A program made the position numbers and the translations under genes. Positions 1 to 64,000 of a stretch of 64,000 bases of DNA are shown in pieces. The stretch covers positions 1 through 64,000 of the forward strand of contig JAADIO010000055.1 in the NCBI GenBank assembly GCA_013151235.1, written 5' to 3'. The number at the start of each line of letters is the position of its first letter. Position 1 is the stretch's first letter. The notes beneath the pieces are model-generated. The model was not told where the DNA came from and did no database searches. It worked only from the letters and a program-made list of their open reading frames with translations. Origin of the DNA: Deltaproteobacteria bacterium (GTDB lineage: Bacteria; CG2-30-53-67).

Positions 1-38
1 AGGAGTACTTTTTTTTCTTGACAACTGTCAACCATATC

Positions 39-91
39 AGCCTGTCGAACCATGAACGGAATCCGAAAAACGACTTTTTACGACACCATCA
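39..91 (-). repeat. Truncated copy of the MITE-like element (copy D)
   Basis: This stretch matches one end of the element found complete at 25095-25277, 56766-56926 and 59676-59857. It contains the same Cys-Gly-Ala-like text (TCGAACCATGAACGGAATCC), then GACTTTTTACGA and the terminal CCATCA. The sequence before position 39 does not match the rest of the element, so only about 50 bp of one end is present. The flanking four bases to the right are AGGT. The missing end cannot be tested for a target duplication. Confidence 0.8.
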
Positions 92-425
92 AGGTTTATT
101 GCAGAATCTTCGTCTTCGGGAATCTTCGAATCCGCACTCCCTCCATAATGTATCTTTATTGAAAGTAGGCGTGTATATTCCGTTCTGCTTTAAACACCTG
201 TCGCAGGCACGCCTTTCGAACTGGACTTGATCTGTATGGTCCGAGAATAACAAAGTCTGCCCCCGGGAGGTTCGGATAGTTGCCCATACCGCTATACAGC
301 GCTTTGTCGATGGGTTAGAAGGTAACATTTCCATCGCCCCCCTACCACCCAAGCTACATGACTCCGGCTTTTACCATGACGGGACTTGCACCCGTTAGTG
401 TATGCCGCCCTTCGCCGGGCACGCT
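70..425 (-). other. Probable 5' fragment of a group II intron, without its reverse transcriptase
   Basis: Read on the minus strand from about 425, the sequence begins near GTGCCCGGCGAAGGGC and continues with ACGGGTGCAAGTCCCG and GGTAAAAGCCGGAGTC, then a run of short complementary blocks. This is how I remember domain I of several bacterial group II introns beginning, and the first blocks can pair as short stems. No intron-encoded protein and no domain V hairpin follow, so any intron would be a degenerate remnant. The assignment rests on memory of sequence style, not on a covariance model. No convincing protein is coded here on either strand. Confidence 0.4.
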
Positions 426-474
426 CAAGATTAAAGACTTGATCCTCAATCTCCACTTATTCGTTTATAATTCC

Positions 475-503
475 TTGACGACAGCCCAAAGTTGTTGTAC
501 AAT
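475..503 (+). promoter_or_regulatory. Sigma-70 promoter of the toxin-antitoxin operon
   Basis: The -35 TTGACG (475-480) and -10 TACAAT (498-503) are separated by exactly 17 bases. The antitoxin ATG lies 33 bases downstream, after a GGAGG ribosome-binding site at 524-528. This is one of the best sigma-70 matches in the window. Confidence 0.75.
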
Positions 504-519
504 TTACACATAATGTACA
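496..519. promoter_or_regulatory. Paired TGTACA operator of the toxin-antitoxin operon
   Basis: Two copies of the palindrome TGTACA lie at 496-501 and 514-519, 18 bp apart centre to centre. They overlap the -10 element and the start of the transcript. TGTACA is the known core recognised by YefM-YoeB in its own operator, and the downstream antitoxin belongs to the YefM/Phd family. Autorepression by the antitoxin or the complex is therefore the likely role. Confidence 0.65.
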
Positions 520-535
520 TTTTGGAGGTATCGTC

Positions 536-784
536 ATGATTACTGTAACTACAGCCGAAGCCAGAAGAAAACTTGCAGAAATCGTCAACAAGGTTAAGTA
601 TGGGAAAGAGCCTGTTGTCTTAACCCGAAGGGGCAAGGAAATTGTCGCTCTTGTTTCCATGGAAGAACTTGAACTGCTACAGTACATTGAAGATCGCATT
701 GATATTGAAGATGCCAGGAAAGCCCTTAAAGAGCCAGGTGAAAATATTCCGGCGGAAAAACTCTGGAAGGAGTTGGGGCTTTAA
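536..784 (+). CDS. Type II antitoxin, Phd/YefM family
   Basis: An 82-residue protein with the typical Phd/YefM N-terminus (ITVTTAEARRKLAEIVNKV), followed by the strand-turn-strand segment PVVLTRRGKEIVALVSMEE and an acidic C-terminal tail that would wrap the toxin. The N-terminal half is expected to bind DNA as a dimer and repress its own promoter. It starts at an ATG 7 bases after GGAGG and ends 3 bases before the toxin start, the standard antitoxin-first order. The TGTACA operator upstream supports the YefM side of the family. The identification is firm at family level; the toxin specificity is not readable. Confidence 0.9.
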   Translation: MITVTTAEARRKLAEIVNKVKYGKEPVVLTRRGKEIVALVSMEELELLQYIEDRIDIEDARKALKEPGENIPAEKLWKELGL

Positions 785-787
785 TTC

Positions 788-1054
788 ATGAAATATTCTG
801 TTGAGTTCAGACCGTCCGTTCTGAAAAGCTTGAAGCGGCTTCCCAAAAAGGATTTGCGACGAATCAAGAAAAAGATAGATGACCTTTCAGAAAATCTGCC
901 TGACCCTTCCATCACCAAAATGAAGGGAAACAACTCTTTCCACAGGATACGATCCGGCGATTATCGAATTATATATGAAATACATAATGATCGGCTATTC
1001 ATCCTCGTTGTAAAGATCGGTCACCGGAAAGACGTTTATACAAAACTCCGATAA
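788..1054 (+). CDS. Type II toxin, RelE/ParE superfamily
   Basis: An 88-residue basic protein with the RelE/ParE fold pattern. It has an N-terminal strand (KYSVEFRPSVLKSLKRLPK), two helices, then the central strands ending in HRIRSGDYRIIYEI and a C-terminal strand with VVKIGHRKDVYTKL. The R-x-GDYRIIY segment and the terminal GHR-x-x-VY are hallmarks of the RelE branch, which cleaves mRNA on the ribosome, rather than of the gyrase-poisoning ParE branch. That choice remains an inference. It is co-transcribed with the antitoxin 3 bases upstream. The length is full for the family, with no sign of decay. Confidence 0.9.
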   Translation: MKYSVEFRPSVLKSLKRLPKKDLRRIKKKIDDLSENLPDPSITKMKGNNSFHRIRSGDYRIIYEIHNDRLFILVVKIGHRKDVYTKLR

Positions 1055-1131
1055 ACTGCGTACCCTTTCGTGAAACGGCTTTGTCAATACCCCCCCCCTC
1101 GTGGCCGGGCTCTTCCCGGATTTCATTCATG

Positions 1132-1177
1132 CGCACGGAATAGGGACGGGTCTTCGCACGGAATAGGGACGGGTCTT
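1132..1177 (+). repeat. Perfect 23-bp tandem direct repeat, two units
   Basis: Units 1132-1154 and 1155-1177 are identical (CGCACGGAATAGGGACGGGT plus CTT). The second unit runs directly into a TTTAATCTTGA motif, whose reverse complement recurs at 423-447, 1239-1265 and 14389-14413. I recall text of the style AATAGGGACGGGTC beside REP-associated tyrosine (Y1) transposases in delta-proteobacterial genomes, but no transposase is present here. Confidence 0.7.
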
Positions 1178-1238
1178 TAATCTTGAATTTACTTCATCGT
1201 TCAGTATTCAATATTCTGTCCGACCCGCCCAACGGGAT

Positions 1239-1480
1239 ATCAAGATTAAAGACCTGGTACCAAATATCGGTACCAAATCTCCTCCCGGATCAACTGCCTT
1301 TTCAAATCCCCCCTATCCCCCCTTTCGCTAAAGGGGGGGAGCACAAGGTCGTGGGCTATCGTTTTGATCTTCGCCTTTTCCCCGTGCCTCCCCGCCTGCC
1401 TGTGCGTGTCCGCACCTGTCTGCGTGCGGGCCGCCCGCACAGGCAGGCGCAGACAGGTGTTCCCCGTGGTTCAGGTCACG
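1239..1480 (+). repeat. Composite intergenic repeat, copy 1 (second copy at 14374-14515)
   Basis: This copy begins with CAAGATTAAAGACCTGGTAC. It then has a C-run/G-run hairpin around 1315-1339 (CCCCCCTTT, loop CGCT, AAAGGGGGG), and then a segment running through CACAAGGTCGTGG and ATCGTTTTGATCTTCGCC to CCCCGTG. The same blocks in the same order occur at 14374-14515. A short partial match (CGCTCAAGATTAAAGAC) is at 421-437. The 1055-1551 interval between the toxin and the dehydrogenase holds only this, the 23-bp tandem repeat and C-rich sequence. The short open frames in it show no protein features. Confidence 0.7.
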
Positions 1481-1551
1481 ATCGCTTTTCATCTTGATTT
1501 CCCCGACGCGGTCCCCTATGATGGGCCAAAATTTTCAAAAGGACCTGTATA

Positions 1552-2559
1552 ATGCAAGTGATGGCGCTTCATTCCCCGAAACCGGTCTCTGAAAATCCGC
1601 TGGTTCCCGAGGAGGTGGACCTTCCCGAACCGGGCCCCGGCGAGATCCGGGTCAAGGTCTCCGTCTGCGGGATCTGCCATACCGATCTTCATACCGTGGA
1701 GGGGGACCTGCCTCTTCCCAGACTTCCACTGGTTCCCGGCCATCAGGTCGTGGGCGTGGTGGAGAAGTCCGGCAAAGGGGCAAAACGCTTTGCCGAGGGC
1801 GACCGGGTGGGACTGGCCTGGCTCCATTCCGCCTGCGGCGCCTGCTCTTTCTGCAGCACGGGGAGGGAAAACCTCTGCGAATCCGGCCGATTTACCGGGT
1901 ACCACACCGACGGGGGATATGCCGAATATACCGTCATCCACGAAGATTTCGCCTACCGCCTTCCCGAGCGGTTCCCCGACGAGGCGGCGGCGCCGCTTCT
2001 CTGCGCCGGGATCATCGGCTACCGGGCGCTGCGACTGAGCGGGATCAAACCGGGGGAACGTCTCGGCCTCTACGGCTTCGGCGCCTCGGCCCATGTAACG
2101 ATCCAGGTGGCCCGGCACCGGGGATGCGAGGTCTATGTCTTCAGCCGGGGGGAAAAGCACCTTAAACTTGCGGAAAAGCTCGGCGCCTGCTGGACGGGAC
2201 GGGCGGAGGAGACTCCGCCTCACCTCCTCGACGCCTCCATCATCTTTGCCCCGGCCGGCGGGATCCTACCGGAGGCGTTGCGGGTCCTCGAAAAAGGAGG
2301 GACCCTTGCCCTGGCGGGGATCACCATGTCGGACATCCCCTCTCTCGACTATACAAAACATCTCTACTTTGAAAAGATGGTCCGCTCCGTAGCAAACAGC
2401 ACCCGGCAGGACGGGGAGGAGCTTCTGAAAATCGCCGGCGAAATCCCGATCGAAACGGAAACGACCCTCTTCCCTCTCCGGGAGGCAAACCGGGCATTGC
2501 AACAATTAAAGGAAGGAAAAATCAACGGGGCCGGGGTGCTGAAGATTCTTCCGGATTAG
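1552..2559 (+). CDS. Zinc-dependent alcohol dehydrogenase
   Basis: A 335-residue medium-chain dehydrogenase/reductase. The GroES-like N-terminal domain holds the catalytic zinc Cys42 (in CGICHTDLH, 39-47) and His64 (VPGHQ). The structural zinc ligands are Cys95, Cys98, Cys101 and Cys109 (CGACSFCSTGRENLC). The Rossmann domain begins near GLYGFGASAH. It is expected to interconvert alcohols and aldehydes with NAD(P). The residue after the catalytic His is Gln65, where most members have Glu (GHE), a substitution seen in some bacterial branches. Start: ATG at 1552 with weak ribosome-binding signals; a second in-frame ATG lies three codons later. It stands alone, followed by mltD on the same strand after 90 bases. 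Substrate is unknown. Confidence 0.88.
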   Translation: MQVMALHSPKPVSENPLVPEEVDLPEPGPGEIRVKVSVCGICHTDLHTVEGDLPLPRLPLVPGHQVVGVVEKSGKGAKRFAEGDRVGLAWLHSACGACSFCSTGRENLCESGRFTGYHTDGGYAEYTVIHEDFAYRLPERFPDEAAAPLLCAGIIGYRALRLSGIKPGERLGLYGFGASAHVTIQVARHRGCEVYVFSRGEKHLKLAEKLGACWTGRAEETPPHLLDASIIFAPAGGILPEALRVLEKGGTLALAGITMSDIPSLDYTKHLYFEKMVRSVANSTRQDGEELLKIAGEIPIETETTLFPLREANRALQQLKEGKINGAGVLKILPD

Positions 2560-2649
2560 TATTGCTATTTCCGGGTTTTTATTAGACAATATCTACAAGG
2601 CATTCAATCACTTCCGCTCGTATATTCATATTCTACAAAGGAACCCGTT

Positions 2650-4218
2650 ATGCCGAACCGGTCGAGACAATTGTTCTGCAGAATTCCCGTACTGATCCTT
2701 GTTTTCGCCCTGTTCGCCTGCACCCACCTCCCCGCAAACCGGAAGCATACAGCGTCATCCCTCTCCCCGGCGAACACCTCTGCGGCAAAAACATCTCCGA
2801 AAAAGGAGGAATCCCCCCCTCCGGTGCCGGAGATGACCGACCAGCAGCGGATCGACAACGCCTTAGACGCCTACGAGGCATCCCAGGAAGACTGGGACCA
2901 GGGACTTTTCGATGATGCAATCAATCTGCTCGACCAGAGTTACGACCTGATCCTCGACATCCCCGCCGACCACGATCCCGACATCCTGCAACAGAAGGAG
3001 GACCTTCGACTCCTGATCTCCCGCCGGATTCTGGAGATCTACGCCTCCCGTTCCGGGGCAACCCTTGTCAACGGAGACGGAGCCATTCCCCTGGTGATGA
3101 ACAAGTATGTCAAAGAAGAAATCAAACGTTTTCAAACAAAGGAACGGAAGTATTTTATAGAATCCTACCGGCGCGCAGGAAAATACCGGGGCTACATTGA
3201 AGAGGAGCTGAGCAAGGCGGGACTCCCGAGGGAACTGGTCTGGCTCCCTCTCATCGAAAGCGGGTACAAGGACCATGCCCTCTCCCGGGCCCGGGCGCTG
3301 GGACTCTGGCAGTTCATCGCCTCTACCGGGGCCCGATTCAACCTCAAACGGGACCAGTGGGTCGACGAGCGGATGGATTTCAAGACCTCCACCCGGGCCG
3401 CCATTGCATATCTTACGGCCCTTCATAACCTCTTCGGAGACTGGACAACAGCACTGGCCGCCTACAACTGCGGCGAAGGGAATGTCCTTCGAGCCATTCG
3501 GGAACAGCGGGTGAACTACCTGGACAACTTCTGGGATCTCTACCCCATGCTTCCGCCGGAAACCGCCCGTTATGTGCCCCGTTTTCTGGCCACCCTGCAG
3601 ATCGTTAAAGACCCCGCCAAATACGGGTTCTCTGAACTGAAGGAAGACGCACCGTTGAAATTCGAGGAGGTCACGGTTGAAAAAGAGATGAAACTTTCCG
3701 ACGTTGCAAAATCATTGTCAGTCCCAACCCGGACACTCACCATGCTGAATCCCGCCCTCCGACAGAAGGTCACACCGAACTATGCCTACCTTCTCCGTGT
3801 CCCGCAGAAAAAGAGGGATCTCCTGACGGCAAAACTGGATCAGATCCCCCGGTGCAGGCTGGTCCTCCGTACCTACACCACCCATCGTGTTCGGCGGGGG
3901 GAAACCCTCTCCCAGATCGCAAGGCGTTATCACGCCTCGGTACGGACCATCTCCCGTCTCAACCGAATCCACAACGTCGCTCGTATCCGGATCGGCCAAC
4001 GGATCCGCGTGCCCCTCCGTCATCCCCGCAGTCATTTCAGCACCCTCGCGAAAGCCTCTGCCGGAAATTTTCGCAGGTACCGCGTGAAGCACGGCGACAC
4101 TCTCTGGTCGATCGCACGAAAACACAAGACTTCCGTCTCCGTCATCAAGCGGATCAATGGACTTTCATCAAACTATTTAAAACCGGGACAGATCTTGAGA
4201 GTTCCCGTGGAAACGTAA
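2650..4218 (+). CDS. mltD: Membrane-bound lytic murein transglycosylase D, LysM-containing lipoprotein
   Basis: 522 residues. The signal peptide ends in a lipobox (LFAC, Cys24), so the protein is likely an outer-membrane lipoprotein facing the periplasm. A linker and helical region follow. The SLT/GH23 domain has catalytic Glu203 in LIESGY, then GLWQFIASTGARF and AAYNCGEGNV. A degenerate LysM-like segment lies around 335-385, and two clear LysM repeats lie near 408-460 (RVRRGETLSQIARRYH) and 472-520 (RVKHGDTLWSIARKHK). The enzyme cleaves the MurNAc-GlcNAc bond with formation of anhydro-MurNAc. Start: ATG after AAAGGAA. The family usually carries two or more LysM repeats, as here. Confidence 0.93.
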   Translation: MPNRSRQLFCRIPVLILVFALFACTHLPANRKHTASSLSPANTSAAKTSPKKEESPPPVPEMTDQQRIDNALDAYEASQEDWDQGLFDDAINLLDQSYDLILDIPADHDPDILQQKEDLRLLISRRILEIYASRSGATLVNGDGAIPLVMNKYVKEEIKRFQTKERKYFIESYRRAGKYRGYIEEELSKAGLPRELVWLPLIESGYKDHALSRARALGLWQFIASTGARFNLKRDQWVDERMDFKTSTRAAIAYLTALHNLFGDWTTALAAYNCGEGNVLRAIREQRVNYLDNFWDLYPMLPPETARYVPRFLATLQIVKDPAKYGFSELKEDAPLKFEEVTVEKEMKLSDVAKSLSVPTRTLTMLNPALRQKVTPNYAYLLRVPQKKRDLLTAKLDQIPRCRLVLRTYTTHRVRRGETLSQIARRYHASVRTISRLNRIHNVARIRIGQRIRVPLRHPRSHFSTLAKASAGNFRRYRVKHGDTLWSIARKHKTSVSVIKRINGLSSNYLKPGQILRVPVET

Positions 4219-4286
4219 AAGGCAACGATCAGCGGTCAGCTTTCAGAAACTTCCGTATGTTCTTCACGGCCTTCATTTTGTTCAAT

Positions 4287-5513
4287 TCACGGCCGTCTCT
4301 TCTCCAGATGATCCACGACCGCCGCACCGACTGCGTCCCCCCAGACATTGACCATTGTCCGGCAACGGTCGAGCAGCCAGTCGACGGCGAGGATCATCCC
4401 GATCCCCTCGACGGGAAGCCCCACCGACTGCAGAACCAGGACCATCGTCACCAGTCCCGCCTCGGGAATTCCCGCCGCCCCGATGGCCGCGAGGGTCGCC
4501 GTGAGAAAGATCACCACCAATTCCCCGCCGCCAAGCGAAATCCCATAGCTCTGGGCAATGAAGATCGCCGCCACCGCCTCGTAGAGAGCCGTGCCGTCCA
4601 TGTTGATCGTCGCCCCAAGGGGAAGGACAAAGCCGGCGGTTTCGTTCGAGACCCCCGCCTCTTCCGTAACGCACTCCAGGGTCAGGGGAAGAGTGGACGA
4701 GGAGGATGCCGTGGCAAAGGCCGTCAGAAGCGCCTTGGCCAGTTGCCGGAAATACCGTCCGGGATTTCTCCCGGCAAGGAGATAAAGGATCATCGGCAGA
4801 ACGATCACTCCATGGATCGCAAGGCCGAGTACCACGGTGCCGACATATTTGCCGAGTTGTACCAGAAGGTCCCACACGGCTCCGCCGCCGCCCGTCGACC
4901 CGAGGCGAAAGGCAATGAGTCCGAAAATTCCCAACGGGGCAAAGTACATGATGCCGTGGACGATCTTCATCACCGCCTCGTTACAGGCGGAAAAAAACTG
5001 TGCAACAATCGTCTTCTCCTCTCCCAGCATGGAGAAGGCTACGCCGAAGAAAAGAGAGGCAACGATAATCGGCAGGATCTTCAACTCCATTGCCGCCTGC
5101 ACCAGGTTCGGATAAATCAGCCCGGTCAGGAGGTCAACAACGGAATAGGCTCCCTTTGTACGGACCGCCTCGGGGAGTGGTCCGCCGAAGGTCGGAAAAC
5201 CGACACCCGGTTTCAGAATCAAGACCAGAGCAATCCCGATCGCAACGGAAATCCCTGTCGTCAACATGTAGTAGAGCAAAGTTTTAATGCCCAGGGTCCC
5301 GAGACGGCGTACATCTCCCAGGCTCATAACACCCACGATAATCGAGGTGATGATGAGAGGAAGAACCATCATCTTCAGGGCGTTTAAAAAGAGGACTCCC
5401 AGCACCTCCGTATGGAGAGCTGCTTCAGGGAAAAAGGAGCCGAATGCAATGGCAAGAACGGCGCCCACCACAATCCAGAGAAGGAGGCCGGATCCACGGA
5501 CGGAAAGGTTCAT
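4287..5513 (-). CDS. Dicarboxylate/amino acid:cation symporter (DAACS family)
   Basis: About 408 residues with 8 hydrophobic segments and the re-entrant loops of the glutamate/aspartate/C4-dicarboxylate carriers. The signature features are the serine-rich hairpin SSSSTLPLTLECV, the NMDGTALYEAVAAIFIAQ helix and the C-terminal DRCRTMVNVWGDAVGA. It should import glutamate, aspartate or a C4-dicarboxylate with protons or sodium. I start it at 5513 (MNLSVRG) because AAGGGG precedes it and this avoids overlap with purN, which stops at 5530; an upstream ATG at 5558 is less likely. It is the last gene of the minus-strand run from asd. GltP versus DctA specificity is not decidable from sequence alone. 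Confidence 0.9.
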   Translation of the reverse strand: MNLSVRGSGLLLWIVVGAVLAIAFGSFFPEAALHTEVLGVLFLNALKMMVLPLIITSIIVGVMSLGDVRRLGTLGIKTLLYYMLTTGISVAIGIALVLILKPGVGFPTFGGPLPEAVRTKGAYSVVDLLTGLIYPNLVQAAMELKILPIIVASLFFGVAFSMLGEEKTIVAQFFSACNEAVMKIVHGIMYFAPLGIFGLIAFRLGSTGGGGAVWDLLVQLGKYVGTVVLGLAIHGVIVLPMILYLLAGRNPGRYFRQLAKALLTAFATASSSSTLPLTLECVTEEAGVSNETAGFVLPLGATINMDGTALYEAVAAIFIAQSYGISLGGGELVVIFLTATLAAIGAAGIPEAGLVTMVLVLQSVGLPVEGIGMILAVDWLLDRCRTMVNVWGDAVGAAVVDHLEKRRP

Positions 5514-5529
5514 AAAATTATTTTCCCCT

Positions 5530-6219
5530 TCAATCCTTCCCGGTCGAGGAGGCGGCATCCGACACAGGGGGCGGGTTTATCATGGTTTGATCGACATCAG
5601 GGCGGGAATGAAAAATTCGTACGCGGCGCCCTTCGATCTTCAGGCGCCCTTCCGCAAAGAGACGAATCGCCTCGGGATAGATCCGGTGTTCCTGCCGCAG
5701 GATCCGGGTCCCCAGGCTCTTCCCATCATCGTCCGGAAGGACGGGCACCACGGCCTGAATGATAATCGGCCCCGAGTCCATCCCTTCATCAACAAAATGG
5801 ACGGTACATCCCGAGAAGCGGACTCCATAGTCGGCGGCCTTGGTCTGCACATGGATTCCGGGAAATGCCGGGAGGAGGGCGGGATGGATGTTCATGATCC
5901 GACCGGGGAAGGCCCGGACAAAGTCCGGTGAGATAATCCGCATGTAGCCGGCGAGGATCACCAGTTCAACCCGGGCCTCCTTCAGGGCTGCAATCATTGC
6001 CCGGTCGTGATCCTCCCGCTTTCTGAAATCCGCCGGCATGATGATCCGCCGGGGGATCCCATGCCGCTCCGCCCGGTCCAAGACGCCGGCATCCGGATTG
6101 TCCGTCAGGAGAAGAACCATTTCGGCAGGCAGTCTCCCCGCCTCAATCTGATCAATAATCGACTGGACATTGGAACCACCGCCCGAGGCAAGAGCGCCGA
6201 TCCGGAGTTTTCCCGTCAT
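5530..6219 (-). CDS. purN: Phosphoribosylglycinamide formyltransferase
   Basis: 229 residues. PurN transfers a formyl group from 10-formyltetrahydrofolate to GAR in purine synthesis, in the cytoplasm. Visible motifs are the N-terminal [14 protein letters not shown] phosphate-binding loop, the catalytic Asn-His pair in [13 protein letters not shown], the active-site Asp in [12 protein letters not shown], and the folate-loop region [17 protein letters not shown]. The start overlaps the purM stop by 4 bases (ATGA), which indicates translational coupling. The C-terminal tail after [13 protein letters not shown] is somewhat longer than in E. coli, which fits the usual bacterial range of 190-230 residues. 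Confidence 0.95.
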
Positions 6220-7253
6220 CGGAAGTGTACCTCCCCCTTCCCTTTGCGAATCTCCCCAATTTTCCAGGCGGACGTTCCCAACTCTTCCAAGTCTGCCAGA
6301 ACATCCTGCGCATCCTCCGGAGAAACAATCAGTACAAAACCGATTCCCATATTGAAGGTACGGTACATCTCCTCTTCCGGAACATGGCCGTGCCCGGCCA
6401 GCCAGGGAAAAACCGGCGGGATTTCCCAGCTCCCACGCTGCAACTCCACGGTACAGCCCTCCGGCAGCACCCGGGGAAGATTTCCGGGCAGCCCCCCCCC
6501 GGTGATGTGAGACAATCCCTTGAGATCGTACCGATCCAGGAGAGGCAGAACGGTCTTCACATAGATCTCCGTCGGTTCCAGCAGGACCTCGCCGTAAGGA
6601 CGGTCAAAAGGGGCGGCTTCCCGGTTCAGGTCGACCCCCATCCGGTCCAAAACAATCTTACGCACAAGGGAATAACCGTTGCTGTGAATCCCTGTTGAAG
6701 CAAGACCAAGGACCTGATCGCCCGGAACAACGGCGGACCCGTCGATGATCCGGGAACGCTCCACCACCCCCACGGCAAAACCGGCCAGGTCGTACTCTTC
6801 ATTACCGTAGAAATCAGGCATCTCCGCCGTCTCCCCGCCGATCAGGGCGCACCCCGCCTGCCGGCACCCCTCCACAATCCCTTTCACCACATCAGCGCTC
6901 CGTTTGACTTTCAGCCTCCCCGTCGCCAGGTAGTCGAGAAAGAAGAGGGGTCGCGCCCCGGAGACAAGAATATCGTTGACGCACATGGCAACAAGATCGA
7001 TCCCGATCGTATCGTGACGTCCCGTGAGGAAGGCAAGCTTCAGTTTCGTCCCTACACCGTCCGTCCCGGAGACCAGGACAGGTTCCCTGTACCGGCCCGG
7101 CTCCAGGGCAAAGAGTCCGCCGAAACCGCCGAGGCCGGTCATCACCTCCGGACCGAAGGTCGTCTTGACCATCGGAGCAATCGCCCGGACAAAGGCCTCG
7201 CCCGCATCGATATCGACACCGGCATCTTTATAAGTCAGTTTTTTTCCGGTCAT
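6216..7253 (-). CDS. purM: Phosphoribosylformylglycinamidine cyclo-ligase (AIR synthetase)
   Basis: 345 residues, full length for PurM. It closes the imidazole ring of FGAM using ATP to give AIR, the step after FGAM synthetase. The N-terminal substrate loop ([16 protein letters not shown]), the [12 protein letters not shown] motif, [31 protein letters not shown] and the [15 protein letters not shown] motif are all present. It is coupled to purN by a 4-base overlap. The preceding gene ends 207 bases upstream across a repeat-rich gap, so purM may be transcribed from its own promoter. Confidence 0.96.
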
Positions 7254-7460
7254 TGCAACTCCTGTTCTTTCTCTTCGAGCTTTGTGCCTCTGTGCCTCGG
7301 CATCTTTATGTCTTTATCCCCGTGCTCTCCGCCTGATCCGTGGTGAATCGCTTTTGACTTTGGCCTTGCCTTTTCTTCAAGATCTTCATGTCCTTCATGG
7401 TGAAGCTTTTCAGCCTTTGATTTTACTCTGTGCCCCTTTGCCTTTGTGCCCGGCTTCTCG
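7254..7460. repeat. Intergenic repeat tract of the CGTGGTGAA/CATGGTGAAG type
   Basis: This gap between two minus-strand genes contains TCCGTGGTGAATCGCTTTTG (7340-7359) and TTCATGGTGAAGCTTTTCAG (7396-7415), plus phrases such as CTTTGTGCCTCTGTGCC. Related text recurs at 14450-14660, 38278-38665 and 41626-41680, always between genes. No open frame or RNA gene is evident in it. Confidence 0.6.
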
Positions 7461-8978
7461 TTACTCCAGCAACGCCGGAAGCAGAATCCGGAAGGTACTT
7501 CCTTTCCCGGTCCCTCCATCCACCCAGATCCGCCCGCCATGCGCCTCGATGATCACCTTGGCGATATACAGTCCCAAGCCCGACCCTTCGATCTCCGTTG
7601 TTCCCCGAACTCTCCGGTATTTTTCGAAGATCGTCGGAAGATCGCCTTCCGGAATCCCCCGGCCGTTGTCGATGATGGAAATCTGCAGAATCCGCTCCGC
7701 CGCCTCCAATTCTTGTGAAGACGGACACCCGGAAGGCTGTTCCGGCAACAGGTCGGCCAGGACACGGATCTTGCCGCCGCCGGGGGTGAACTTGATGGCA
7801 TTCCCGATCAGGTTGATCATCACCCGCATGAGGTAGTCCTTGTCCCCGACAATCGGAAACCGGTCGGCGCCGAAGTCCTTCTCGATGATGATCTCCTTAC
7901 TCCGGGAGAACATCCGCTGTGTCCTGATCGAGATCTCCATCACATCATTCATGTCAATGCGCTGCCGGTTGTATTCCACGGTCCCCGAATCGAGTTTGGA
8001 CAGATCGAGCAGTTCATTGACCAGGTTGAGAAGATGGTTGGCGCCGGTTTCAATATTCTGCAACAATTTCGTCAGGTCTTCATCAATCACTCCCCTGGTT
8101 TCGTTCAGGACAATCTTGTCACAGATGGTAATCGTCGTCAGGGGATTCTTCAGGTCATGGATGACCATGGAGACAAAGTCCGCCTTCTTCTGTTCCAATT
8201 CCTTGTCCTTGGCGATATCCCGGAAGACCTCCACCCGGCCGATCACTTCCCCCTCGGCGGAAAAGATGAATCGCGTACTTTTTACAATGGGAACACGACT
8301 CCCGTCCTTGCGGACAAGATTGAACTCTTTCATGATCTTCCGGTCCCGACCGATTGCCCCCTTCGTCTCAAGGATACGACAGTCGGCATCATCGGGACAA
8401 TTGAAGATCTCCGTACATTTCCGGCCGATCGCCTCCCGGAAGCTGTAACCGGTAATCTCTTCGGCGGCGGCATTAAAGAAGACGATCTCCATCTCCTGGT
8501 TCACGGAAAAGAGCCCTTCCCCCATGGTATTGATGATGGTCTCGATCTGTTCTTTCTGATTGGCAAGCATCCGGTTGGTATGGCGCACCTCATCGTGAAG
8601 GTGTTTCATCTGCAGGGCGGATCTGACCCGGGCCAGCAGCTCCATCTCATTGTAGGGCTTGCGGATATAGTCATCGGCGCCGTGGCTCAATCCTTCGATG
8701 GTATCCTCGATGGAACTCTTGGCGCTGACCAGGATAATCGGGATGTTCCGGGTCTCCGGCTTTTTCTTAATCGTTTCACAGACCCGGTATCCATCAATCC
8801 CCGGCATCATGATGTCGAGGAGAATCAGGTCCGGCTGTTCCCGGTAGACCTCCTTTAACGCCGCCTCTCCGCTCCGGGCCGTCCGGACATAGTACCCATC
8901 CATCTTCAGAATATCGGAGAGGAGTTCCAGGTTGTTCCGGTTGTCATCGACAACGAGGATATTGGAAACAATTTCCAT
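7461..8978 (-). CDS. Hybrid response regulator/PAS/histidine kinase
   Basis: 505 residues from the ATG at 8978 (after AAGGCGGA); the open frame extends 50 codons upstream without homology. Domains in order: receiver (acidic pair Asp11-Asp12, phospho-acceptor Asp55 in LILLDIMMPG, Lys107 in YIRKPY), a short coiled linker, PAS domain (about 145-260), HisKA with His274 (FVSMVIHDLKNPL), and HATPase with DNGRGIPEGD and GSGLGLYIAK. No membrane segment, so it is cytoplasmic. It follows another kinase by 25 bases. An N-terminal receiver on a kinase usually receives phosphate from, or reports to, a partner, and the adjacent kinase is the obvious candidate. No DNA-binding output domain is encoded nearby on this strand. 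Confidence 0.9.
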   Translation of the reverse strand: MEIVSNILVVDDNRNNLELLSDILKMDGYYVRTARSGEAALKEVYREQPDLILLDIMMPGIDGYRVCETIKKKPETRNIPIILVSAKSSIEDTIEGLSHGADDYIRKPYNEMELLARVRSALQMKHLHDEVRHTNRMLANQKEQIETIINTMGEGLFSVNQEMEIVFFNAAAEEITGYSFREAIGRKCTEIFNCPDDADCRILETKGAIGRDRKIMKEFNLVRKDGSRVPIVKSTRFIFSAEGEVIGRVEVFRDIAKDKELEQKKADFVSMVIHDLKNPLTTITICDKIVLNETRGVIDEDLTKLLQNIETGANHLLNLVNELLDLSKLDSGTVEYNRQRIDMNDVMEISIRTQRMFSRSKEIIIEKDFGADRFPIVGDKDYLMRVMINLIGNAIKFTPGGGKIRVLADLLPEQPSGCPSSQELEAAERILQISIIDNGRGIPEGDLPTIFEKYRRVRGTTEIEGSGLGLYIAKVIIEAHGGRIWVDGGTGKGSTFRILLPALLE

Positions 8979-9003
8979 TAACGTTCCGCCTTTTTCTCGG
9001 GTT

Positions 9004-9909
9004 CTACTGCAACGACCGATTCTGCGGAGATCCGGATTCGGCATCCGCAACAGGGAGCGTAAACGAAAAGATACTCCCCTCTCCTTCGGCGCTTTCGACA
9101 CGGATGCCCCCGCCATAGGCCTCGACAAACTTTTTGCTGATATAGAGGCCGAGACCGGCCCCCCGTTGTTCCGAATCCGACTCTCCGTTTAACTGGCGAA
9201 ACTGGTCAAAGATGACCTCCTGGTCCTCTTCCCGGATTCCGATCCCGTTATCCCGGACGCGGATCTCTACAACCCCCCTTGCCGTACTTCCCGGCGGAGC
9301 AGGAAGGGCTTTTGCCTCAACAAAGATCCGGCCGTGATCGGGCGTAAACTTGACGGCATTCCCAATCAGGTTGATGAGGACCTCTTTGATCCGGACCTCT
9401 CCCGCCAAAACCTTCGGAAGGTCCTCGGGAATCCGGTGTTCCAGATGGAGGACACGGTCCACCAACTGGGGCTCTATGCTGACCAATGAAGAGAGGACCA
9501 GTTTTTTCACACTCAACGGTTCAATCCTGAGTTCGGCCTTCCCCAATTCCAGATGAGAAAGATTGAGCAGGTCATCAATGACGTGCATCAGATGCTGTGC
9601 GTTTTCATAGACCTTCATCAGATTCTTCAGCTGATTCTCGTTCAGGTAACCGTAGCTCCCTTTGATCAGCATGTTGGTATAGCCGAGAATCGAATTCATG
9701 GGCGTGCGCAGTTCGTGGGAAATGTTGGCAAGAAATTCCGATTTGAGCCGGTCCGCCTCCCGGATCTTCTCGTTTGCACGGGCAAGAACACGATTCTGCC
9801 GCTCCAGTTCCCGGCTTTTTTCGTTCAGCTCCTCCGTCCGGAGGAGGATCATCTCTTCAAGGCGTCGGTTCAGCTCCCGCAGTTCCTCCGGCCTTCCCTT
9901 CGGCTCCAT
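9004..9909 (-). CDS. Cytoplasmic sensor histidine kinase with coiled-coil N-terminus
   Basis: 301 residues. An N-terminal coiled coil (about 1-55, rich in Glu/Arg/Leu) replaces a sensor domain. HisKA follows with His65 in FLANISHELRTPMN, then HATPase with the N-box NLIGNAVKF, DNGIGIREED and GAGLGLYISK. No transmembrane segment is present, so the input must come through protein contacts. It starts 3 bases after tldD ends and precedes the hybrid kinase by 25 bases, so all three are probably one transcript. The protein is short for a kinase because it has no sensor module. Confidence 0.9.
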   Translation of the reverse strand: MEPKGRPEELRELNRRLEEMILLRTEELNEKSRELERQNRVLARANEKIREADRLKSEFLANISHELRTPMNSILGYTNMLIKGSYGYLNENQLKNLMKVYENAQHLMHVIDDLLNLSHLELGKAELRIEPLSVKKLVLSSLVSIEPQLVDRVLHLEHRIPEDLPKVLAGEVRIKEVLINLIGNAVKFTPDHGRIFVEAKALPAPPGSTARGVVEIRVRDNGIGIREEDQEVIFDQFRQLNGESDSEQRGAGLGLYISKKFVEAYGGGIRVESAEGEGSIFSFTLPVADAESGSPQNRSLQ

Positions 9910-9912
9910 CCT

Positions 9913-11295
9913 TCACACCTCTCCCCCAACGGTAATTTCCGGGATTCTCAGGGTCGGTTGGGCATCGGAGACGGGAACTCCCTGGCCGTCCTTCCCGCAG
10001 GTCCCGATGGCATCGCCTGAATCGCTCCCAACCCGGTCGATCTTCATTAAGACCTCCGGACCGTTGCCGGTAAGCGTAGCTCCCCGCACCGGTTCCCCCA
10101 CCTTTCCGTTCTCAATCCGGTAACCTTCACTGACCTCGAAAACAAAATCTCCATTAATGGTGTTGACCTGTCCGCCTCCCATCCGGACCACAAAGAGACC
10201 TGTGGGTGTGGAACGAAGGATCTCCTCCGGGTCCTCGTCACCGGGCAAAATCATGGTATTGGTCATCCGGGGGATGGGACGCCGGCGGAAGGACTCACGC
10301 CGTCCGTTCCCCGTCGGTACGGTCCCCTCCTTCATGGCCGTGAGACGGTCATAGAGATAACCTTTCAGGACGCCCCGATCGATGAGAACCGTCCGGGCCG
10401 CCGGGGTCCCTTCATCATCAAACCGGAAAGAGCCCCGCTTGTTGGGCAGGGTCGCATCATCCACCACCGTCACGGCCGGAGAAGCGATCGTATCCCCGAT
10501 CCTCCCGCTGTAAACGGAGAGCCGCTGCTGCGCCAGGTCGGCCTCCAGGCCGTGCCCCACCGCTTCATGAATCATGGTCCCCCCCGCCTGCGAAGAGAGA
10601 ACCACCGGCATCCGTCCTCCGGGAGCGGGTGCGGCATTCAGCATCAGGAGGGCCCGCCGAGCCGCCCGTCGGGCGACCTCATCGAAGGATTCCATTTCAA
10701 AGAGTTCAAAACCGACGGCCCCGCCGACCGATTCCAGGCCGGTCTGGATCACTTCTTCTTCCCGGGCCACCACCTGTACCCGTCCGATCAAAGAAACCCG
10801 GTCATCCTCGGCCAGTTCGCCGATGGAGTTGGCGATCAGGATCCGTTTGCGGGAATCTCCGTAAACCGTCGTGGACTGGCGGATTCGCGGATCAACACTG
10901 CGGGCGGCGGCATCGGCCGACTTTACCAATTCTACCTTATGCACTGTTTCCACGCCGGCCGGATTGATCCGGACAGGATGCTGCACGGCGGATTCCCGGG
11001 AGGCCAGAAGGATGGTTTGATCCCGCCCCTCTCCCTTCAGCGCCCGGCTCACCCTCCCGGCAAGTTCCATCAGGGAGGTCAGGGAGAGATCATTGGTATA
11101 GGCATAGAGGGTACGATGATCGTGGAGAAGCCGGAGACCGGCGCCCCGCGTGATCCCGGTAACAACCTTTTCAATTTTGTTGTCTTCCAGAACGATGGAG
11201 GAGTGTTCCCCCCGCTCCAGGTAGAGCTCGGCGAAGTCACCGCCATGACGCAGGGCCTGCTTCAGGATCTTCGGAATCTGTTCTTTCGGGATCAT
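9913..11295 (-). CDS. tldD: TldD family metalloprotease
   Basis: 460 residues. TldD pairs with TldE/PmbA to degrade unfolded or leader peptides, acting in the cytoplasm. The zinc motif HExxxH is present as HEAVGHGLEAD (His243, Glu244, His248). The C-terminal region has GGGQVNTINGDFVFEVSEGY and the conserved GTCGKDGQGVPV near the end, both typical of TldD rather than TldE. No tldE partner is seen in this window. It is 21 bases after asd and 3 bases before a kinase gene, which implies co-transcription. Start ATG at 11295. Confidence 0.93.
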   Translation of the reverse strand: MIPKEQIPKILKQALRHGGDFAELYLERGEHSSIVLEDNKIEKVVTGITRGAGLRLLHDHRTLYAYTNDLSLTSLMELAGRVSRALKGEGRDQTILLASRESAVQHPVRINPAGVETVHKVELVKSADAAARSVDPRIRQSTTVYGDSRKRILIANSIGELAEDDRVSLIGRVQVVAREEEVIQTGLESVGGAVGFELFEMESFDEVARRAARRALLMLNAAPAPGGRMPVVLSSQAGGTMIHEAVGHGLEADLAQQRLSVYSGRIGDTIASPAVTVVDDATLPNKRGSFRFDDEGTPAARTVLIDRGVLKGYLYDRLTAMKEGTVPTGNGRRESFRRRPIPRMTNTMILPGDEDPEEILRSTPTGLFVVRMGGGQVNTINGDFVFEVSEGYRIENGKVGEPVRGATLTGNGPEVLMKIDRVGSDSGDAIGTCGKDGQGVPVSDAQPTLRIPEITVGGEV

Positions 11296-11316
11296 GGTGT
11301 TTCACTTCTCCGGCGG

Positions 11317-12336
11317 CTATCCGGCGTCTTGGATCAACCGCTCTGCAATCTGGATCGTGTTCAGGGCCGCCCCTTTCCGGAGGTTATCCGAAACAATCCA
11401 GAGGTTCAGTCCCTTCTCGATCGATTCATCTTCCCGGATCCGCCCGACGAAGGTATCATCCTTCCCGGCCGCGTCGATGGCCAGAGGATAGACATTGTCC
11501 GCAGGATGATCAAGGACGCAGACCCCCTCGGCACAGGCCAGAAGTTCACGGGCATGATCGGCCGTAAGTTTTTTCTCCGTCTCGATATTGACCGCCTCGG
11601 AATGACAGCGAAAAACCGGCACCCGCACCGTCGTGGCCGTCACGGCAATGGCGTCATCCTCCAGGATCTTTCGCGTCTCGTTGACCATCTTCAGTTCTTC
11701 CCGGGAATAGCCGTTCTCGAAAAAGATATCAATATGAGGAAGGCAGTTGAAGGCAATCTGGTGGGGATAGACCTCCGTCCTGACCTCCTGAAAACCGAGG
11801 AGCGCCCGGGTCTGATTGAGGAGTTCATCCATCGCTTTTTTGCCCGTACCGGAGACCGCCTGATAAGTGGAGACAACAATCCGCTTGATCTTCGCCGCAT
11901 CATGGATCGGTTTCAGGGCAACCACCATCTGGATCGTTGAACAGTTGGGATTGGCGATAATCCCCTGATGCCGTGTAATCGCATGGGCATTGACCTCGGG
12001 AACCACGAGGGGAACCTCCGGATCCATCCGGTAGGCACTGCTGTTATCGACCACCACGGCTCCGCTCTTCACGGCCGCCGGTGCAAAAATCAGGCTCCGA
12101 TCACCCCCGGCGGAAAAGAGGGCAACATCAATCCCCTCGAAAGAATTCTCCTTCATTTCCATGACGGGGATTTCTTTGCCCCGGAAGGGGATGGTTTTCC
12201 CCGCGGAACGGGACGAGGCGAGAAGCCGGAGTTCCTCCACGGGAAAATTCCGTTCCTCCAGGATGGAGACCATCTCACGCCCCACGGCGCCGGTCGCACC
12301 GGCCACGGCAACGTTATAGAACTCTTTCTGCAGCAT
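11317..12336 (-). CDS. asd: Aspartate-semialdehyde dehydrogenase
   Basis: 339 residues, usual length. It reduces aspartyl phosphate to the semialdehyde with NADPH, the branch to lysine, diaminopimelate, threonine and methionine. The N-terminal Rossmann loop is GATGAVGREM (13-22), the catalytic Cys132 lies in ANPNCSTIQM, and the active-site His is in RVPVFRCHSEAV. The start ATG is preceded by AGGAGGG. A good sigma-70 promoter lies at 12421-12450, giving a leader of about 75 bases. Asd is the first gene of a minus-strand run through tldD and the kinases. Diaminopimelate supply links it to the cell-wall genes elsewhere in the window. Confidence 0.96.
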   Translation of the reverse strand: MLQKEFYNVAVAGATGAVGREMVSILEERNFPVEELRLLASSRSAGKTIPFRGKEIPVMEMKENSFEGIDVALFSAGGDRSLIFAPAAVKSGAVVVDNSSAYRMDPEVPLVVPEVNAHAITRHQGIIANPNCSTIQMVVALKPIHDAAKIKRIVVSTYQAVSGTGKKAMDELLNQTRALLGFQEVRTEVYPHQIAFNCLPHIDIFFENGYSREELKMVNETRKILEDDAIAVTATTVRVPVFRCHSEAVNIETEKKLTADHARELLACAEGVCVLDHPADNVYPLAIDAAGKDDTFVGRIREDESIEKGLNLWIVSDNLRKGAALNTIQIAERLIQDAG

Positions 12337-12420
12337 TTTCCCTCCTGTTATGAAAAAGGGGGTCCTTCTCCGCCGGCAGACGGAAAAAGAGTGTATTATT
12401 GCGGATTTTATATTTGATGG

Positions 12421-12450
12421 ATCTTACTGATTCCGGGGGGAAGCTGTCAA
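12421..12450 (-). promoter_or_regulatory. Sigma-70 promoter of asd
   Basis: On the minus strand, TTGACA (12450-12445) and TAAGAT (12426-12421) are 18 bases apart. The predicted start is near 12414, and the leader to the asd ATG is about 75 bases. Confidence 0.6.
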
Positions 12451-12529
12451 GAAGATAAAAAACGGAATGGATTTTTTTTGAGGAAACGCAGTACTCCCGG
12501 TTGTCCGGCTTTCAGGCAAGGAACAAGGT

Positions 12530-13927
12530 TCATGTCCGTCCCCCGCCTCTTCGTTTCTTCCGTTCGTCATCGTCCATTAAATCAGGTAAATCCCCGTCTG
12601 AAAAATCGTACACCCTTTCACTTCCGGGGACCGGCGGATCGGCACAAGGCGCTTCATCTTCCTCGGAGACCTCTTCCAGTTCCAGCTTGAGATCGGTTTC
12701 GGGGTCCGAAAGGTCGACCACCTCTTTTTCGGAAGAGGCCCCGTTCTCCTCGCCGGCGTCATACCCGAGAGAGATCACATCCTCCGGCGATTCAGGCGCA
12801 GGCGCCGCTTCCTGTTTTTGCGTATCGTTCAGAAAAAAGGACTCTTCTTCACCCTCGTCGTCTCCCCCCCCTTCGGGTCGCCCCGGTTCGGGCAGGGCCG
12901 CCGGTCCACTCATCCCGGACGCAGAGGCTCCCTCCGGACCGGGAAGGGCCATAGATCCGGATCGTTTCGGTGCCCCGACCAGATCCTCGTATCGTACACC
13001 CGCCGAGGCTTTCTGCGGCACGGACGGCTCTTCCGGCTCGGGAACCGCCGGTTTCCGATCGTCTTCCGTGATCACCTTTACGGTTTTCCATTTCCGGAGA
13101 AGCACCAGAAAGACGGCCAGTCCCACCACGGCAACCAGGCCCACCCCCCAGAGCAAAAGCATCCGGTGATGATGTTTTGCCCGGGCCTGCACTGCAGCAC
13201 GTTGCGCCGCCTGAGCCTGTTGCTGTAATTTCCGTTCTCTGCGCTGCTCCGCCGACTTCTGCAAAGCATGGATCCGATCCTGAAGCCTCTTTTGCAGGGC
13301 GGAATCGCTGACTTTGCCGGCAAAAGACCGAAGATCGGAGATCGTGCCTGTTTTCAGGAGATGATCCAGTGTAATCAACTCCAGAGCCTTCTTGGCAGCA
13401 TCAACAAACCGGCCTTCCGGATAAATTTTCAGATATTCCTGGAATTTCTCCTGATGATTCGTCCGGACGGCATCCTGAAAAACCAGGACCTCCGCCCGAT
13501 TCTTGGCCTCATCCAGAAAGAGGCTGTTCGGATTGCGACGGATATAATCGAGATAAACCGGCGCTGTATCAATTCTTTTGACCTCTTCAAACTGCAGGGC
13601 CATGATCCGATCTTCCGCGAGAGAAGCAAATTCGCTCTTCGGAAACTGATGAAGAAACGCCTCGTAGTCGGCGATGGTGTCCTTCTTTTTCACCTCCGTG
13701 AAGGCCACCATGTCCGGCGTGACGATCTTCTCCACCTCCGACATCGGAATACCGACAATCCCGCCGAGACTCTCGTATTTGACCATCCCTTCTTCACGCC
13801 AGAAATTATCCACCTTAATCACCCGGCCGTCTTTCAGAAAGATCCGGCTTTCGGCAAATCCCACAGCGGGCGCAAAGAAAAAAGAAAAAATGATAATCAA
13901 CAAAAGAAGGTTTCTGATTCGAAGCAT
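12530..13927 (-). CDS. Exported single-pass membrane protein with tetratricopeptide-like region, unknown function
   Basis: 465 residues that I do not recognise as a named family. An N-terminal signal sequence (about 1-25, LLLLIIIFSFFFAPAVGFA) precedes a small beta segment (RIFLKDGRVIKVDNFW) that resembles modules found in other bacterial periplasmic proteins. Helical pairs at 80-220 have the spacing of outer-membrane assembly TPR-like proteins (FLHQFPKSEFASLAEDRI, YLKIYPEGRFVDAAKKAL). A Gln/Ala-rich coiled coil (225-252) leads to one membrane helix (257-278), and then a long acidic, Pro/Glu-rich disordered tail. The helical part should be periplasmic and the acidic tail cytoplasmic. It is a single gene, with asd downstream on the same strand after 193 bases. 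Confidence 0.75.
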   Translation of the reverse strand: MLRIRNLLLLIIIFSFFFAPAVGFAESRIFLKDGRVIKVDNFWREEGMVKYESLGGIVGIPMSEVEKIVTPDMVAFTEVKKKDTIADYEAFLHQFPKSEFASLAEDRIMALQFEEVKRIDTAPVYLDYIRRNPNSLFLDEAKNRAEVLVFQDAVRTNHQEKFQEYLKIYPEGRFVDAAKKALELITLDHLLKTGTISDLRSFAGKVSDSALQKRLQDRIHALQKSAEQRRERKLQQQAQAAQRAAVQARAKHHHRMLLLWGVGLVAVVGLAVFLVLLRKWKTVKVITEDDRKPAVPEPEEPSVPQKASAGVRYEDLVGAPKRSGSMALPGPEGASASGMSGPAALPEPGRPEGGGDDEGEEESFFLNDTQKQEAAPAPESPEDVISLGYDAGEENGASSEKEVVDLSDPETDLKLELEEVSEEDEAPCADPPVPGSERVYDFSDGDLPDLMDDDERKKRRGGGRT

Positions 13928-14079
13928 AAACGGATCCTTCTTCCTGGATTAAGTCTCATCCGGCCAATAGATTTATTATATAATATTTTCTCTGCGGATG
14001 GCAAACAAATGGAATCAGGAGACACCTTCATATTGAACGACAATTTGTATCAAATCATTCTTCAGTCCCTGGAGGTACC

Positions 14080-14289
14080 ATGAAGCGCAAGCTGCCCCGT
14101 TTGACGATTTTAGCGAGAACAGCTCTCAACAACGCAGTTGCCAAAGTTATTGAAGAACATCGTCGGACGGGAGCCCCGGTTGCTCTTTGGCAAAACGGCA
14201 AGGTCGCTTTGATCCATCCGGACCGGTTGCCGGTTCACAGGCCGAAAGAGAGCAGACAACTTTCCGGTAAGAAATCCCGACAACATTGA
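14080..14289 (+). CDS. Small basic protein, unknown function
   Basis: 69 residues with a clear ribosome-binding site (GGAGG, 6 bases before the ATG). The central part (LARTALNNAVAKVIEEHRRTGAPVALWQNGKVALIHPDRL) predicts a helix followed by a beta hairpin. The hairpin is reminiscent of the strand-turn-strand in YefM/Phd-like antitoxins, but no toxin gene follows. The tail is Arg/Lys rich. It is followed by a 500-base repeat-rich gap. Function cannot be assigned. An orphan antitoxin is one possibility. Confidence 0.6.
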   Translation: MKRKLPRLTILARTALNNAVAKVIEEHRRTGAPVALWQNGKVALIHPDRLPVHRPKESRQLSGKKSRQH

Positions 14290-14373
14290 AGTGGAGCCGG
14301 GGCCAATGCGTATGCTGGTGTCAATTTTTTTTGCTTGACAAAATTATAGCGCATGACCCTCAATCTTTCTTTC

Positions 14374-14515
14374 GCCGGGGACGCTCAAGATTAAAGACCT
14401 GGTACCAAATCTCTGCCTTCGCTAAAGGGGGGGGCACAAGGTCGTGGTCCATCGTTTTGATCTTTGCCTTTTCCCCGTGACTCCCCGTGTTCCCCGTGGT
14501 TAAATGTTTTTGCTT
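14374..14515 (+). repeat. Composite intergenic repeat, copy 2
   Basis: The block order matches 1239-1480: CTCAAGATTAAAGACCTGGT, CGCTAAAGGGGGG, CACAAGGTCGTGG, ATCGTTTTGATCTTTGCC and CCCCGTGACTCCCC. The copies are close to identical over most shared blocks, with short insertions between blocks in copy 1. The same start block (GCCGGG-ACGCTCAAGATT) occurs at 411-430. It is followed directly by CGTGGT-type repeats to about 14660. The whole 14290-14792 gap has no convincing gene. Confidence 0.7.
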
Positions 14516-14660
14516 TTCGCCCTTGATCTTGCCTTTTCCATGTTTTGTTTTCCCCGTGTTTTTTGTGTCCTTCGTGGTAAGTCGCTTTTGCTCTTGACTT
14601 TGATCCCGCCTCTGCCGGATCCCGATTATCCCCGTTTCACCTGTCTCCTGCAAATTGGGG
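14516..14660. repeat. CGTGGT-type intergenic repeats
   Basis: Includes TTCGTGGTAAGTCGCTTTTG (14571-14590) and CCCCGTG/TTTTGTGTCC phrases. It belongs to the same dispersed family as 7254-7460, 38278-38665 and 41626-41680. Confidence 0.55.
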
Positions 14661-14686
14661 TAAGTCCTGTTAAGCCCTTTAAAACA

Positions 14687-14715
14687 TTGACATTTTACCG
14701 TAGAGGACATACAAT
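14687..14715 (+). promoter_or_regulatory. Sigma-70 promoter of the DUF4388 response regulator
   Basis: TTGACA (14687-14692) and TACAAT (14710-14715) are exactly 17 bases apart. The leader to the ATG at 14793 is about 70 bases. Confidence 0.7.
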
Positions 14716-14792
14716 AAAAAAGATGGTATTTTCCAGTTTCCAGGCAATCTCCTCATGCCGGGTTCCGTGACGGTCGATCAACGAGGCCATGT

Positions 14793-15629
14793 ATGATTCA
14801 GAACAAGGCAATTCTCATCGTCGACAGTGAAAACCATACCCTCAGGATCCTGAAGGACCTCCTGATCGGGAACGGGTTTGTCGTCTATTTTGCGCCGAAC
14901 TGTGCCCTGGCCATGCAGATTGCCATCAAGGATCTGCCCGACCTGATCCTCTCGGAAATCGTGCTGGAGGACATGGACGGCCGGGAGTTCATGAAAACGG
15001 TACATAACGCACCGGAGACAAGTGAGATCCCTTTTATTTTCCTGACCTCCCGGACCCTTCTGTCGGACAAGGTATCCGCTCTCGATGCTGGCGCCGAAGA
15101 CTATATTACGAAGCCCTTCAATGAGACGGAACTTTTAGCCCGAGTCCACGTGGTCCTGCGCCGCTACAACAGACGGCCGGTGACGGCGCTGACCGAGGAG
15201 GACGGCATAAAAGGGGATCTGAAGGACATCAATCTCGTCGACTTTGTCCAGCTCTTCGACATGGGAAGAAAAACGGCAACCATTGAAATCTCCGGGGAAG
15301 ACCGGGAGGGACGGATCTATTTTGAAGGGGGGGAACTCATTCACGCCGTTTCCGGAAAGCGTTTCGGGAAAGAGGCACTCTATGATCTTTTTGCCGTTCG
15401 GGAAGGGTCCTTTATCGTTCACCTGAATGTCTCGTCACGGATCCGGACGATCCAGGAGGGCTCGACGAACCTGATGATGGAGATCATGCACCGTCTGGAC
15501 GAACAGGGAATCCATCCCGTCGTTTCAGGACCGGAAAAGCGGACACCCCCGGAACGATCTTCCCTGCACAACGAAGGAATCCGGGAACTCTTTGAAAAAG
15601 GCGTGATTGAAGAATTCACAAAAGGGTAA
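14793..15629 (+). CDS. Receiver-DUF4388 protein with Glu in the phospho-acceptor position
   Basis: 278 residues. The receiver domain (1-120) keeps Asp11, Thr85 and Lys107 (YITKPF), but the second residue of the acidic pair is Ser12 and the phospho-acceptor position reads LILSEIVLED, with Glu55 where Asp is expected. It may therefore be locked or phosphorylation-independent. A DUF4388 (PATAN-like) domain follows from about 135 (GDLKDINLVDFVQLFDMGRKTATIEI...GRIYFEGGELIHAVSGKRFGKEALYDL). This domain occurs in delta-proteobacterial and cyanobacterial signalling proteins and mediates protein contacts. It is probably co-transcribed with the GAF protein that starts 57 bases downstream. Confidence 0.88.
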   Translation: MIQNKAILIVDSENHTLRILKDLLIGNGFVVYFAPNCALAMQIAIKDLPDLILSEIVLEDMDGREFMKTVHNAPETSEIPFIFLTSRTLLSDKVSALDAGAEDYITKPFNETELLARVHVVLRRYNRRPVTALTEEDGIKGDLKDINLVDFVQLFDMGRKTATIEISGEDREGRIYFEGGELIHAVSGKRFGKEALYDLFAVREGSFIVHLNVSSRIRTIQEGSTNLMMEIMHRLDEQGIHPVVSGPEKRTPPERSSLHNEGIRELFEKGVIEEFTKG

Positions 15630-15685
15630 AGCTCCCTTTGCCCGTCGGCGGCATCGCCGAAGCTTGCGTCCTCCGAAAGGACTTT

Positions 15686-18004
15686 ATGGATACGGCCAAA
15701 AATATCGCCATCATCGGCGGCAACAAAGAAGCGCTGGGGCTTCTTCCGCTCCTTGAGAAGAAGAACGTCCGCGTCAAGATCATCGTAGACACCAATCCCG
15801 ACGCCCTGGTATTTAAGCTCAATGAATTAGGCTTCCGCCTGGCCCGAAAGTACCATATCATCCTGAGTTCCGACCTGACCGACCTGTTGGCGCAGGAGGA
15901 TCTCGATCTGATCATCGATGCATCCTCCGATCCTGCAACCCGGGCCTTTCTCGAAAAAGAAGAGTTCTCGGGAAGGGAGGTCATCAGTGTACTGAGCGCC
16001 CGTCTGCTCTGGGGGCACAAGGAGGAAGAGGCCGGATCGGACCTCCCGAAGCATTCCAAGCTCCTCTCCAGCCTGAACGACATTGTCGAGGCCGTCAATC
16101 TCACCAAGGATAAACGGCAGGTCTCCTCTCTGATCCTGCAAGTCGCCATCGAATCGACAGGCGCCGACAACGGCTCTCTCATGATCGTCGACCCCGAGGA
16201 AAAAGTCCTGAAGATCGAAGTCGCCGAAGGAATCCCGGAAGAGATCATCCCGACGATCCGCTGCCCTCTGGGCGAGGGGATTGCCGGGAAAGTCGCGCAG
16301 GAGGGACAGCCGCTGCTTCTCTCCGGGAAGTCCGACGACAGGACCTTTCGGACTCTCCGGGAACGGGAAGAGATCAAATCCGCCCTTTGTGTCCCCCTGA
16401 CGGTGAACGGTTCCACCGTCGGTGTTCTGAACCTGAACAACCTGAGGGATCTCGACGGATTTACCGAGGAAGACCTTTCCTTCATTACCCGGCTGGCCGC
16501 CTTCGATGCGGAGATCCTTCTCAAATCACAGGAGTATGCCTCCCTCCGGGAAAATGCCGAAACCTTCCGGATCTGGAAAGAACTGAACCGGATCCTTAAC
16601 ACCTCAGCGCCGATCGAAGAACGGTTGCTGCAAACCTGCCGGACCCTCTCCGCCCGGTTTCGGGAGAGCGTCTGTTCGATCTATCTTTTCGACACCAACA
16701 CACGGGAACTGACCCTCAAAGCGAGCAGTCTGAAAAGATTTACCCCCACCGATCAGAGCCACATCCAGCTGCATGAAGGCATAGACGGGTGGGCCGCGGG
16801 AGAGCAGGAGGTCGTCATCCTGAAGGAGCACCCGAATCTCGACCCGGAGGTCAGGAAGACATTCATGTCGATTCCCCTCGTCTCCGAGGGGACGATTACC
16901 GGCGTCATGAATATCCAGTTGATCTCCGCAAAGGGGCTCTCCGAAGAGGAGGAAATCCTTCTCCGGGACATCGCACGGCACCTCTCCAGCGCCGTGAAAA
17001 GCGCCCGGAAGGAAGACAGGGCCTATCTGCGGGCGACAAAGATCGAGGCGATCAACGAGGCAGGGATCAATATCCTCTCCATCATGGACCTGCAAAAACT
17101 TCTGGAACTCGTTCCCCCCTCGGCCGCCATGATCATGGACGCCGACGGCTGTATCCTCCGGCTCAAGGGGACCGACGGCGGGATGGAAATCCGGTCGACC
17201 TACTCCATGTGGGAGGAGGAGATTGAAGACCGGGTCTTTGCACTCGATGCGGAGATCGGAGCCCAGGTGGAACTCGGCAAAAAACCGCTCTATATCCGGG
17301 ATCTCGGCGAGGAAGAAGGATATGAATCCTTCGGACGGGTTGTCAAATCGGTCGTGGCCATGCCCCTGATGGAACAGGGAGAGGTCCGCGGCATCCTCTC
17401 CATCTATGACAAGATCCCGAAAGGCTCATTTCACGCCACCGCCTTCGGCAGGGAGGACCTGGAAATCTTTCAGAAGTTCGTCCACTATGTTGAAAAGGCA
17501 ATCGTCAACGTACAGCGAAACGACCGGACGCGGACGATCCGGAACTGTGATAATCTCACGGGCCTGCCGAATGAAGGGGCGCTCAAACGGAAGATCGAAA
17601 ATGAAATCAACCGCTCCCGGCGCTACGAACGGCGGTTCATTCTGCTCACCCTCTGCTGGAGTCATGAAAAGAACGGGAGCCCACCCCTCGATGTGGAAAA
17701 GCGGAACAGCCTGATCGTGGAAATCAGTTCCGTCCTCCAGGAGAATATCCGGGAATATGATACCCTGGCTCGAACGGGACCCCGGAAATTCGAGGCTCTC
17801 TTCCCCGAGTCCATGGAAGAGATCCGCGATCTGACGACACGATTGACCCGATCGATTCGTGATCGCAAAAAAATGAAAACTTCCCCGCTGGCCGACATGG
17901 AACTGCAACTCAAATTCGGTTACGCCGTTTTTCCCGACGATGGAGTCACGATCGAAGCCCTTCTCAACGAGTCCCACCGCCTGCGCCTCGGCGCACGGAT
18001 CTAA
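15686..18004 (+). CDS. Multi-GAF signalling protein with Rossmann-like N-terminus and degenerate GGDEF domain
   Basis: 772 residues from the ATG at 15686 (after GAAAGGA). Residues 1-125 look like a nucleotide-binding Rossmann fold (NIAIIGGNKEALGLLPLLEKK...LDLIIDASSDPATRAFLE). Three GAF-like regions follow, the first with CPLGEGIAGKVAQEGQPLLL and CVPLTVNGSTVGVLNLNN, the second with VSEGTITGVMNIQL, the third with VAMPLMEQGEVRGILSIYDK. The C-terminus starts like a diguanylate cyclase (NCDNLTGLPNEGALKRKI), but the GGDEF loop reads ARTGPRKFEALFPE, so catalysis is unlikely. It is cytoplasmic, with no membrane segment. The stop overlaps the stop of the convergent PASTA gene by 4 bases. Confidence 0.88.
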   Translation: MDTAKNIAIIGGNKEALGLLPLLEKKNVRVKIIVDTNPDALVFKLNELGFRLARKYHIILSSDLTDLLAQEDLDLIIDASSDPATRAFLEKEEFSGREVISVLSARLLWGHKEEEAGSDLPKHSKLLSSLNDIVEAVNLTKDKRQVSSLILQVAIESTGADNGSLMIVDPEEKVLKIEVAEGIPEEIIPTIRCPLGEGIAGKVAQEGQPLLLSGKSDDRTFRTLREREEIKSALCVPLTVNGSTVGVLNLNNLRDLDGFTEEDLSFITRLAAFDAEILLKSQEYASLRENAETFRIWKELNRILNTSAPIEERLLQTCRTLSARFRESVCSIYLFDTNTRELTLKASSLKRFTPTDQSHIQLHEGIDGWAAGEQEVVILKEHPNLDPEVRKTFMSIPLVSEGTITGVMNIQLISAKGLSEEEEILLRDIARHLSSAVKSARKEDRAYLRATKIEAINEAGINILSIMDLQKLLELVPPSAAMIMDADGCILRLKGTDGGMEIRSTYSMWEEEIEDRVFALDAEIGAQVELGKKPLYIRDLGEEEGYESFGRVVKSVVAMPLMEQGEVRGILSIYDKIPKGSFHATAFGREDLEIFQKFVHYVEKAIVNVQRNDRTRTIRNCDNLTGLPNEGALKRKIENEINRSRRYERRFILLTLCWSHEKNGSPPLDVEKRNSLIVEISSVLQENIREYDTLARTGPRKFEALFPESMEEIRDLTTRLTRSIRDRKKMKTSPLADMELQLKFGYAVFPDDGVTIEALLNESHRLRLGARI

Positions 18005-18948
18005 CGATATTCCCGCGTCTGAACCTTTCGTCCATTCAGATAAACCTCCACCACCGCCTTCCCCTGTATTTCCAGATCGAGATCCAGGAGGGTCTCCGGA
18101 AACTTTCGGCCGGAGAAGACCTGACGCCGTCCCTTGCGGTCGTTGACGAAAACATCGGCCGTCACGGGAAGCAGCCCGAAAGGAATCCGGTAGCGGAAGC
18201 GAACCCGGATAATCGGTGCCGACGAATGCATACGTCCTTCCCGGCTCACGACAAGCGCCACCGGATGATCCCGGTCCACAGGATACCCGAAGGCGGGGGA
18301 CTGGTTGATAATCCGGTTTTCAGCCACCCCCTCGTATTCCTGATACCGGACATTGCCCATCTCCAGGCCCGCAGTCTCAAACAATGCAAGAACGGAATCG
18401 AAATCCTTTCCAATCAGGTCCGGCATCCGGTACACCGGTGGACGCCCCCCCCGACTGATCAGAAGATCCACACGATTCTCTTTCAGATGGGTCGTCCCGG
18501 GATCAGGATTTTGAGAGAGAACCGTGTCCGCTTCCGTTCCGGGGAAAAAGGCCCGGGTCAACCTGCCGATGGTCAGGCCCTCTTCCTTCAGGACCACTTC
18601 GGCTTTATTCAGAGACATTCCCCGCACCTCCGGAATGGTCACATCCCGCATCCCGAGGCTCAGAACAACCTCAATGTTTCGATCCACCTTGAGCCGGGTC
18701 CCCGGCGGCGGCAACTGCCTCAAAACCGTCTTGGGGGAAAAAACAGGATCATACTCCTCTCCCGCCACCCGAAGATCCAGCCCCACCCGTCCGGACTCTT
18801 TCAGCGCCCGGACAATATCTTTCCCCTTGAGGTCCGGTACGAGAACCGTTCTGCCGGAGCTCACCCACCGCATGGCGAACCAGGCGGAGAAGATAAAGAC
18901 CAGGAAAAAGCTGAAGGCAATACCGATCAGATAAAGATAACGACGCAT
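18001..18948 (-). CDS. Membrane-anchored PASTA-domain protein
   Basis: 315 residues. One N-terminal membrane helix (about 5-27) is followed by three PASTA modules (roughly 37-100, 104-170 and 175-240). They are recognised by VPDLKGKDIVRALKESG, IPEVRGMSLNKAEVVLKEEG and MPDLIGKDFDSVLALFETAG, with the Q-x-P-x-P/G-T turns between. A C-terminal beta region follows. PASTA modules bind muropeptides or peptidoglycan. Without a kinase or PBP domain it is a stand-alone periplasmic sensor or adaptor. It lies 56 bases after the UbiB-like kinase gene on the same strand. Confidence 0.88.
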   Translation of the reverse strand: MRRYLYLIGIAFSFFLVFIFSAWFAMRWVSSGRTVLVPDLKGKDIVRALKESGRVGLDLRVAGEEYDPVFSPKTVLRQLPPPGTRLKVDRNIEVVLSLGMRDVTIPEVRGMSLNKAEVVLKEEGLTIGRLTRAFFPGTEADTVLSQNPDPGTTHLKENRVDLLISRGGRPPVYRMPDLIGKDFDSVLALFETAGLEMGNVRYQEYEGVAENRIINQSPAFGYPVDRDHPVALVVSREGRMHSSAPIIRVRFRYRIPFGLLPVTADVFVNDRKGRRQVFSGRKFPETLLDLDLEIQGKAVVEVYLNGRKVQTREYR

Positions 18949-19004
18949 CGGAGGGCTCCTGCAACAACGAAAACATATTCAGGGGGGTCCCGGATCAGGG
19001 ATCT

Positions 19005-20699
19005 TCATCCCCCCCCTGTCTTCCCTTTTTTGCGAGGGGGAACAGAGGAAGGGACGCGGCCGTTCGATTTTCTTTTCTTCCTGCCGAGGTCCATCCAAAG
19101 ATGAAACCCGTAGGTCGAGGGAATGGGGATCAGGATCAGACCGATGAGGATCCCCCCGGAAAGAGTCAGCCCTCCGGCCAGCAGATAGGAGTTGCCGTCG
19201 GCAAGATAGAGCAAACCGGAAGTAATCGCCAGGGTCATGGCCATAAGGCCGAGGATACTTCTCCGGAAGATTCTGGCTACATACCGTTCCGTCTGGCTGA
19301 TGGTCACCGGATGAATCCGCACACGCAGCTCTTCCCGCCGCAAGGCCTTGAGTAATCCCGCCGCATCACGGTACATTCGCTGCAAATTCTCAAGTTCCGT
19401 CTTTCCCTGTTGGCAGACCGACGCGGCCTTCTCCTCACGGAGGACCTGACGGGCCAGGGGGACAATATCCTTGACGGCATTGAAATCATTCCGGTAGAGG
19501 GTCCCGATCCCCTCCACCAAGGCGGCGGTCTTGAAGAGATAGACCAGATTGCTCGGCAACTCGAAGGGGAAGGCGTAAAAACTCTCCAAGATTTCAATGG
19601 CAATCTCCTGAATCCGCTTCTGGGTCATCCCTTCCATCGTAAGGATGTCAAACATCGTTTCCGCAGCTTCCCGCAGAACCGCAGGACTCACTTCCCGGTT
19701 GGCAATACCGAGGTTATAGTACCCTTCAACCAACCGGTCGAAATCCCTCCGGGCACCGGCCAGCGTCGTCTGGATCAGTTCCTTCCTGGTTTCGGCATCG
19801 AGTTCCACCACCAACCCGTAATCGAGAAGCACAATCTTTTCCTCCGCAGTGACCAGGATATTGCCGGGATGGGGGTCGGCATGGATCACACCATCAAGGA
19901 GAATCTGTTGCGTATAGACCTCAATCAGTTTCGAAAGAACCCGATCCACATTGATGCCCTGCGCCTTCAGTTTTTCGAATTCCGTGATCTTGATCCCGTG
20001 GTAATAGCGCATCACCAGAATCCGGGGAGTGGTCAACTCGGGAAAGTATTCCGGCACGCAGAGGGCGGGGCGGTCCTTCATCAGTTCCTGGAACCGCCGG
20101 ATGTTCAGCGCCTCGTGTTCAAAATCCATCTCTTCGTAGATGGTCCTGGAAAACTCATCGATCACCACCTGCAGGGAACGGAGCTGGTAGGACTGAAAAA
20201 GGTGATTCAAGACACTCAAGATCCGGTTGATGATCTTCAGGTCGATCGTAACCAGATGATGGATCCCCGGGCGCTGAACCTTGACGGCGACCTCCTCGCC
20301 CCGATATTTCGCCTTGTGGACCTGACCGAGGGAGGCGGCCGCAAGCGGTGTCGGGTCGAAATCATCAAAGACCTCTCCGAGAGGACGCCGGTATTCCTCT
20401 TCCACAACCTTCTTCACCACGGCAAAGCTTACCGGAGGGACCTCATCATGGAGACGGGAAAGTTCCCGAAGATAAAGGGGCGGGATAATATCCGCCCGAG
20501 TGGAGATCACCTGAGTCAGTTTGATAAAGGACGGTCCCAGCGCGGCAATCCGGGCCGTGAGATCACGGGCCCGCTTCTCGTGAAAACCATCGTTGACCTG
20601 CCGGCCGGCGCCGAAAAAAACAAAACGGCGATAATCCCGAAGAAAGGAAAGGAGAAAGGGAAGTGCCGTAAAAAAGATTTTCAGACCACGCAGTATCAT
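19005..20699 (-). CDS. ABC1/UbiB family atypical protein kinase
   Basis: About 564 residues from the ATG at 20699. The longer open frame to 20939 would overlap the upstream gene and its extra residues look non-coding. The family fold is clear: GPSFIKLTQVISTRADIIPP, the Ala-rich loop AAASLGQVHKA, VAVKVQRPG, HADPHPGN and LLDYGLV. Two membrane helices lie at the C-terminus (SILGLMAMTLAITSGLLYL and following). UbiB-type proteins act at membranes in isoprenoid-quinone metabolism. The signature KxGQ reads KLTQ here (Lys60, Thr62, Gln63), a departure from the usual Gly. It is preceded by the zinc-ribbon/TPR/peptidase gene and followed by a PASTA protein. Confidence 0.88.
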   Translation of the reverse strand: MILRGLKIFFTALPFLLSFLRDYRRFVFFGAGRQVNDGFHEKRARDLTARIAALGPSFIKLTQVISTRADIIPPLYLRELSRLHDEVPPVSFAVVKKVVEEEYRRPLGEVFDDFDPTPLAAASLGQVHKAKYRGEEVAVKVQRPGIHHLVTIDLKIINRILSVLNHLFQSYQLRSLQVVIDEFSRTIYEEMDFEHEALNIRRFQELMKDRPALCVPEYFPELTTPRILVMRYYHGIKITEFEKLKAQGINVDRVLSKLIEVYTQQILLDGVIHADPHPGNILVTAEEKIVLLDYGLVVELDAETRKELIQTTLAGARRDFDRLVEGYYNLGIANREVSPAVLREAAETMFDILTMEGMTQKRIQEIAIEILESFYAFPFELPSNLVYLFKTAALVEGIGTLYRNDFNAVKDIVPLARQVLREEKAASVCQQGKTELENLQRMYRDAAGLLKALRREELRVRIHPVTISQTERYVARIFRRSILGLMAMTLAITSGLLYLADGNSYLLAGGLTLSGGILIGLILIPIPSTYGFHLWMDLGRKKRKSNGRVPSSVPPRKKGKTGGG

Positions 20700-20796
20700 T
20701 TCGAGGGCTTTTCCATGTACGGCGGCACCGTCCAGTTCGGCCGAGGAGGAACGGGAACCGGCAGAAAGTCTTTTCGGACAAAACACCACCACGGTT

Positions 20797-22581
20797 TTAG
20801 GGATACTTCTTTTCCAGATCTTGAAGCCAGGCCTCACGGAGACCGGCATAGTCCATCCCGGTCGCAGCCACCAGGGACTTCTCGAAAGGAACACCGGAGG
20901 CCAGGTCGCCCAACATCTTCTGTACGGCGTAGATCCCATGATTCCGGATGATATAATCTACAACGGTAAAACTCTCCGTGTACGCAAGAGAAGCCGTATC
21001 CCCACCCATTTTGAGAAAGGACCCTTCCAGATCCCGCAAGGGAAGGACATCCCGGCTACGAAGGATATAGGCCACATTACGGTCATGCACCTTCAGGGGC
21101 TCCCCCTCAAAATACTGTGCCAGACCTTCATTGAGCCATGTGGGAATATCACGCCCGACCATCCGGCGGATCAGGGCATGGGTGTACTCGTGATTGACGA
21201 CCCGTTCCAGTTGATCACTCCGCTCCTTCAGGCCGCCGATGGGAATTCGGATCTTGCCGTCATAGACGCCTCCGGTCCAATCCGGCGTCCGGGTAACCGC
21301 TCGAAAATCATCGTCCGAATAGAGAATCGTCGTCAACCGTCCGGCAGGATAATAATTGAATTCCGCCCCGATCCTCTGGTAGGCTTCATCCAGCAGACTG
21401 ATGACGAGCCATCCCGCTTCGGTGTTCTCCCGGCCGTCGTAACGGACGTCGAAATGCTCTCCCTCCCGGGTATCAAAACCGGCTTCCGCTTCCGCTTCCC
21501 GACCGGCCTTGTCGACCAGTTTCCGGATTTTGACGTCGTCGGGATTAGCCGAGAGATAGTTCTTCAGGTGGGAAATTCCTTCTTTCAGACGGTTCTGTTT
21601 ATAGAGAAGTTCACCGAACATCTTCTCCACCTCCGGGTCCCGGGGGACCCTGGAAAGATATTCCTTGAAATACCTTTCGGCACGCGTCGTATCGGAGAGA
21701 TTCAGCGCGGCAACCCCCATGAACTTGTAGATATCCGGAGACGGATCAAGGACCTTGACCGCCTCCTCAAAAGCGGCGATCGCTCCCTCATTGTCCTTCC
21801 CCTTCATGGCAGCGTATCCCTTCTGCAGCCAGGCACGCTGAAGATTCCGGCGAAGAACGATCTCATCAGGCAGCCGCTTTAAGGCACGCTGAAAACGATC
21901 GACCGCATCGTCATAGCGTCCCTCTTTCATGAAGGTCACCCCTTCATTGTTCCATCGGATCCCTTCGGAATCTTTCCGTGCCGAGACGTCAACCTTTTCG
22001 ACTGCGCCCACCGGAATGCGCCGGCTCCCGTTGCGGGAAAGAGACTCCGGGAAATGAGAGGTGATTTTTCGTACCGCCCGTTCGACGCTCTTTCGGTCTT
22101 GCGTAAAGTTACGATGAAGTCCCAGGTAAATCACGGAGAGAAGGGAAAGAACAAGGAGAAGGAGATAACCGCTCCCGCTCCATCCGGATTTCTTTACGGA
22201 GACCGGTTCCGGGTTCTCCTCTTCCGGCTCCCCGAGTTTTTTCGCCATGCCCCGTCCCCGCATCCGCCGTTCACGGATTTCAATAATCGCTCCCGTACCT
22301 TCCAGTTCCGTCCGCAGAACATGAGCCCGTTCCAGGGACATCTCCTTGGTCAGCAGGAGAGGGAGCTGACCAAGGCGGGCCTGAAATTCTTCGGAGGATT
22401 CCCAGAAGGTCCGGCTTTTCAGAAAATCGATCACCTGATCGGCAACAGAGGGATCGGCATAGCCCATGAGAAAGAGATCACAAACCCGGTCGGAGGAGGA
22501 GGGAAAAACGCCCTCCATTCCGCAACGGGAACAAAGAATCGCTTCCGGATCCACCTTGCTGGAACAGTGAGGACAAAACAT
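20797..22581 (-). CDS. Zinc-ribbon, TPR and gluzincin (peptidase MA-like) membrane protein
   Basis: About 594 residues from the ATG at 22581 (after AAGAGGGG). The N-terminal zinc ribbon (MFCPHCSSKVDP...CSRCG) is followed by a small domain. One membrane helix lies near 138-158 (GYLLLLVLSLLSVIYLGL). TPR repeats run from about 205 to 370 (EGVTFMKEGRYDDAVDRFQRAL and related). The C-terminal metallopeptidase has the zinc motif HEYTHALI and the third ligand region LNEGLAQYFEGE. The peptidase faces the periplasm and the zinc ribbon the cytoplasm, if topology follows the charge pattern. The combination is unusual. UbiB-like and PASTA genes follow downstream. Confidence 0.85.
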   Translation of the reverse strand: MFCPHCSSKVDPEAILCSRCGMEGVFPSSSDRVCDLFLMGYADPSVADQVIDFLKSRTFWESSEEFQARLGQLPLLLTKEMSLERAHVLRTELEGTGAIIEIRERRMRGRGMAKKLGEPEEENPEPVSVKKSGWSGSGYLLLLVLSLLSVIYLGLHRNFTQDRKSVERAVRKITSHFPESLSRNGSRRIPVGAVEKVDVSARKDSEGIRWNNEGVTFMKEGRYDDAVDRFQRALKRLPDEIVLRRNLQRAWLQKGYAAMKGKDNEGAIAAFEEAVKVLDPSPDIYKFMGVAALNLSDTTRAERYFKEYLSRVPRDPEVEKMFGELLYKQNRLKEGISHLKNYLSANPDDVKIRKLVDKAGREAEAEAGFDTREGEHFDVRYDGRENTEAGWLVISLLDEAYQRIGAEFNYYPAGRLTTILYSDDDFRAVTRTPDWTGGVYDGKIRIPIGGLKERSDQLERVVNHEYTHALIRRMVGRDIPTWLNEGLAQYFEGEPLKVHDRNVAYILRSRDVLPLRDLEGSFLKMGGDTASLAYTESFTVVDYIIRNHGIYAVQKMLGDLASGVPFEKSLVAATGMDYAGLREAWLQDLEKKYP

Positions 22582-22751
22582 CCGGTTACCCCTCTTGCTT
22601 TGGAAAAAGCCCCCCCGGAGAAGCGGCATAAGCCCGTTCATATTAATCGATCCGTAAATGAGAGTCAATGGGATTGACATTTCTCCCGGAGGTACGATAA
22701 AAGTAGCGCAAGGCGCTGTTCTTCATGGAAGCGGGAATAAGGAGTCATGCC

Positions 22752-23366
22752 ATGCCGTTGATCGGCCTGACCGGCGGAATCGCCACCGGGAAAAGTCTCG
22801 TTACGGATTACCTGCGCGACAAGGGGATCCTTGTCGTCGATGCCGATCAGCTTGCCCGGAAGATGGTAGAACCGGGAAGGCCTGCATGGGAAAAGATCCG
22901 CCGGGAATTCGGGCGGGAATACCTGCGGAAAGATCAGACCCTGGACCGCAGGAAGCTGGGAGACCTGGTTTTTGCAACCCCGGAAAAGCGCAGGGCGCTC
23001 GAGCGGATCATCCATCCCGAAGTTTTAAATGCAGCTCGAAAGATCATCCACCCCCTGCTTGATGCCGATCCGGATCGATGGATCATTTTCTCCGTTCCGC
23101 TGCTCTTTGAAAGTGGCTTTGATAAAATAACGGATCGGGTTGCGGTTGTCTATGTCGATGAAGCGACACAGTTGCAACGCCTGATCATGAGGGACGGGTT
23201 GACAAAAGCAGATGCGCTGAAACGCATTCGCGCACAGATGCCGATAGAGGAGAAGAAAAACCTGGCGGATGACCTGATAGACAACAGCGGCGCCCCGGAC
23301 GAGACCCGCCGGCAGGTGGACGGCTGGCTGTTGAGGGTACGTCTGTCCGACAAGACTTCCGGTTAA
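22752..23366 (+). CDS. coaE: Dephospho-CoA kinase
   Basis: 204 residues from the ATG at 22752, 8 bases after AAGGAG; an ATG at 22725 is less likely. CoaE phosphorylates the ribose 3'-hydroxyl of dephospho-CoA, the last step to CoA. Visible are the P-loop GLTGGIATGKS (5-15), VVDADQLARKMVEPG, the lid region and FSVPLLFESGFD. The usual family length is 195-210. It is followed by a small S4 protein 43 bases downstream. Confidence 0.95.
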   Translation: MPLIGLTGGIATGKSLVTDYLRDKGILVVDADQLARKMVEPGRPAWEKIRREFGREYLRKDQTLDRRKLGDLVFATPEKRRALERIIHPEVLNAARKIIHPLLDADPDRWIIFSVPLLFESGFDKITDRVAVVYVDEATQLQRLIMRDGLTKADALKRIRAQMPIEEKKNLADDLIDNSGAPDETRRQVDGWLLRVRLSDKTSG

Positions 23367-23409
23367 AGCTCCATCTCCCGGAAAGGGGCCACCGGCCGTG
23401 GGGTGAAAT

Positions 23410-23658
23410 ATGAAAATGCGGCTCGACAAATACCTTCAGACCGTGGGAATCTTCAAGCGACGGACCGCCGCCCGGGAGGTCTGCGAGGAGGGAATCGTCG
23501 AGATCAACGGCCACCGGGCCAAAAGCGGCAAGACCGTCCAGGCCGGGGACCGGATCGACCTCCATCTCTACAATCGAGAACTCTCCATCGAGGTCTTGAG
23601 AATTCCCGCCGGGGTCGTTCCCAAAAAAGACCGGCCCGACTATTTTCGGACATTATAG
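23410..23658 (+). CDS. S4-domain RNA-binding protein (RqcP/Hsp15-like)
   Basis: 82 residues, almost entirely one S4 domain (MRLDKYLQTVGIFKRRTAAREVCEEGIVEINGHRAKSGKTVQAGDRIDL), which binds structured RNA. Small stand-alone S4 proteins rescue or help elongate stalled 50S subunits (Hsp15, RqcP). Which branch this is cannot be told. It follows coaE by 43 bases and is probably co-transcribed. Confidence 0.88.
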   Translation: MKMRLDKYLQTVGIFKRRTAAREVCEEGIVEINGHRAKSGKTVQAGDRIDLHLYNRELSIEVLRIPAGVVPKKDRPDYFRTL

Positions 23659-23695
23659 ATCTGTCGCCCCGGATCCCTGCCCTTAAAATTCCGTC

Positions 23696-24925
23696 TTATT
23701 TCATCATGGATCCTTCTTCCGGATAGGCCTCAATGTTATGAATGGCAAGGTCGGGTCCCCGCATCTCCTCTTCCTCGGTGAGCCGGATACCCACAGTGAC
23801 CTTCAACAGACCGTAAAGCAGGACACTACAGACGAGGGCAAGAAGAAGGGCCATGACACTCCCCATAAGCTGACTGACGAAGGAGACCCCCCCCATGCCC
23901 CAGAGGGCCCTGGAGCCGAAGATCCCGGCGGCGATCCCGCCCCAGGTTCCGCAAAGGCCATGCAGGGGCCAGACGCCGAGAACATCGTCGATCTTCCATC
24001 TCTCCTGCTCGACCGTAAACATCATTACGAAGATCACCGCAGCGACGATCCCGATGACCAGGGCGCCTAATGGATGGACAAGGTCGCTTCCGGCACAGAT
24101 CGCAACCAGCCCCGCCAAGGCCCCGTTATGGATGAACCCGGGATCTCCCCGGGTCACAAAAAGCGCTGCCAGAACACCGCCGACCATGGCAAAGAGTGAA
24201 TTGACCGCAACAAGACCCGAGATCCCGTTGATCGCCTGGGCGCTCATCACGTTGAAACCGAACCATCCGACACAGAGAATCCAGGAACCGAGGGCCAGGA
24301 AGGGGATGTTGCTGATCGGAATCGGGTGGCTCTTCCCGTTCTTGCCGTAGCGGCCGATCCGGGGTCCCAAGAGGATCACCGCCGGCAGGGCCAACCAGCC
24401 CCCCATGGAGTGGACGATCACCGAACCGGCATAGTCATGAAAAGGAAGCCCTCCGATCTTTTCGATCCATGCCTGCACGCCGATCATCCCTTTCTCCCCG
24501 ACCCCCATCCGTCCCCACATGAGTCCTTCGAAAAAAGGGTAAACCAGGGCGGCAAACACCCCCCCGGCGAAGAGTTGAGGCCAAAACTTGGCCCGCTCGG
24601 CGATCCCGCCGGAGATAATGGCCGGGATACAGGCGGCAAAGGTGAGGAGGAAAAAATAGTGAACAAGATTAAAGCCTTTCTCCGGCCCCATCAACTCCCC
24701 GGCCGGTTTCAGAAAGCTCAAACCATAAGCGAGGGGAAACCCGATCAAAAAATAGACAACCGTCGAGACCGACCAGTCGGAGAGTATTTTAACCAGGGCA
24801 TTGACCTGGCTCTTTTGCCGGACTGATCCGACTTCGAGAAAGGCAAACCCGGCATGCATGGCGAAAATCATCACGGCGCCTAACATCATAAAAAGAACGT
24901 CATTACTTCTCAACAGTTCATTCAT
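23696..24925 (-). CDS. amt: Ammonium transporter
   Basis: 409 residues, about 11 membrane helices, full length for Amt. It passes NH4+/NH3 across the inner membrane. The twin histidines are in VIVHSMGGW and WPLHGLCGTWGG. Other signatures are GGIAERAKFWPQ and GWFGFNVMSAQ. No signal peptide and no glnK neighbour are present. The gene carries a sigma-54 promoter about 90 bases upstream of its start (25018-25033), which points to nitrogen control. Its 3' end faces the S4 gene in a 37-base gap. Confidence 0.95.
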   Translation of the reverse strand: MNELLRSNDVLFMMLGAVMIFAMHAGFAFLEVGSVRQKSQVNALVKILSDWSVSTVVYFLIGFPLAYGLSFLKPAGELMGPEKGFNLVHYFFLLTFAACIPAIISGGIAERAKFWPQLFAGGVFAALVYPFFEGLMWGRMGVGEKGMIGVQAWIEKIGGLPFHDYAGSVIVHSMGGWLALPAVILLGPRIGRYGKNGKSHPIPISNIPFLALGSWILCVGWFGFNVMSAQAINGISGLVAVNSLFAMVGGVLAALFVTRGDPGFIHNGALAGLVAICAGSDLVHPLGALVIGIVAAVIFVMMFTVEQERWKIDDVLGVWPLHGLCGTWGGIAAGIFGSRALWGMGGVSFVSQLMGSVMALLLALVCSVLLYGLLKVTVGIRLTEEEEMRGPDLAIHNIEAYPEEGSMMK

Positions 24926-25017
24926 ACACCTACCCCCTTATTCACATGATTTAAGAAAAACCTACGAATTCGTCACTCCATCCAAAATTGTAGCCACCTT
25001 CTGAAACTTTTTTACAA

Positions 25018-25033
25018 AGCAATTCCGATGCCA
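25018..25033 (-). promoter_or_regulatory. Sigma-54 (RpoN) promoter of amt
   Basis: On the minus strand the 16 bases are TGGCATCGGAATTGCT. They match TGGCAC-N5-TTGCW with one change in the -24 hexamer and exact -24/-12 spacing. The predicted start is about 80 bases before the amt ATG. This fits nitrogen-limitation control of an ammonium transporter. Confidence 0.75.
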
Positions 25034-25094
25034 AAATCTTCGGGCAAACCCATTCCGCGATTTTAGCAATTAACTTATTGTATCCATATATATA

Positions 25095-25277
25095 TGATGA
25101 AGTCGTAAAAAGTCGTTTTCCGGATTCCGTTCATGGTTCGACAGGCTACCGAGCATGGTGAGCCGGCCGAACCACACGAACGGAATATCAATCACTTACA
25201 CCGTTCGCCCTGAGCGGGCCTGTCCTGAGCCGGCCGAAGGGTCGAAGGGCTTCGTGACTTTTTACGAGACCATCATA
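25095..25277 (+). mobile_element. MITE-like element, copy A (183 bp)
   Basis: It begins TGATGAAGTCGTAAAAAGTC and ends GACTTTTTACGAGACCATCA, inverted repeats of about 20 bp. The flanking target duplication is TATA on both sides (25091-25094 and 25278-25281). The interior holds palindromic stretches with TTCGACAGGCT and CCTGAGC...CGAAGGG text and no gene. It lies about 60 bp upstream of the amt sigma-54 promoter. Apart from this, the 24926-25400 gap holds only the promoter and the terminator at 25332. Confidence 0.88.
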
Positions 25278-25331
25278 TATGGTCTTTTTCATTTCTCTTC
25301 GGACAGCGTGCCGATGGGTGATTAAACGCTG

Positions 25332-25357
25332 AAAAAACAGGCAGCTGCCTGTTTTTT
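25332..25357. terminator. Bidirectional intrinsic terminator after the PBP1A gene
   Basis: A 26-bp perfect palindrome: A6 CAGGCAG CTGCCTG T6, with stem core CAGGCAG/CTGCCTG flanked by A and T runs on both sides. It lies 44 bases beyond the stop codon of the minus-strand PBP1A gene and can work in either direction. Confidence 0.85.
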
Positions 25358-25400
25358 AGACAACGATGGATTCTCTCGTTACAAAAAAACAGGAAACAAA

Positions 25401-27872
25401 TTACAGCGTCCCCGTTCCGCTTCGTCCGGTTGCAGGAGCGGGATTCTCCGGAGGGGGAGCCGGTTGCAACCCCTTGGAATCCATATCAAAAAAATTGGTC
25501 CCCTGCGTCTTTTTGACCGGGGCATATTCATGAGGTTCCCGGCCGGTTCTGAAACACTCGAAATAGGTTTTTTCTCCGCCGGAAGGAAGCAACCCCGTTT
25601 TCTTGTCCACCCGCACGAAGATCACACCCGGCGGTACGGTAAAGGGGAGTTTCTCCCGCCCCTTCAGGGCATCCTTCATAAAGTCAAGCCAGATGGGACC
25701 GGCAGCCCTGGCTCCGAACTCGCCCTTCCCGAGGGTACGCATATCGTCAAACCCGACCCAGACCGCCGTGACCAGGTTCGGGACAAAACCAACATAGAGT
25801 GCATCCAGATAATTGTTGGTTGTCCCCGTTTTTCCTGCTGAGGGACGTCCCAACTTCTGCATCCGTCGCCCCGTTCCGTGACGGACGACTTCCTCAAGCA
25901 TATCCGTGACGATGTAAGCCGTTTCAGGATCCATTGCCTTCTCCACGGAAGGGTGGTTCTCCCGAATCACATTTCCATCATAATCGAGGATTCGGCGGAT
26001 AAAATAGGGCCGAGCCCGCATCCCATGATTATCATAAACCGAATAGGCCGAAGCCAGTTCGGACAGCGAGAGGACCGACGACCCCAGCGCCAGGGAATAG
26101 TCTTTGGCCAGGGGACTTTCAATACCGAGTTTCCGGGCAAATCTTACCACGTTCCGGATGCCCACCTTCTGCAGAAGCTTCACCGTCACCACATTCCGGG
26201 ACTTGGCCAGGGCCACGCGAAGCCGGGTCGGACCGTAAAACCGCTCGCTGTAATTGGCGGGTTTCCATTTCGTCTCCATGGAGGGATCCTGGAAAATCAC
26301 CGGCGTATCAATGATCACGGTCGCCGGAGAAAATCCCTTCTCCATGGCCGCTCCATAAATAATCGGTTTGAAGGCCGAACCGGGCTGCCGCTTGGCTTGA
26401 ATGGCCCGGTTGAATTCGCTCTTTTTGAAATCGTAGCCGCCGACCATGGCCTTGACCTCTCCGGTGGCGGGATCAATCGCGATCAGCGCCCCCTGTACCT
26501 GCGGCTCCTGCTCCAGCGCCAGCCGGTAGGCACCCAGTTTGGAATCATAGGAGAGGATGCGCACCAGGATCCGGTCTCCGGGAACGACGACATCCAGAAC
26601 ATTCTCCGGTTCGACCCAACGGACCCCGTCCGGATTGTCCGGCGTTGGATCCTTTACAGCACGTTTGGCCCACTTCATTTCATCAAACGGAAGAAATCCC
26701 AGCTCTCCTTCAACCCAGACCCAAGCCTCTTTCTTGTTGGCTTCCACCACAAGACCGTCATAAATCTTCCCGGACGGCAAGGACTCCGATCCTTCACTCG
26801 CTTGATCGTTCAACCGGGATTGGACATCCCAGTCCAGGGTATCAAGTTCGATATGTTCCAGCGGTCCTCGATAACCGTGACGTTTATCATAGGCCCGCAG
26901 TCCCTCCTGAACGGCCTTCACGGCGGCCCGTTGCATCGGCAGGTTCAGGGTCGTATACACATTGAGACCGCTCTCGTAAAGCCGGCTGCTGCCGTACTGG
27001 TCAAGAAGATAACGACGTACATGTTCCACAAAATAGGCCGAATCATTATGCTCCTCCTCCTTCTGCCGAAGCTTCAGGGGTTCCGCCTTCGCCTCTTCCA
27101 TCTGTGCACGTGTGATGAAATGTTCTGCAAACATTCTCGTAAGTACAAGGGAGCGACGCGCCTTCGATTCATCCGGATGTTTGAACGGATTGAAACGTCC
27201 CGGCGACTTGGGAAGGGCCGCCAGAGTCGCCATCTCAGACAACCGGAGTTTCTCCACAGGTTTATCAAAATAGGTCTCCGAGGCCGCTTCAACTCCGTAG
27301 GCACCGGCGCCGAAATAGATCTGATTCAGATACAGCTCCAGAATTTCGTCTTTGGAAAACCGTTTTTCAATCTCCAGGGCCAGGATCACCTCCTTGATCT
27401 TCCGCTCAATCTTCCGTTCCGGAGAGAGAAAGAGTGTCTTGGCCAACTGTTGCGTAATCGTACTTCCCCCCTGGGTGATCTGTTTTGCCCGAAGGTCCGC
27501 CCAGAAAGCCCGGGTGATCCCCTGCAGATCGATCCCATGATGATGATAGAAACGGGCATCCTCGATGGCAATGAACGCCTTGACGAGCAGATCGGGGATC
27601 TCGTTCAGGGGACGGAGCACTCTCTTTTCGATATAGAACTTTCCGACCACATCCCCGCCGTCGGAATAGACCGTGGTCACCAGGCTCGGCCGATAGTCCT
27701 TGAGAACAGAGACGTCGGGAAGGCCCCGCTGAAATTTAAGATAGAAGTGAAATCCCACCGCCCCGCCGACCAGGATCAGGAGAAAGATGAAGACCAGCAT
27801 CACGGTCAGGCAAGAACGAAGAGGAAAACGTCTTTTGGGGAAATTGTGAGAGGGCGGAAAAGATTCTTTCAT
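25401..27872 (-). CDS. mrcA: Penicillin-binding protein 1A, bifunctional transglycosylase/transpeptidase
   Basis: 823 residues. One N-terminal membrane helix (about 18-45). The GT51 transglycosylase domain has EDARFYHHHGIDLQGI, QGGSTITQQLAKTLFL and RKIKEVILALEIEKRFSKDEILELYLN. A beta insert of the PBP1A OB-like type is followed by the transpeptidase with SxxK in RQPGSAFKPIIY, the SRN motif in LAKSRNVV and KTGTTNNYLDALYVGF. It polymerises and cross-links peptidoglycan at the inner membrane. Start ATG at 27872 overlaps the stop of the upstream zinc-ribbon gene by 4 bases, so the two are translationally coupled. The length is typical. Confidence 0.95.
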   Translation of the reverse strand: MKESFPPSHNFPKRRFPLRSCLTVMLVFIFLLILVGGAVGFHFYLKFQRGLPDVSVLKDYRPSLVTTVYSDGGDVVGKFYIEKRVLRPLNEIPDLLVKAFIAIEDARFYHHHGIDLQGITRAFWADLRAKQITQGGSTITQQLAKTLFLSPERKIERKIKEVILALEIEKRFSKDEILELYLNQIYFGAGAYGVEAASETYFDKPVEKLRLSEMATLAALPKSPGRFNPFKHPDESKARRSLVLTRMFAEHFITRAQMEEAKAEPLKLRQKEEEHNDSAYFVEHVRRYLLDQYGSSRLYESGLNVYTTLNLPMQRAAVKAVQEGLRAYDKRHGYRGPLEHIELDTLDWDVQSRLNDQASEGSESLPSGKIYDGLVVEANKKEAWVWVEGELGFLPFDEMKWAKRAVKDPTPDNPDGVRWVEPENVLDVVVPGDRILVRILSYDSKLGAYRLALEQEPQVQGALIAIDPATGEVKAMVGGYDFKKSEFNRAIQAKRQPGSAFKPIIYGAAMEKGFSPATVIIDTPVIFQDPSMETKWKPANYSERFYGPTRLRVALAKSRNVVTVKLLQKVGIRNVVRFARKLGIESPLAKDYSLALGSSVLSLSELASAYSVYDNHGMRARPYFIRRILDYDGNVIRENHPSVEKAMDPETAYIVTDMLEEVVRHGTGRRMQKLGRPSAGKTGTTNNYLDALYVGFVPNLVTAVWVGFDDMRTLGKGEFGARAAGPIWLDFMKDALKGREKLPFTVPPGVIFVRVDKKTGLLPSGGEKTYFECFRTGREPHEYAPVKKTQGTNFFDMDSKGLQPAPPPENPAPATGRSGTGTL

Positions 27873-28285
27873 GAGAGCGCCAACCGATATCCCAGAAGAG
27901 CCGAAAATAGAAGAACCACAAAAATGAGCGCATACAGAAGAGAGAGGGGCAAGGGACTCTTATCCGGATGGCCGAAGGCCAGGCTTTCCTTCTCCGCCCC
28001 GTCGAGTATTTCACAGGCGGGACATAGAGGACGCTCAGCAGAGGGAACTTCGCGTTCCAACAAATGCCCGCAGGCAATGCAGTAATGATACGGGGAAACA
28101 GATGGGGATGAAACCTGAGAGATTGCACCGGGAAGTCCCTTTCCAGCCCCCGACGTCTCCTTCTTCCGGAGCCGAATCCGAAGAACGGCGCCGCACTTCC
28201 GGCACTTTGCCCGGATCCCCTCTTCCGTCAGATACTCTTTCCTGACCCGGTACTCTTTCCCGCACTGTTTGCAATGTATACGCAT
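27869..28285 (-). CDS. Zinc-ribbon membrane protein coupled to PBP1A
   Basis: About 138 residues from the ATG at 28285 (after AGGTGG). Two zinc-binding modules are visible. The first is MJ0042-like (MRIHCKQCGKEYRVRK...GIRAKCRKCGAVLRI) and the second is a CxxC...CPAC pair (YCIACGHLL...LCPACEIL). A single membrane helix is at the C-terminus (SLLYALIFVVLLFSALLGY). The protein should sit on the cytoplasmic face. It overlaps the PBP1A start by 4 bases, which suggests linked expression. Its exact job is unknown. Confidence 0.75.
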   Translation of the reverse strand: MRIHCKQCGKEYRVRKEYLTEEGIRAKCRKCGAVLRIRLRKKETSGAGKGLPGAISQVSSPSVSPYHYCIACGHLLEREVPSAERPLCPACEILDGAEKESLAFGHPDKSPLPLSLLYALIFVVLLFSALLGYRLALS

Positions 28286-28486
28286 TTTAACCACCTGCAA
28301 AATCCGAAAAGGGAGGGAAAAATGGTGTCATTATACTGAACTCATTGGACAAAGACAAACAAAAAGAAGGCCCAAATCCAGCGATAGAAAAGTTCGGAGC
28401 GTTTGTCGAAAAAGCTCGTTTTTAAACAGTAACCGTTGACGGGGGTCGGCACAAATCCGGACATCGATTTCCCTCTCATCTTGTAA

Positions 28487-28800
28487 CCCTGTGTTTTCGT
28501 TCATTTTCTTTGCTCGTCCAAAGAAAACGAACCAAAAGAAAAGACGCCCCGGGTCACTGGATCCCGCTGACGCGGGATTCCCCTGCGCTTCTCGAAAGCC
28601 TGCCCTGAGCATGCCGAAGGGGAGAGGGGGGCTCGATAACATGCTCCGCATGGTCGCGCCGAAGGCGCGACACGATCTCGCCCTTTTCCCCTCTCCTTCT
28701 GCGATGCTCGGCTGCGTGACAGGGGGGATGCTCCCCCTCTGGGGGAGTCAGGTGCGCGGATCCCCCTTCTTGTTTCTTTTGTTTTACCTTACAGCTGTGT
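28487..28800. repeat. Interspersed low-information repeat region
   Basis: Contains the hairpin TTTTCTTTG-CTCGTC-CAAAGAAAA (28504-28527) and the phrase GGATCCCGCTGACGCGGGAT, then long G/C palindromic stretches. This text style is widespread between genes in many proteobacterial genomes. The gap 28301-28948 has no supported gene. A weak AAAACC...GGTTTT hairpin is near 28822-28840. Confidence 0.5.
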
Positions 28801-28948
28801 CGTTAACTCACCATAAACCTTAAAACCAAGAGGGGTTTTTTCCCGGGTGAAACTCCTATCGCTAATTTAGGGAAGGTTCCTCCCCGGGGGCTCCATAGTC
28901 AATGTTTTTCGGTTTTGATCTTCAAAGACGTTCATGGTATAAGGTTTC

Positions 28949-30034
28949 ATGGACCGGATGCAACAGATCGGACAGCTCTTTGTCTGCGGTTTCGAAGGGA
29001 TCCGCCCGAATGGGACGATCCTTCGGCTGATCCGGGAGTACGGGATCGGCGGGGTGATCCTCTTTTCCCGGAACATCGAAACACCCCGTCAGACGGCGGA
29101 ACTGGTACAGGAACTCCAGGCAGCCGCCAAGATCCCCCTCTTCATCGGGATCGATCAAGAAGGGGGACGGGTCTCCCGGCTTCCCTCCCCTTTCACCCGG
29201 TTCCCTGGAAATGACGCCCTTGGACGGACCGCTTCCGGAAGACTGGCCTGCCGGTTCGGCCGCGCCGTGGGGAAGGAACTGGCTGTGGTGGGAATCAATC
29301 TCGACTTCGCCCCCGTCCTCGACATCAACACCCGTCCCGACAACCCGGTGATCGGAACCCGTGCCTTCGGCAGCGATCCGACGATCGTCTCGGACCTCGG
29401 CTGTGCCGTCATCGACGGACTGCAAAAGGAAATCATCGCCTGCGGCAAGCATTTCCCCGGCCACGGCGACACCTCTCTCGACTCGCACCTAACCCTCCCC
29501 GAAGTCCCTCACGGGATCGATCTCCTGCGCCGGCGGGAGCTGATCCCCTTCATCCGGGCCGTCGCCTGCGGTGTGGAATCAATCATGACGGCCCATGTCC
29601 TCTACCGGCCGATCGACCCGGATTATCCGGCCACACTTTCCCCCAAGATCGTGCAGGGAATCCTCCGCAAGGAACTCCATTTCAATGGGGTCGTCTTTTC
29701 CGATGACCTGGAGATGAAGGCCGTGGAGGATCATTTCGGGATCGAAACCTCGTCGATCCTTGCGCTGCAGGCCGGAGTCGATTCCCTCCTGATCTGCCAT
29801 CATCCGGAGAAACAGGAAAAGGCGATCGAGGCGGTGACCCGCTCCGTGGAAGAGGGAGCGATTTCTCTTTCCCGGATCGAGGAATCGGCGGGACGGATCC
29901 TTGATCTCAAGAGACGTCGGCTGTCGCCGAAACCTTCGATCGACTTCACTGAAGCGGAAGAGACCGCGGGATGGCCGGAACACCGAAAACTGGCGGAAGA
30001 AATCGAGCGCCCGCAGGGTGGAAAAGGATCGTGA
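28949..30034 (+). CDS. nagZ: Beta-N-acetylhexosaminidase, GH3
   Basis: 361 residues. NagZ removes GlcNAc from anhydro-MurNAc peptides during cell-wall recycling in the cytoplasm. The GH3 NagZ signatures are FIGIDQEGGRVSRL, the catalytic His/Asp motif KHFPGHGDTSLDSH (167-180), and the nucleophile Asp252 in FSDDLEM. No signal peptide. The start ATG has AAGG in its leader. The gene converges on the glutamate-cysteine ligase gene, 13 bases apart. The tail after RILDLKRRR is unconserved. Confidence 0.93.
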   Translation: MDRMQQIGQLFVCGFEGIRPNGTILRLIREYGIGGVILFSRNIETPRQTAELVQELQAAAKIPLFIGIDQEGGRVSRLPSPFTRFPGNDALGRTASGRLACRFGRAVGKELAVVGINLDFAPVLDINTRPDNPVIGTRAFGSDPTIVSDLGCAVIDGLQKEIIACGKHFPGHGDTSLDSHLTLPEVPHGIDLLRRRELIPFIRAVACGVESIMTAHVLYRPIDPDYPATLSPKIVQGILRKELHFNGVVFSDDLEMKAVEDHFGIETSSILALQAGVDSLLICHHPEKQEKAIEAVTRSVEEGAISLSRIEESAGRILDLKRRRLSPKPSIDFTEAEETAGWPEHRKLAEEIERPQGGKGS

Positions 30035-30047
30035 GGCCCGGCCCCAT

Positions 30048-31403
30048 TCAGGCCGGGGAGACAAGAGACGACTGAAAGAAGGAACTCTCCTTGACCAGAC
30101 GATGCAGGTCGTGACCGGACTGATCCCATTTTTCCAGAAGGACCTCCGCCGGGCACTTCCCCGCCCCCAGGATCAGCTCTTCGAGCGGCCCGAGCAGTTG
30201 GACCTCCTCGCCCAGCCGGGAAAGCCCCTCCCGTGCAATCCGTACCAGTTCCCGGGCCAGATCGAGAAGAAGCGTCCCCCGGATCTTTGCATGCAGCCCC
30301 AGGCGGCAGACCGATGCATGCAGTTGCCTCCGCTCCGAAAAGGACCAGTCCCGCACTAATTCCCAGGCAGCCTTCCGGGCGCCGTCATCATAGAGGATCC
30401 CCATCCAGAAGGCCGGCACCGTTATCACCATCCCCGGCGCCTGCCCGTCCACACCCCGGATCTCCAGGTACTGCTTCAGACGGACCTCCGGGAAGAGGGT
30501 ACTCTGATGGAGATCCCAATCCTCCCGGATGGCATGAAAACCCTCAACCCCCTTTTTGAGATACTCTCCGAAAGGGATACCCTTCATCGGGATCCACTCC
30601 CCCTCCCGGATGATGAACAACATCGGCACTGCCAGCGCGTAGTGAAGATAATCCTCAAAGGCGGCGTCCTCCCCGAAGGCAAAAGGGAGGAGACCGCATC
30701 GGTCCGGATCGGTATGCATCCAGACATGCTCCCGCATCGTCATAAAACCGTTCGGCCGTCCGCCGGAAAGGGGGGAGTTGGCATACATGGCCGAGACGAT
30801 GGAGGTGATCCCCATGGCCGTCCGGAACTTCTCCATGGCATCTTCCTCACTGGTGTAGTCGAGGTTGACCTGAACGGTGGCGGTCTCCTTCATCATGGTG
30901 TGCGCCAGGCGTCCCTGCTTTTCCAGGTAGGGCGCCATGATGCCGTAGCGGCACTTGTTCACAAAGGGGATCTCATCGGCCCGGCTCACGGGGTGCATCC
31001 CGGCGCCGATAAAATCGACGGCAAGGTCCTCCGTTACCCGGCGAAGCTGTGTCACGTATGAAGAGAGCTCATCCCGGACCCCGCCAAGACCGGGAGAAGG
31101 CTTCCCGGAGAGTTCGAGCTGCCCCCCCGGTTCGAGGGTGATGTTGGAGCCGTTCGCCCCGAGAAGACAGATCAGTTCCCCCCCTTCACACTGGGGACCC
31201 CACTGCGGTTCTTCCAGCAACCGGTCCAGGATGAGATGAACCCCCGGCACCCCGTTGTAGCCGACCGCACGAGCCGAATCCGGATCGACGCCGAGAAGTT
31301 CGAACTCTCCCCCGATGGAAAGACGGGCCGGATCCTTGCACCCCTCCCGAAAATAACGGGACAGGTCATCAAGAGTAATGCGTCGTGATTCAGTCACCAC
31401 CAT
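30048..31403 (-). CDS. Glutamate-cysteine ligase, plant-type (GCS2)
   Basis: 451 residues. It joins glutamate and cysteine by a gamma-peptide bond with ATP, the first step of glutathione synthesis. The plant-type family shows as IGGEFELL..., QCEGGELICLLGANGSNITLEPGGQLELSG, MMKETATVQVNLDY and MREHVWMHTDPDR. It is not related in layout to the E. coli GshA type. The gene is divergent from gshB across 134 bases, so the two steps lie side by side. The start at 31403 is the first ATG in frame. Confidence 0.92.
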   Translation of the reverse strand: MVVTESRRITLDDLSRYFREGCKDPARLSIGGEFELLGVDPDSARAVGYNGVPGVHLILDRLLEEPQWGPQCEGGELICLLGANGSNITLEPGGQLELSGKPSPGLGGVRDELSSYVTQLRRVTEDLAVDFIGAGMHPVSRADEIPFVNKCRYGIMAPYLEKQGRLAHTMMKETATVQVNLDYTSEEDAMEKFRTAMGITSIVSAMYANSPLSGGRPNGFMTMREHVWMHTDPDRCGLLPFAFGEDAAFEDYLHYALAVPMLFIIREGEWIPMKGIPFGEYLKKGVEGFHAIREDWDLHQSTLFPEVRLKQYLEIRGVDGQAPGMVITVPAFWMGILYDDGARKAAWELVRDWSFSERRQLHASVCRLGLHAKIRGTLLLDLARELVRIAREGLSRLGEEVQLLGPLEELILGAGKCPAEVLLEKWDQSGHDLHRLVKESSFFQSSLVSPA

Positions 31404-31447
31404 CGAGGTTCCTCCGGGGTTTGCCGTTGACGACAGCCCCGATCATT

Positions 31448-31478
31448 TGTTAAAGTTATTCAAAGTTCGTATTATAAT
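31448..31478 (+). promoter_or_regulatory. Candidate promoter of gshB
   Basis: A perfect -10 TATAAT (31473-31478) has only a weak -35 (TTGTTA at 31448, 19-base spacer). It sits in the 134-base divergent gap between the glutamate-cysteine ligase gene and gshB. Confidence 0.4.
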
Positions 31479-31537
31479 TCTGAAAGGCCTCTCTGTCATC
31501 CGAAAAGAAAGCCTTCCTGTCATAACAAAGGAAGTCA

Positions 31538-32506
31538 ATGGCGGCGCTGAAAATCGGCTTTATCATCGACCCCATAGAGACGATCCGCCCCGACGAGGAC
31601 TCTACCTACCTCTTCATGCTGGAGGCACAACGCCGGGGGCACGAGATCTTCTACATGACCGTTCCCGACCTCTTCATGAAGGGAAACCGTCCGGGCGCCT
31701 CGGGCGTCCGGCTGGAAGTCTTCCGAGACAAAGAATACTACCGTCTCGGGAAAAAGAAGACCCTCGACCTGAACGGGTTCGACATTCTCTTCATGCGAAA
31801 GGACCCCCCCTTCAACCTCGAGTACTATACGGCTACGCTGATCCTGGAACGGGTCAATCCATCCACACTGGTCATCAACGACCCGAAGGGACTTCGAAAC
31901 AACAATGAAAAAGCAAGTACGCTCCGTTTCCCCGGGCTGACCCCCGAAACACTGATTACCCATCGAATCGATCAGTTGCAGCGTTTCCTTGACGACGTGG
32001 GTGGTGAGATGATCGTCAAGTCCCTCTTTCGATCCTACGGAAGGGAGGTCCTCTACGTCAACCGGGAAGGGATGAACTGCAACACCCTGCTCGAGATGGC
32101 CACACGGGACGAGACCCGTTTCGTCATGGCCCAGCGCTACCTCTACGAGGCGGCCGACGGGGACAAGCGGATCATTCTGTTAAACGGCGAGCCGGTCGGC
32201 GCCGTCCTCTGGCTCCCGCCGGAGAAATACGGGGACAAGCCCCCCATCCGGACCCCCTGGCGGGAGGTCAAGACGGAACTGACGGAACGGGAACGGTTCG
32301 TCTGTGAGACCATCGCTCCCCACCTGAAAGAGAACGGCCTCTATTTTGCGGGAATCGATATGATCGGAGGCTACCTGACGGAGATCAATATCACCAGTCC
32401 CACATGCCTTCATGAAATCAACCGGCTCAACCATGTTCATCTCGAGGAAAAGGTGATTGATTTTGCGGAAGAGGAACAAAGGCGCAGGGCAGCATCCGGA
32501 AGATAG
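31538..32506 (+). CDS. gshB: Glutathione synthetase, with a divergent ATP-binding loop
   Basis: 322 residues. It adds glycine to gamma-glutamylcysteine with ATP, in the cytoplasm. Family marks are present: FMRKDPPFNLEYYTATLIL, NDPKGLRNNNEK and GIDMIGGYLTEINITSPTCLHEIN. The ATP-grasp glycine-rich loop that usually reads KPLDGxGGxxIF is KSLFRSYGREVLYV (161-174), so most of its glycines are replaced. The start ATG follows AAAGGAAG. A divergent gene next door encodes the preceding step, which supports the assignment. The altered loop may affect ATP closure or specificity. Confidence 0.88.
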   Translation: MAALKIGFIIDPIETIRPDEDSTYLFMLEAQRRGHEIFYMTVPDLFMKGNRPGASGVRLEVFRDKEYYRLGKKKTLDLNGFDILFMRKDPPFNLEYYTATLILERVNPSTLVINDPKGLRNNNEKASTLRFPGLTPETLITHRIDQLQRFLDDVGGEMIVKSLFRSYGREVLYVNREGMNCNTLLEMATRDETRFVMAQRYLYEAADGDKRIILLNGEPVGAVLWLPPEKYGDKPPIRTPWREVKTELTERERFVCETIAPHLKENGLYFAGIDMIGGYLTEINITSPTCLHEINRLNHVHLEEKVIDFAEEEQRRRAASGR

Positions 32507-32530
32507 GCGGGGAACACCCCGTACGGGCCG

Positions 32531-33259
32531 TCACCCCGGCTGCATACTCCGGGCAGCCTCCCCGACCAGCGCCTTGATGATCTTTGCTTTTCCGTCTCCC
32601 TCCCCCGCGATCAATTCGGGGTGCCACTGCACCCCCAGGGCAAAGCGATGACGACCGCTTTCGATCCCCTCAACCACCCCGTCTTCGGCCCGGGCATTGA
32701 CGATCAACCCTTCTCCCAGCTTCCGGACCGACTGGTGATGGGAACTGTTGACAGGGAGCCGGGGCCTTCCGACGATGGATGAGAGGAGCGTACCGGAAAC
32801 CACTTCAATCGTATGGAGCGGGTCTTGCTCCTTCTTCCTTTCATGGTTCATCGCACCTGCAACCTGTTCGAGAATATCCTGATAGAGACTCCCCCCGAAA
32901 AGAACGTTCAAGAGCTGTTCGCCGCCGCAGATCCCGAGGAGGGGAAGATCCGCCACCAGCGCCAGCCGGGTGATCTCCATCTCAAAGGCGGTCCGTCGAT
33001 CCTTGACCTTCCCTTCGGTGACCGACCAGACTTCTCCGTAGAGAACGGGATCGATATCGAAGGCGCCGCCGGTGACGATCAGGCCGTCGATCCGGTCGAC
33101 CAGGCGGGGGACCTCCCCGGTGGAGACATAAGGAAGGATCAGGGGAATCCCGCCGGCCTCTTCCACGGCCGTCACATACCGCTCGTAGAGAAAGTATCCT
33201 CCTGCCTTCTTTTCTCCCCGCTCCTCAAAATCGGGGGTGATCCCGATGGCCGGTTTCAT
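32531..33259 (-). CDS. Gamma-glutamyl hydrolase/amidotransferase, peptidase C26 family (PuuD-like)
   Basis: 242 residues. Class I glutamine amidotransferase fold with nucleophile Cys111 in LLGICGGEQLLNVLFGG and the His213-Glu215 pair in GVQWHPEL. Family members cleave gamma-glutamyl bonds, for example in gamma-glutamyl-GABA. The start overlaps the upstream D-aminoacylase gene by 4 bases (ATGA). It is the last gene of the nagA-slt-aminoacylase operon. Possible roles are hydrolysis of gamma-D-glutamyl links in muropeptides or of glutathione-related peptides, since gshB is next door. The substrate is not readable. Confidence 0.88.
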   Translation of the reverse strand: MKPAIGITPDFEERGEKKAGGYFLYERYVTAVEEAGGIPLILPYVSTGEVPRLVDRIDGLIVTGGAFDIDPVLYGEVWSVTEGKVKDRRTAFEMEITRLALVADLPLLGICGGEQLLNVLFGGSLYQDILEQVAGAMNHERKKEQDPLHTIEVVSGTLLSSIVGRPRLPVNSSHHQSVRKLGEGLIVNARAEDGVVEGIESGRHRFALGVQWHPELIAGEGDGKAKIIKALVGEAARSMQPG

Positions 33260-34848
33260 GGAGCTCGTCTCTCTTTCCGGAGGATCCTTCCCGGCCGCGC
33301 CCCGGTATGGCGACCCTCCTCCACCACGACCGTTCCGTTGACCCAGACGCGTTCGATCCCCCGGGGGGGTTGTTTCGGATCTTCGTAGGTGGCCGGATCT
33401 TCGATCCGGTCCGGGTCGAAGAGGACCAGGTCCGCGGCAAGCCTTTCCCGGATCCGTCCCCGACCGCGGACACCGACTCTTTCCAACGGCTGGGAGGTCA
33501 TCTTCCGCACCGCCTCCTCCAGGGTGAGGAGCCCCTCCTCACGGACGAACTGCTGCAGGACCCTCGGGCAGGTGCCGTAAGCGCGGGGATGGGGGTTTCC
33601 CTCTCCGAGAGGACCGTCAAAGGCCTTGGCGCCGCTGTCGGAGCCGATCATGACATAGGGTTTCTTCAGGATTCGGCGGAGGTTGTCCGGACTCATGGTA
33701 AAGTAGATGGCATCGACCATGTTCCGTTCGGCAATGAGAAGATCGGCGACGAAATCGATCGGCGCCTTCCCCTCCGTTTCGGCACATTCCAGAACACGCC
33801 GCGCCACAAAATGCTCATGCTCCGGACGGGTCACGGCACAGATCATGATGTTGGCAAAATAGTCCGGCTCGGGATGTTCCCGGAGGATCTCTTCGGCCAT
33901 CCGTGACCGTTCGGTCCGCTCGGCAAGCCGTGCCAGGAGCCGCTCCACACCCCCCTCAAAGGTCCAGTCGGGAAGGACCGCGGAGAGCCCCGTGTTGGAG
34001 GCCGTATAGGGATAGCGGTCACAGGCGACATCGATACCGCGGCGGCGGGCAGACTCGATGCGGTCAAACACCTCCTCCAGTTTTCCCCAGTTCTTCCGTC
34101 CCGAGGTCTTCAGATGAGAGATCTGCAGGGGGACTCCGGACCGGCCGGCGACGGCAATTACCTCGTCGATCGCCTCCAAGAGCCGGTTTCCCTCACTTCG
34201 CATATGAACGGCAAAGATCCCTCCTTTTTCGGCAACCGCCTTGCACAGGGTCACCAGTTCATCGGCATCCGCAAAACAGGCCGGCGGATAAATCAATCCC
34301 GTGGAGAGGCCCAGCGCCCCCTCCTCCACGGCCCGGCAAAGAGTCGAGATCATGGTCTTCCGTTCTTCCGGCGAGGGTGCCCGGTTACTTCCGTACATTG
34401 CGGAAGAACGGATCGTATTGTGCCCGGCGAGGAGCCCGAAGTTAACCGACATCCCGGTCTCGGAAAGATGACGATAATAGTCGCCCACCCCTTCCCAGGG
34501 GAGCGAGAGGCCGAAGAGGTCGCGGTAGGTCTTGATGCGCTCCTCCCGGATCCGTCCGAAGATCGGCGCCGCCGAATAACCGCAGTTTCCACCGATCTCC
34601 GTCGTCACCCCCTGCAGGACCTTGCCTTCCGCCCGGGGGCCGATCAATAGATAATAATCGGAATGGGAATGGATATCGACGAACCCGGGGGCCGCAGCAA
34701 GGCCCGTCCCGTCGATCTCCCGCTTCCCCTTTGCGGGGCAGTGGGGCCCTACGAAGGCAAACCGCTCCCCTTCGACCCCCAGATCCCCGACAAAGGAAGG
34801 ATCACCGCTGCCGTCCACGATCCGCACATTTCGAATGACATAATCCAT
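33256..34848 (-). CDS. N-acyl-D-amino-acid deacylase (amidohydrolase)
   Basis: 530 residues. Metal-dependent amidohydrolase of the D-aminoacylase family that removes acyl groups from N-acyl-D-amino acids. Motifs: N-terminal PGFVDIHSHSDYY, the lysine/His region LQISHLKTSG, DRYPYTASNTGLSAVLPDW and IGSDSGAKAF near the end. No signal peptide is visible, so it is cytoplasmic. The start codon follows the slt stop with no gap and the end overlaps the C26 hydrolase by 4 bases. D-amino acids occur in the cell wall, so the operon supports recycling of wall peptides. A D-glutamate-specific or more general activity cannot be separated. Confidence 0.9.
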   Translation of the reverse strand: MDYVIRNVRIVDGSGDPSFVGDLGVEGERFAFVGPHCPAKGKREIDGTGLAAAPGFVDIHSHSDYYLLIGPRAEGKVLQGVTTEIGGNCGYSAAPIFGRIREERIKTYRDLFGLSLPWEGVGDYYRHLSETGMSVNFGLLAGHNTIRSSAMYGSNRAPSPEERKTMISTLCRAVEEGALGLSTGLIYPPACFADADELVTLCKAVAEKGGIFAVHMRSEGNRLLEAIDEVIAVAGRSGVPLQISHLKTSGRKNWGKLEEVFDRIESARRRGIDVACDRYPYTASNTGLSAVLPDWTFEGGVERLLARLAERTERSRMAEEILREHPEPDYFANIMICAVTRPEHEHFVARRVLECAETEGKAPIDFVADLLIAERNMVDAIYFTMSPDNLRRILKKPYVMIGSDSGAKAFDGPLGEGNPHPRAYGTCPRVLQQFVREEGLLTLEEAVRKMTSQPLERVGVRGRGRIRERLAADLVLFDPDRIEDPATYEDPKQPPRGIERVWVNGTVVVEEGRHTGARPGRILRKERRAP

Positions 34849-36981
34849 TTATTCATCCCGGTAAAGACGTTTATAATTTTCCAGGTTCCGCAATACCCGC
34901 TTCACATACCCCCGGGTCTCCCGGAAGGGGATCGACTCGATCCGCTCATCCACATCAAGGTCCTTGGTCTTCTCCCACCAACGGTCGGAAGGGCGTTCAC
35001 CGGCATTGTAGCTTGAGAAAACCCGGACCAGGTCACCGCCGGACCGTTGAATGAGGTTGTTCAGATACCGGACACCAAAGGCAATATTGGTCTCCGGATC
35101 GAGAAGAGACTCCGGGGTAAAGGTTTCCACCCCGAGATCCCGGGCAATCAATTCACCGGTCGGAGGGATGATCTGCATCAGCCCGCGGGCATCCGAAAGA
35201 GAGATGCTGTCCACCTGATAAAGACTCTCCTGCCGCATCACCGCCAGGACCAGGAAGGGATCGATCCCATACCGGCCCGATTCTCTCCGGACCGTCTCCC
35301 AGAAGGCGCGGGGGTAGAGATACCTTTTGAAGAAGGGAGAATCTCCGCCGTTGACTGCGCTGTAATGATTCGTACTAACCCGGTACATCCAGCGGACGGC
35401 GTCGTAGAAATTGCCGCTCCGCTCGTAGAGATCCCCCACGTAACAGAGGTTCTTGTCCTTCTTTTCCAGAAGGTCCGCGACGGCGCGGATCTCCTCACGG
35501 GCCGCATCGGAAAAGCCGATCCGGATCAACTCTTCGGCATGGTCACGGTAATCGGCAAGGGGGGTGCCTTCCGCTGCTGCGGGTGGAGTGCGGTCACAGT
35601 CGGGGTCGTCCGACTCCGGCGAATCGGCAACAAGGTTCCAGGAGTATGTCAGTCGTTTGCGGGCCATCACGCCGTAAAAGTCCCAACCGAACTCCTTCGC
35701 AAGGCGCCGATAGATCGCCCGTGCTTTTTCAATCTCCTTTAACCGCTCCCTGCATCTTCCTTTCCAGTAAAGGGCGCCGGCATTGATCTTGGAGTCGGGA
35801 TAGCGGTCCATACAGAAATCGAATGCGGCTTCCGCCTTCCGATACTTTCCCGCACGGTATTCCATCCAGCCGATTCGCCAGGCCCCTTTGGACGCAAGAT
35901 CATTTTGCGGAGTCTTTTTCCCGATCCGGAGATAATACTCCCGGGCCTTCGAAATATTGCGACCGGCCTCATAAATCCGTCCCATGGCATAGAGCGCCCT
36001 GACGGTCCACTTACTCTTCGGATAATGCTTCAGAAGACGCTGAAACAGATGCCGGGCGGAACGGTCCTCATTCTTATTCCAAAAGGAATTGCCGAGCCAA
36101 TACAAGGCCTCGGACCGGATCGATGCCGCCCCGGCCTCGCGGGCAACCCGCTTCAGCAGTTTTCTCCCTTCCGGCAGGTCTCCCTCCTTGATCCAGGCCC
36201 GCCCTTTCAGGAGAAGCGCCTGGTCGGTGGGAATCCCCTTCGGATAGAGCTTCACCATCTCATGACAGTTTTCGATAACCCCGGGAAACTTCAGAGCCCG
36301 GAAGAGTTCCCGGATCCGGGTGAGATACAATTTTGCATCAGGAGATTTCGGAGGACTCTTCAGGCGTCCGGCAATCGACTCCCGGCGGCGGTCCGCCTCT
36401 TTCCCTTCCTCCGTGGCCGGGGATTGAAAAGCAAGGTGAAGATAGAGATCGTAGGCTTTCGCCCAGTCTTCCCGCCCCGCAGCGACCTCTCCCGCCAGCA
36501 GAGCGATCTTCCGGGCCAACTCCCCGGAGAGTTTCATCGACTGCAATTTCCGAAGAGCCGAAGCCGCCGGGCCGAACCGCCCGGATGCGATCAGAGACTT
36601 TATCTCTTCGATTCGTACACGTTCCAGGAGAAGACTCTCCGGATACTCTTTGAGAAACTGTTCCTCATGACGAAGGGCCGTCGCCGGATCGCCCGATTCA
36701 TTCTCCGCCCGAATCCGGTAGTAGAGGAGATAATCGTCCAGGATGTAATCAACACCGTCCAGCTTGTCGAGTTCGAGCCGGGCAATGAGGGAGTTCCCGT
36801 TTTTCAGGGCCATGACCCCGCTCACGAAGGTTTTGCGGATCCGTGACAGTGCCTCCCTGCCGGTCTGCTCCGTCCCCTTTTCCCGGGCCGAAAGCGGCCC
36901 GTCCGGAAACGGCAGGGCAAACCCGATCAAAAGGAGCAGCAGAAGCCGGACGGTCCATCCTCTATTTCGATTCCACATCAT
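34849..36981 (-). CDS. slt: Soluble lytic murein transglycosylase
   Basis: 710 residues with a Sec signal peptide (about 1-32, LLLLLLIGFALPFPDGPLSA). A long superhelical TPR-like domain follows (LLKRVAREAGAASIRSEALYWLG and related repeats). The C-terminal SLT domain has the catalytic Glu in VMRQESLYQVDS, GLMQIIPPTG and SSYNAGERP. It cleaves glycan strands in the periplasm to anhydro-MurNAc products. Two ATGs are adjacent at 36981 and 36978, after GGGGAAG. The gene starts 15 bases after nagA stops and its stop touches the aminoacylase start, so it is an operon member. Confidence 0.93.
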   Translation of the reverse strand: MMWNRNRGWTVRLLLLLLIGFALPFPDGPLSAREKGTEQTGREALSRIRKTFVSGVMALKNGNSLIARLELDKLDGVDYILDDYLLYYRIRAENESGDPATALRHEEQFLKEYPESLLLERVRIEEIKSLIASGRFGPAASALRKLQSMKLSGELARKIALLAGEVAAGREDWAKAYDLYLHLAFQSPATEEGKEADRRRESIAGRLKSPPKSPDAKLYLTRIRELFRALKFPGVIENCHEMVKLYPKGIPTDQALLLKGRAWIKEGDLPEGRKLLKRVAREAGAASIRSEALYWLGNSFWNKNEDRSARHLFQRLLKHYPKSKWTVRALYAMGRIYEAGRNISKAREYYLRIGKKTPQNDLASKGAWRIGWMEYRAGKYRKAEAAFDFCMDRYPDSKINAGALYWKGRCRERLKEIEKARAIYRRLAKEFGWDFYGVMARKRLTYSWNLVADSPESDDPDCDRTPPAAAEGTPLADYRDHAEELIRIGFSDAAREEIRAVADLLEKKDKNLCYVGDLYERSGNFYDAVRWMYRVSTNHYSAVNGGDSPFFKRYLYPRAFWETVRRESGRYGIDPFLVLAVMRQESLYQVDSISLSDARGLMQIIPPTGELIARDLGVETFTPESLLDPETNIAFGVRYLNNLIQRSGGDLVRVFSSYNAGERPSDRWWEKTKDLDVDERIESIPFRETRGYVKRVLRNLENYKRLYRDE

Positions 36982-36996
36982 CTTCCCCGATCTTCT

Positions 36997-38193
36997 CTAT
37001 CTTCTTCGCTCCACTTCCACACCGCCGATCAGGACCCGTTCAACCTCGAGGGTCCCGGACAGGACGACCACATCGGCATCACCGCCCGGCAGGAGTTCCC
37101 CTTTCCCTTCGGAAAGTCCCAGGAGACGGGCCGGCGCAAGGGTCATCATGGAAAGGGCTTCCGCTAGGGGAATGCCGATCTTTTCAACGAGATGGCGGAA
37201 TGCATCCGCAAGAGTGATCCGGCTCCCGGCAAGATTGCCCGAGGCGTTCACCGCCGCGCCCTGCCGGATCGTCACCTCCTCGCCCCCCATCCGGAAACTC
37301 CCCTCCCCTTTCCCGCTCAGGGGAACGGCATCGGAAACTCCGATCATCCCCCCGGCCCCTTTCAACCGATGAATCATCCGGAGGGTAGCCTCGTGCAAAT
37401 GGCGGCCGTCGGCGATCACTTCCACCGTCACCCCGGGATCAAGAAGGGCAGCCACGGCACAACCGGGATTCCGGTGATGAAACCCCGTCATCGCATTAAA
37501 GAGATGGGTTACATGACGAACCCCGGCGTCAAAGGCGGCCTGCGCCTCTTCAAAGGAGGCCCCGCTGTGTCCGAGCACCGGAAGGATTCCGGCATCTAAA
37601 ATCTCCGAAACGGCCTTCATGCCGCCTTGGATCTCCGGAGCGATCGTCATCAGGCGGATTCTTCCGCTGGCGGCCTCCTGCAATGCCCGCACGGCCCCGG
37701 GTCGTGGTTTTGCCAACCCATCTTTTCCGAGGGCGCCCGCCCTCTGCGGATTGAGGTAGGGACCTTCCAGATTGAAACCGGGGAGATAGGGTAACGGCCC
37801 ATCTCCGGTTCCGGGATATCCGGAGGCAAGACAGGCAAGGGTCTCCTCCAGTTCCGGCAAAGGGAGGGGACGGACCGTCGGCAGAAGCGACGTCGTACCG
37901 TGCAGGGCGTGATACCGGGCCGCCCCGGTCCATCCGCCGGCATCGTTGAAGTCGAAACCACCCCCGCCATGTACATGCAGATCAACAAAACCGGGGACCA
38001 TGATCTTCCCCGTGCAGTCGATCCGGGTCGCACCGGGAGGGACCGGAAGGTTCGCGGCCTCCCCCAGGGCGGCAATCTTCCCCTTCTCCACGAGAAGCGC
38101 CCCGTCAGGGATCACATCCAGGGGGGTCAGGATCTTCCCATGGGTCAAAACAAGGGTCTTCTCCGCCTTTTCGATCCGTCCCATAGGAGTCAT
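36997..38193 (-). CDS. nagA: N-acetylglucosamine-6-phosphate deacetylase
   Basis: 398 residues from the ATG at 38193. A second ATG at 38184 is equally possible, and the frame extends upstream to 38364 without family similarity. NagA deacetylates GlcNAc-6-P to GlcN-6-P in aminosugar and wall recycling. Motifs: GFVDLHVHGGGGFDFND, FNLEGPYLNPQ, GHSGASFEEAQAAFDAG, HLFNAMTGFHHRNPG and the terminal VSDAVPLSGKG. The metal-binding residues HxH and His are present. It is the first gene of the cell-wall operon. The length fits the family, 370-400 residues. Confidence 0.92.
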   Translation of the reverse strand: MTPMGRIEKAEKTLVLTHGKILTPLDVIPDGALLVEKGKIAALGEAANLPVPPGATRIDCTGKIMVPGFVDLHVHGGGGFDFNDAGGWTGAARYHALHGTTSLLPTVRPLPLPELEETLACLASGYPGTGDGPLPYLPGFNLEGPYLNPQRAGALGKDGLAKPRPGAVRALQEAASGRIRLMTIAPEIQGGMKAVSEILDAGILPVLGHSGASFEEAQAAFDAGVRHVTHLFNAMTGFHHRNPGCAVAALLDPGVTVEVIADGRHLHEATLRMIHRLKGAGGMIGVSDAVPLSGKGEGSFRMGGEEVTIRQGAAVNASGNLAGSRITLADAFRHLVEKIGIPLAEALSMMTLAPARLLGLSEGKGELLPGGDADVVVLSGTLEVERVLIGGVEVERRR

Positions 38194-38277
38194 CCATGAT
38201 GATTTTAAGGAAGAATTCCGTTCTTTAAAATTATCACAAAATAGATGTTTTATAAAGGAACATCTGGATTTAAAGAA

Positions 38278-38665
38278 AAGCATAAGGCGAAAAACTTTCA
38301 CCACGGAGACCACGGAGAAAAACCAAGGGCAAGGGCAGCACCACAGAAAAACAGAGTAAAACAAACGTCAAAAACGAAGAGCATTCACCATGAAGGTCAT
38401 GAAGGACATAAAGAAACCAAAGCCGAATGTTCTTCATGCACTGCATGGTGATTGTCTTTGAATCTGTCCTGCTTGGCGGCCTGCGTTCTTTGCGAGAGGC
38501 AGGTGTTGGTTTTGCCCCTGTCATTGTTTTTTGATTTCCCCGTGACTCCCCGTGTTCCCCGTGGTGCATTGCTTTTATTCTTTGCCTTTGCCATGTCCCG
38601 CTTCTCTCTGTGGTCTCTGTGAGCTCCGTGGTGAATTGCTATTGACCTTATTGTTTTTGATCTTA
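38278..38665. repeat. CGTGGTGAA-type intergenic repeats between nagA and AOR
   Basis: Contains TTTCACCACGGAGACCACGG, ACCATGAAGGTCATGAAGGA, CCCCGTGGTGCATTGC and TCCGTGGTGAATTGCTATTG. The same modules occur at 7254-7460, 14516-14660 and 41626-41680. Several are in inverse orientation here. No gene is seen in 38194-38729 apart from the promoter near its right end. Confidence 0.6.
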
Positions 38666-38684
38666 GGGAAAATTCGGGTATAAT
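38657..38684 (+). promoter_or_regulatory. Sigma-70 promoter of the AOR operon
   Basis: The -35 TTGATC (38657-38662) and a perfect -10 TATAAT (38679-38684) are 16 bases apart. The ATG at 38730 is about 45 bases downstream. Confidence 0.55.
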
Positions 38685-38729
38685 GACTCAACATCCAGGG
38701 CCATCGAAAATCAAACAAACGAGATCCCC

Positions 38730-40487
38730 ATGGACGGCTGGACCGGCAAAATCCTTCATATCGACCTGACCCGCAGGACCCATTCCGTCGAACGGCCCTC
38801 TCCCGCACTCTATGAAACATGGATCGGCGGGAAGGGACTGGCCGGACATTATCTGGCACCGCATATCACGGAAAAATGGGACACCCCCTCCATGCCGCTT
38901 CTCTTCTTCACCGGCCCCCTCGTCGGCACCCCTTCCCCCACATCGGGCCGGATGACCATCATGTCCCGTTCCCCCCTGACCGGCACCGTGGGCGACGCCT
39001 CGGTCGGAGGCAGGCTCGGAACAACGATCAAGCAGGCCGGGTGGGACGGGATCGTCATCACCGGGAAAAGCAGCGCTCTCTGCGGAATCGTGATCGGGGA
39101 TGATGAGAAGATCACTTTCACCGATGCGGAGAAATACCGGGGGATGGAGACGGGAAAGATCTTCGCCGCCCTGGGGAAAGAAGGCGGTTCGGCCGTGACC
39201 GGCCCGGCGGCGGAATCAGGCGTCCTCTTCGCGAACATCGTTGTGGACCGACGCTACTTCGCCGGCCGGAGCGGGCTCGGCCTCGTCATGGCCGCCAAGA
39301 ATCTTAAGTATCTTCATGTCACGGGAACGGGGAAGAACTCCCTTTTCGACCGGGAAGAGGTGATGCACGCACGGGAGGAGATCCTCCGCCTCGCCGCCGC
39401 CTCACCGATCCTGCAGGGCGAGTTCGGGATCACCCGTTTCGGAACCGGCGCCCTCTACGACCTGATGCACAACCGGCGGATGATGCCGACCCGGAATTTC
39501 CGGGCGACCCGCTTTGAAAATGCCGGGAAGATGAACGCCTGGCACTACCGGGAACGCTACGGCTACAGGAAGACCGGCTGCCGGGGGTGCCATATCCTCT
39601 GCAAGAAGAACAACCGGAAGGGGGAGGAACTTCCCGAGTTCGAGACCATGTCCCACTTCAGCGCCCTCATCGACAATCACGACCTCGACACAGTGGTGGA
39701 GGCGAACCGGACCTGCAACGAGACGGGAATGGACACGATCACCGCCGCAGCGACCCTCGCTTGTTATGCCGAGATCGAAGATGTGACCCTGACACCCTCC
39801 GGGATTATCGACCTGCTCCGGGAAACGGCCGCCGCCCGCGGCATCGGAGCGGAACTGGCGCAGGGCTCCTTCCGCTATGCAAAAACACGGGGAAGAGCGG
39901 AGTGTGCCATGACCGTCAAGGGCTCGGAACTCCCCGCCTACGACCCGCGGGGGGTCTACGGCATGGCGCTGGCCTACGCCACCTCGACCCGGGGGGGCTG
40001 CCACCTCCGGGCCTACCCCATCTCCTACGAAATTCTTCGAAAACCGGTCGCCATGGACCGCTTCGATACGAGCGGCAAGGCCAGGGTGATCAAGATCAGT
40101 GAAGATCAGAACGCCGTGATCGATTCCCTCACGGCCTGCAAGTTCCTCTTCTTCGCCGCCTCCCTCGAAGAATATGCCCGGGCGCTCTCCGGCGTCACAG
40201 GGATCCCGACCACCGCCCAGGACCTGCTGAAAGTCGGGGAGCGGATCTACTACCATGAACGGCTGATGAATGCAGCGAACGGCTTCACCGCCGACGACGA
40301 CGATCTCCCCCGCCGTTTCTTTACGGAAGGGGGGACCGGAGGCGAAGGGATGACCATTCCCCCCATCGACCGGGAAGCCTTTCTTCATACCCGGTCCAAC
40401 TACTACCGGATCCGGGGACTCGATAAGAAGGGGTGTCCCACACGGGAAAAGTGTGAAGAGCTGGGAATCGAATGGAAAAACTGGTAA
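38730..40487 (+). CDS. Aldehyde:ferredoxin oxidoreductase (tungsten/pterin type)
   Basis: 585 residues, full AOR length. AORs oxidise aldehydes to acids with reduction of ferredoxin, using tungstopterin and a [4Fe-4S] cluster in the cytoplasm. The N-terminal GWTGKILHIDL and the cofactor regions SGRMTIMSRSPLTGTVGDAS and AGRSGLGLVMAAKNLK are clear. The cluster ligands are Cys284, Cys287 and Cys291 (CRGCHILC) plus Cys470 (LTACKFLFF). Substrate cannot be read. The next gene, a double aldolase, starts 16 bases before this gene ends, so the two are translationally coupled. That suggests that the aldehyde comes from the aldolase reaction. Confidence 0.93.
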   Translation: MDGWTGKILHIDLTRRTHSVERPSPALYETWIGGKGLAGHYLAPHITEKWDTPSMPLLFFTGPLVGTPSPTSGRMTIMSRSPLTGTVGDASVGGRLGTTIKQAGWDGIVITGKSSALCGIVIGDDEKITFTDAEKYRGMETGKIFAALGKEGGSAVTGPAAESGVLFANIVVDRRYFAGRSGLGLVMAAKNLKYLHVTGTGKNSLFDREEVMHAREEILRLAAASPILQGEFGITRFGTGALYDLMHNRRMMPTRNFRATRFENAGKMNAWHYRERYGYRKTGCRGCHILCKKNNRKGEELPEFETMSHFSALIDNHDLDTVVEANRTCNETGMDTITAAATLACYAEIEDVTLTPSGIIDLLRETAAARGIGAELAQGSFRYAKTRGRAECAMTVKGSELPAYDPRGVYGMALAYATSTRGGCHLRAYPISYEILRKPVAMDRFDTSGKARVIKISEDQNAVIDSLTACKFLFFAASLEEYARALSGVTGIPTTAQDLLKVGERIYYHERLMNAANGFTADDDDLPRRFFTEGGTGGEGMTIPPIDREAFLHTRSNYYRIRGLDKKGCPTREKCEELGIEWKNW

Positions 40488-41623
40488 AAAAATATGCGAT
40501 GAAACTGGTCGAGCAGGGGCTGGCCGAACCGGGCGCTCCCCTCGTGGGAGGCCTCGATGCGGAGGTGGTCTGGAACCGGGACGACCCCCTCTGCTCGCTC
40601 TTAGAAGAGGTCTTCGACCGGCTCAACATCCAAAGCCTCATCTTCACAAGGCCGGCAGAGCCCTACTTCTCAATCCTGAACCACCTCTCGGAGCGCACGG
40701 ACGACGCCATCCATCCCGAGGACTGCGAAACCCGAACCTTCCTGCACGACATCCCGGTAGCGCGTAAGCTGACCGCCGGAAGGATTATCGAAGCACTGAA
40801 GAAAAGGAAGAGCCTCTACGTTAGAGGGGAGGGGATCGTCACCTTCGGAACGGTCAGTCCGGAGCAAGCCTTCGTCACCTGCAGCTCGGTCTGCTTTGCC
40901 GGGTTCGTAAAGTTTTTTCTCGACTACTGCAACGGCCGGAGGGATCCCCGCGCGGAGGCGGTCTTTCAACGGGCCTTCGCCGCTTACAGGGACTTCGTCA
41001 CCACCCTGCCGGAAGGAAAGCCGCTCCATAAAGGTCCCTATCATAACCCGCAAGAGGTCATCGATGCAATGATCGAAGCGGGCAAGCGGACCATCAACTC
41101 CCGCATGGTCGACTCCTACTTCGGGAACATCTCCTATCGGTTGAACGGTACGATCTATATCAGCCGGACGGCAAGCTCCCTGGACGAGCTCGCCGGCTGC
41201 ATCGACGCCTGCCCCATGGATGGTTCCTCCTGCGCGGGGATCACCGCCTCCAGCGAATACACCGCCCACAAAGAGATCCTCGAGAATACGGACAACCGGG
41301 CCATCCTCCACGGCCACCCGAAGTTCTCCGTCATCCTCTCCATGATCTGCGACAAGAAGGACTGCAATCGGAAAGACCGATGCCACATCGCCTGTCCGGA
41401 GAAACGGTTCGTCCGGAACATCCCGATCGTTCCCGGCGAAGTCGGCACCGGACCGACGGGACTCTGCCGCACCCTCCCCCCGGCCATCCGGGGAAACAGG
41501 GGCGCCCTCGTTTACGGCCACGGGATTTTTACCGTCGGCAGGGAGGACTTCCGTGAGGCCTTCGCGAATCTACTGCAGATCGAACGGATGTGCATGGAAG
41601 AGTATGAAAAACATTTGGGATGA
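40472..41623 (+). CDS. Tandem class II aldolase/adducin-like protein with Cys-rich insert
   Basis: 383 residues. The C-terminal half (about 195-383) is a class II (FucA/AraD-type) zinc aldolase with catalytic Glu in ASSEYTAHKEI (near Glu262) and zinc ligands His280 and His282 (ILHGHP) plus His350 (YGHGIF). It carries an extra Cys set, Cys293-x4-Cys298-x5-Cys304-x3-Cys308, and Cys243, Cys247 and Cys254, which could hold a metal or iron-sulfur centre. The N-terminal half (1-190) has a similar outline (SLYVRGEGIVTFG) but lacks the zinc histidines, so it looks like a degenerate duplicate. It overlaps the AOR gene by 16 bases. Family reactions cleave phosphosugars to an aldehyde and DHAP. The actual substrate is unknown. 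Confidence 0.85.
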   Translation: MEKLVKKYAMKLVEQGLAEPGAPLVGGLDAEVVWNRDDPLCSLLEEVFDRLNIQSLIFTRPAEPYFSILNHLSERTDDAIHPEDCETRTFLHDIPVARKLTAGRIIEALKKRKSLYVRGEGIVTFGTVSPEQAFVTCSSVCFAGFVKFFLDYCNGRRDPRAEAVFQRAFAAYRDFVTTLPEGKPLHKGPYHNPQEVIDAMIEAGKRTINSRMVDSYFGNISYRLNGTIYISRTASSLDELAGCIDACPMDGSSCAGITASSEYTAHKEILENTDNRAILHGHPKFSVILSMICDKKDCNRKDRCHIACPEKRFVRNIPIVPGEVGTGPTGLCRTLPPAIRGNRGALVYGHGIFTVGREDFREAFANLLQIERMCMEEYEKHLG

Positions 41624-41625
41624 TT

Positions 41626-41680
41626 GCTTTTCTTCAAGGCCTTCATGGACTTCATGGTGAAGCTTTGCCCCTTTGATCTT
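41626..41680 (+). repeat. Short CATGGTGAAG-type repeat
   Basis: TTCATGGTGAAGCTTTGCCC with flanking CTTCAAGGCCTTCATGG text, the same family as 7396-7415. It fills the gap between the aldolase gene and the convergent TraB gene. Confidence 0.5.
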
Positions 41681-42858
41681 TAAAAGGTCCGCGCGGCAAT
41701 CCAGCCCCCGGCGATGAAGGTCCCGATGGCACTTCCCAGGTTGGCGAGGACCACGACCAGCAGGATCCGGCTGACCGGATTCGTCCAGAATCCACGGACG
41801 GTGGTAATGGCATCGGGCAGGTCTTCAAGATCCTTGACGGTCGGTTTCTTGACCCAGGCCTGTACCAACCCGGCGACCCAGCCGGCGGCGATCATCGGAT
41901 TGAGACTGGTGATCGGCGCGCCGAAAAAGGCGGAGGCAATTGTCAGGGGGTGGGCGAAGGCCGCCGCCGCACCGAGGGCGGAGAGAACCCCGTTGACAAG
42001 AAACCAGATATAGACCGACTCCATGGAGTGGGTAGCCCCCCCTTTGAAGAAACCGAAGACGAGCAGGAAGATGATCAGCAGAGGAATCCCCCACTTCAGC
42101 AGGGTCGGGACCACCGATTTCGGCGGGGTCTCCATCAGCGGCTCCAACGGTTCATCCCGGTGGATATGCTCCTCGATCCCGGGCACGTGGGCAGCGCCGA
42201 TCACGGCGACGATCTTTTCGCCGGGGGCACGGCGGATCTTTTGTGCGAGATAGATGTCCCGCTCATCGAGGAGCCTTTTTTTGACCTCGGGAAAGGCTTC
42301 GGCGAATTCCTTCAGGACGCTTTCAAGCTGATCCCCCTTTTTCATCTCTTCGATCATCTCAGCGTCCACATCTTCCGTGGTGAAGAGGCTCCCCACGAGG
42401 TGGACCATCATCTTCAGCTTATTCCAGAGACCGAGATACCCCCAGACACGCTTCAGGGTCATCTGTATATCCCGGTCCGCCAGGACCAGTTCCGCACCGT
42501 GGGCCTCGGCCTGACGGATCCCCTCGATCATCTCTGCGCCCGGCTGAACCCCCAACTGCTCCCCGAGCCGCCGGTAGAACGAGGAGAGGATCAATTGCGT
42601 CAGCAGGAAGAGGGCCTTCTTTTCACGGATGACCTTGAAGATGTTCATCTGTTTCCAGGCATCCCGCTGGATGATGGCCTTGTACCTCGCCTCACAGAGT
42701 TCCACGCAGACCGTATCGGGTTGAAGAACTTCCACCGTTGTGCGGACATCCTCCACACTCTCTTTCGAAAGGTGGGCCGTCCCGATCAGATAGACTTCCC
42801 TGCCGTCCACCCGGACCTTACGGACACGGGCGGGAAGGGAGATTTCCGTTGTTTCCAT
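41680..42858 (-). CDS. TraB family membrane protein
   Basis: 392 residues. The N-terminal TraB/PrgY domain has YLIGTAHLSKESVEDV (the GTxH motif), VELCEARYKAI and GAAHVPGIEEHI. Hydrophobic segments in the C-terminal half (about 250-390) would span the membrane (PLLIIFLLVFGFF, LVNGVLSALGAAAAF, RILLVVVLANLGSAIG). The TraB domain is thought to be a metal-dependent membrane enzyme or scaffold. Enterococcal members modulate peptide pheromones and mitochondrial relatives exist, but the role in free-living bacteria is poorly known. Start ATG at 42858 follows AAAAGGA. It overlaps the upstream exonuclease gene by 41 bases. Confidence 0.88.
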   Translation of the reverse strand: METTEISLPARVRKVRVDGREVYLIGTAHLSKESVEDVRTTVEVLQPDTVCVELCEARYKAIIQRDAWKQMNIFKVIREKKALFLLTQLILSSFYRRLGEQLGVQPGAEMIEGIRQAEAHGAELVLADRDIQMTLKRVWGYLGLWNKLKMMVHLVGSLFTTEDVDAEMIEEMKKGDQLESVLKEFAEAFPEVKKRLLDERDIYLAQKIRRAPGEKIVAVIGAAHVPGIEEHIHRDEPLEPLMETPPKSVVPTLLKWGIPLLIIFLLVFGFFKGGATHSMESVYIWFLVNGVLSALGAAAAFAHPLTIASAFFGAPITSLNPMIAAGWVAGLVQAWVKKPTVKDLEDLPDAITTVRGFWTNPVSRILLVVVLANLGSAIGTFIAGGWIAARTF

Positions 42859-43522
42859 TCCCGGATTTCCTTTTCTTCTGCAATTTTTTCATATGGAGAT
42901 AGAGTTCCCGGCTGACCCAGGCATCCATGGCCGCATATCCCACCTGGGCGGGAACCAACACATCACGGGCCCAGTTGGAACACTGAGACTTCTTGGAGAT
43001 CCGAAATCCGAGGAGGACCGCAGAAAGTCCCCGTAGACCGTGGTTCTTGATCTCCATCTCCCGGGCCATCGTCCCCAGATCGACGAAACCGGCCGCCCTG
43101 AACGGTCCCAGCTCCTTGAGTTTCCGGATGTCATCGTCCAGGGCCGCACCCGCCTTGATAATCTGCGGGGAGGAGAGGATCTCCCGAAGTGGACGGGGGA
43201 ATTTCAGGTGTCGAAGCTGGAAGAGGTAGACACTCCTCCGGCCGGCCAGTTGAATGAGAGAAGGTGGATAGGACTCCCCCTTCTTGAAGGAAGGCCGTGA
43301 TTCCGTATCGAAACCGAGGACCTTCTCACTCCGGAGCCGTTCCAGAGCCTCACCCATCTCCTCACGGGAACGGATCACCCGGACGGTCCGCTCAAAACGG
43401 CGGATCGGCAGGGCGTTGATCTCCTCCCGGGTCATACGCCGGTCGAAACCGGGCCGGCCTGTTGACTCATCCGGCTTGTCCCCCCGCCGGACCGTTCCCG
43501 ATTGAGTTCGCTCCTCGTGCAT
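42818..43522 (-). CDS. DEDDy 3'-5' exonuclease (RNase D-like)
   Basis: About 234 residues from the ATG at 43522 (after AAAGGA). The open frame begins at 43558 without ribosome-binding signals. The exonuclease motifs are Exo I LGFDTESRP, Exo II GAALDDDIRKL and Exo III GYAAMDAWVSRELY, so it is DEDDy with the tyrosine. No HRDC domain follows, so it is RNase D-like only in its catalytic domain. Basic residues are frequent at the C-terminus. It overlaps the TraB gene start by 41 bases on the same strand, probably an operon. The substrate (RNA or DNA end) is not determined. Confidence 0.85.
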   Translation of the reverse strand: MHEERTQSGTVRRGDKPDESTGRPGFDRRMTREEINALPIRRFERTVRVIRSREEMGEALERLRSEKVLGFDTESRPSFKKGESYPPSLIQLAGRRSVYLFQLRHLKFPRPLREILSSPQIIKAGAALDDDIRKLKELGPFRAAGFVDLGTMAREMEIKNHGLRGLSAVLLGFRISKKSQCSNWARDVLVPAQVGYAAMDAWVSRELYLHMKKLQKKRKSGNGNNGNLPSRPCP

Positions 43523-43703
43523 CATTGTCCTTTTACCGGACGTTCCACACCCGTACAAAAACCTCCGGATCGGTCATCGTTCACAAATCTCACAAGTGAC
43601 GTCAACAAGCTGCATCCATATCGACATCCACGCCGGGAACATCCAAGGGAGAATTTTTCGGTGCAGTCGGTCTCATGATATACTTCATCTCACCTGCGAA
43701 CGG

Positions 43704-44120
43704 TTAAGGCGAGCTGAATTGTGCTCCCGTAATTTTGCGTATGGCAAGAAAATCTTTGCGGTTTTCAGTAATGATTATTGCACCGATACTCAACGCACTT
43801 AACGCAATCAATACATCGTGCGACAAGCTGACGGATTTTTTTAAATCGTAACCTTGTTTTGTCCTGAGTTCGTCCAGCACACGCCCCGCTTTCGGGAACA
43901 AGATCTTTGCAGGGACAAGAACACGGCGGGTCTTCTCAAAAATAGCATAGAGGCGATCTACGCCTTCCCTGTTCTTCTTTGAATTGGCCCCGGCATAGAG
44001 TTCCATCGCAACAACAGAACTCAGATATCGGACCAGACCAGGCCCAAACAGCAATTTACTGTGCTTTCTTTCCCGAAACCAGTCAATCAGGATGTTCGTG
44101 TCAGGGACAACCTTAATCAT
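43704..44120 (-). CDS. PIN-domain toxin (VapC-like)
   Basis: 138 residues from the ATG at 44120, which overlaps the antitoxin stop by 8 bases. PIN ribonuclease with Asp in VPDTNILIDWF, Glu in VVAMELYAGA and the C-terminal acidic cluster in SLSHDVLIALSALSIGAIIITENRKDF. VapC toxins cleave specific RNAs and are inhibited by the antitoxin from the same operon. The family length is typical, and all expected acidic residues are present. Co-transcribed with the upstream antitoxin. Confidence 0.9.
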   Translation of the reverse strand: MIKVVPDTNILIDWFRERKHSKLLFGPGLVRYLSSVVAMELYAGANSKKNREGVDRLYAIFEKTRRVLVPAKILFPKAGRVLDELRTKQGYDLKKSVSLSHDVLIALSALSIGAIIITENRKDFLAIRKITGAQFSSP

Positions 44121-44304
44121 AGACCTTTTCAATCTCAAGCCGGCCGGCGAGCTTTTTCAAAACCATATCAATCTCACTATCTGCAATCACCTGACTCAAA
44201 GCCTTATCCACTGCATCGGTATCCGTTTTCGCCCCAAGAATTTTCCGGACCTTATCGATCTTCTCCTGGTCCAGTTTCAAATGCTTTCCTTTGATCGTCG
44301 GCAT
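44113..44304 (-). CDS. Antitoxin of the PIN-toxin pair
   Basis: 63 residues with ribosome-binding site AGGGAG 8 bases upstream. The text MPTIKGKHLKLDQEKIDKVRKILGAKTDTDAVDKALSQVI has the spacing of a ribbon-helix-helix or VapB-like DNA-binding domain. A C-terminal segment (ADSEIDMVLKKLAGRLEIEKVYD) would bind the toxin. It ends in TATGATTAA, where ATG is the toxin start. The coding order antitoxin-toxin is standard. The precise antitoxin family is uncertain. Confidence 0.82.
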   Translation of the reverse strand: MPTIKGKHLKLDQEKIDKVRKILGAKTDTDAVDKALSQVIADSEIDMVLKKLAGRLEIEKVYD

Positions 44305-44339
44305 TCAGAGAACTCCCTTCATGAGATATGTTCAGAAGA

Positions 44340-44368
44340 ACGTTATCAGAGATCATGTACATTGTCAA
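44340..44368 (-). promoter_or_regulatory. Sigma-70 promoter of the PIN toxin-antitoxin operon
   Basis: Minus strand TTGACA (44368-44363) and TAACGT (44345-44340) are 17 bases apart. The antitoxin ATG is about 35 bases downstream. The TGTACA-like text between the boxes may serve as operator. Confidence 0.6.
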
Positions 44369-44466
44369 TAAATTCGTGTACACAAAAATATCAGGCATGA
44401 AGGCTGACAGGAAAGAATCCAACACCTTTTCTTTGACTTTACAGATCCCCTCTTGATAAGACATTT

Positions 44467-44958
44467 TCAGCTCTTCATATTGACGTACTGGAGCGGCACT
44501 TCAAGATTGCTCTCCTTGAGCATTCCGATGACTTTCTGAAGGTCGTCGATCTTCTTGCCGGTCACACGGACCTGCTGGTCCTGGATCTGGGCCTGCACCT
44601 TGATCTTGAGTCCCTTGATCATCTTGACGATCTTCCGGGCCGTATCAATATCAATCCCTTCCCGGATCAGGATGTCCCGCTTGATCATCCCCTTGGAGGT
44701 CGGTTCGATCTCCTGATAGTCGAGAGCCTTGGAATCAATCTTCCGTTTGACGCACTTACCGATCAGGTCATCCTCCACGGCCTTCATCTTCATCTCGTCC
44801 TCGGTGAGGATATGAATTTTTTTTTCTTTCTTGTTGAAGGTGATCTCCGTTTTGGATTTCCGGAAGTCGTACCGTGTGGTAATGGTCTTCCGGGTCATGT
44901 TGACGGCATTGTCCATTTCCTGCATGTCGATCTTGTTCACAATATCAAATGACGGCAT
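44467..44958 (-). CDS. YajQ family nucleotide-binding protein
   Basis: 163 residues, full YajQ length (PSFDIVNKIDMQEMDNAVN...TRYDFRKSKTEITFNKKEKKI...YVNMKS). The fold has two ferredoxin-like repeats. Some members, in Xanthomonas, bind cyclic di-GMP and act with a transcription regulator. Others bind nucleic acids or nucleotides. No regulator is adjacent. It follows cobO by 30 bases on the same strand. Family identification is firm; function here is not. Confidence 0.93.
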   Translation of the reverse strand: MPSFDIVNKIDMQEMDNAVNMTRKTITTRYDFRKSKTEITFNKKEKKIHILTEDEMKMKAVEDDLIGKCVKRKIDSKALDYQEIEPTSKGMIKRDILIREGIDIDTARKIVKMIKGLKIKVQAQIQDQQVRVTGKKIDDLQKVIGMLKESNLEVPLQYVNMKS

Positions 44959-44988
44959 GGTTGGTTCTCCTTTGTTTGAGTTCCGGGA

Positions 44989-45519
44989 TCAGAACTCGAT
45001 TCCCTTACGTGCCGGCACCCCCTCCGTCTCGGCGGGATGCTTGATCTTTTTCATCTCCGTCACGTAGTCGGCCCGTTCAATCACCCGGGGATCGGCGCCC
45101 CGTCCCGTAAGGATCAGTTCGAGTTGCTCCGGTTTTTCTTCCAGCAGGCCCAGCAATCGTTCAACGGGAAGGAGTCCCTGTGAGACACAGTTGTTCACCT
45201 CGTCCAGGACGGCCAGGTCATAGGTGTCGCGAAGAATTTTCTCCCGCACCTCATCAAAATCGGTACACACCTGCCGGGCCAGTTCCTTCCGATCGATATT
45301 GGAATCAAAACGCGGGTGAATCTCGGGAAAACGGATCACCGTCATCTCCAGGGAGGCGGCCCGAACGGCAAGGATCTCCCCGGACACGCCCCGGCCTCCC
45401 TTGAGGAACTGAACGAAGAGAACCTTTTTTCCGTGGCCGACGGCACGGGAGGCCAGGCCGAAAGCGGCCGTGGTCTTTCCCTTTCCGTTTCCCGTATAGA
45501 CATGAATCATCCCCCGCAT
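44989..45519 (-). CDS. cobO: Cob(I)yrinic acid a,c-diamide adenosyltransferase
   Basis: 176 residues, CobO/CobA/BtuR type. It transfers adenosine from ATP to cobalt in corrinoids. The P-loop GNGKGKTTAAFG (10-21), VQFLKGG, FPEIHPRFDSN and DEVNNCVSQGLL are visible. The start overlaps the end of the radical SAM gene by 13 bases. The C-terminal TEGVPARKGIEF is typical of the family. Adenosylcobamide production fits the B12-dependent radical SAM next door. Confidence 0.93.
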   Translation of the reverse strand: MRGMIHVYTGNGKGKTTAAFGLASRAVGHGKKVLFVQFLKGGRGVSGEILAVRAASLEMTVIRFPEIHPRFDSNIDRKELARQVCTDFDEVREKILRDTYDLAVLDEVNNCVSQGLLPVERLLGLLEEKPEQLELILTGRGADPRVIERADYVTEMKKIKHPAETEGVPARKGIEF

Positions 45520-46895
45520 GGAATCCTCTTTTCCGGCAGCTTTGCCGCCTTTTCCATACGGGTCAGGGCCGCTTCAAAAAATCCGACCAGGGAGAGATTC
45601 TTTGCCCGGTACCGGCGATGACCCGGATCGTTAAAATCCTCACCGTCCATTTCCCGCATGATCTGCCTGCACCTCGGATAGATCGTTTCATAGAGGGTCT
45701 GCACCGCATCTTCATCAAAATGATAAGGTGCATCGTATTCCTTCGCACAGGCCCCGGGAGAAAAAGCCGTCCCCCGGAGGAGGAAGACACGATGGCTCAG
45801 AAGATGAGCCGTGCTGGATGGATGGCTCAGAAGATCAAGACGGAGGAGGGTCTCGAAATTGACACGCACATCCTCCAACTTCGTCTCCTTTTCAAACATG
45901 ATAAACCCGATCGAAAGATGGATTCCGAGACCCTGCAGGACCTTCACGGCCCGGATATTCCGTTCCGCCGTCACCCCTTTCCGGAAACGCTCCAGCATCC
46001 GCTGGGAGAAACTCTCCACACCGAGGAAGAGATCGTGAAGTCCCGCCTCGCGCAATTCCGTGAAGAGGGACTCCTCCACATTATCGGCACGGCACTCCAT
46101 ACCAAAGGTAATCCCGGGCAGTCGGTACCGGATCAGACGGGCCAGTTCCGCAGACCGTTCCCGTCCCCGGTTGCCGGGGCCGCAGAAATTGGGATCGGCG
46201 AAATAGAAATAGGATGCACCGAACGCCTCCCGGACCCGGACCATCTCCTCCACGATATTCTCCGGCGACCGTCCCCGCCAGCAGGCCTTTCCATGAGAAA
46301 GAAAATGAATGGTACAAAACCGGCACTGCCCGTAGCAGCCGCGGCTGCCGAGGATGTAAGCCGTCCCGCAAGCAAGCCTCGTTCGAAGGGGAAAGGCCAA
46401 GCGGTCAAGGTCCGATTCCTCCGGCCGCGGGATCAGGCAGGTCCGCCCTTTCTCCTGAAAGGCCACACCGCGAGTCTGCCGCCAATCCCGGTTTTCTTCC
46501 AGCCGGGCCGCCAGCCGGACGAGCGTCTCCTCGGGATCTCCCACAACCACGCCATCGATAAAGGAAAACCGATCCAGAAGCCGGTCGTGAAAGGCACTCG
46601 GATAAAATCCGAAGAGAAAAATGCGGGAAACCTTTCCCGACGCCTTCAGACTCTTCAGCCCTTCAAGGAGGGGCTCCGTATATTCCCACTGATAGACGAG
46701 GTGGAGGATCAGTACGCTCCAACCGGCCGCAGGGGAGACCCCGGCGGTCTCGATCAGTTCCGCCTCAAACCCCGCCTTTTTCAGGGAAGCGACGGCATAT
46801 CCGGCGAGAAGACAGGAGGACAGGGGGGTGTTCACCACATCGTCACACCGCGCCGCGCTTCTCCGAACGGGGGGATCGTAAATCACGAACTTCAT
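45507..46895 (-). CDS. B12-binding-type radical SAM protein
   Basis: 462 residues. The N-terminal region (about 1-150) has the outline of a cobalamin-binding domain, followed by the radical SAM cluster motif in SRGCYGQCRFC (Cys-x3-Cys-x2-Cys). The middle holds DLFLGVESFSQRMLERFRKG, typical of the Elp3-like/B12 radical SAM group. Members methylate or rearrange varied substrates; which one here is unknown. It is followed by cobO with a 13-base overlap, consistent with a supply of adenosylated or free corrinoid. Start ATG at 46895. Confidence 0.88.
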   Translation of the reverse strand: MKFVIYDPPVRRSAARCDDVVNTPLSSCLLAGYAVASLKKAGFEAELIETAGVSPAAGWSVLILHLVYQWEYTEPLLEGLKSLKASGKVSRIFLFGFYPSAFHDRLLDRFSFIDGVVVGDPEETLVRLAARLEENRDWRQTRGVAFQEKGRTCLIPRPEESDLDRLAFPLRTRLACGTAYILGSRGCYGQCRFCTIHFLSHGKACWRGRSPENIVEEMVRVREAFGASYFYFADPNFCGPGNRGRERSAELARLIRYRLPGITFGMECRADNVEESLFTELREAGLHDLFLGVESFSQRMLERFRKGVTAERNIRAVKVLQGLGIHLSIGFIMFEKETKLEDVRVNFETLLRLDLLSHPSSTAHLLSHRVFLLRGTAFSPGACAKEYDAPYHFDEDAVQTLYETIYPRCRQIMREMDGEDFNDPGHRRYRAKNLSLVGFFEAALTRMEKAAKLPEKRIPCGG

Positions 46896-47016
46896 GGATC
46901 AGGGGTCTTTCCGGGAAAATAGATGTTTATCCGATCCTGCAGGGCTCCGCTCCAAAGACCTGCAACTACCTTGTCACAGGAGAAGAGGAGGTGTCAAGGA
47001 GGATTTCCCGCCGGAT

Positions 47017-47892
47017 TCAGTCGAAGAATCTGCCTTGGAGGGCCTCGACAACTTTCACGACGGCATCTGAACGATTGAGCGTATAGAAATGGAGATAGGA
47101 GACCCCCTGTTCGAGGAGTTCTTCACACTGCCGGATGGCGATCTCCACCCCCACCTTTTCCATCTCTTCCGGCCGGCCGGCCAAAGGCGCCATCTTTTCT
47201 TCAACCCAGGCGGGAATCGTTGCTCCGCAGAAAGAAGCAAACCTTTTCACTTTTGCCAGATCGGTGATCGGCATGATCCCCGGAAAGATCGGAAGCCGGA
47301 GACCCGCCCTTTCAGCCCTTTCCCGGAATGCAAAGAAATAACGATTATCGAAGAACATCTGGGTAATGGCGAAATCCGCACCGGCATCCACTTTTTCTTT
47401 GGTATAGATAAGATCCGCCTCGAGCGAAGGCGATTCGAGATGTCCTTCCGGATAAACGGCCACGGCAATGGAAAAGTCGTGTGTTGAGCGGACAAAGGCC
47501 GCCAGATCGCGGCCATAGGGGAATTCTCCGGCGGAAGGGTCAAAATCCGGAATATCTTCAGGGGGATCGCCCCGAAGAGCCAGGACATTTTCTATCCCTT
47601 CCTCCCGGAAGGTTTGCAACAGCGTCGCCATCGAAGCACGGGTGGCACCGATACAGGTCAGATGGGACATTACGGTGAGTGAAAAGTTTTCCCGGATGGC
47701 ACGCAGTGTTTTCAGGGTGCGATCCTGCGTACTACCGCCCGCTCCGTAGGTGACGGAAACATAAAGCGGATCCAGCCGACTCAGTTCCCGAACGACTTGC
47801 AGAAAAGCAACCATCCCGGCTTCCGTCTTCGGCGGGAAAAACTCAAAGGAAAAGCCCTTTTTCCGTGTTTTCAAAAGGTCGGCGATCTTCAT
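47017..47892 (-). CDS. metF: Methylenetetrahydrofolate reductase
   Basis: 291 residues, MetF/FAD-type. It reduces 5,10-methylene-THF to 5-methyl-THF for methionine synthesis. Motifs: FSFEFFPPKTEAG, YVSVTYGAGGSTQDRTL, HLTCIGAT, DPPEDIPD and FAITQMFFDN. The start follows GGAAAGGA, located about 13 bases before ATG. The 5' leader carries a strong hairpin (47925-47960). The gene is alone, with 120 bases of non-coding sequence after its stop, and the radical SAM gene beyond. Confidence 0.94.
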   Translation of the reverse strand: MKIADLLKTRKKGFSFEFFPPKTEAGMVAFLQVVRELSRLDPLYVSVTYGAGGSTQDRTLKTLRAIRENFSLTVMSHLTCIGATRASMATLLQTFREEGIENVLALRGDPPEDIPDFDPSAGEFPYGRDLAAFVRSTHDFSIAVAVYPEGHLESPSLEADLIYTKEKVDAGADFAITQMFFDNRYFFAFRERAERAGLRLPIFPGIMPITDLAKVKRFASFCGATIPAWVEEKMAPLAGRPEEMEKVGVEIAIRQCEELLEQGVSYLHFYTLNRSDAVVKVVEALQGRFFD

Positions 47893-47924
47893 GAGAGACA
47901 GCGTCCTTTCCGGTTGAGAGGTTG

Positions 47925-47960
47925 CCGGAGGAAGCCCCGCCTTTGCAGGGATTCCTCCGG
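47925..47960 (-). promoter_or_regulatory. Hairpin in the metF leader
   Basis: Two 9-bp arms (CCGGAGGAA and TTCCTCCGG on the minus strand) enclose a second stem (CCCTGC, loop AAAG, GCGGGG) with a single 1x1 mismatch between them. The loop-to-stem geometry gives a 15-bp stem. It ends 32 bases before the ATG. It matches none of the SAM, SAH, THF, cobalamin or TPP consensus sequences that I can recall. Confidence 0.6.
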
Positions 47961-48236
47961 TTGGGGGAGGTGTGAGATGGGTACTTGATGAGAAATTTGG
48001 AAACCGGAAGTTTCCCTTCCCCTCAAGGGTCCATGTCCTCTTCTCCTTTTCCTCTTTCCATTAGAGCAAATCCCATGCCAAGGGGGAACCCACTCCGAGG
48101 AGAAGACACCCGGACGATCTTACCGAAACGATGAATTTCTCCGTTCTTCAGAATGTTACAGGAGAATGGCAAGGAGGTGGACAAAAGAAAAAGAAGCGCA
48201 AAGGAATTCCTCTGTTCCAAAAACGAATGCGGGGAA

Positions 48237-48273
48237 GGGAGAAATTACCCCGGTGATTGCGGTAATTTTTCCC
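48237..48273. other. Long inverted repeat between metF and the substrate-binding protein gene
   Basis: Arms 48237-48249 (GGGAGAAATTACC) and 48261-48273 (GGTAATTTTTCCC) pair over 13 bp with one G-T, around an 11-base loop. It lies about 100 bases before the ATG at 48372. The rest of the 47893-48371 gap has no gene that I can support. Confidence 0.5.
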
Positions 48274-48371
48274 AGTCCATTTCCCGGCCGAAGGCCATTC
48301 GCAATCCGCTCCGCTTTATGTTAGAGTACTTTTCGGAAGAGAAACAACAATCACCGTAAACAAGGGAAACC

Positions 48372-49325
48372 ATGCAGCTTCGGATCGGACACCTGTCCAC
48401 CTTTTATCACACATCGATCCTGCTGATGGCCGATCCGGAAACCCCGGCACGCCTCGGCGTGGAAGTAGAATGGAAACTCTTCGGCACCGGCCCCGCAATT
48501 GTCGAGGCCTTCCGGACCGGTGAAATCGATCTGGCTTATATCGGCCTGCCTCCCGCCATGATCGGGATCGCTTCAGGAGTCCCTATTCGATGCATCGCCG
48601 GCGGACACATGGAAGGGACCGTGATCGTCGGGAATGTCGCCCACCGGGACTTTGGCGATACCCACGAACTCGGCAGGATCATGGAGCAATTCCGGGGGAA
48701 AACAATCGGCGTTCCCGGCACCGGGTCCATCCATGACGTGATCCTCACCGACACCCTCGATCGTTTCAACCTGGCGGACACGGTGCAAACAGTTCACTTC
48801 CCCTGGGCGGACGAATTAATGGAGGCGATGTTCCGGGGAGAGGTGGCGGCAGCCTTCGGGACACCGGCCCTGGCCGCCGCACTGGCCCATTACGGAGAGG
48901 GAAAGATCCTCTATCCGCCCCGCCTCCTCCGGCCGGAGAACCCGAGTTACGGCATCGTTGCGGAGATCTCCTTCCTGCAAAGGGAGGCGGAGATTACGGA
49001 GCGGTTTCTTCGACTCCATGAGGCGGCCACCGAAAGACTCCGAACCGATCCTTCCGGAGCGGCAAAAATTCTCTCCACCTTTATCGGTTTCATTGATGAA
49101 GCACTCGTACTAGAAACCCTGAAGATCTCTTCCCGTTACTGCGCACAGTTGACGGAAGGATACATCACCTGTACCCTAAGTTTTGCCGAAACCCTGAAAC
49201 GGTTGGGCTACATTGAACGGACGTTACCGGAAAAGGAGATCTTCGACACCACCTTGATCAAAAAGATTCATGGTCCGGGAGATCACTACGGAGACGATGC
49301 TGTAAGGAGAGGACAAACTTCATAG
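48372..49325 (+). CDS. Substrate-binding-like protein (NMT1/THI5 or SsuA fold), no signal peptide
   Basis: 317 residues. Begins QLRIGHLSTFYHTSILLMA, then FGTGPAIVEAFRTGEIDLAYIGLPPAMIGIASGVPIRCIAGGHMEG, which is the periplasmic-binding fold of the nitrate/sulfonate/HMP group. There is no signal peptide or lipobox, and no permease or ATPase gene nearby, so it may act in the cytoplasm or belong to a different pathway. Start ATG after AAGGGA. A putative hairpin is upstream. Followed after 15 bases by the Met/Gly-rich gene. I recall leaderless relatives in methanogens. That resemblance is from memory. Confidence 0.8.
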   Translation: MQLRIGHLSTFYHTSILLMADPETPARLGVEVEWKLFGTGPAIVEAFRTGEIDLAYIGLPPAMIGIASGVPIRCIAGGHMEGTVIVGNVAHRDFGDTHELGRIMEQFRGKTIGVPGTGSIHDVILTDTLDRFNLADTVQTVHFPWADELMEAMFRGEVAAAFGTPALAAALAHYGEGKILYPPRLLRPENPSYGIVAEISFLQREAEITERFLRLHEAATERLRTDPSGAAKILSTFIGFIDEALVLETLKISSRYCAQLTEGYITCTLSFAETLKRLGYIERTLPEKEIFDTTLIKKIHGPGDHYGDDAVRRGQTS

Positions 49326-49340
49326 ACAAGGAGATCGACG

Positions 49341-49928
49341 ATGACGGAAAAGAAAAAACCGCTGCCCCGACCACCCCGAAAAGGCTTCGGACCGAGAAGG
49401 GGACCTGACACCGAAGGACCGTTGAGTGCCGACAAGATGGCAGCAGCCATGGCACAGGGAAAGCTCGAAGAATACCTGTCACAGGAATTCCAGGGGAATG
49501 AACAGGCGCAAAACCTGGCAAAGATGATGATGGGGATGACGGGAATGTCCGGGATGATGCCGTCCGGCGGGTCCGTCGGTAGTATCCCGCCGGCCGGCGG
49601 AGATCCCGCTGGCCCTCCGGAAGTCCCCGAGGATATCCGGCAGGCCTCTCTCACCGGCGACATGGGACAGCTCATGACCCTGATGAAACAGGAGCACGAA
49701 AAACGCTCCGGCGGTGAACAAAAAGCGGGTGAGGAAGCCCCCACGAAAAAAAGTCCCGATAACGAAAAGGCATCGGCACCCTCGGCGGAAGCCCCGGCCC
49801 TTCTCGACCGGGAGTCAATCGACCTTTTGATCCGGATTGCCTCGGAAAACAGCGTCTCCCTCGACTGGGTCATCGCCCGGGCCATCAAGCTCTATGCTCG
49901 GGATTACAAACTCACCGGCAGGGTCTGA
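49341..49928 (+). CDS. Met/Gly/Pro-rich protein, unknown function
   Basis: 195 residues with AAGGAG 9 bases before the ATG. The central stretch is low-complexity (MMMGMTGMSGMMPSGGSVGS), followed by Pro/Gly runs and a charged region. A C-terminal helix (DLLIRIASENSVSLDWVIARAIKLYARDY) could be a small folded unit, with no domain that I know. The reverse strand also has an open frame here, but it has no ribosome-binding site and the plus-strand gene follows the substrate-binding gene at 15 bases. Function is unknown. Confidence 0.65.
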   Translation: MTEKKKPLPRPPRKGFGPRRGPDTEGPLSADKMAAAMAQGKLEEYLSQEFQGNEQAQNLAKMMMGMTGMSGMMPSGGSVGSIPPAGGDPAGPPEVPEDIRQASLTGDMGQLMTLMKQEHEKRSGGEQKAGEEAPTKKSPDNEKASAPSAEAPALLDRESIDLLIRIASENSVSLDWVIARAIKLYARDYKLTGRV

Positions 49929-50011
49929 AAACAAAAGGGGAAACCAAATATATTCAAGAACTTGCTGTGGTCCGACCCTAACCCCAGACTACCCAGTAAA
50001 ACGAGAGGTTG

Positions 50012-51499
50012 TCATCGTGTTACCCTGTATAACCGCCATCTTCCCCTCTTTGTGACCGGTTTGAGAATCGGGAGGGCATCGAAGATGTTCTGTGTTTCCT
50101 GTGTACCGTTGATCAACAGGTAGTTAAAGGCAAGGATGTCCCTAATTTTTACCCACTGTGCGTTCCATTCCAGGCCGGGTGTCCAATGGGGAGGCCTCTG
50201 TTTCCTGAACTGTACAATCCCTGAAGCATGCTCGGCAAAAGAGAAATTCAGGCTCCCGCCTTTCACTGCCTGCGCGTAGGCGAAGGTCTGCAGAAAGGGT
50301 CTGCCCTTTATATATCGGCTGGTCTTTACAAAATCCAGGCCGAGCACGCGCTGTTTTGCGGGAAGCAGCATGAGAGAGCGCCTCAGCCCGGAGATTTCCT
50401 TCGTCTGGAAAAGATGCCATGCCCAGGCTGTCTGAAAGAGAAAGAAGGCAAGTACGGCCCCAAGGGAGAGTTGCTGGATCTTGTGTTCCAATGCAGGGGC
50501 GGGGAAAGAGAGGAGCAGAAATATCGAGACAATCGGAAACCATCTTTGAGCGAAAAAGATAGTGTTCATATACTTTTCAGGTGCAAAAAAGTAGATGCAT
50601 AAAAAGAGAAGAGCAGCGGTCAGAAGTTCTTTGTCAATCTTTTCTGTGAATCGATTCCGGTTTGTGAAAAACGACAGCAACAGCCAGGCAAGTATTACAA
50701 CGGCCGCAATCGCTTCCGTATTCCCCTGGATTCCGCCGAACATGGAGTTCACCAGGTACCCGGGGGCCAGACGATCCAGAGGTGAAGTCACCCAGTGTGC
50801 CGCAACATCGAAACCTGCCGATTCCCTTACTTTGGAGAATGACTGATACCAGAAGGCCGCAAGCAATCCAGTCGGGAATAAAGGAGATAACCGGTAGATT
50901 AAGGACTTCCAGCCTTTCCAGTGTATGAGATTGTAGAGCAGCAACCAGGCCGCTCCTATCAGAAACCATAAGGCATGGCAGAAATAGAGCAGGAACGACA
51001 AGAAGATGAGAAGCACACCTCTTCTTCTGCTGAAAGGGTGTAGAGCGGCCATAAACCAGAGGACGAAAAAAGGCCAGCCGATCAGGAAGTTCAGAAAACC
51101 CCAATAAAGGGACAGGTTGAAAACCAATAACAATGCCAGTAGCGCATTTCCCAACGGCCGTTTCCGTTTCCATGCGAGCAGGTGTATCGCCATGCCCCAG
51201 GAAAGAACCAGCACGATCAAGGAGAGCTTGCCTGCGAAGATCGGAGCGAACAGGTTGCGGGCCGCATAGATCAATAGATAGACAAGGTTGTCCGGCGAAT
51301 ACCAATTGATGGAATAGAGATGCGTTTGGCCGGACAGGGTTTTGTTGAGTAGATAAATTTGACATAAATGCTGTGGGAGATCTGTTGCTGGAGGGAACTC
51401 TACAAAAATGAAGGGGAATAATGTCAGAACGATTGAAATACCGGCCAACAAGCCGCGTAGGGGTATCCCTTTAAAGACTACCGGAAGATTGCGTTCCAT
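50012..51499 (-). CDS. Polytopic membrane protein, glycosyltransferase-like
   Basis: 495 residues, about 10 membrane helices. It has the general layout of the GT39/PMT-like and related large membrane glycosyltransferases, with an acidic early loop (EFPPATDLPQH) in the first periplasmic segment and a soluble C-terminal domain. No catalytic motif that I can name is evident, so the assignment is by topology only. AT content seems higher than in neighbouring genes, and long non-coding sequence flanks it on one side. It may have been acquired. Confidence 0.6.
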   Translation of the reverse strand: MERNLPVVFKGIPLRGLLAGISIVLTLFPFIFVEFPPATDLPQHLCQIYLLNKTLSGQTHLYSINWYSPDNLVYLLIYAARNLFAPIFAGKLSLIVLVLSWGMAIHLLAWKRKRPLGNALLALLLVFNLSLYWGFLNFLIGWPFFVLWFMAALHPFSRRRGVLLIFLSFLLYFCHALWFLIGAAWLLLYNLIHWKGWKSLIYRLSPLFPTGLLAAFWYQSFSKVRESAGFDVAAHWVTSPLDRLAPGYLVNSMFGGIQGNTEAIAAVVILAWLLLSFFTNRNRFTEKIDKELLTAALLFLCIYFFAPEKYMNTIFFAQRWFPIVSIFLLLSFPAPALEHKIQQLSLGAVLAFFLFQTAWAWHLFQTKEISGLRRSLMLLPAKQRVLGLDFVKTSRYIKGRPFLQTFAYAQAVKGGSLNFSFAEHASGIVQFRKQRPPHWTPGLEWNAQWVKIRDILAFNYLLINGTQETQNIFDALPILKPVTKRGRWRLYRVTR

Positions 51500-52048
51500 G
51501 AAGATGGGGTTCTCCCTGCGGAAAAAGCTTGGGTGTCAGAACTTAATGGGCTGTTGCTCAAACACATTTGACATTTTTGAAGATGGCTATTCCGCCGAAG
51601 GGCACACTCCATAATATCTTCATAAACCGCCGCACCTAACAAGACCTGCCTGACTTTCTCTTCTGGTCAGCAAAAAAGATCCACACGTTAAAACCCAAAA
51701 GGTGTTTTGGCAACGCTTCCGGGAGAACATCTAACAGGGTTACCGGAATAACCATTAACGATATGAGTAACAATTCCCGTGGGGATTGTAAAGGAAATTT
51801 TAGCGCAAAAGAAAAAGCCGCCCTCCGGTGGGGAGTAACTTCCAGGAAGATTAGGGGACGTTCCTGATTACGCTGACTTATTCCTGACAAACTTTTCTCA
51901 ACGAATCGTCGGGACCTCCTTTGGAAGACCGCTGCAGGTCCGAGGAAAGACCTCCCGGCCTGCTCTAACCTGATTTAAACATTGATTTTCCATTCATTTT
52001 ATATTATTTTAAAGAAATTGTAATTCTGGAGAAAGGAACCCAAAAAAA
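51500..52048. other. Non-coding gap of about 550 bases
   Basis: An AT-rich stretch between the divergent membrane protein gene and hemX. Short open frames in it have no ribosome-binding signal or recognisable protein. A promoter for the hem cluster must lie near its right end, where AT-rich text (TTTTATATTATTTTAAAG, 51996-52013) is found, but no clear -35 can be placed. No RNA structure stands out. Confidence 0.5.
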
Positions 52049-52861
52049 ATGATACTCAAGGTTGCCCTTGCGGTCTATCTGTTATCCACCATCTTCTGTC
52101 TTGTCTATTTCGTTTCTCCCCGGAAGTCCCTGGCAACGGCTTATCTGGCCAGCGCGGTCGCAGGTTTTCTCATCCATACATGGGTCCTGATCGAAAGCTA
52201 TCTTCAAGCAGGGCACATCCCTGTGACCAACCTGAAGGAGGGGCTGTCCTTTTTCTCCTGGACGATTATCCTGATTTTCCTGATCATTGAATACCGCTAC
52301 AAGATCCTGATTCTCGGTTCCTTCATTATTCCCCCGGCTTTTATAGCTCTCCTCTACCCGGCATTGGCGGGTGACAGAATCACGGCGCTGGCGCCACTTC
52401 TGCAGAGTTCCTGGTTAGGGGTCCATGTGACCCTGGCCTTCCTCGGGGATGCGTCCTTTGCCCTGGCCACGGCCCTGAGTGTCATGTATATCCTTCAGGA
52501 ACGCCAACTAAAATCCCACAAGTTCGGCGCCACCTTTCGCAAGCTCCCATCCCTGGAGGTTCTCGATTTGATCAATCACCGGATTATGACCATCGGTTTT
52601 CTTCTCCTGACGCTCGGCATCATTACCGGAGCCCTCTGGGCCCGGGCGGCATTAGGGAGCTACATACAGGGGGATCCCAGGGAAATCTGGTCCCTGATCA
52701 CCTGGGTGATCTATGCCGGCCTCGTGCATTCCCGACTGACCATCGGATGGCGGGGCCGTAAATCAGCAATCCTGACGATCGTGGGATTTTGCGTGCTGAT
52801 CTTCGCCTTTCTGGCCATCAATACCTTCATTCCAAGTTATCATTATCCGGGGCGTTTCTGA
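52049..52861 (+). CDS. CcsA/HemX-type cytochrome assembly protein
   Basis: 270 residues, 8 hydrophobic helices. The second half has GDPREIWSLITWVIYAGLVHSRLTIGWRG, which resembles CcsA/CcsB heme-handling proteins. The usual WG-x-x-W-x-W-D motif is lost (ALGSYIQGDPREIWS), which fits the HemX branch next to hemA. HemX lowers glutamyl-tRNA reductase level in Bacillus. Start at 52049 after GGAGAAAGGAA. The stop overlaps the hemA start by 1 base (TGATG), so translation is coupled. Confidence 0.82.
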   Translation: MILKVALAVYLLSTIFCLVYFVSPRKSLATAYLASAVAGFLIHTWVLIESYLQAGHIPVTNLKEGLSFFSWTIILIFLIIEYRYKILILGSFIIPPAFIALLYPALAGDRITALAPLLQSSWLGVHVTLAFLGDASFALATALSVMYILQERQLKSHKFGATFRKLPSLEVLDLINHRIMTIGFLLLTLGIITGALWARAALGSYIQGDPREIWSLITWVIYAGLVHSRLTIGWRGRKSAILTIVGFCVLIFAFLAINTFIPSYHYPGRF

Positions 52862-54150
52862 TGGGCATCTTCCTGGTAGGACTGAGTCACAAAACGGCGC
52901 CCGTGGAATTGCGGGAGAAGATCTCCTTTGCCGAAGAGACGATCCCGCAAGGACTGGAAAAGCTTCGGGCGGAGTCGATCCCGGAAAACATCATCCTCTC
53001 CACTTGCAACCGGGTCGAGATCATCGCTCAATGCGAGGACTGCGTCAAAGGGATTTCAGCCACGAAAGATTTCCTGTCCGGCGAACACCAGATCCCCCTC
53101 GATGAACTGGAGCCTCATCTCTATATCCGGGAAGGCAATGAGGCAATCCGCCATATCTTCCGTGTCGCTTCCTCGCTTGACTCCATGATGGTCGGGGAGC
53201 CCCAGATCCTCGGGCAGTTCAAGAATGCCTTCACGATCGCCTCGGAGGCCAAGGCGACGGGAATCATCCTGAATCGGCTCATGCACAAGGCCTTCTCCGT
53301 GGCAAAAAGGATCAAGACCGAGACGGGGATCGCCCGAAGCGCCGTTTCCATCAGTTACGCCGCCGTGGAACTGGCCAAGAAGATTTTCGACGATCTGACG
53401 GACAAGACCGTCATGCTCATCGGAGCCGGGGAGATGTGCGAACTGGCGGCCAAACACCTGATGCAAAACGGCGCGAAAAAAATGCTCGTCACCAACCGGA
53501 CCTACAGCCGCGCCGTGGAACTGGCACAGGAGTTCAACGGGAGCGCCATCCGTTTTGAAAATTTCATCGAATCACTGATCCAGACGGACATCATCATCTC
53601 CTCCACCGGGGCGCCGCACTATATCCTGCACCACCACGATGTAAAAGAGGTGATTCACGAACGGAGGAACAAGCCGATCTTCATGATCGATATCGCCGTC
53701 CCCCGTGACCTTGATCCGGAAATCAACAAGATCGACAATGTCTACCTCTACGATATCGACAATCTCCAGGCCGTCGTTGAAACCAACATCGAAGAGCGGA
53801 AGAAGGAAGCGGAAAAGGCCGACAGCATCGTCACGCAGGAGGTCCGGACCTTCGAACAATGGCTCGCCTCCCTGAAGGTCACACCGATGATCGTCCTTCT
53901 CCGGGAACGGATGGAGCAGATCCGGCAGGAAGAACTCCGAAAGACCCTGCCCCGCCTGAACGGAATCTCGGAGAAGGAGAAGAGGTCGATTGAATCGATG
54001 TCGATGGCGATCATCAATAAGGTTCTTCACGGCCCGATGAAAGCCTTGAAGTCGTGTCACCCGGAAGAAAAAGAAACGCTCATGCAGGTGTTGCGGGAGA
54101 TCTTCCAGTTGGAAGACTCTCCCCGAAAGATCGGGGAAAAAGATCGTTAA
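52861..54150 (+). CDS. hemA: Glutamyl-tRNA reductase
   Basis: 429 residues from the ATG at 52861. Reduces glutamyl-tRNA to glutamate-1-semialdehyde with NADPH, the first step of C5 tetrapyrrole synthesis. Cys49 (STCNRVEII) is the catalytic thiol. GLSHKTAPVELREK, SLDSMMVGEPQILGQFK and the NADPH fold GAGEMCELAAKHL are conserved. C-terminal helices form the dimer. The longer frame from 52789 has no support because it would read through hemX. Coupled to hemX upstream. HemC follows 32 bases downstream. Confidence 0.96.
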   Translation: MGIFLVGLSHKTAPVELREKISFAEETIPQGLEKLRAESIPENIILSTCNRVEIIAQCEDCVKGISATKDFLSGEHQIPLDELEPHLYIREGNEAIRHIFRVASSLDSMMVGEPQILGQFKNAFTIASEAKATGIILNRLMHKAFSVAKRIKTETGIARSAVSISYAAVELAKKIFDDLTDKTVMLIGAGEMCELAAKHLMQNGAKKMLVTNRTYSRAVELAQEFNGSAIRFENFIESLIQTDIIISSTGAPHYILHHHDVKEVIHERRNKPIFMIDIAVPRDLDPEINKIDNVYLYDIDNLQAVVETNIEERKKEAEKADSIVTQEVRTFEQWLASLKVTPMIVLLRERMEQIRQEELRKTLPRLNGISEKEKRSIESMSMAIINKVLHGPMKALKSCHPEEKETLMQVLREIFQLEDSPRKIGEKDR

Positions 54151-54182
54151 CCGTGGTATACACTCCATTGTAAGGGAAGAAG

Positions 54183-55115
54183 ATGACAAACTCAAAGGAA
54201 GTCCGTATCGGCACACGTGGAAGTCAGCTTGCACTCTGGCAGGCCAACTGGATCAAATCGACGCTCGAGGCCCGGCATCCCGACCTTGTGGTCTCTTTGG
54301 TGAAGATCAAGACCACGGGAGACAAGATCCTCGATGTCCCCCTGGCCCAGGTCGGCGGCAAAGGACTCTTCGTCAAGGAGATCGAAGAGGCAATGCTTGA
54401 CGGAAGGATCGACCTGGCCGTCCACAGCATGAAGGATGTCCCCACCGACCTTCCCGGTCCGCTCCACCTGCCGGTGATCGCCGAACGTGAAGATCCGAGG
54501 GACGCCCTCTTGTCGCACGGCAAAGTGTTCGATGACCTGCCGCAGGGGGCGAAGATCGGTACGAGCAGCCTGCGGCGTCAGGCCCAGCTCCTCCACCGGC
54601 GTCCCGATATGGAGATGATCTCCCTCCGGGGGAACCTCGACACCCGGATCAGGAAGCTCGACACGGAAGGGCTCGATGCCGTCATTCTCGCCGCGGCGGG
54701 AATCCGCAGGATGGGCTGGGCGGAGAAGATCACCCAGATCCTGCCGACGGAAATCTCTCTGCCCGCCATCGGGCAGGGGGCCGTGGGGATCGAATGCCGC
54801 CGGGAGGATCCCCGCATCAATGACCTGATCGCCTTCATCCGTCATGATGATACCTTCGATGCCGTGGTGGCGGAACGGGCCTTTTTAAAGAAACTTGAAG
54901 GGGGTTGCCAGGTCCCGATCGCCGCCTATGCCGAAGTCGACGGCAAAAATCTGAAACTCCGGGGTCTCGTCGGAAGCGTCGACGGCAAGGAACTGATCGA
55001 AGACAAAATCGACGGGCTCCGTACGGACGGCGCCCGTCTCGGCACCGAATTGGGAGAACGGGTCCTCGCTGCCGGCGCCGGCCGGATCCTCGAAGAGGTT
55101 TACAAAAATCAGTAA
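54183..55115 (+). CDS. hemC: Hydroxymethylbilane synthase (porphobilinogen deaminase)
   Basis: 310 residues. Condenses four porphobilinogens to hydroxymethylbilane. The dipyrromethane cofactor is attached to Cys242 (LEGGCQVPIAAY). N-terminal IGTRGSQLALWQA, DLAVHSMKDVP and the RGNLDTRIRKL segment are as expected. Start ATG after AGGGAAGA. It lies 32 bases after hemA and 63 before cobA/hemD. Confidence 0.96.
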   Translation: MTNSKEVRIGTRGSQLALWQANWIKSTLEARHPDLVVSLVKIKTTGDKILDVPLAQVGGKGLFVKEIEEAMLDGRIDLAVHSMKDVPTDLPGPLHLPVIAEREDPRDALLSHGKVFDDLPQGAKIGTSSLRRQAQLLHRRPDMEMISLRGNLDTRIRKLDTEGLDAVILAAAGIRRMGWAEKITQILPTEISLPAIGQGAVGIECRREDPRINDLIAFIRHDDTFDAVVAERAFLKKLEGGCQVPIAAYAEVDGKNLKLRGLVGSVDGKELIEDKIDGLRTDGARLGTELGERVLAAGAGRILEEVYKNQ

Positions 55116-55178
55116 CCCCTTCATTGCAGGCTGTTGTTTTCCGGTCCCTCTTCGCGACAAGGAGGACACAGGAACATT

Positions 55179-56768
55179 ATGGATTGGACGGACAAAAAAT
55201 CCCCCCCGGCCCCTCTTTTACAAGGTGGAGAGAAATCATCCATCAAAGGAAAAGTCTTTCTCCTCGGCGCCGGTCCCGGCCACCCGAAGTTGATCACCCT
55301 CCGGGCGATCGAATGTATCCGGGATGCCGAGGTCATCATCTACGACTACCTGGCCAATCAGAAATTCCTTCAGTATGCCCCGAAGGGGTGCGAGATCATC
55401 TATGCCGGGAAGACGAGCGTTCACCATACCCTGCATCAGGATGAAATCAATCAGCTCCTCATCGACAAGGCCCGTACGGGAAAAACGGTGATCCGGCTCA
55501 AGGGGGGAGATCCCCTCCTTTACGGACGCGGCGGGGAAGAGGCGGAAGGACTCGCCCGGGAGGGGATCCCCTTCGAGATCGTCCCCGGCATCCCGGCGGC
55601 TACCGCCATTGCGGCCTATGCCGGGATCCCTCTGACCCACCGTGACTCAGCGTCTACGGTCGCCTTTATTACAGGGCACGAAGGATCGGGCAAGAGCGGC
55701 CCGCCCGTGGACTGGGAAAAGATCAGCACCGGCGTCGGCACGGTCGTCATCTACATGGGGGTCGGCAACCTGCAGGAAAATACCCGTAAACTCATGGAAC
55801 ACGGACGGGCGCCCGAAACCCCGACGGCCCTCGTCCGCTGGGGTACGACGCCGGAGCAGGAGATCCTCATCGGGACCCTGGCCGACATCTACGAGAAGGC
55901 CCGGACGGCACACTTCAAGGCCCCGGCCATCATGATCGTCGGCGAAACGGTCCGGCTCCACGACAAACTCCACTGGACCGATCAACTCCCCCTCTTCGGC
56001 CGCCGGATCGCCCTCACCCGGGAACGGGAGAACGCCGGACTCTTTTCCAAGGAACTGGAGCGGCTGGGGGCGGTGATCTACTACCTCCCCGCCATCAGCA
56101 TCTTTTCCCCGGAAGAGTTCGGGATCGTCGATCAGGCCATTGAAGAAATCGAACAGTTCGACTGGATCATATTTACGAGTGCCAACGCCGTCCGATATTT
56201 TCTTGATCGTCTGATCAAGAAGAATCGGGATGTGCGTGATCTGAAAGGGATTTCGATCTGCACCGTGGGGACCGCCACGGCCCGGTCTCTAAAAACCCGG
56301 GGGATACGGACCGACCTCATCCCCGAGGAGTTCACCGGGGAAGGCGTCGTTGCCGCCCTGCTGAAGGAGGGAGATCTTCCGGGGAAGCGGGTTCTGATCC
56401 CCAGGGCGGAAAAGGCGAGGGAAGTGGTCCCCGATGCCCTCCGGGAGGCAGGCGCCGAGGTCGTCGTGGCCACGGTCTACCGGAATCTTGCCCCGGAGAT
56501 TGACGCACAGGCACTCCAGGAGATCCTGATCAACCGCAAGGCAGACCTGATCGTCTTTACCAGTCCATCGAATATCAGAAATTTTGTCCGGTCCGTGCAG
56601 AAAGAAGGACTGCAGAAAACCCTGCCGGGAATCAGGACCGCATGCATCGGTCCGGTCACGGCAAAGGCGGCGAAAGAAGCCGGGCTCGATGTTGTCGTTG
56701 AACCGGAGAAATCGACACTCGAGTCGGTCTCTGAAGCGATCCGGAAATATTTCGCTGAAAAACAATGA
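55179..56768 (+). CDS. Uroporphyrinogen-III methyltransferase/synthase fusion
   Basis: 529 residues from the ATG at 55179 (AGGA upstream). The CobA-type methyltransferase (about 24-265) has VFLLGAGPGHPKLITLRAIECI, VIRLKGGDPLLYGRGGEE and PGIPAATAIAAYAGIPLTHR, and makes precorrin-2. The HemD-type synthase (about 270-520) has a classic two-lobed weak-sequence fold (IIFTSANAVRYFL, VFTSPSNIRNF), and makes uroporphyrinogen III. This is the cobA-hemD fusion of anaerobes. The stop codon is supplied by the first base triplet of MITE copy B at 56766. The first 20 residues (KKSPPAPLLQGGEKSS) look like repeat-coded sequence. Confidence 0.93.
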   Translation: MDWTDKKSPPAPLLQGGEKSSIKGKVFLLGAGPGHPKLITLRAIECIRDAEVIIYDYLANQKFLQYAPKGCEIIYAGKTSVHHTLHQDEINQLLIDKARTGKTVIRLKGGDPLLYGRGGEEAEGLAREGIPFEIVPGIPAATAIAAYAGIPLTHRDSASTVAFITGHEGSGKSGPPVDWEKISTGVGTVVIYMGVGNLQENTRKLMEHGRAPETPTALVRWGTTPEQEILIGTLADIYEKARTAHFKAPAIMIVGETVRLHDKLHWTDQLPLFGRRIALTRERENAGLFSKELERLGAVIYYLPAISIFSPEEFGIVDQAIEEIEQFDWIIFTSANAVRYFLDRLIKKNRDVRDLKGISICTVGTATARSLKTRGIRTDLIPEEFTGEGVVAALLKEGDLPGKRVLIPRAEKAREVVPDALREAGAEVVVATVYRNLAPEIDAQALQEILINRKADLIVFTSPSNIRNFVRSVQKEGLQKTLPGIRTACIGPVTAKAAKEAGLDVVVEPEKSTLESVSEAIRKYFAEKQ

Positions 56769-56926
56769 TGGTCTCGTAAAAAGTCGTTTTTCGGATTCCG
56801 TTCATGGTTCGACAGGCTTCCGAGCATGGTGAGCTTGCCGAACCACACGAACGGGGAATATCAAAGACTTACACCGTTCGCCCTGAGCGTGTCGAAGGGT
56901 CGAACGGACTTTTTACGAGTCCATCA
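56766..56926 (+). mobile_element. MITE-like element, copy B (161 bp)
   Basis: Begins TGATGGTCTCGTAAAAAGTC and ends GACTTTTTACGAGTCCATCA. The target duplication ACAA stands at 56762-56765 and 56927-56930. Same orientation as copy A. Its first three bases are the TGA stop of cobA/hemD. It lies between that gene and hemB, which begins 37 bases after the element. Confidence 0.9.
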
Positions 56927-56963
56927 ACAATCGAACCAGAAAATTTAAAAGGGAGATGCCATC

Positions 56964-57947
56964 ATGTTTTTCCCCAGCTACCGTCCGCGCCGGGTACGGA
57001 AAAATGAACAGATCCGAAGAATGGTCCGGGAGACCCGGCTCTCCGTGGACAACCTGATCTACCCCCTGTTCGCCATTCATGGCAAGAAGGTCAAAAATGA
57101 GATCCCTTCCATGCCGGGAAACTTCCAGCTCTCTGTGGAGAACCTCGTCCGGGAAGCCCGGACGGTCTACAAGCTCGGCATCCCGGCCGTCCTCCTCTTC
57201 GGGATTCCGAAGAGGAAAGATGCCGTCGGCTCCGGGGCCTACGACGAACACGGCATCATCCAAACCGCCGTCCGGTCGATCAAGGACAAGATCCCGGAGC
57301 TGATCGTGATCACGGATGTCTGTCTCTGCGAATATACCGATCACGGCCATTGCGGGATCGTCGAGAACGGCGAAATCCTGAACGACCCGACGCTGGAACT
57401 CCTCGCGAAGGAAGCGGTATCCCACGCCCGGGCCGGGGCCGACATCATCGCCCCTTCGGACATGATGGACGGCCGGGTCGGCGCCATCCGGGAGGCTCTC
57501 GATGAAGAAGGTTTTGATGACACACCGATCCTCTCCTATGCCGTCAAATATGCCTCCGGATTCTACGGTCCCTTCCGGGATGCAGCGGAATCGACACCCG
57601 GTTTCGGCGACCGCGCCTCTCACCAGATGGACCCGGCCAACACCCGTGAGGCCATGCGGGAGGCGGAGCTGGATGTCTCGGAAGGGGCGGACATGCTCAT
57701 GGTCAAACCAGCGCTTCCCTACCTCGACATCATCTACCGGGTGAAGGAGGAATTCGATCTGCCTGTGGCCGCCTACAACGTCTCCGGCGAATTCTCCATG
57801 ATCAAGGCCGCAGCAAAACAGGGGTGGCTCGACGAGAAACGGGTGATGATGGAATCGTTGATCTCGATCCGGCGGGCCGGCGCCGACATGATCCTCACCT
57901 ACTGGGCGAAGGATGCCGCAAAACTGCTTCAGAAACAGCAACCATAA
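56964..57947 (+). CDS. hemB: Delta-aminolevulinic acid dehydratase (porphobilinogen synthase)
   Basis: 327 residues. Joins two 5-aminolevulinates to porphobilinogen. Zinc ligands Cys120, Cys122 and Cys130 ([14 protein letters not shown]) are present, so it is the zinc type. The catalytic lysines are Lys195 ([17 protein letters not shown]) and Lys248 ([13 protein letters not shown]). Start ATG after GGGAG. The preceding gene ends at 56768 with MITE copy B in between, so hemB may have its own promoter or be transcribed through the element. Followed by a small membrane protein. Confidence 0.96.
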
Positions 57948-58002
57948 AAAAAGAAGACCGGAATCGCCGTTTCTGATAGAATAAAAGACGGGAGGAGGAC
58001 AA

Positions 58003-58269
58003 ATGTTCATTCGGCGATTTCATAGTGAAATCATCTTTCATCTCTTCAGCCTGATCTTTTTCGACCTGATCTATTTCATCGTCCTCATGTTGCTCCTGTT
58101 GCAGCATGAGGCGCTGTGGTTAGGCCTCGGGTCTCTTCTCGTCTTCGGCTACCTGCATCTCCGTTACTTCCGGAGTTTCTGCCGGGAGATCCGCTGGACC
58201 TACGTCACACCTCATCTTGTTTTCCCCTGCCTTTTGACGTTGGTCGCCTTTTTGACCTACGCGCCATGA
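58003..58269 (+). CDS. Small three-helix membrane protein, unknown function
   Basis: 88 residues with a good GGAGGAGG upstream of the ATG. Three hydrophobic helices (about 10-34, 36-55 and 67-85), with loops carrying Arg/His. I do not recognise a domain. It lies 55 bases after hemB and before hemL, within the tetrapyrrole cluster. A role in membrane anchoring or in a porphyrin step is possible but not supported by sequence. Confidence 0.6.
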   Translation: MFIRRFHSEIIFHLFSLIFFDLIYFIVLMLLLLQHEALWLGLGSLLVFGYLHLRYFRSFCREIRWTYVTPHLVFPCLLTLVAFLTYAP

Positions 58270-58329
58270 AACAGGGTTCAAACTGCTTAAACCATTCAAA
58301 CCGTTTAGAGAACAGACAGCCTCTTTCCA

Positions 58330-58358
58330 TTGACAGAACCTCCTGAAAATGTTACTAA
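58330..58358 (+). promoter_or_regulatory. Possible internal promoter of hemL
   Basis: TTGACA (58330-58335) with a -10 near TACTAA (58353-58358), 17-base spacer. The -10 is poor. The hemL ATG is 39 bases downstream. Confidence 0.4.
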
Positions 58359-58397
58359 TCTTCTCATTAATTCAGGGATTCAGAAGGAGAATCAGAC

Positions 58398-59678
58398 ATG
58401 TCGAACCGTTCCGAAGAACTCTTTGTCCAAGCACAGAAATTCATCCCCGGCGGGGTCAACAGCCCGGTGCGGGCCTTCAAGTCGGTGGGAGGCAGTCCCG
58501 TTTTCATCGACCGATCCGAAGGAAGCCGGATCTTCGATGTGGAGGGCCGGGCCTATATCGACTACATCGGTTCCTGGGGACCGATGATCGTGGGACATTC
58601 CCATCCACGGGTCGTCGAAGCCCTCAAAAAAGCCATCGACAAGGGGACGAGTTTCGGCGCTCCGACGGTGTTGGAGACCGAACTGGCGCAGAGGGTGATC
58701 CAGGCCGTCCCCTCCGTGGAAATGGTCCGGATGGTCAACTCCGGCACGGAGGCAACGATGAGCGCCATCCGGGTTGCCCGGGGCTATACCGGACGGGACA
58801 AGATCATCAAGTTCGAGGGGTGCTACCACGGCCATGCCGACGGCCTGCTCGTTAAGGCCGGCTCCGGCGCCGCCACCTTCGGAGTCCCGACCAGTCCCGG
58901 CGTCCCCGCTGATTATGCAAGGAACACTCTCACCGCCCCCTTCAACAATCTTGAGGCCGTGGAGAAGCTCATCGCCGAAGAGGGAGACGATATCGCCTGC
59001 ATCATCGTTGAGCCGTTGCCGGGAAACATGGGCGTCGTCCCCCCGAAGGCGGGTTTCCTGGAGGAACTCCGGAAGATCACGGCGGAAAAGGGGATCGTGC
59101 TGATCTTCGATGAAGTCATGTCCGGTTTCCGTGTCGCCTACGGCGGCGCCCAGGAACGCTTCGGGATTACACCCGATATGACGACCCTTGGAAAGGTGAT
59201 CGGCGGCGGACTTCCCGTCGGCGCCTACGGCGGGAAGAAGGAGATCATGGAACAGGTCTCTCCTTCCGGCCCGGTCTACCAGGCCGGGACCCTCTCGGGG
59301 AATCCTCTCGCCATGACGGCCGGAATCGAGACCCTGAAGATCCTCTCCGAACCGGGCGTCTACGACCAATTAGAGGAGAAATCGACGAAGCTCTGCAAGG
59401 GGATCCGGGAGGCCTTTGCGGAAGCCGGTGTTCCCGCCTTCCACACCCAGGTGGGTGCCATGTTCTGTACCTTCTTCAACAACGGGGAAGTGACCGACTA
59501 CACCTCGGCGGCCCGATCCGACACGGAACGGTTCGGGAAGTACTTCCATAACATGCTGGAACAGGGGATCAACCTGGCGCCGTCCCAGTTCGAAGCGGCC
59601 TTCATGTCTCTGGCCCACTCCGATGAGGATATTGCAAAGACAATCGACGCCTGCCGGAAGAGCTTACGGAAACTTTGA
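58398..59678 (+). CDS. hemL: Glutamate-1-semialdehyde 2,1-aminomutase
   Basis: 426 residues. Converts glutamate-1-semialdehyde to 5-aminolevulinate with PMP. Lys266 ([11 protein letters not shown]) is the PLP lysine; [33 protein letters not shown] and [14 protein letters not shown] are standard. AAGGAG is upstream of the ATG. The stop codon TGA (59676-59678) is the first triplet of MITE copy C. Before insertion it would have been TAA at the same place, so the protein is unchanged. Confidence 0.96.
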
Positions 59679-59857
59679 TGAAGTCGTAAAAAGTCACGAA
59701 GCCCTTCGACAGGCTCAGGACGAACGGTATAAGTGGTTGATATTCCGTTCGTGTGGTTCGGCGAGCTTCCGAGCATGGTGAGCTTGCCGAACCACATGCT
59801 CGGTAGCTTGTCGAACCATAAACGGAATCCGGAAAATGACTTTTTACGAGACCATCA
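59676..59857 (-). mobile_element. MITE-like element, copy C (182 bp)
   Basis: Starts TGATGAAGTCGTAAAAAGTC and ends GACTTTTTACGAGACCATCA. Target duplication ACTT stands at 59672-59675 and 59858-59861. The inner sequence is in the opposite orientation to copies A and B. It provides the TGA of hemL. The interior includes TTCGACAGGCTCAGGACGAA text. Confidence 0.9.
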
Positions 59858-59981
59858 ACTTTAAGCTGCAACACAAGACGATTCCCTTTCCTTTCACTGC
59901 CCTTTGCCCTCTGTCGGGGGGACGGTTTTTCTTCAACACTGTGCGCTGCATACTGAAAATACGGCCCTCGTAACGAACGGT

Positions 59982-60956
59982 ATGAACGAAGAGAAAAAAC
60001 CGGATCAATCCACCTTCACGCCGGACCAGAAGCGGGCGATTCACACCTTGGGACGGAATCTCTGTGTCTCCGCCGGAGCCGGGTCCGGAAAGACGACGGT
60101 CCTCGTAGAACGATTCCTCTATCTCCTCGAAGAAGGACAGTTCAAGATCAACGAAATTGCGGCGATCACCTTCACGGAAAAGGCCGCCGGCCAGATGAAG
60201 GAGAAGATCCGGAAGAAGCTACTGGATCGGATGGAGAGAGCAGCAACTCCGGAGGAACGCCGCCGCATGGAAACCCGTTACCGTGAGGCCGGCTCCGCAT
60301 GGATTCACACAATTCACGGACTTTGCACCCGCATCCTAAAGGAACAGGCGGTCGCTGCCGGGATCGACCCCGGCTATCTGACCCTCGACGAAACGGAAAC
60401 CCTCCTTCTTCTCCACAAGACACTGAAATCCTTTATCGTAAACCGCCTGAATCAGGGGAAAGCGTCGATGGTGCGGCTTCTCTCCGCATACGGACTGGAG
60501 AAGACCCGGAAAATACTTACGGCCCTGGTTCAAAGGCGCGTCGATGCCGCCCCCTGGATCAATATCTATCTTAAACAATCCGATGAGGAGATCCTGCGCC
60601 CACTCTTCGAGACACGCAAAGATTTGGAGACGGAATTGAAATCGCACATCGCCCGTCTCCGGGATTACGGGGCGGACGACCCGGCAGACCGGATGGAGCA
60701 AAACCGCGTGACGGCCCTTGCCCTCCCGGATACCGGTCCGCTCAACCCGGAAACACTGACCACCCTTCTGAAGATAGATCTTCGGGTAGGAAGCAAGAAG
60801 AAGTGGCTTTCCGGGGATCTTCCGGCCGTTAAAGCCCTGCTGAAAGAGATCAAAGACCGTGCGAAAGATCTTCTTCCCTTATACAGCGAGGAAGCAATAC
60901 GGCGGGAGCCGGAACACTTCTCCGTGCCCTCTGCCGGGAACTGGATCCCTTGTTAG
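59982..60956 (+). CDS. addA: AddA-like helicase/nuclease, N-terminal part (frameshifted)
   Basis: About 324 residues. UvrD/RecB-type helicase N-terminal domain: Walker A GAGSGKTTVLVERF, ITFTEKAAGQMKEKI and AWIHTIHGLCTRIL. The first 26 codons of the longer open frame from 59904 are not like the family, so I start at 59982 (MNEEKKPDQ). The ORF closes at 60956 in a frame that no longer reads like AddA from about 60920 on. The rest continues in the -1 frame (60950-63487). A one-base deletion, or a sequencing error, is the simplest cause. Confidence 0.8.
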   Translation: MNEEKKPDQSTFTPDQKRAIHTLGRNLCVSAGAGSGKTTVLVERFLYLLEEGQFKINEIAAITFTEKAAGQMKEKIRKKLLDRMERAATPEERRRMETRYREAGSAWIHTIHGLCTRILKEQAVAAGIDPGYLTLDETETLLLLHKTLKSFIVNRLNQGKASMVRLLSAYGLEKTRKILTALVQRRVDAAPWINIYLKQSDEEILRPLFETRKDLETELKSHIARLRDYGADDPADRMEQNRVTALALPDTGPLNPETLTTLLKIDLRVGSKKKWLSGDLPAVKALLKEIKDRAKDLLPLYSEEAIRREPEHFSVPSAGNWIPC

Positions 60957-63487
60957 AGGAGTACTTGCGGGACAAGGCACAACTGGGGGTTCTCGACTTC
61001 GAGGATCTTCAGATCAAGACCCGGAACCTCCTCCGGGATCATTCCGGAATCAGGGAACACTATCGGAAGAATTTCGCCACCCTCCTCGTAGATGAACATC
61101 AGGATACCGACCCCCTGCAGATGGAGATCATCGAACTCCTTGCCGGCGGGGAGGAAGGACGGATCTTCGTGGTCGGCGATGACAAGCAGTCAATTTATGG
61201 TTTCCGCGGCGCCGACGTGACCGTCTTCCGGGACTACCGGGCAAAGACGGCAAAGAACGGCGGGGGATGCCTGATCTCCCTGAAGACCAATTTCCGAAGC
61301 CAGGAAGAGATCCTTCGTTTCATCAATCATCTTTTTGGGAGGATCTTCCCTTCCGGCAATGAAACGATCCCCTTTGAAGGTCTCGATCCCTTCCGGAAGA
61401 GTCTGCCCAATGAACACTTCATCGAATCCTGTCTGATTGCCGCAGCCAAGGAGGAGAAAAAAACCGCCGAGGAGATCCGTCAGGAAGAAGCCGCAGCCCT
61501 GGCGCTGAGAATCCGGAGCATGGTCGACAAGGGAGAGAAACGGATCCTCTCCGACGATGGAGAACCACGGGCTGTACAGTTCGGCGATATCGCCCTCCTC
61601 TTCCGGGCCATGACCGATGTCAGGATCTATGAAGATGCACTACTTCAATACGGCATTCCCTTCACCGTGGTCAGCGGCGGCGGCTTTTTCAAAAAACAGG
61701 AGGTCCTCGACATCCTCAACTTTCTTCGCCTCCTCCTGAATCCGGAAAATGATGAGGCGCTGGCGGCTCTGCTACGAAGTCCTGCGGCCGGTGTCCGGGA
61801 TGATACCCTCTACTTCATGACCCGGGGGCGGACCCTTTCATCGGGACTGACCGTTGCGGAAGCCCTTGACGGTATCGACGATTCGGAAAAGGCGATCCTG
61901 ATCCGGACCCGGAAACTTCTCGAAGATTTTCGGCACATCAAAAACCGGGTTGAGATTCCCGAGCTGATCGGCGGTTTTCTTGATCGGACAGGCTACGGGG
62001 CCGCTCTGTTGGCCGACCCCGTTTATGGTCGACAACGCCATGCCAACCTGCAAAAACTAATGGACATGGGACGAGATTTTTCCGCCGGTCCTTTCTTCGG
62101 CCCGGCCGATTTCATCGATTACATCGACGAACTGATGGATCGAGAGACCCGGGAGGGGGAATCCCCTGTGGAGGAGGAAGGGGAAGATACCGTCAAGATT
62201 CTTTCGATCCATAAAGCCAAAGGGCTCGAATTCCCCGTCGTTATTCTTCCCGATCTCGGCAGAAATGCCGGGGGACGCGGATCAGGTTTCGTTGCAGTTG
62301 ACAGGCACCTCGGGATCGGGATCAAGATCCCCGATGGGACCGGCGGATGGTGCAGCGGGTTTCTCCGGAAACGGATCGAGGAGACCCGGGAAAAGGAAGA
62401 AATCGAAGAGGGGAAAAGACTCTTCTATGTCGCCGCCACAAGAGCGCGTGATTTCCTTGTTCTCTCCGGGCAGGTCAAGAGGTCGAAAAACCCGGGCCGG
62501 GAAGCCGCCCTTCCGATGGAGTGGCTCTGTGAGGCTCTCGGGATCACCGAGGAAAACTGCCGGGAGGAGATCTCTTACGGAGGCCGGCAAATCCGGCCCA
62601 TCACCCCACCCCGGAAACCGGCCTCGGAAGCAGCGGAAACAGTCCGCTGGATCGACCGCTTTCCGGAACTGCTCTCCGGAGAGATTCCTGATCTCTCCGG
62701 ACAGATTGTCGATGAGGAGTTGGCGAAACAGGTCTTCAAGAAACCCCGGTGCCGTCCCTCCCGCCGATTCACCGTCTCCCAACTGCTGCTGATCCGGAAG
62801 TGCCCCCGAATGTACGAACTGGCGACCCGTTTCGGAATCTCGGAACCTGAAGTAAAAATTCCGCCCCATGGGACCGGCGGAGAAGGAGGGCGGGAACGGG
62901 GCAGCCTGGTTCATCGCATTCTGCAACAATGGGACCTCCGTCGGGAAAACCTCTCCGGGACCCTTGACCTTGAACTGGCCCGCTCCGGGTACCCGGAAAC
63001 CGATCAGCAGGCAATCCGATCGGAGATCACCCCCTGGCTGGAGGTTTTTGCCCAATCCGGGACGGCCGAGGAGATCCGCCGGTCCGGGCAGGCCTATGCC
63101 GAAATCCCCTTTTACCTTAATCTGCAGGGGTACCGGATTGAGGGGGTGATCGATAAACTCTATCGCGGCCCTTCCGGACGGCTGATGATCCTCGATTATA
63201 AAACCGACGGAATTTCAGCGGAGGAAATCGAGACCCGGGCGGCGGAATATCGTTTGCAGCTTTCCGCCTATGCCCTGGCCGTATACCGCCTCTTCGGGGA
63301 AGAGGTCGAAACGGCCCTCGCCTTTCTCCAGCCGGGAATCATCCGCCCAATCGACCATGACCCCGGCCGGACGGAGATTGAAATCATCGAGACGATCCGG
63401 GCCATCGACGGGGTAAAGAGCCCTCTCGTGGAGCGGACCCGGTGTCTTAGCTGCGGATACAGGGAGTCCTTCTGTATGACGGGATGA
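60950..63487 (+). CDS. addA: AddA-like helicase/nuclease, C-terminal part (frameshifted)
   Basis: 845 residues in the -1 frame relative to the preceding part. It holds the rest of the helicase: LDFEDLQIKTRNLL, LLVDEHQDTDPLQ, VVGDDKQSIYGFRGADV, NFRSQEEIL, ILSIHKAKGLEFPVVILPDLGRN and FYVAATRARDFLVLSG. A RecB-like nuclease follows (GSLVHRILQQW...LMILDYKTDGI), ending in a Cys-containing tail (TRCLSCGYRESFC). The true start is in the N-terminal part; the start here is artificial. AddB is not seen in the window. Acts on double-strand ends in recombination repair. Confidence 0.82.
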   Translation: MLEEYLRDKAQLGVLDFEDLQIKTRNLLRDHSGIREHYRKNFATLLVDEHQDTDPLQMEIIELLAGGEEGRIFVVGDDKQSIYGFRGADVTVFRDYRAKTAKNGGGCLISLKTNFRSQEEILRFINHLFGRIFPSGNETIPFEGLDPFRKSLPNEHFIESCLIAAAKEEKKTAEEIRQEEAAALALRIRSMVDKGEKRILSDDGEPRAVQFGDIALLFRAMTDVRIYEDALLQYGIPFTVVSGGGFFKKQEVLDILNFLRLLLNPENDEALAALLRSPAAGVRDDTLYFMTRGRTLSSGLTVAEALDGIDDSEKAILIRTRKLLEDFRHIKNRVEIPELIGGFLDRTGYGAALLADPVYGRQRHANLQKLMDMGRDFSAGPFFGPADFIDYIDELMDRETREGESPVEEEGEDTVKILSIHKAKGLEFPVVILPDLGRNAGGRGSGFVAVDRHLGIGIKIPDGTGGWCSGFLRKRIEETREKEEIEEGKRLFYVAATRARDFLVLSGQVKRSKNPGREAALPMEWLCEALGITEENCREEISYGGRQIRPITPPRKPASEAAETVRWIDRFPELLSGEIPDLSGQIVDEELAKQVFKKPRCRPSRRFTVSQLLLIRKCPRMYELATRFGISEPEVKIPPHGTGGEGGRERGSLVHRILQQWDLRRENLSGTLDLELARSGYPETDQQAIRSEITPWLEVFAQSGTAEEIRRSGQAYAEIPFYLNLQGYRIEGVIDKLYRGPSGRLMILDYKTDGISAEEIETRAAEYRLQLSAYALAVYRLFGEEVETALAFLQPGIIRPIDHDPGRTEIEIIETIRAIDGVKSPLVERTRCLSCGYRESFCMTG

Positions 63488-63530
63488 ACCCCGAAGGAGA
63501 GACCTTCAGGTAGCTGATAAAAATCGTGAA

Positions 63531-63944
63531 ATGAGCGCAAAGAGAATGGAATTCGTATCCGCGAAGCAAAGATGGCCGTCCCTGAAGATTCGACTCGCCC
63601 GCTCATCCTTTCGAAGCCGGTTCCGGCTGGACCCGAAGGAGTTCGCGTACCTTGCCGACAAAGGGGATGAGATCATCCGCCGCCATGGTGAGGATTTCAT
63701 ACGGAACCGGCTCGCCCCGGCTTCCCCGAAAAATGACGGTCGGCAGACACCGATGAGAGGTCATCCCGTTTTCACGGCTCAGCATGCCACGGCCACCTGC
63801 TGCAGGAGCTGCCTGGCGAAGTGGCATGGAATCCCGAAGGGGGCCCCGCTGACCGATGCGGAGATCAACTATATCGTGGAGATCATCATGGCCTGGATCG
63901 GAGAACAGACAACGGATGGACAAGGAACGCTTATTCCGCAGTGA
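63531..63944 (+). CDS. DUF4186 family protein
   Basis: 137 residues. It carries TPMRGHPVFTAQHATATCCRSCLAKWHGIPKG, the DUF4186 core with a Cys-Cys...Cys set, then LTDAEINYIVEIIMAWI. This family is widespread but uncharacterised; I place it by that core motif. The start is uncertain: ATG at 63531 or 63546, with weak ribosome-binding signals. The open frame on the opposite strand (63603-63995) lacks any such core. Co-transcription with the AddA gene upstream is possible, 43 bases away. Confidence 0.85.
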   Translation: MSAKRMEFVSAKQRWPSLKIRLARSSFRSRFRLDPKEFAYLADKGDEIIRRHGEDFIRNRLAPASPKNDGRQTPMRGHPVFTAQHATATCCRSCLAKWHGIPKGAPLTDAEINYIVEIIMAWIGEQTTDGQGTLIPQ

Positions 63945-64000
63945 CAAAGGTGGAAAAACGGATCGCCTCAAGTTTCCGTGCAAGATGACGGGCATCTGCT

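Follow-up and report, generated by a model that had tools for sequence, protein, structure and literature searches.

A non-coding MITE-like element with conserved inverted ends and 6- or 7-bp target duplications in a Deltaproteobacteria genome and in other Desulfobacterota

The window analyzed in this work comprises bases 1 to 64,000 of contig C55, base 1 being the first base of the contig, and belongs to a Deltaproteobacteria genome of 2.62 Mb (73 contigs, 99% complete) whose class and phylum are represented by only 8 genomes in the collection. A short repeat with inverted ends, referred to below as a MITE, is found in this window in three complete copies and one partial copy. The first complete copy lies between an ammonium transporter gene and a PBP1A-family gene, while the other two are placed in a heme-synthesis cluster with the gene order hemA, hemC, cobA-hemD, MITE copy 2, hemB, hemL and MITE copy 3. 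The corresponding features are as follows:

39-90, minus strand: part of a fourth MITE copy with the GTG end, broken at about 38/39, where another repeat (1-38) occupies the contig edge
23696-24925, minus strand: ammonium transporter gene, left of MITE copy 1
25090-25095 and 25275-25280: left and right target duplication ATATAT of copy 1
25096-25274, plus strand: MITE copy 1, the element proper (GATG...CATC), with the AAG end on the left, the GTC end on the right and the interior in the consensus orientation
25401-27872, minus strand: PBP1A-family gene, right of MITE copy 1
55134-56768: cobA-hemD
56761-56766 and 56926-56931: left and right target duplication AACAAT of copy 2
56767-56925, plus strand: MITE copy 2, between cobA-hemD and hemB
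56964-57947: hemB
58398-59678: hemL
59671-59676 and 59857-59862: left and right target duplication AACTTT of copy 3
59677-59856, minus strand: MITE copy 3, directly 3' of hemL, with the AAG end on the left, the GTC end on the right and the interior inverted relative to copy 1

The three complete copies that had been proposed in the initial annotation were confirmed at 25095-25275, 56766-56926 and 59676-59857, with inverted ends of about 19 bp, and 7 matches to the MITE ends were found in the window as compared with 0 in dinucleotide shuffles. Two further proposals were also borne out, namely that the interior occurs in either orientation, as copies 1 and 3 show directly, and that no transposase is coded, since the window copies (159-180 bp) are too short for one.

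For the whole genome, a pattern search was carried out, the matching stretches were fetched and their ends were then paired. The 12-base end core TCGTAAAAAGTC was found 147 times, and the same core read backwards, used as a control, 0 times. Pairing yielded 61 copies with the inverted ends GATGNNNTCGTAAAAAGTC at both termini, together with 43 single ends, a good number of them lying right at a contig edge; roughly 60 to 100 places in the genome carry the MITE. The paired copies range from 80 to 329 bp (median 171 bp), most of them measuring 130-180 bp.

An exact 6-bp duplication flanks 44 of the 61 pairs (mean of 1.2 and maximum of 7 with shuffled flanks), and a further 7 pairs display a duplication of 7 bp, the usual target being A-N4-T or A-N5-T. 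The 10 pairs devoid of a 6-7 bp duplication would be explained by decay, end mispairing or recombination. Originally, a 4-bp duplication had been assigned to each window copy (TATA, ACAA and ACTT), which corresponds to the inner four bases of the 6-bp sequences ATATAT, AACAAT and AACTTT. Of the 45 copies with matching inner four bases, 44 have the same base at position 5 before the element as at the right terminus (A-A in 40, T-T in 4), and the left terminal base is identical to base 5 after the element in all 45 (T-T in 39, A-A in 6). Because each terminal base varies in concert with the flank on the opposite side, the outer T/A is part of the duplication and not of the element, and a 4-bp target duplication was therefore rejected; the element proper is GATG...CATC, with its boundary one base inside the earlier repeat call. 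The genome-wide alignment of flanks that had been suggested as a check did provide many copies with duplications (the 61 pairs), but of 6-7 bp rather than 4 bp. As ATATAT is of low complexity, the duplication of copy 1, taken alone, carries little weight.

Evidence of an empty site was obtained for copy 2 (56766): its joined flanks align without insert in G001, a genome of the same genus, and in G004, a genome of the same family, while for G002 and G003 the evidence consists of loci that score against these joined flanks. The search for empty sites in relatives, likewise suggested in the initial annotation, was accordingly positive for one window copy out of three, and no such claim is made for copies 1 and 3, since in the relatives the flanking sequence is rearranged or diverges too far beyond the junction.

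The MITE ends were also identified in the relatives G001, G002 and G004. In G001, a second subfamily of 153 bp displays the same ends, an unrelated interior and duplications of 6-7 bp (L124-L143, L367-L386), with several copies differing by 1-5 substitutions from the consensus and many located at contig edges; these near-identical copies suggest recent activity of the system within this genus. Among named genomes, a scan revealed at least 115 stretches with the ends. Among the matches listed, most titles correspond to metagenome-assembled genomes (MAGs) of Desulfobacterota/Deltaproteobacteria, with a few of Nitrospirae, Aminicenantes, Neomarinimicrobiota and unclassified bins, and binning errors may lie behind some of these host assignments. 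Also among the matches listed, 80 pairs were recognized, of which 45 show a duplication of 6 bp and 7 a duplication of 7 bp (52 of 80, with 1.7 expected); these duplications are of the A...T type in 50 of the 52 pairs, and lengths of 133 and 151-154 bp recur. The ends and the insertion rule are common to elements in many Desulfobacterota genomes.

Regarding the internal structure of the element in the source genome, the ends differ at positions 5-7 in most copies, with AAG at one end and GTC or GTG at the other. One AAG end is combined with one GTC/GTG end in 40 of the 61 copies, where random pairing would give 20.7; as a general rule, however, unequal ends were rejected, being strong in the source genome and failing across taxa. 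The orientation of the interior between the AAG and the GTC/GTG ends follows a 24:16 ratio, so that it is inverted in about 40% of these copies while the end asymmetry is kept, and the occurrence of both orientations would be accounted for if the interior were inverted between the perfect inner repeats. The interior constitutes a set of palindromes forming strong hairpins (folding z of -4.8, -7.3 and -8.0), and one inner hairpin of 28-38 bases resembles stretches without listed genes on Sphingobium, Comamonas and Moraxella plasmids (E 0.01-0.04). Apart from this short hairpin on plasmids, no MITE copies were found on phage or plasmid records.

These palindromic inner segments, one of them resembling plasmid stretches of distant bacteria, are a trait shared with REP sequences, and both the strong hairpins and the plasmid matches would favor regarding the repeats as extragenic palindromes or terminators, maintained for their effect on transcripts and not transposed. 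REPs are not known to carry target duplications or conserved transposon ends, whereas the MITE displays 6-7 bp duplications, an empty site and fixed, conserved ends, all of which oppose such an origin. A terminator function was rejected as well: in the region around copies 2 and 3 (56600-60000), terminator-like sites are no more common than in shuffles. We consider the palindrome or terminator explanation extremely improbable, and as the main account of the repeats it is refuted by the duplications together with the empty site, although the repeats may have a secondary effect on transcripts.

The repeats are very probably a MITE, which a transposase acting in trans would move with a stagger of 6 or 7 bases at A-N4/5-T. 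In the mechanism we propose, non-coding, hairpin-forming copies would be recognized in trans at their ends GATGNNNTCGTAAAAAGTC by a transposase, which would make a cut at A-N4/5-T, staggered by 6 or 7 bases, and join the element to the target there, and repair of the gaps would generate the 6-7 bp duplication. The staggered duplication and the inverted repeats point to a transposase of the DDE type, and this helper has presumably been lost from, or was not assembled in, the source genome.

As a kind of element, such repeats are known. MITEs are non-autonomous derivatives of insertion sequences, in which only the ends need to match the partner (Kamoun et al., 2013, PMC3852290), and the repeats described here resemble them in being short, without an open reading frame, with inverted and direct repeats and in high copy number; on the other hand, here no autonomous partner was found and the interiors of the subfamilies are unrelated. 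A closer example is Chunjie from Geobacter uraniireducens Rf4 (Chen et al., 2008), described in PMC10969869 as a MITE of about 180-235 bp that is non-coding and has conserved terminal inverted repeats, direct repeats, and dozens of full and many partial copies, with a copy in an operon. The likeness, drawn from that description, lies in the non-coding nature, the inverted and direct repeats, the many copies and the presence of a copy within an operon. No title or abstract describing the present family (end core, Desulfobacteraceae/Desulf- MITEs) was found in the literature searched. It is an ordinary kind of element with a wide host range, and a family without earlier description in that literature. 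The present results provide a precise definition (ends, boundary and 6-7 bp A...T duplication) for an intergenic repeat that breaks assemblies in many Desulfobacterota MAGs, and raise the concrete question of which transposase moves it.

With respect to this helper, no transposase-coding element with MITE ends was found in the source genome, in the loci read from the sister genome G001, in the about 115 stretches of other carrier genomes among the matches listed, or, in 30 carrier genomes, in loci of the IS1634 family. Nor did the approximately 115 stretches (among the matches listed), 20 viral stretches or the G001 loci contain any long pair of ends that enclosed a transposase and had a matching duplication. 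The transposase with the same ends that the initial annotation advised looking for was consequently found neither in the source genome nor in the loci searched elsewhere, an absence that is weak evidence because these repeats break the assemblies. The two DDE_Tnp_1 transposases of the source genome (C20 and C28) were discarded as candidates, as no MITE ends occur within the fetched loci. Of the earlier proposal of a helper acting in trans, the non-autonomous nature of the MITE is well supported by the dispersed copies, the duplications, the empty site and the near-identical copies of the sister subfamily, but the helper itself was not found and its action in trans is what we infer.

One candidate origin is an insertion sequence of the IS1634 family, its present or past helper, of which the MITE would be a deletion derivative. 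The remnant of an IS1634-family transposase lies within about 50 bp after a GTC-type end at C32:69127, and an 84-residue piece of this remnant displays 35-47% identity to annotated IS1634 transposases (best E 5e-8). However, no second MITE end was found beside the C32 remnant, and the source genome has no NCBIfam IS1634 match, the remnant itself being below NCBIfam detection. Furthermore, none of the IS1634 loci of relatives and of 30 carrier genomes has both MITE ends around the transposase, intact loci included, and at the one locus with a clear inverted-repeat pair identified de novo (L309) the ends are different and the duplication is of 4 bp. The remnant is weak evidence for the helper; the loci examined speak against IS1634 in this role, and we regard descent from this family as unlikely. 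The ISDol1 group of ISNCY, which was named from a Desulfobacterota host, generates duplications of 6-7 bp. The MITE could tentatively be assigned to another transposase family such as this one, a somewhat doubtful possibility suggested by the fit in duplication length, which is a resemblance and not a test.

The placement of copies 2 and 3 shows how a MITE can sit within a biosynthetic gene cluster, by providing a stop codon for the upstream gene. Copy 2 provides cobA-hemD with a TGA stop that lies 5 codons ahead of the native one; in the absence of the insert this gene would end in ...AAA CAA TCG AAC CAG AAA ATT TAA, and at the same site the gene of G001 ends in ...ATT TAG. In hemL, the duplication ends on the first base of the native TAA, and copy 3 turns TAA into TGA leaving the length unchanged. 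As the junction is normally T followed by GATG, an insertion can close an open frame with TGA, and would cost little where it lands at a gene's 3' end or close to it. Genome-wide, insertions exactly on a stop codon account for 4 of 36 non-interior insertions, the corresponding share of comparable ANNNNT sites being 2.0% (binomial P 0.006); this excess is suggestive only, because the crude gene caller used for the count placed 14 of 50 copies, including copy 2, inside called frames. A broader reading would be that of a Desulfobacterota-wide MITE superfamily in which the ends are constant and the interiors unrelated. Its target rule, A-N4/5-T with the element's own GA coming next, would bias the surviving copies to stop codons, where insertions would rebuild TGA nearly harmlessly, and the mover would be a transposase family that has so far not been connected with these ends. 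We consider this reading speculative and improbable.

Finally, several observations concern the contig edges. The fourth copy, initially called a truncated copy at 39-91, does contain a MITE part, but is not a simple truncation, being joined to the repeat at 1-38, and MITE copies are joined likewise to this repeat at other contig edges. This repeat, GATATGGTTGACAGTTGTCAAGAAAAAAAAGTACTCCTGCCCC (window 1-38; contig edges L070, L073, L082 and L097), joins the MITEs at one and the same inner position, after AGGCT or AAGCT, which suggests a multi-copy element inserting into the MITE hairpin. A different repeat, GACATAATGGCTGACAGTTGGCAAAAAAGTGCCTGCCCC, is found at five contig edges (L047, L076, L082, L107 and L112) joined to MITE interiors, the junction following CTGA or GTGA, as if it were a site-specific element targeting the MITE hairpin. 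Also near the contig edge, a match to the Rfam group II intron model D1-D4-4 (RF02003, 59.3 bits) lies at 275-397 on the minus strand.
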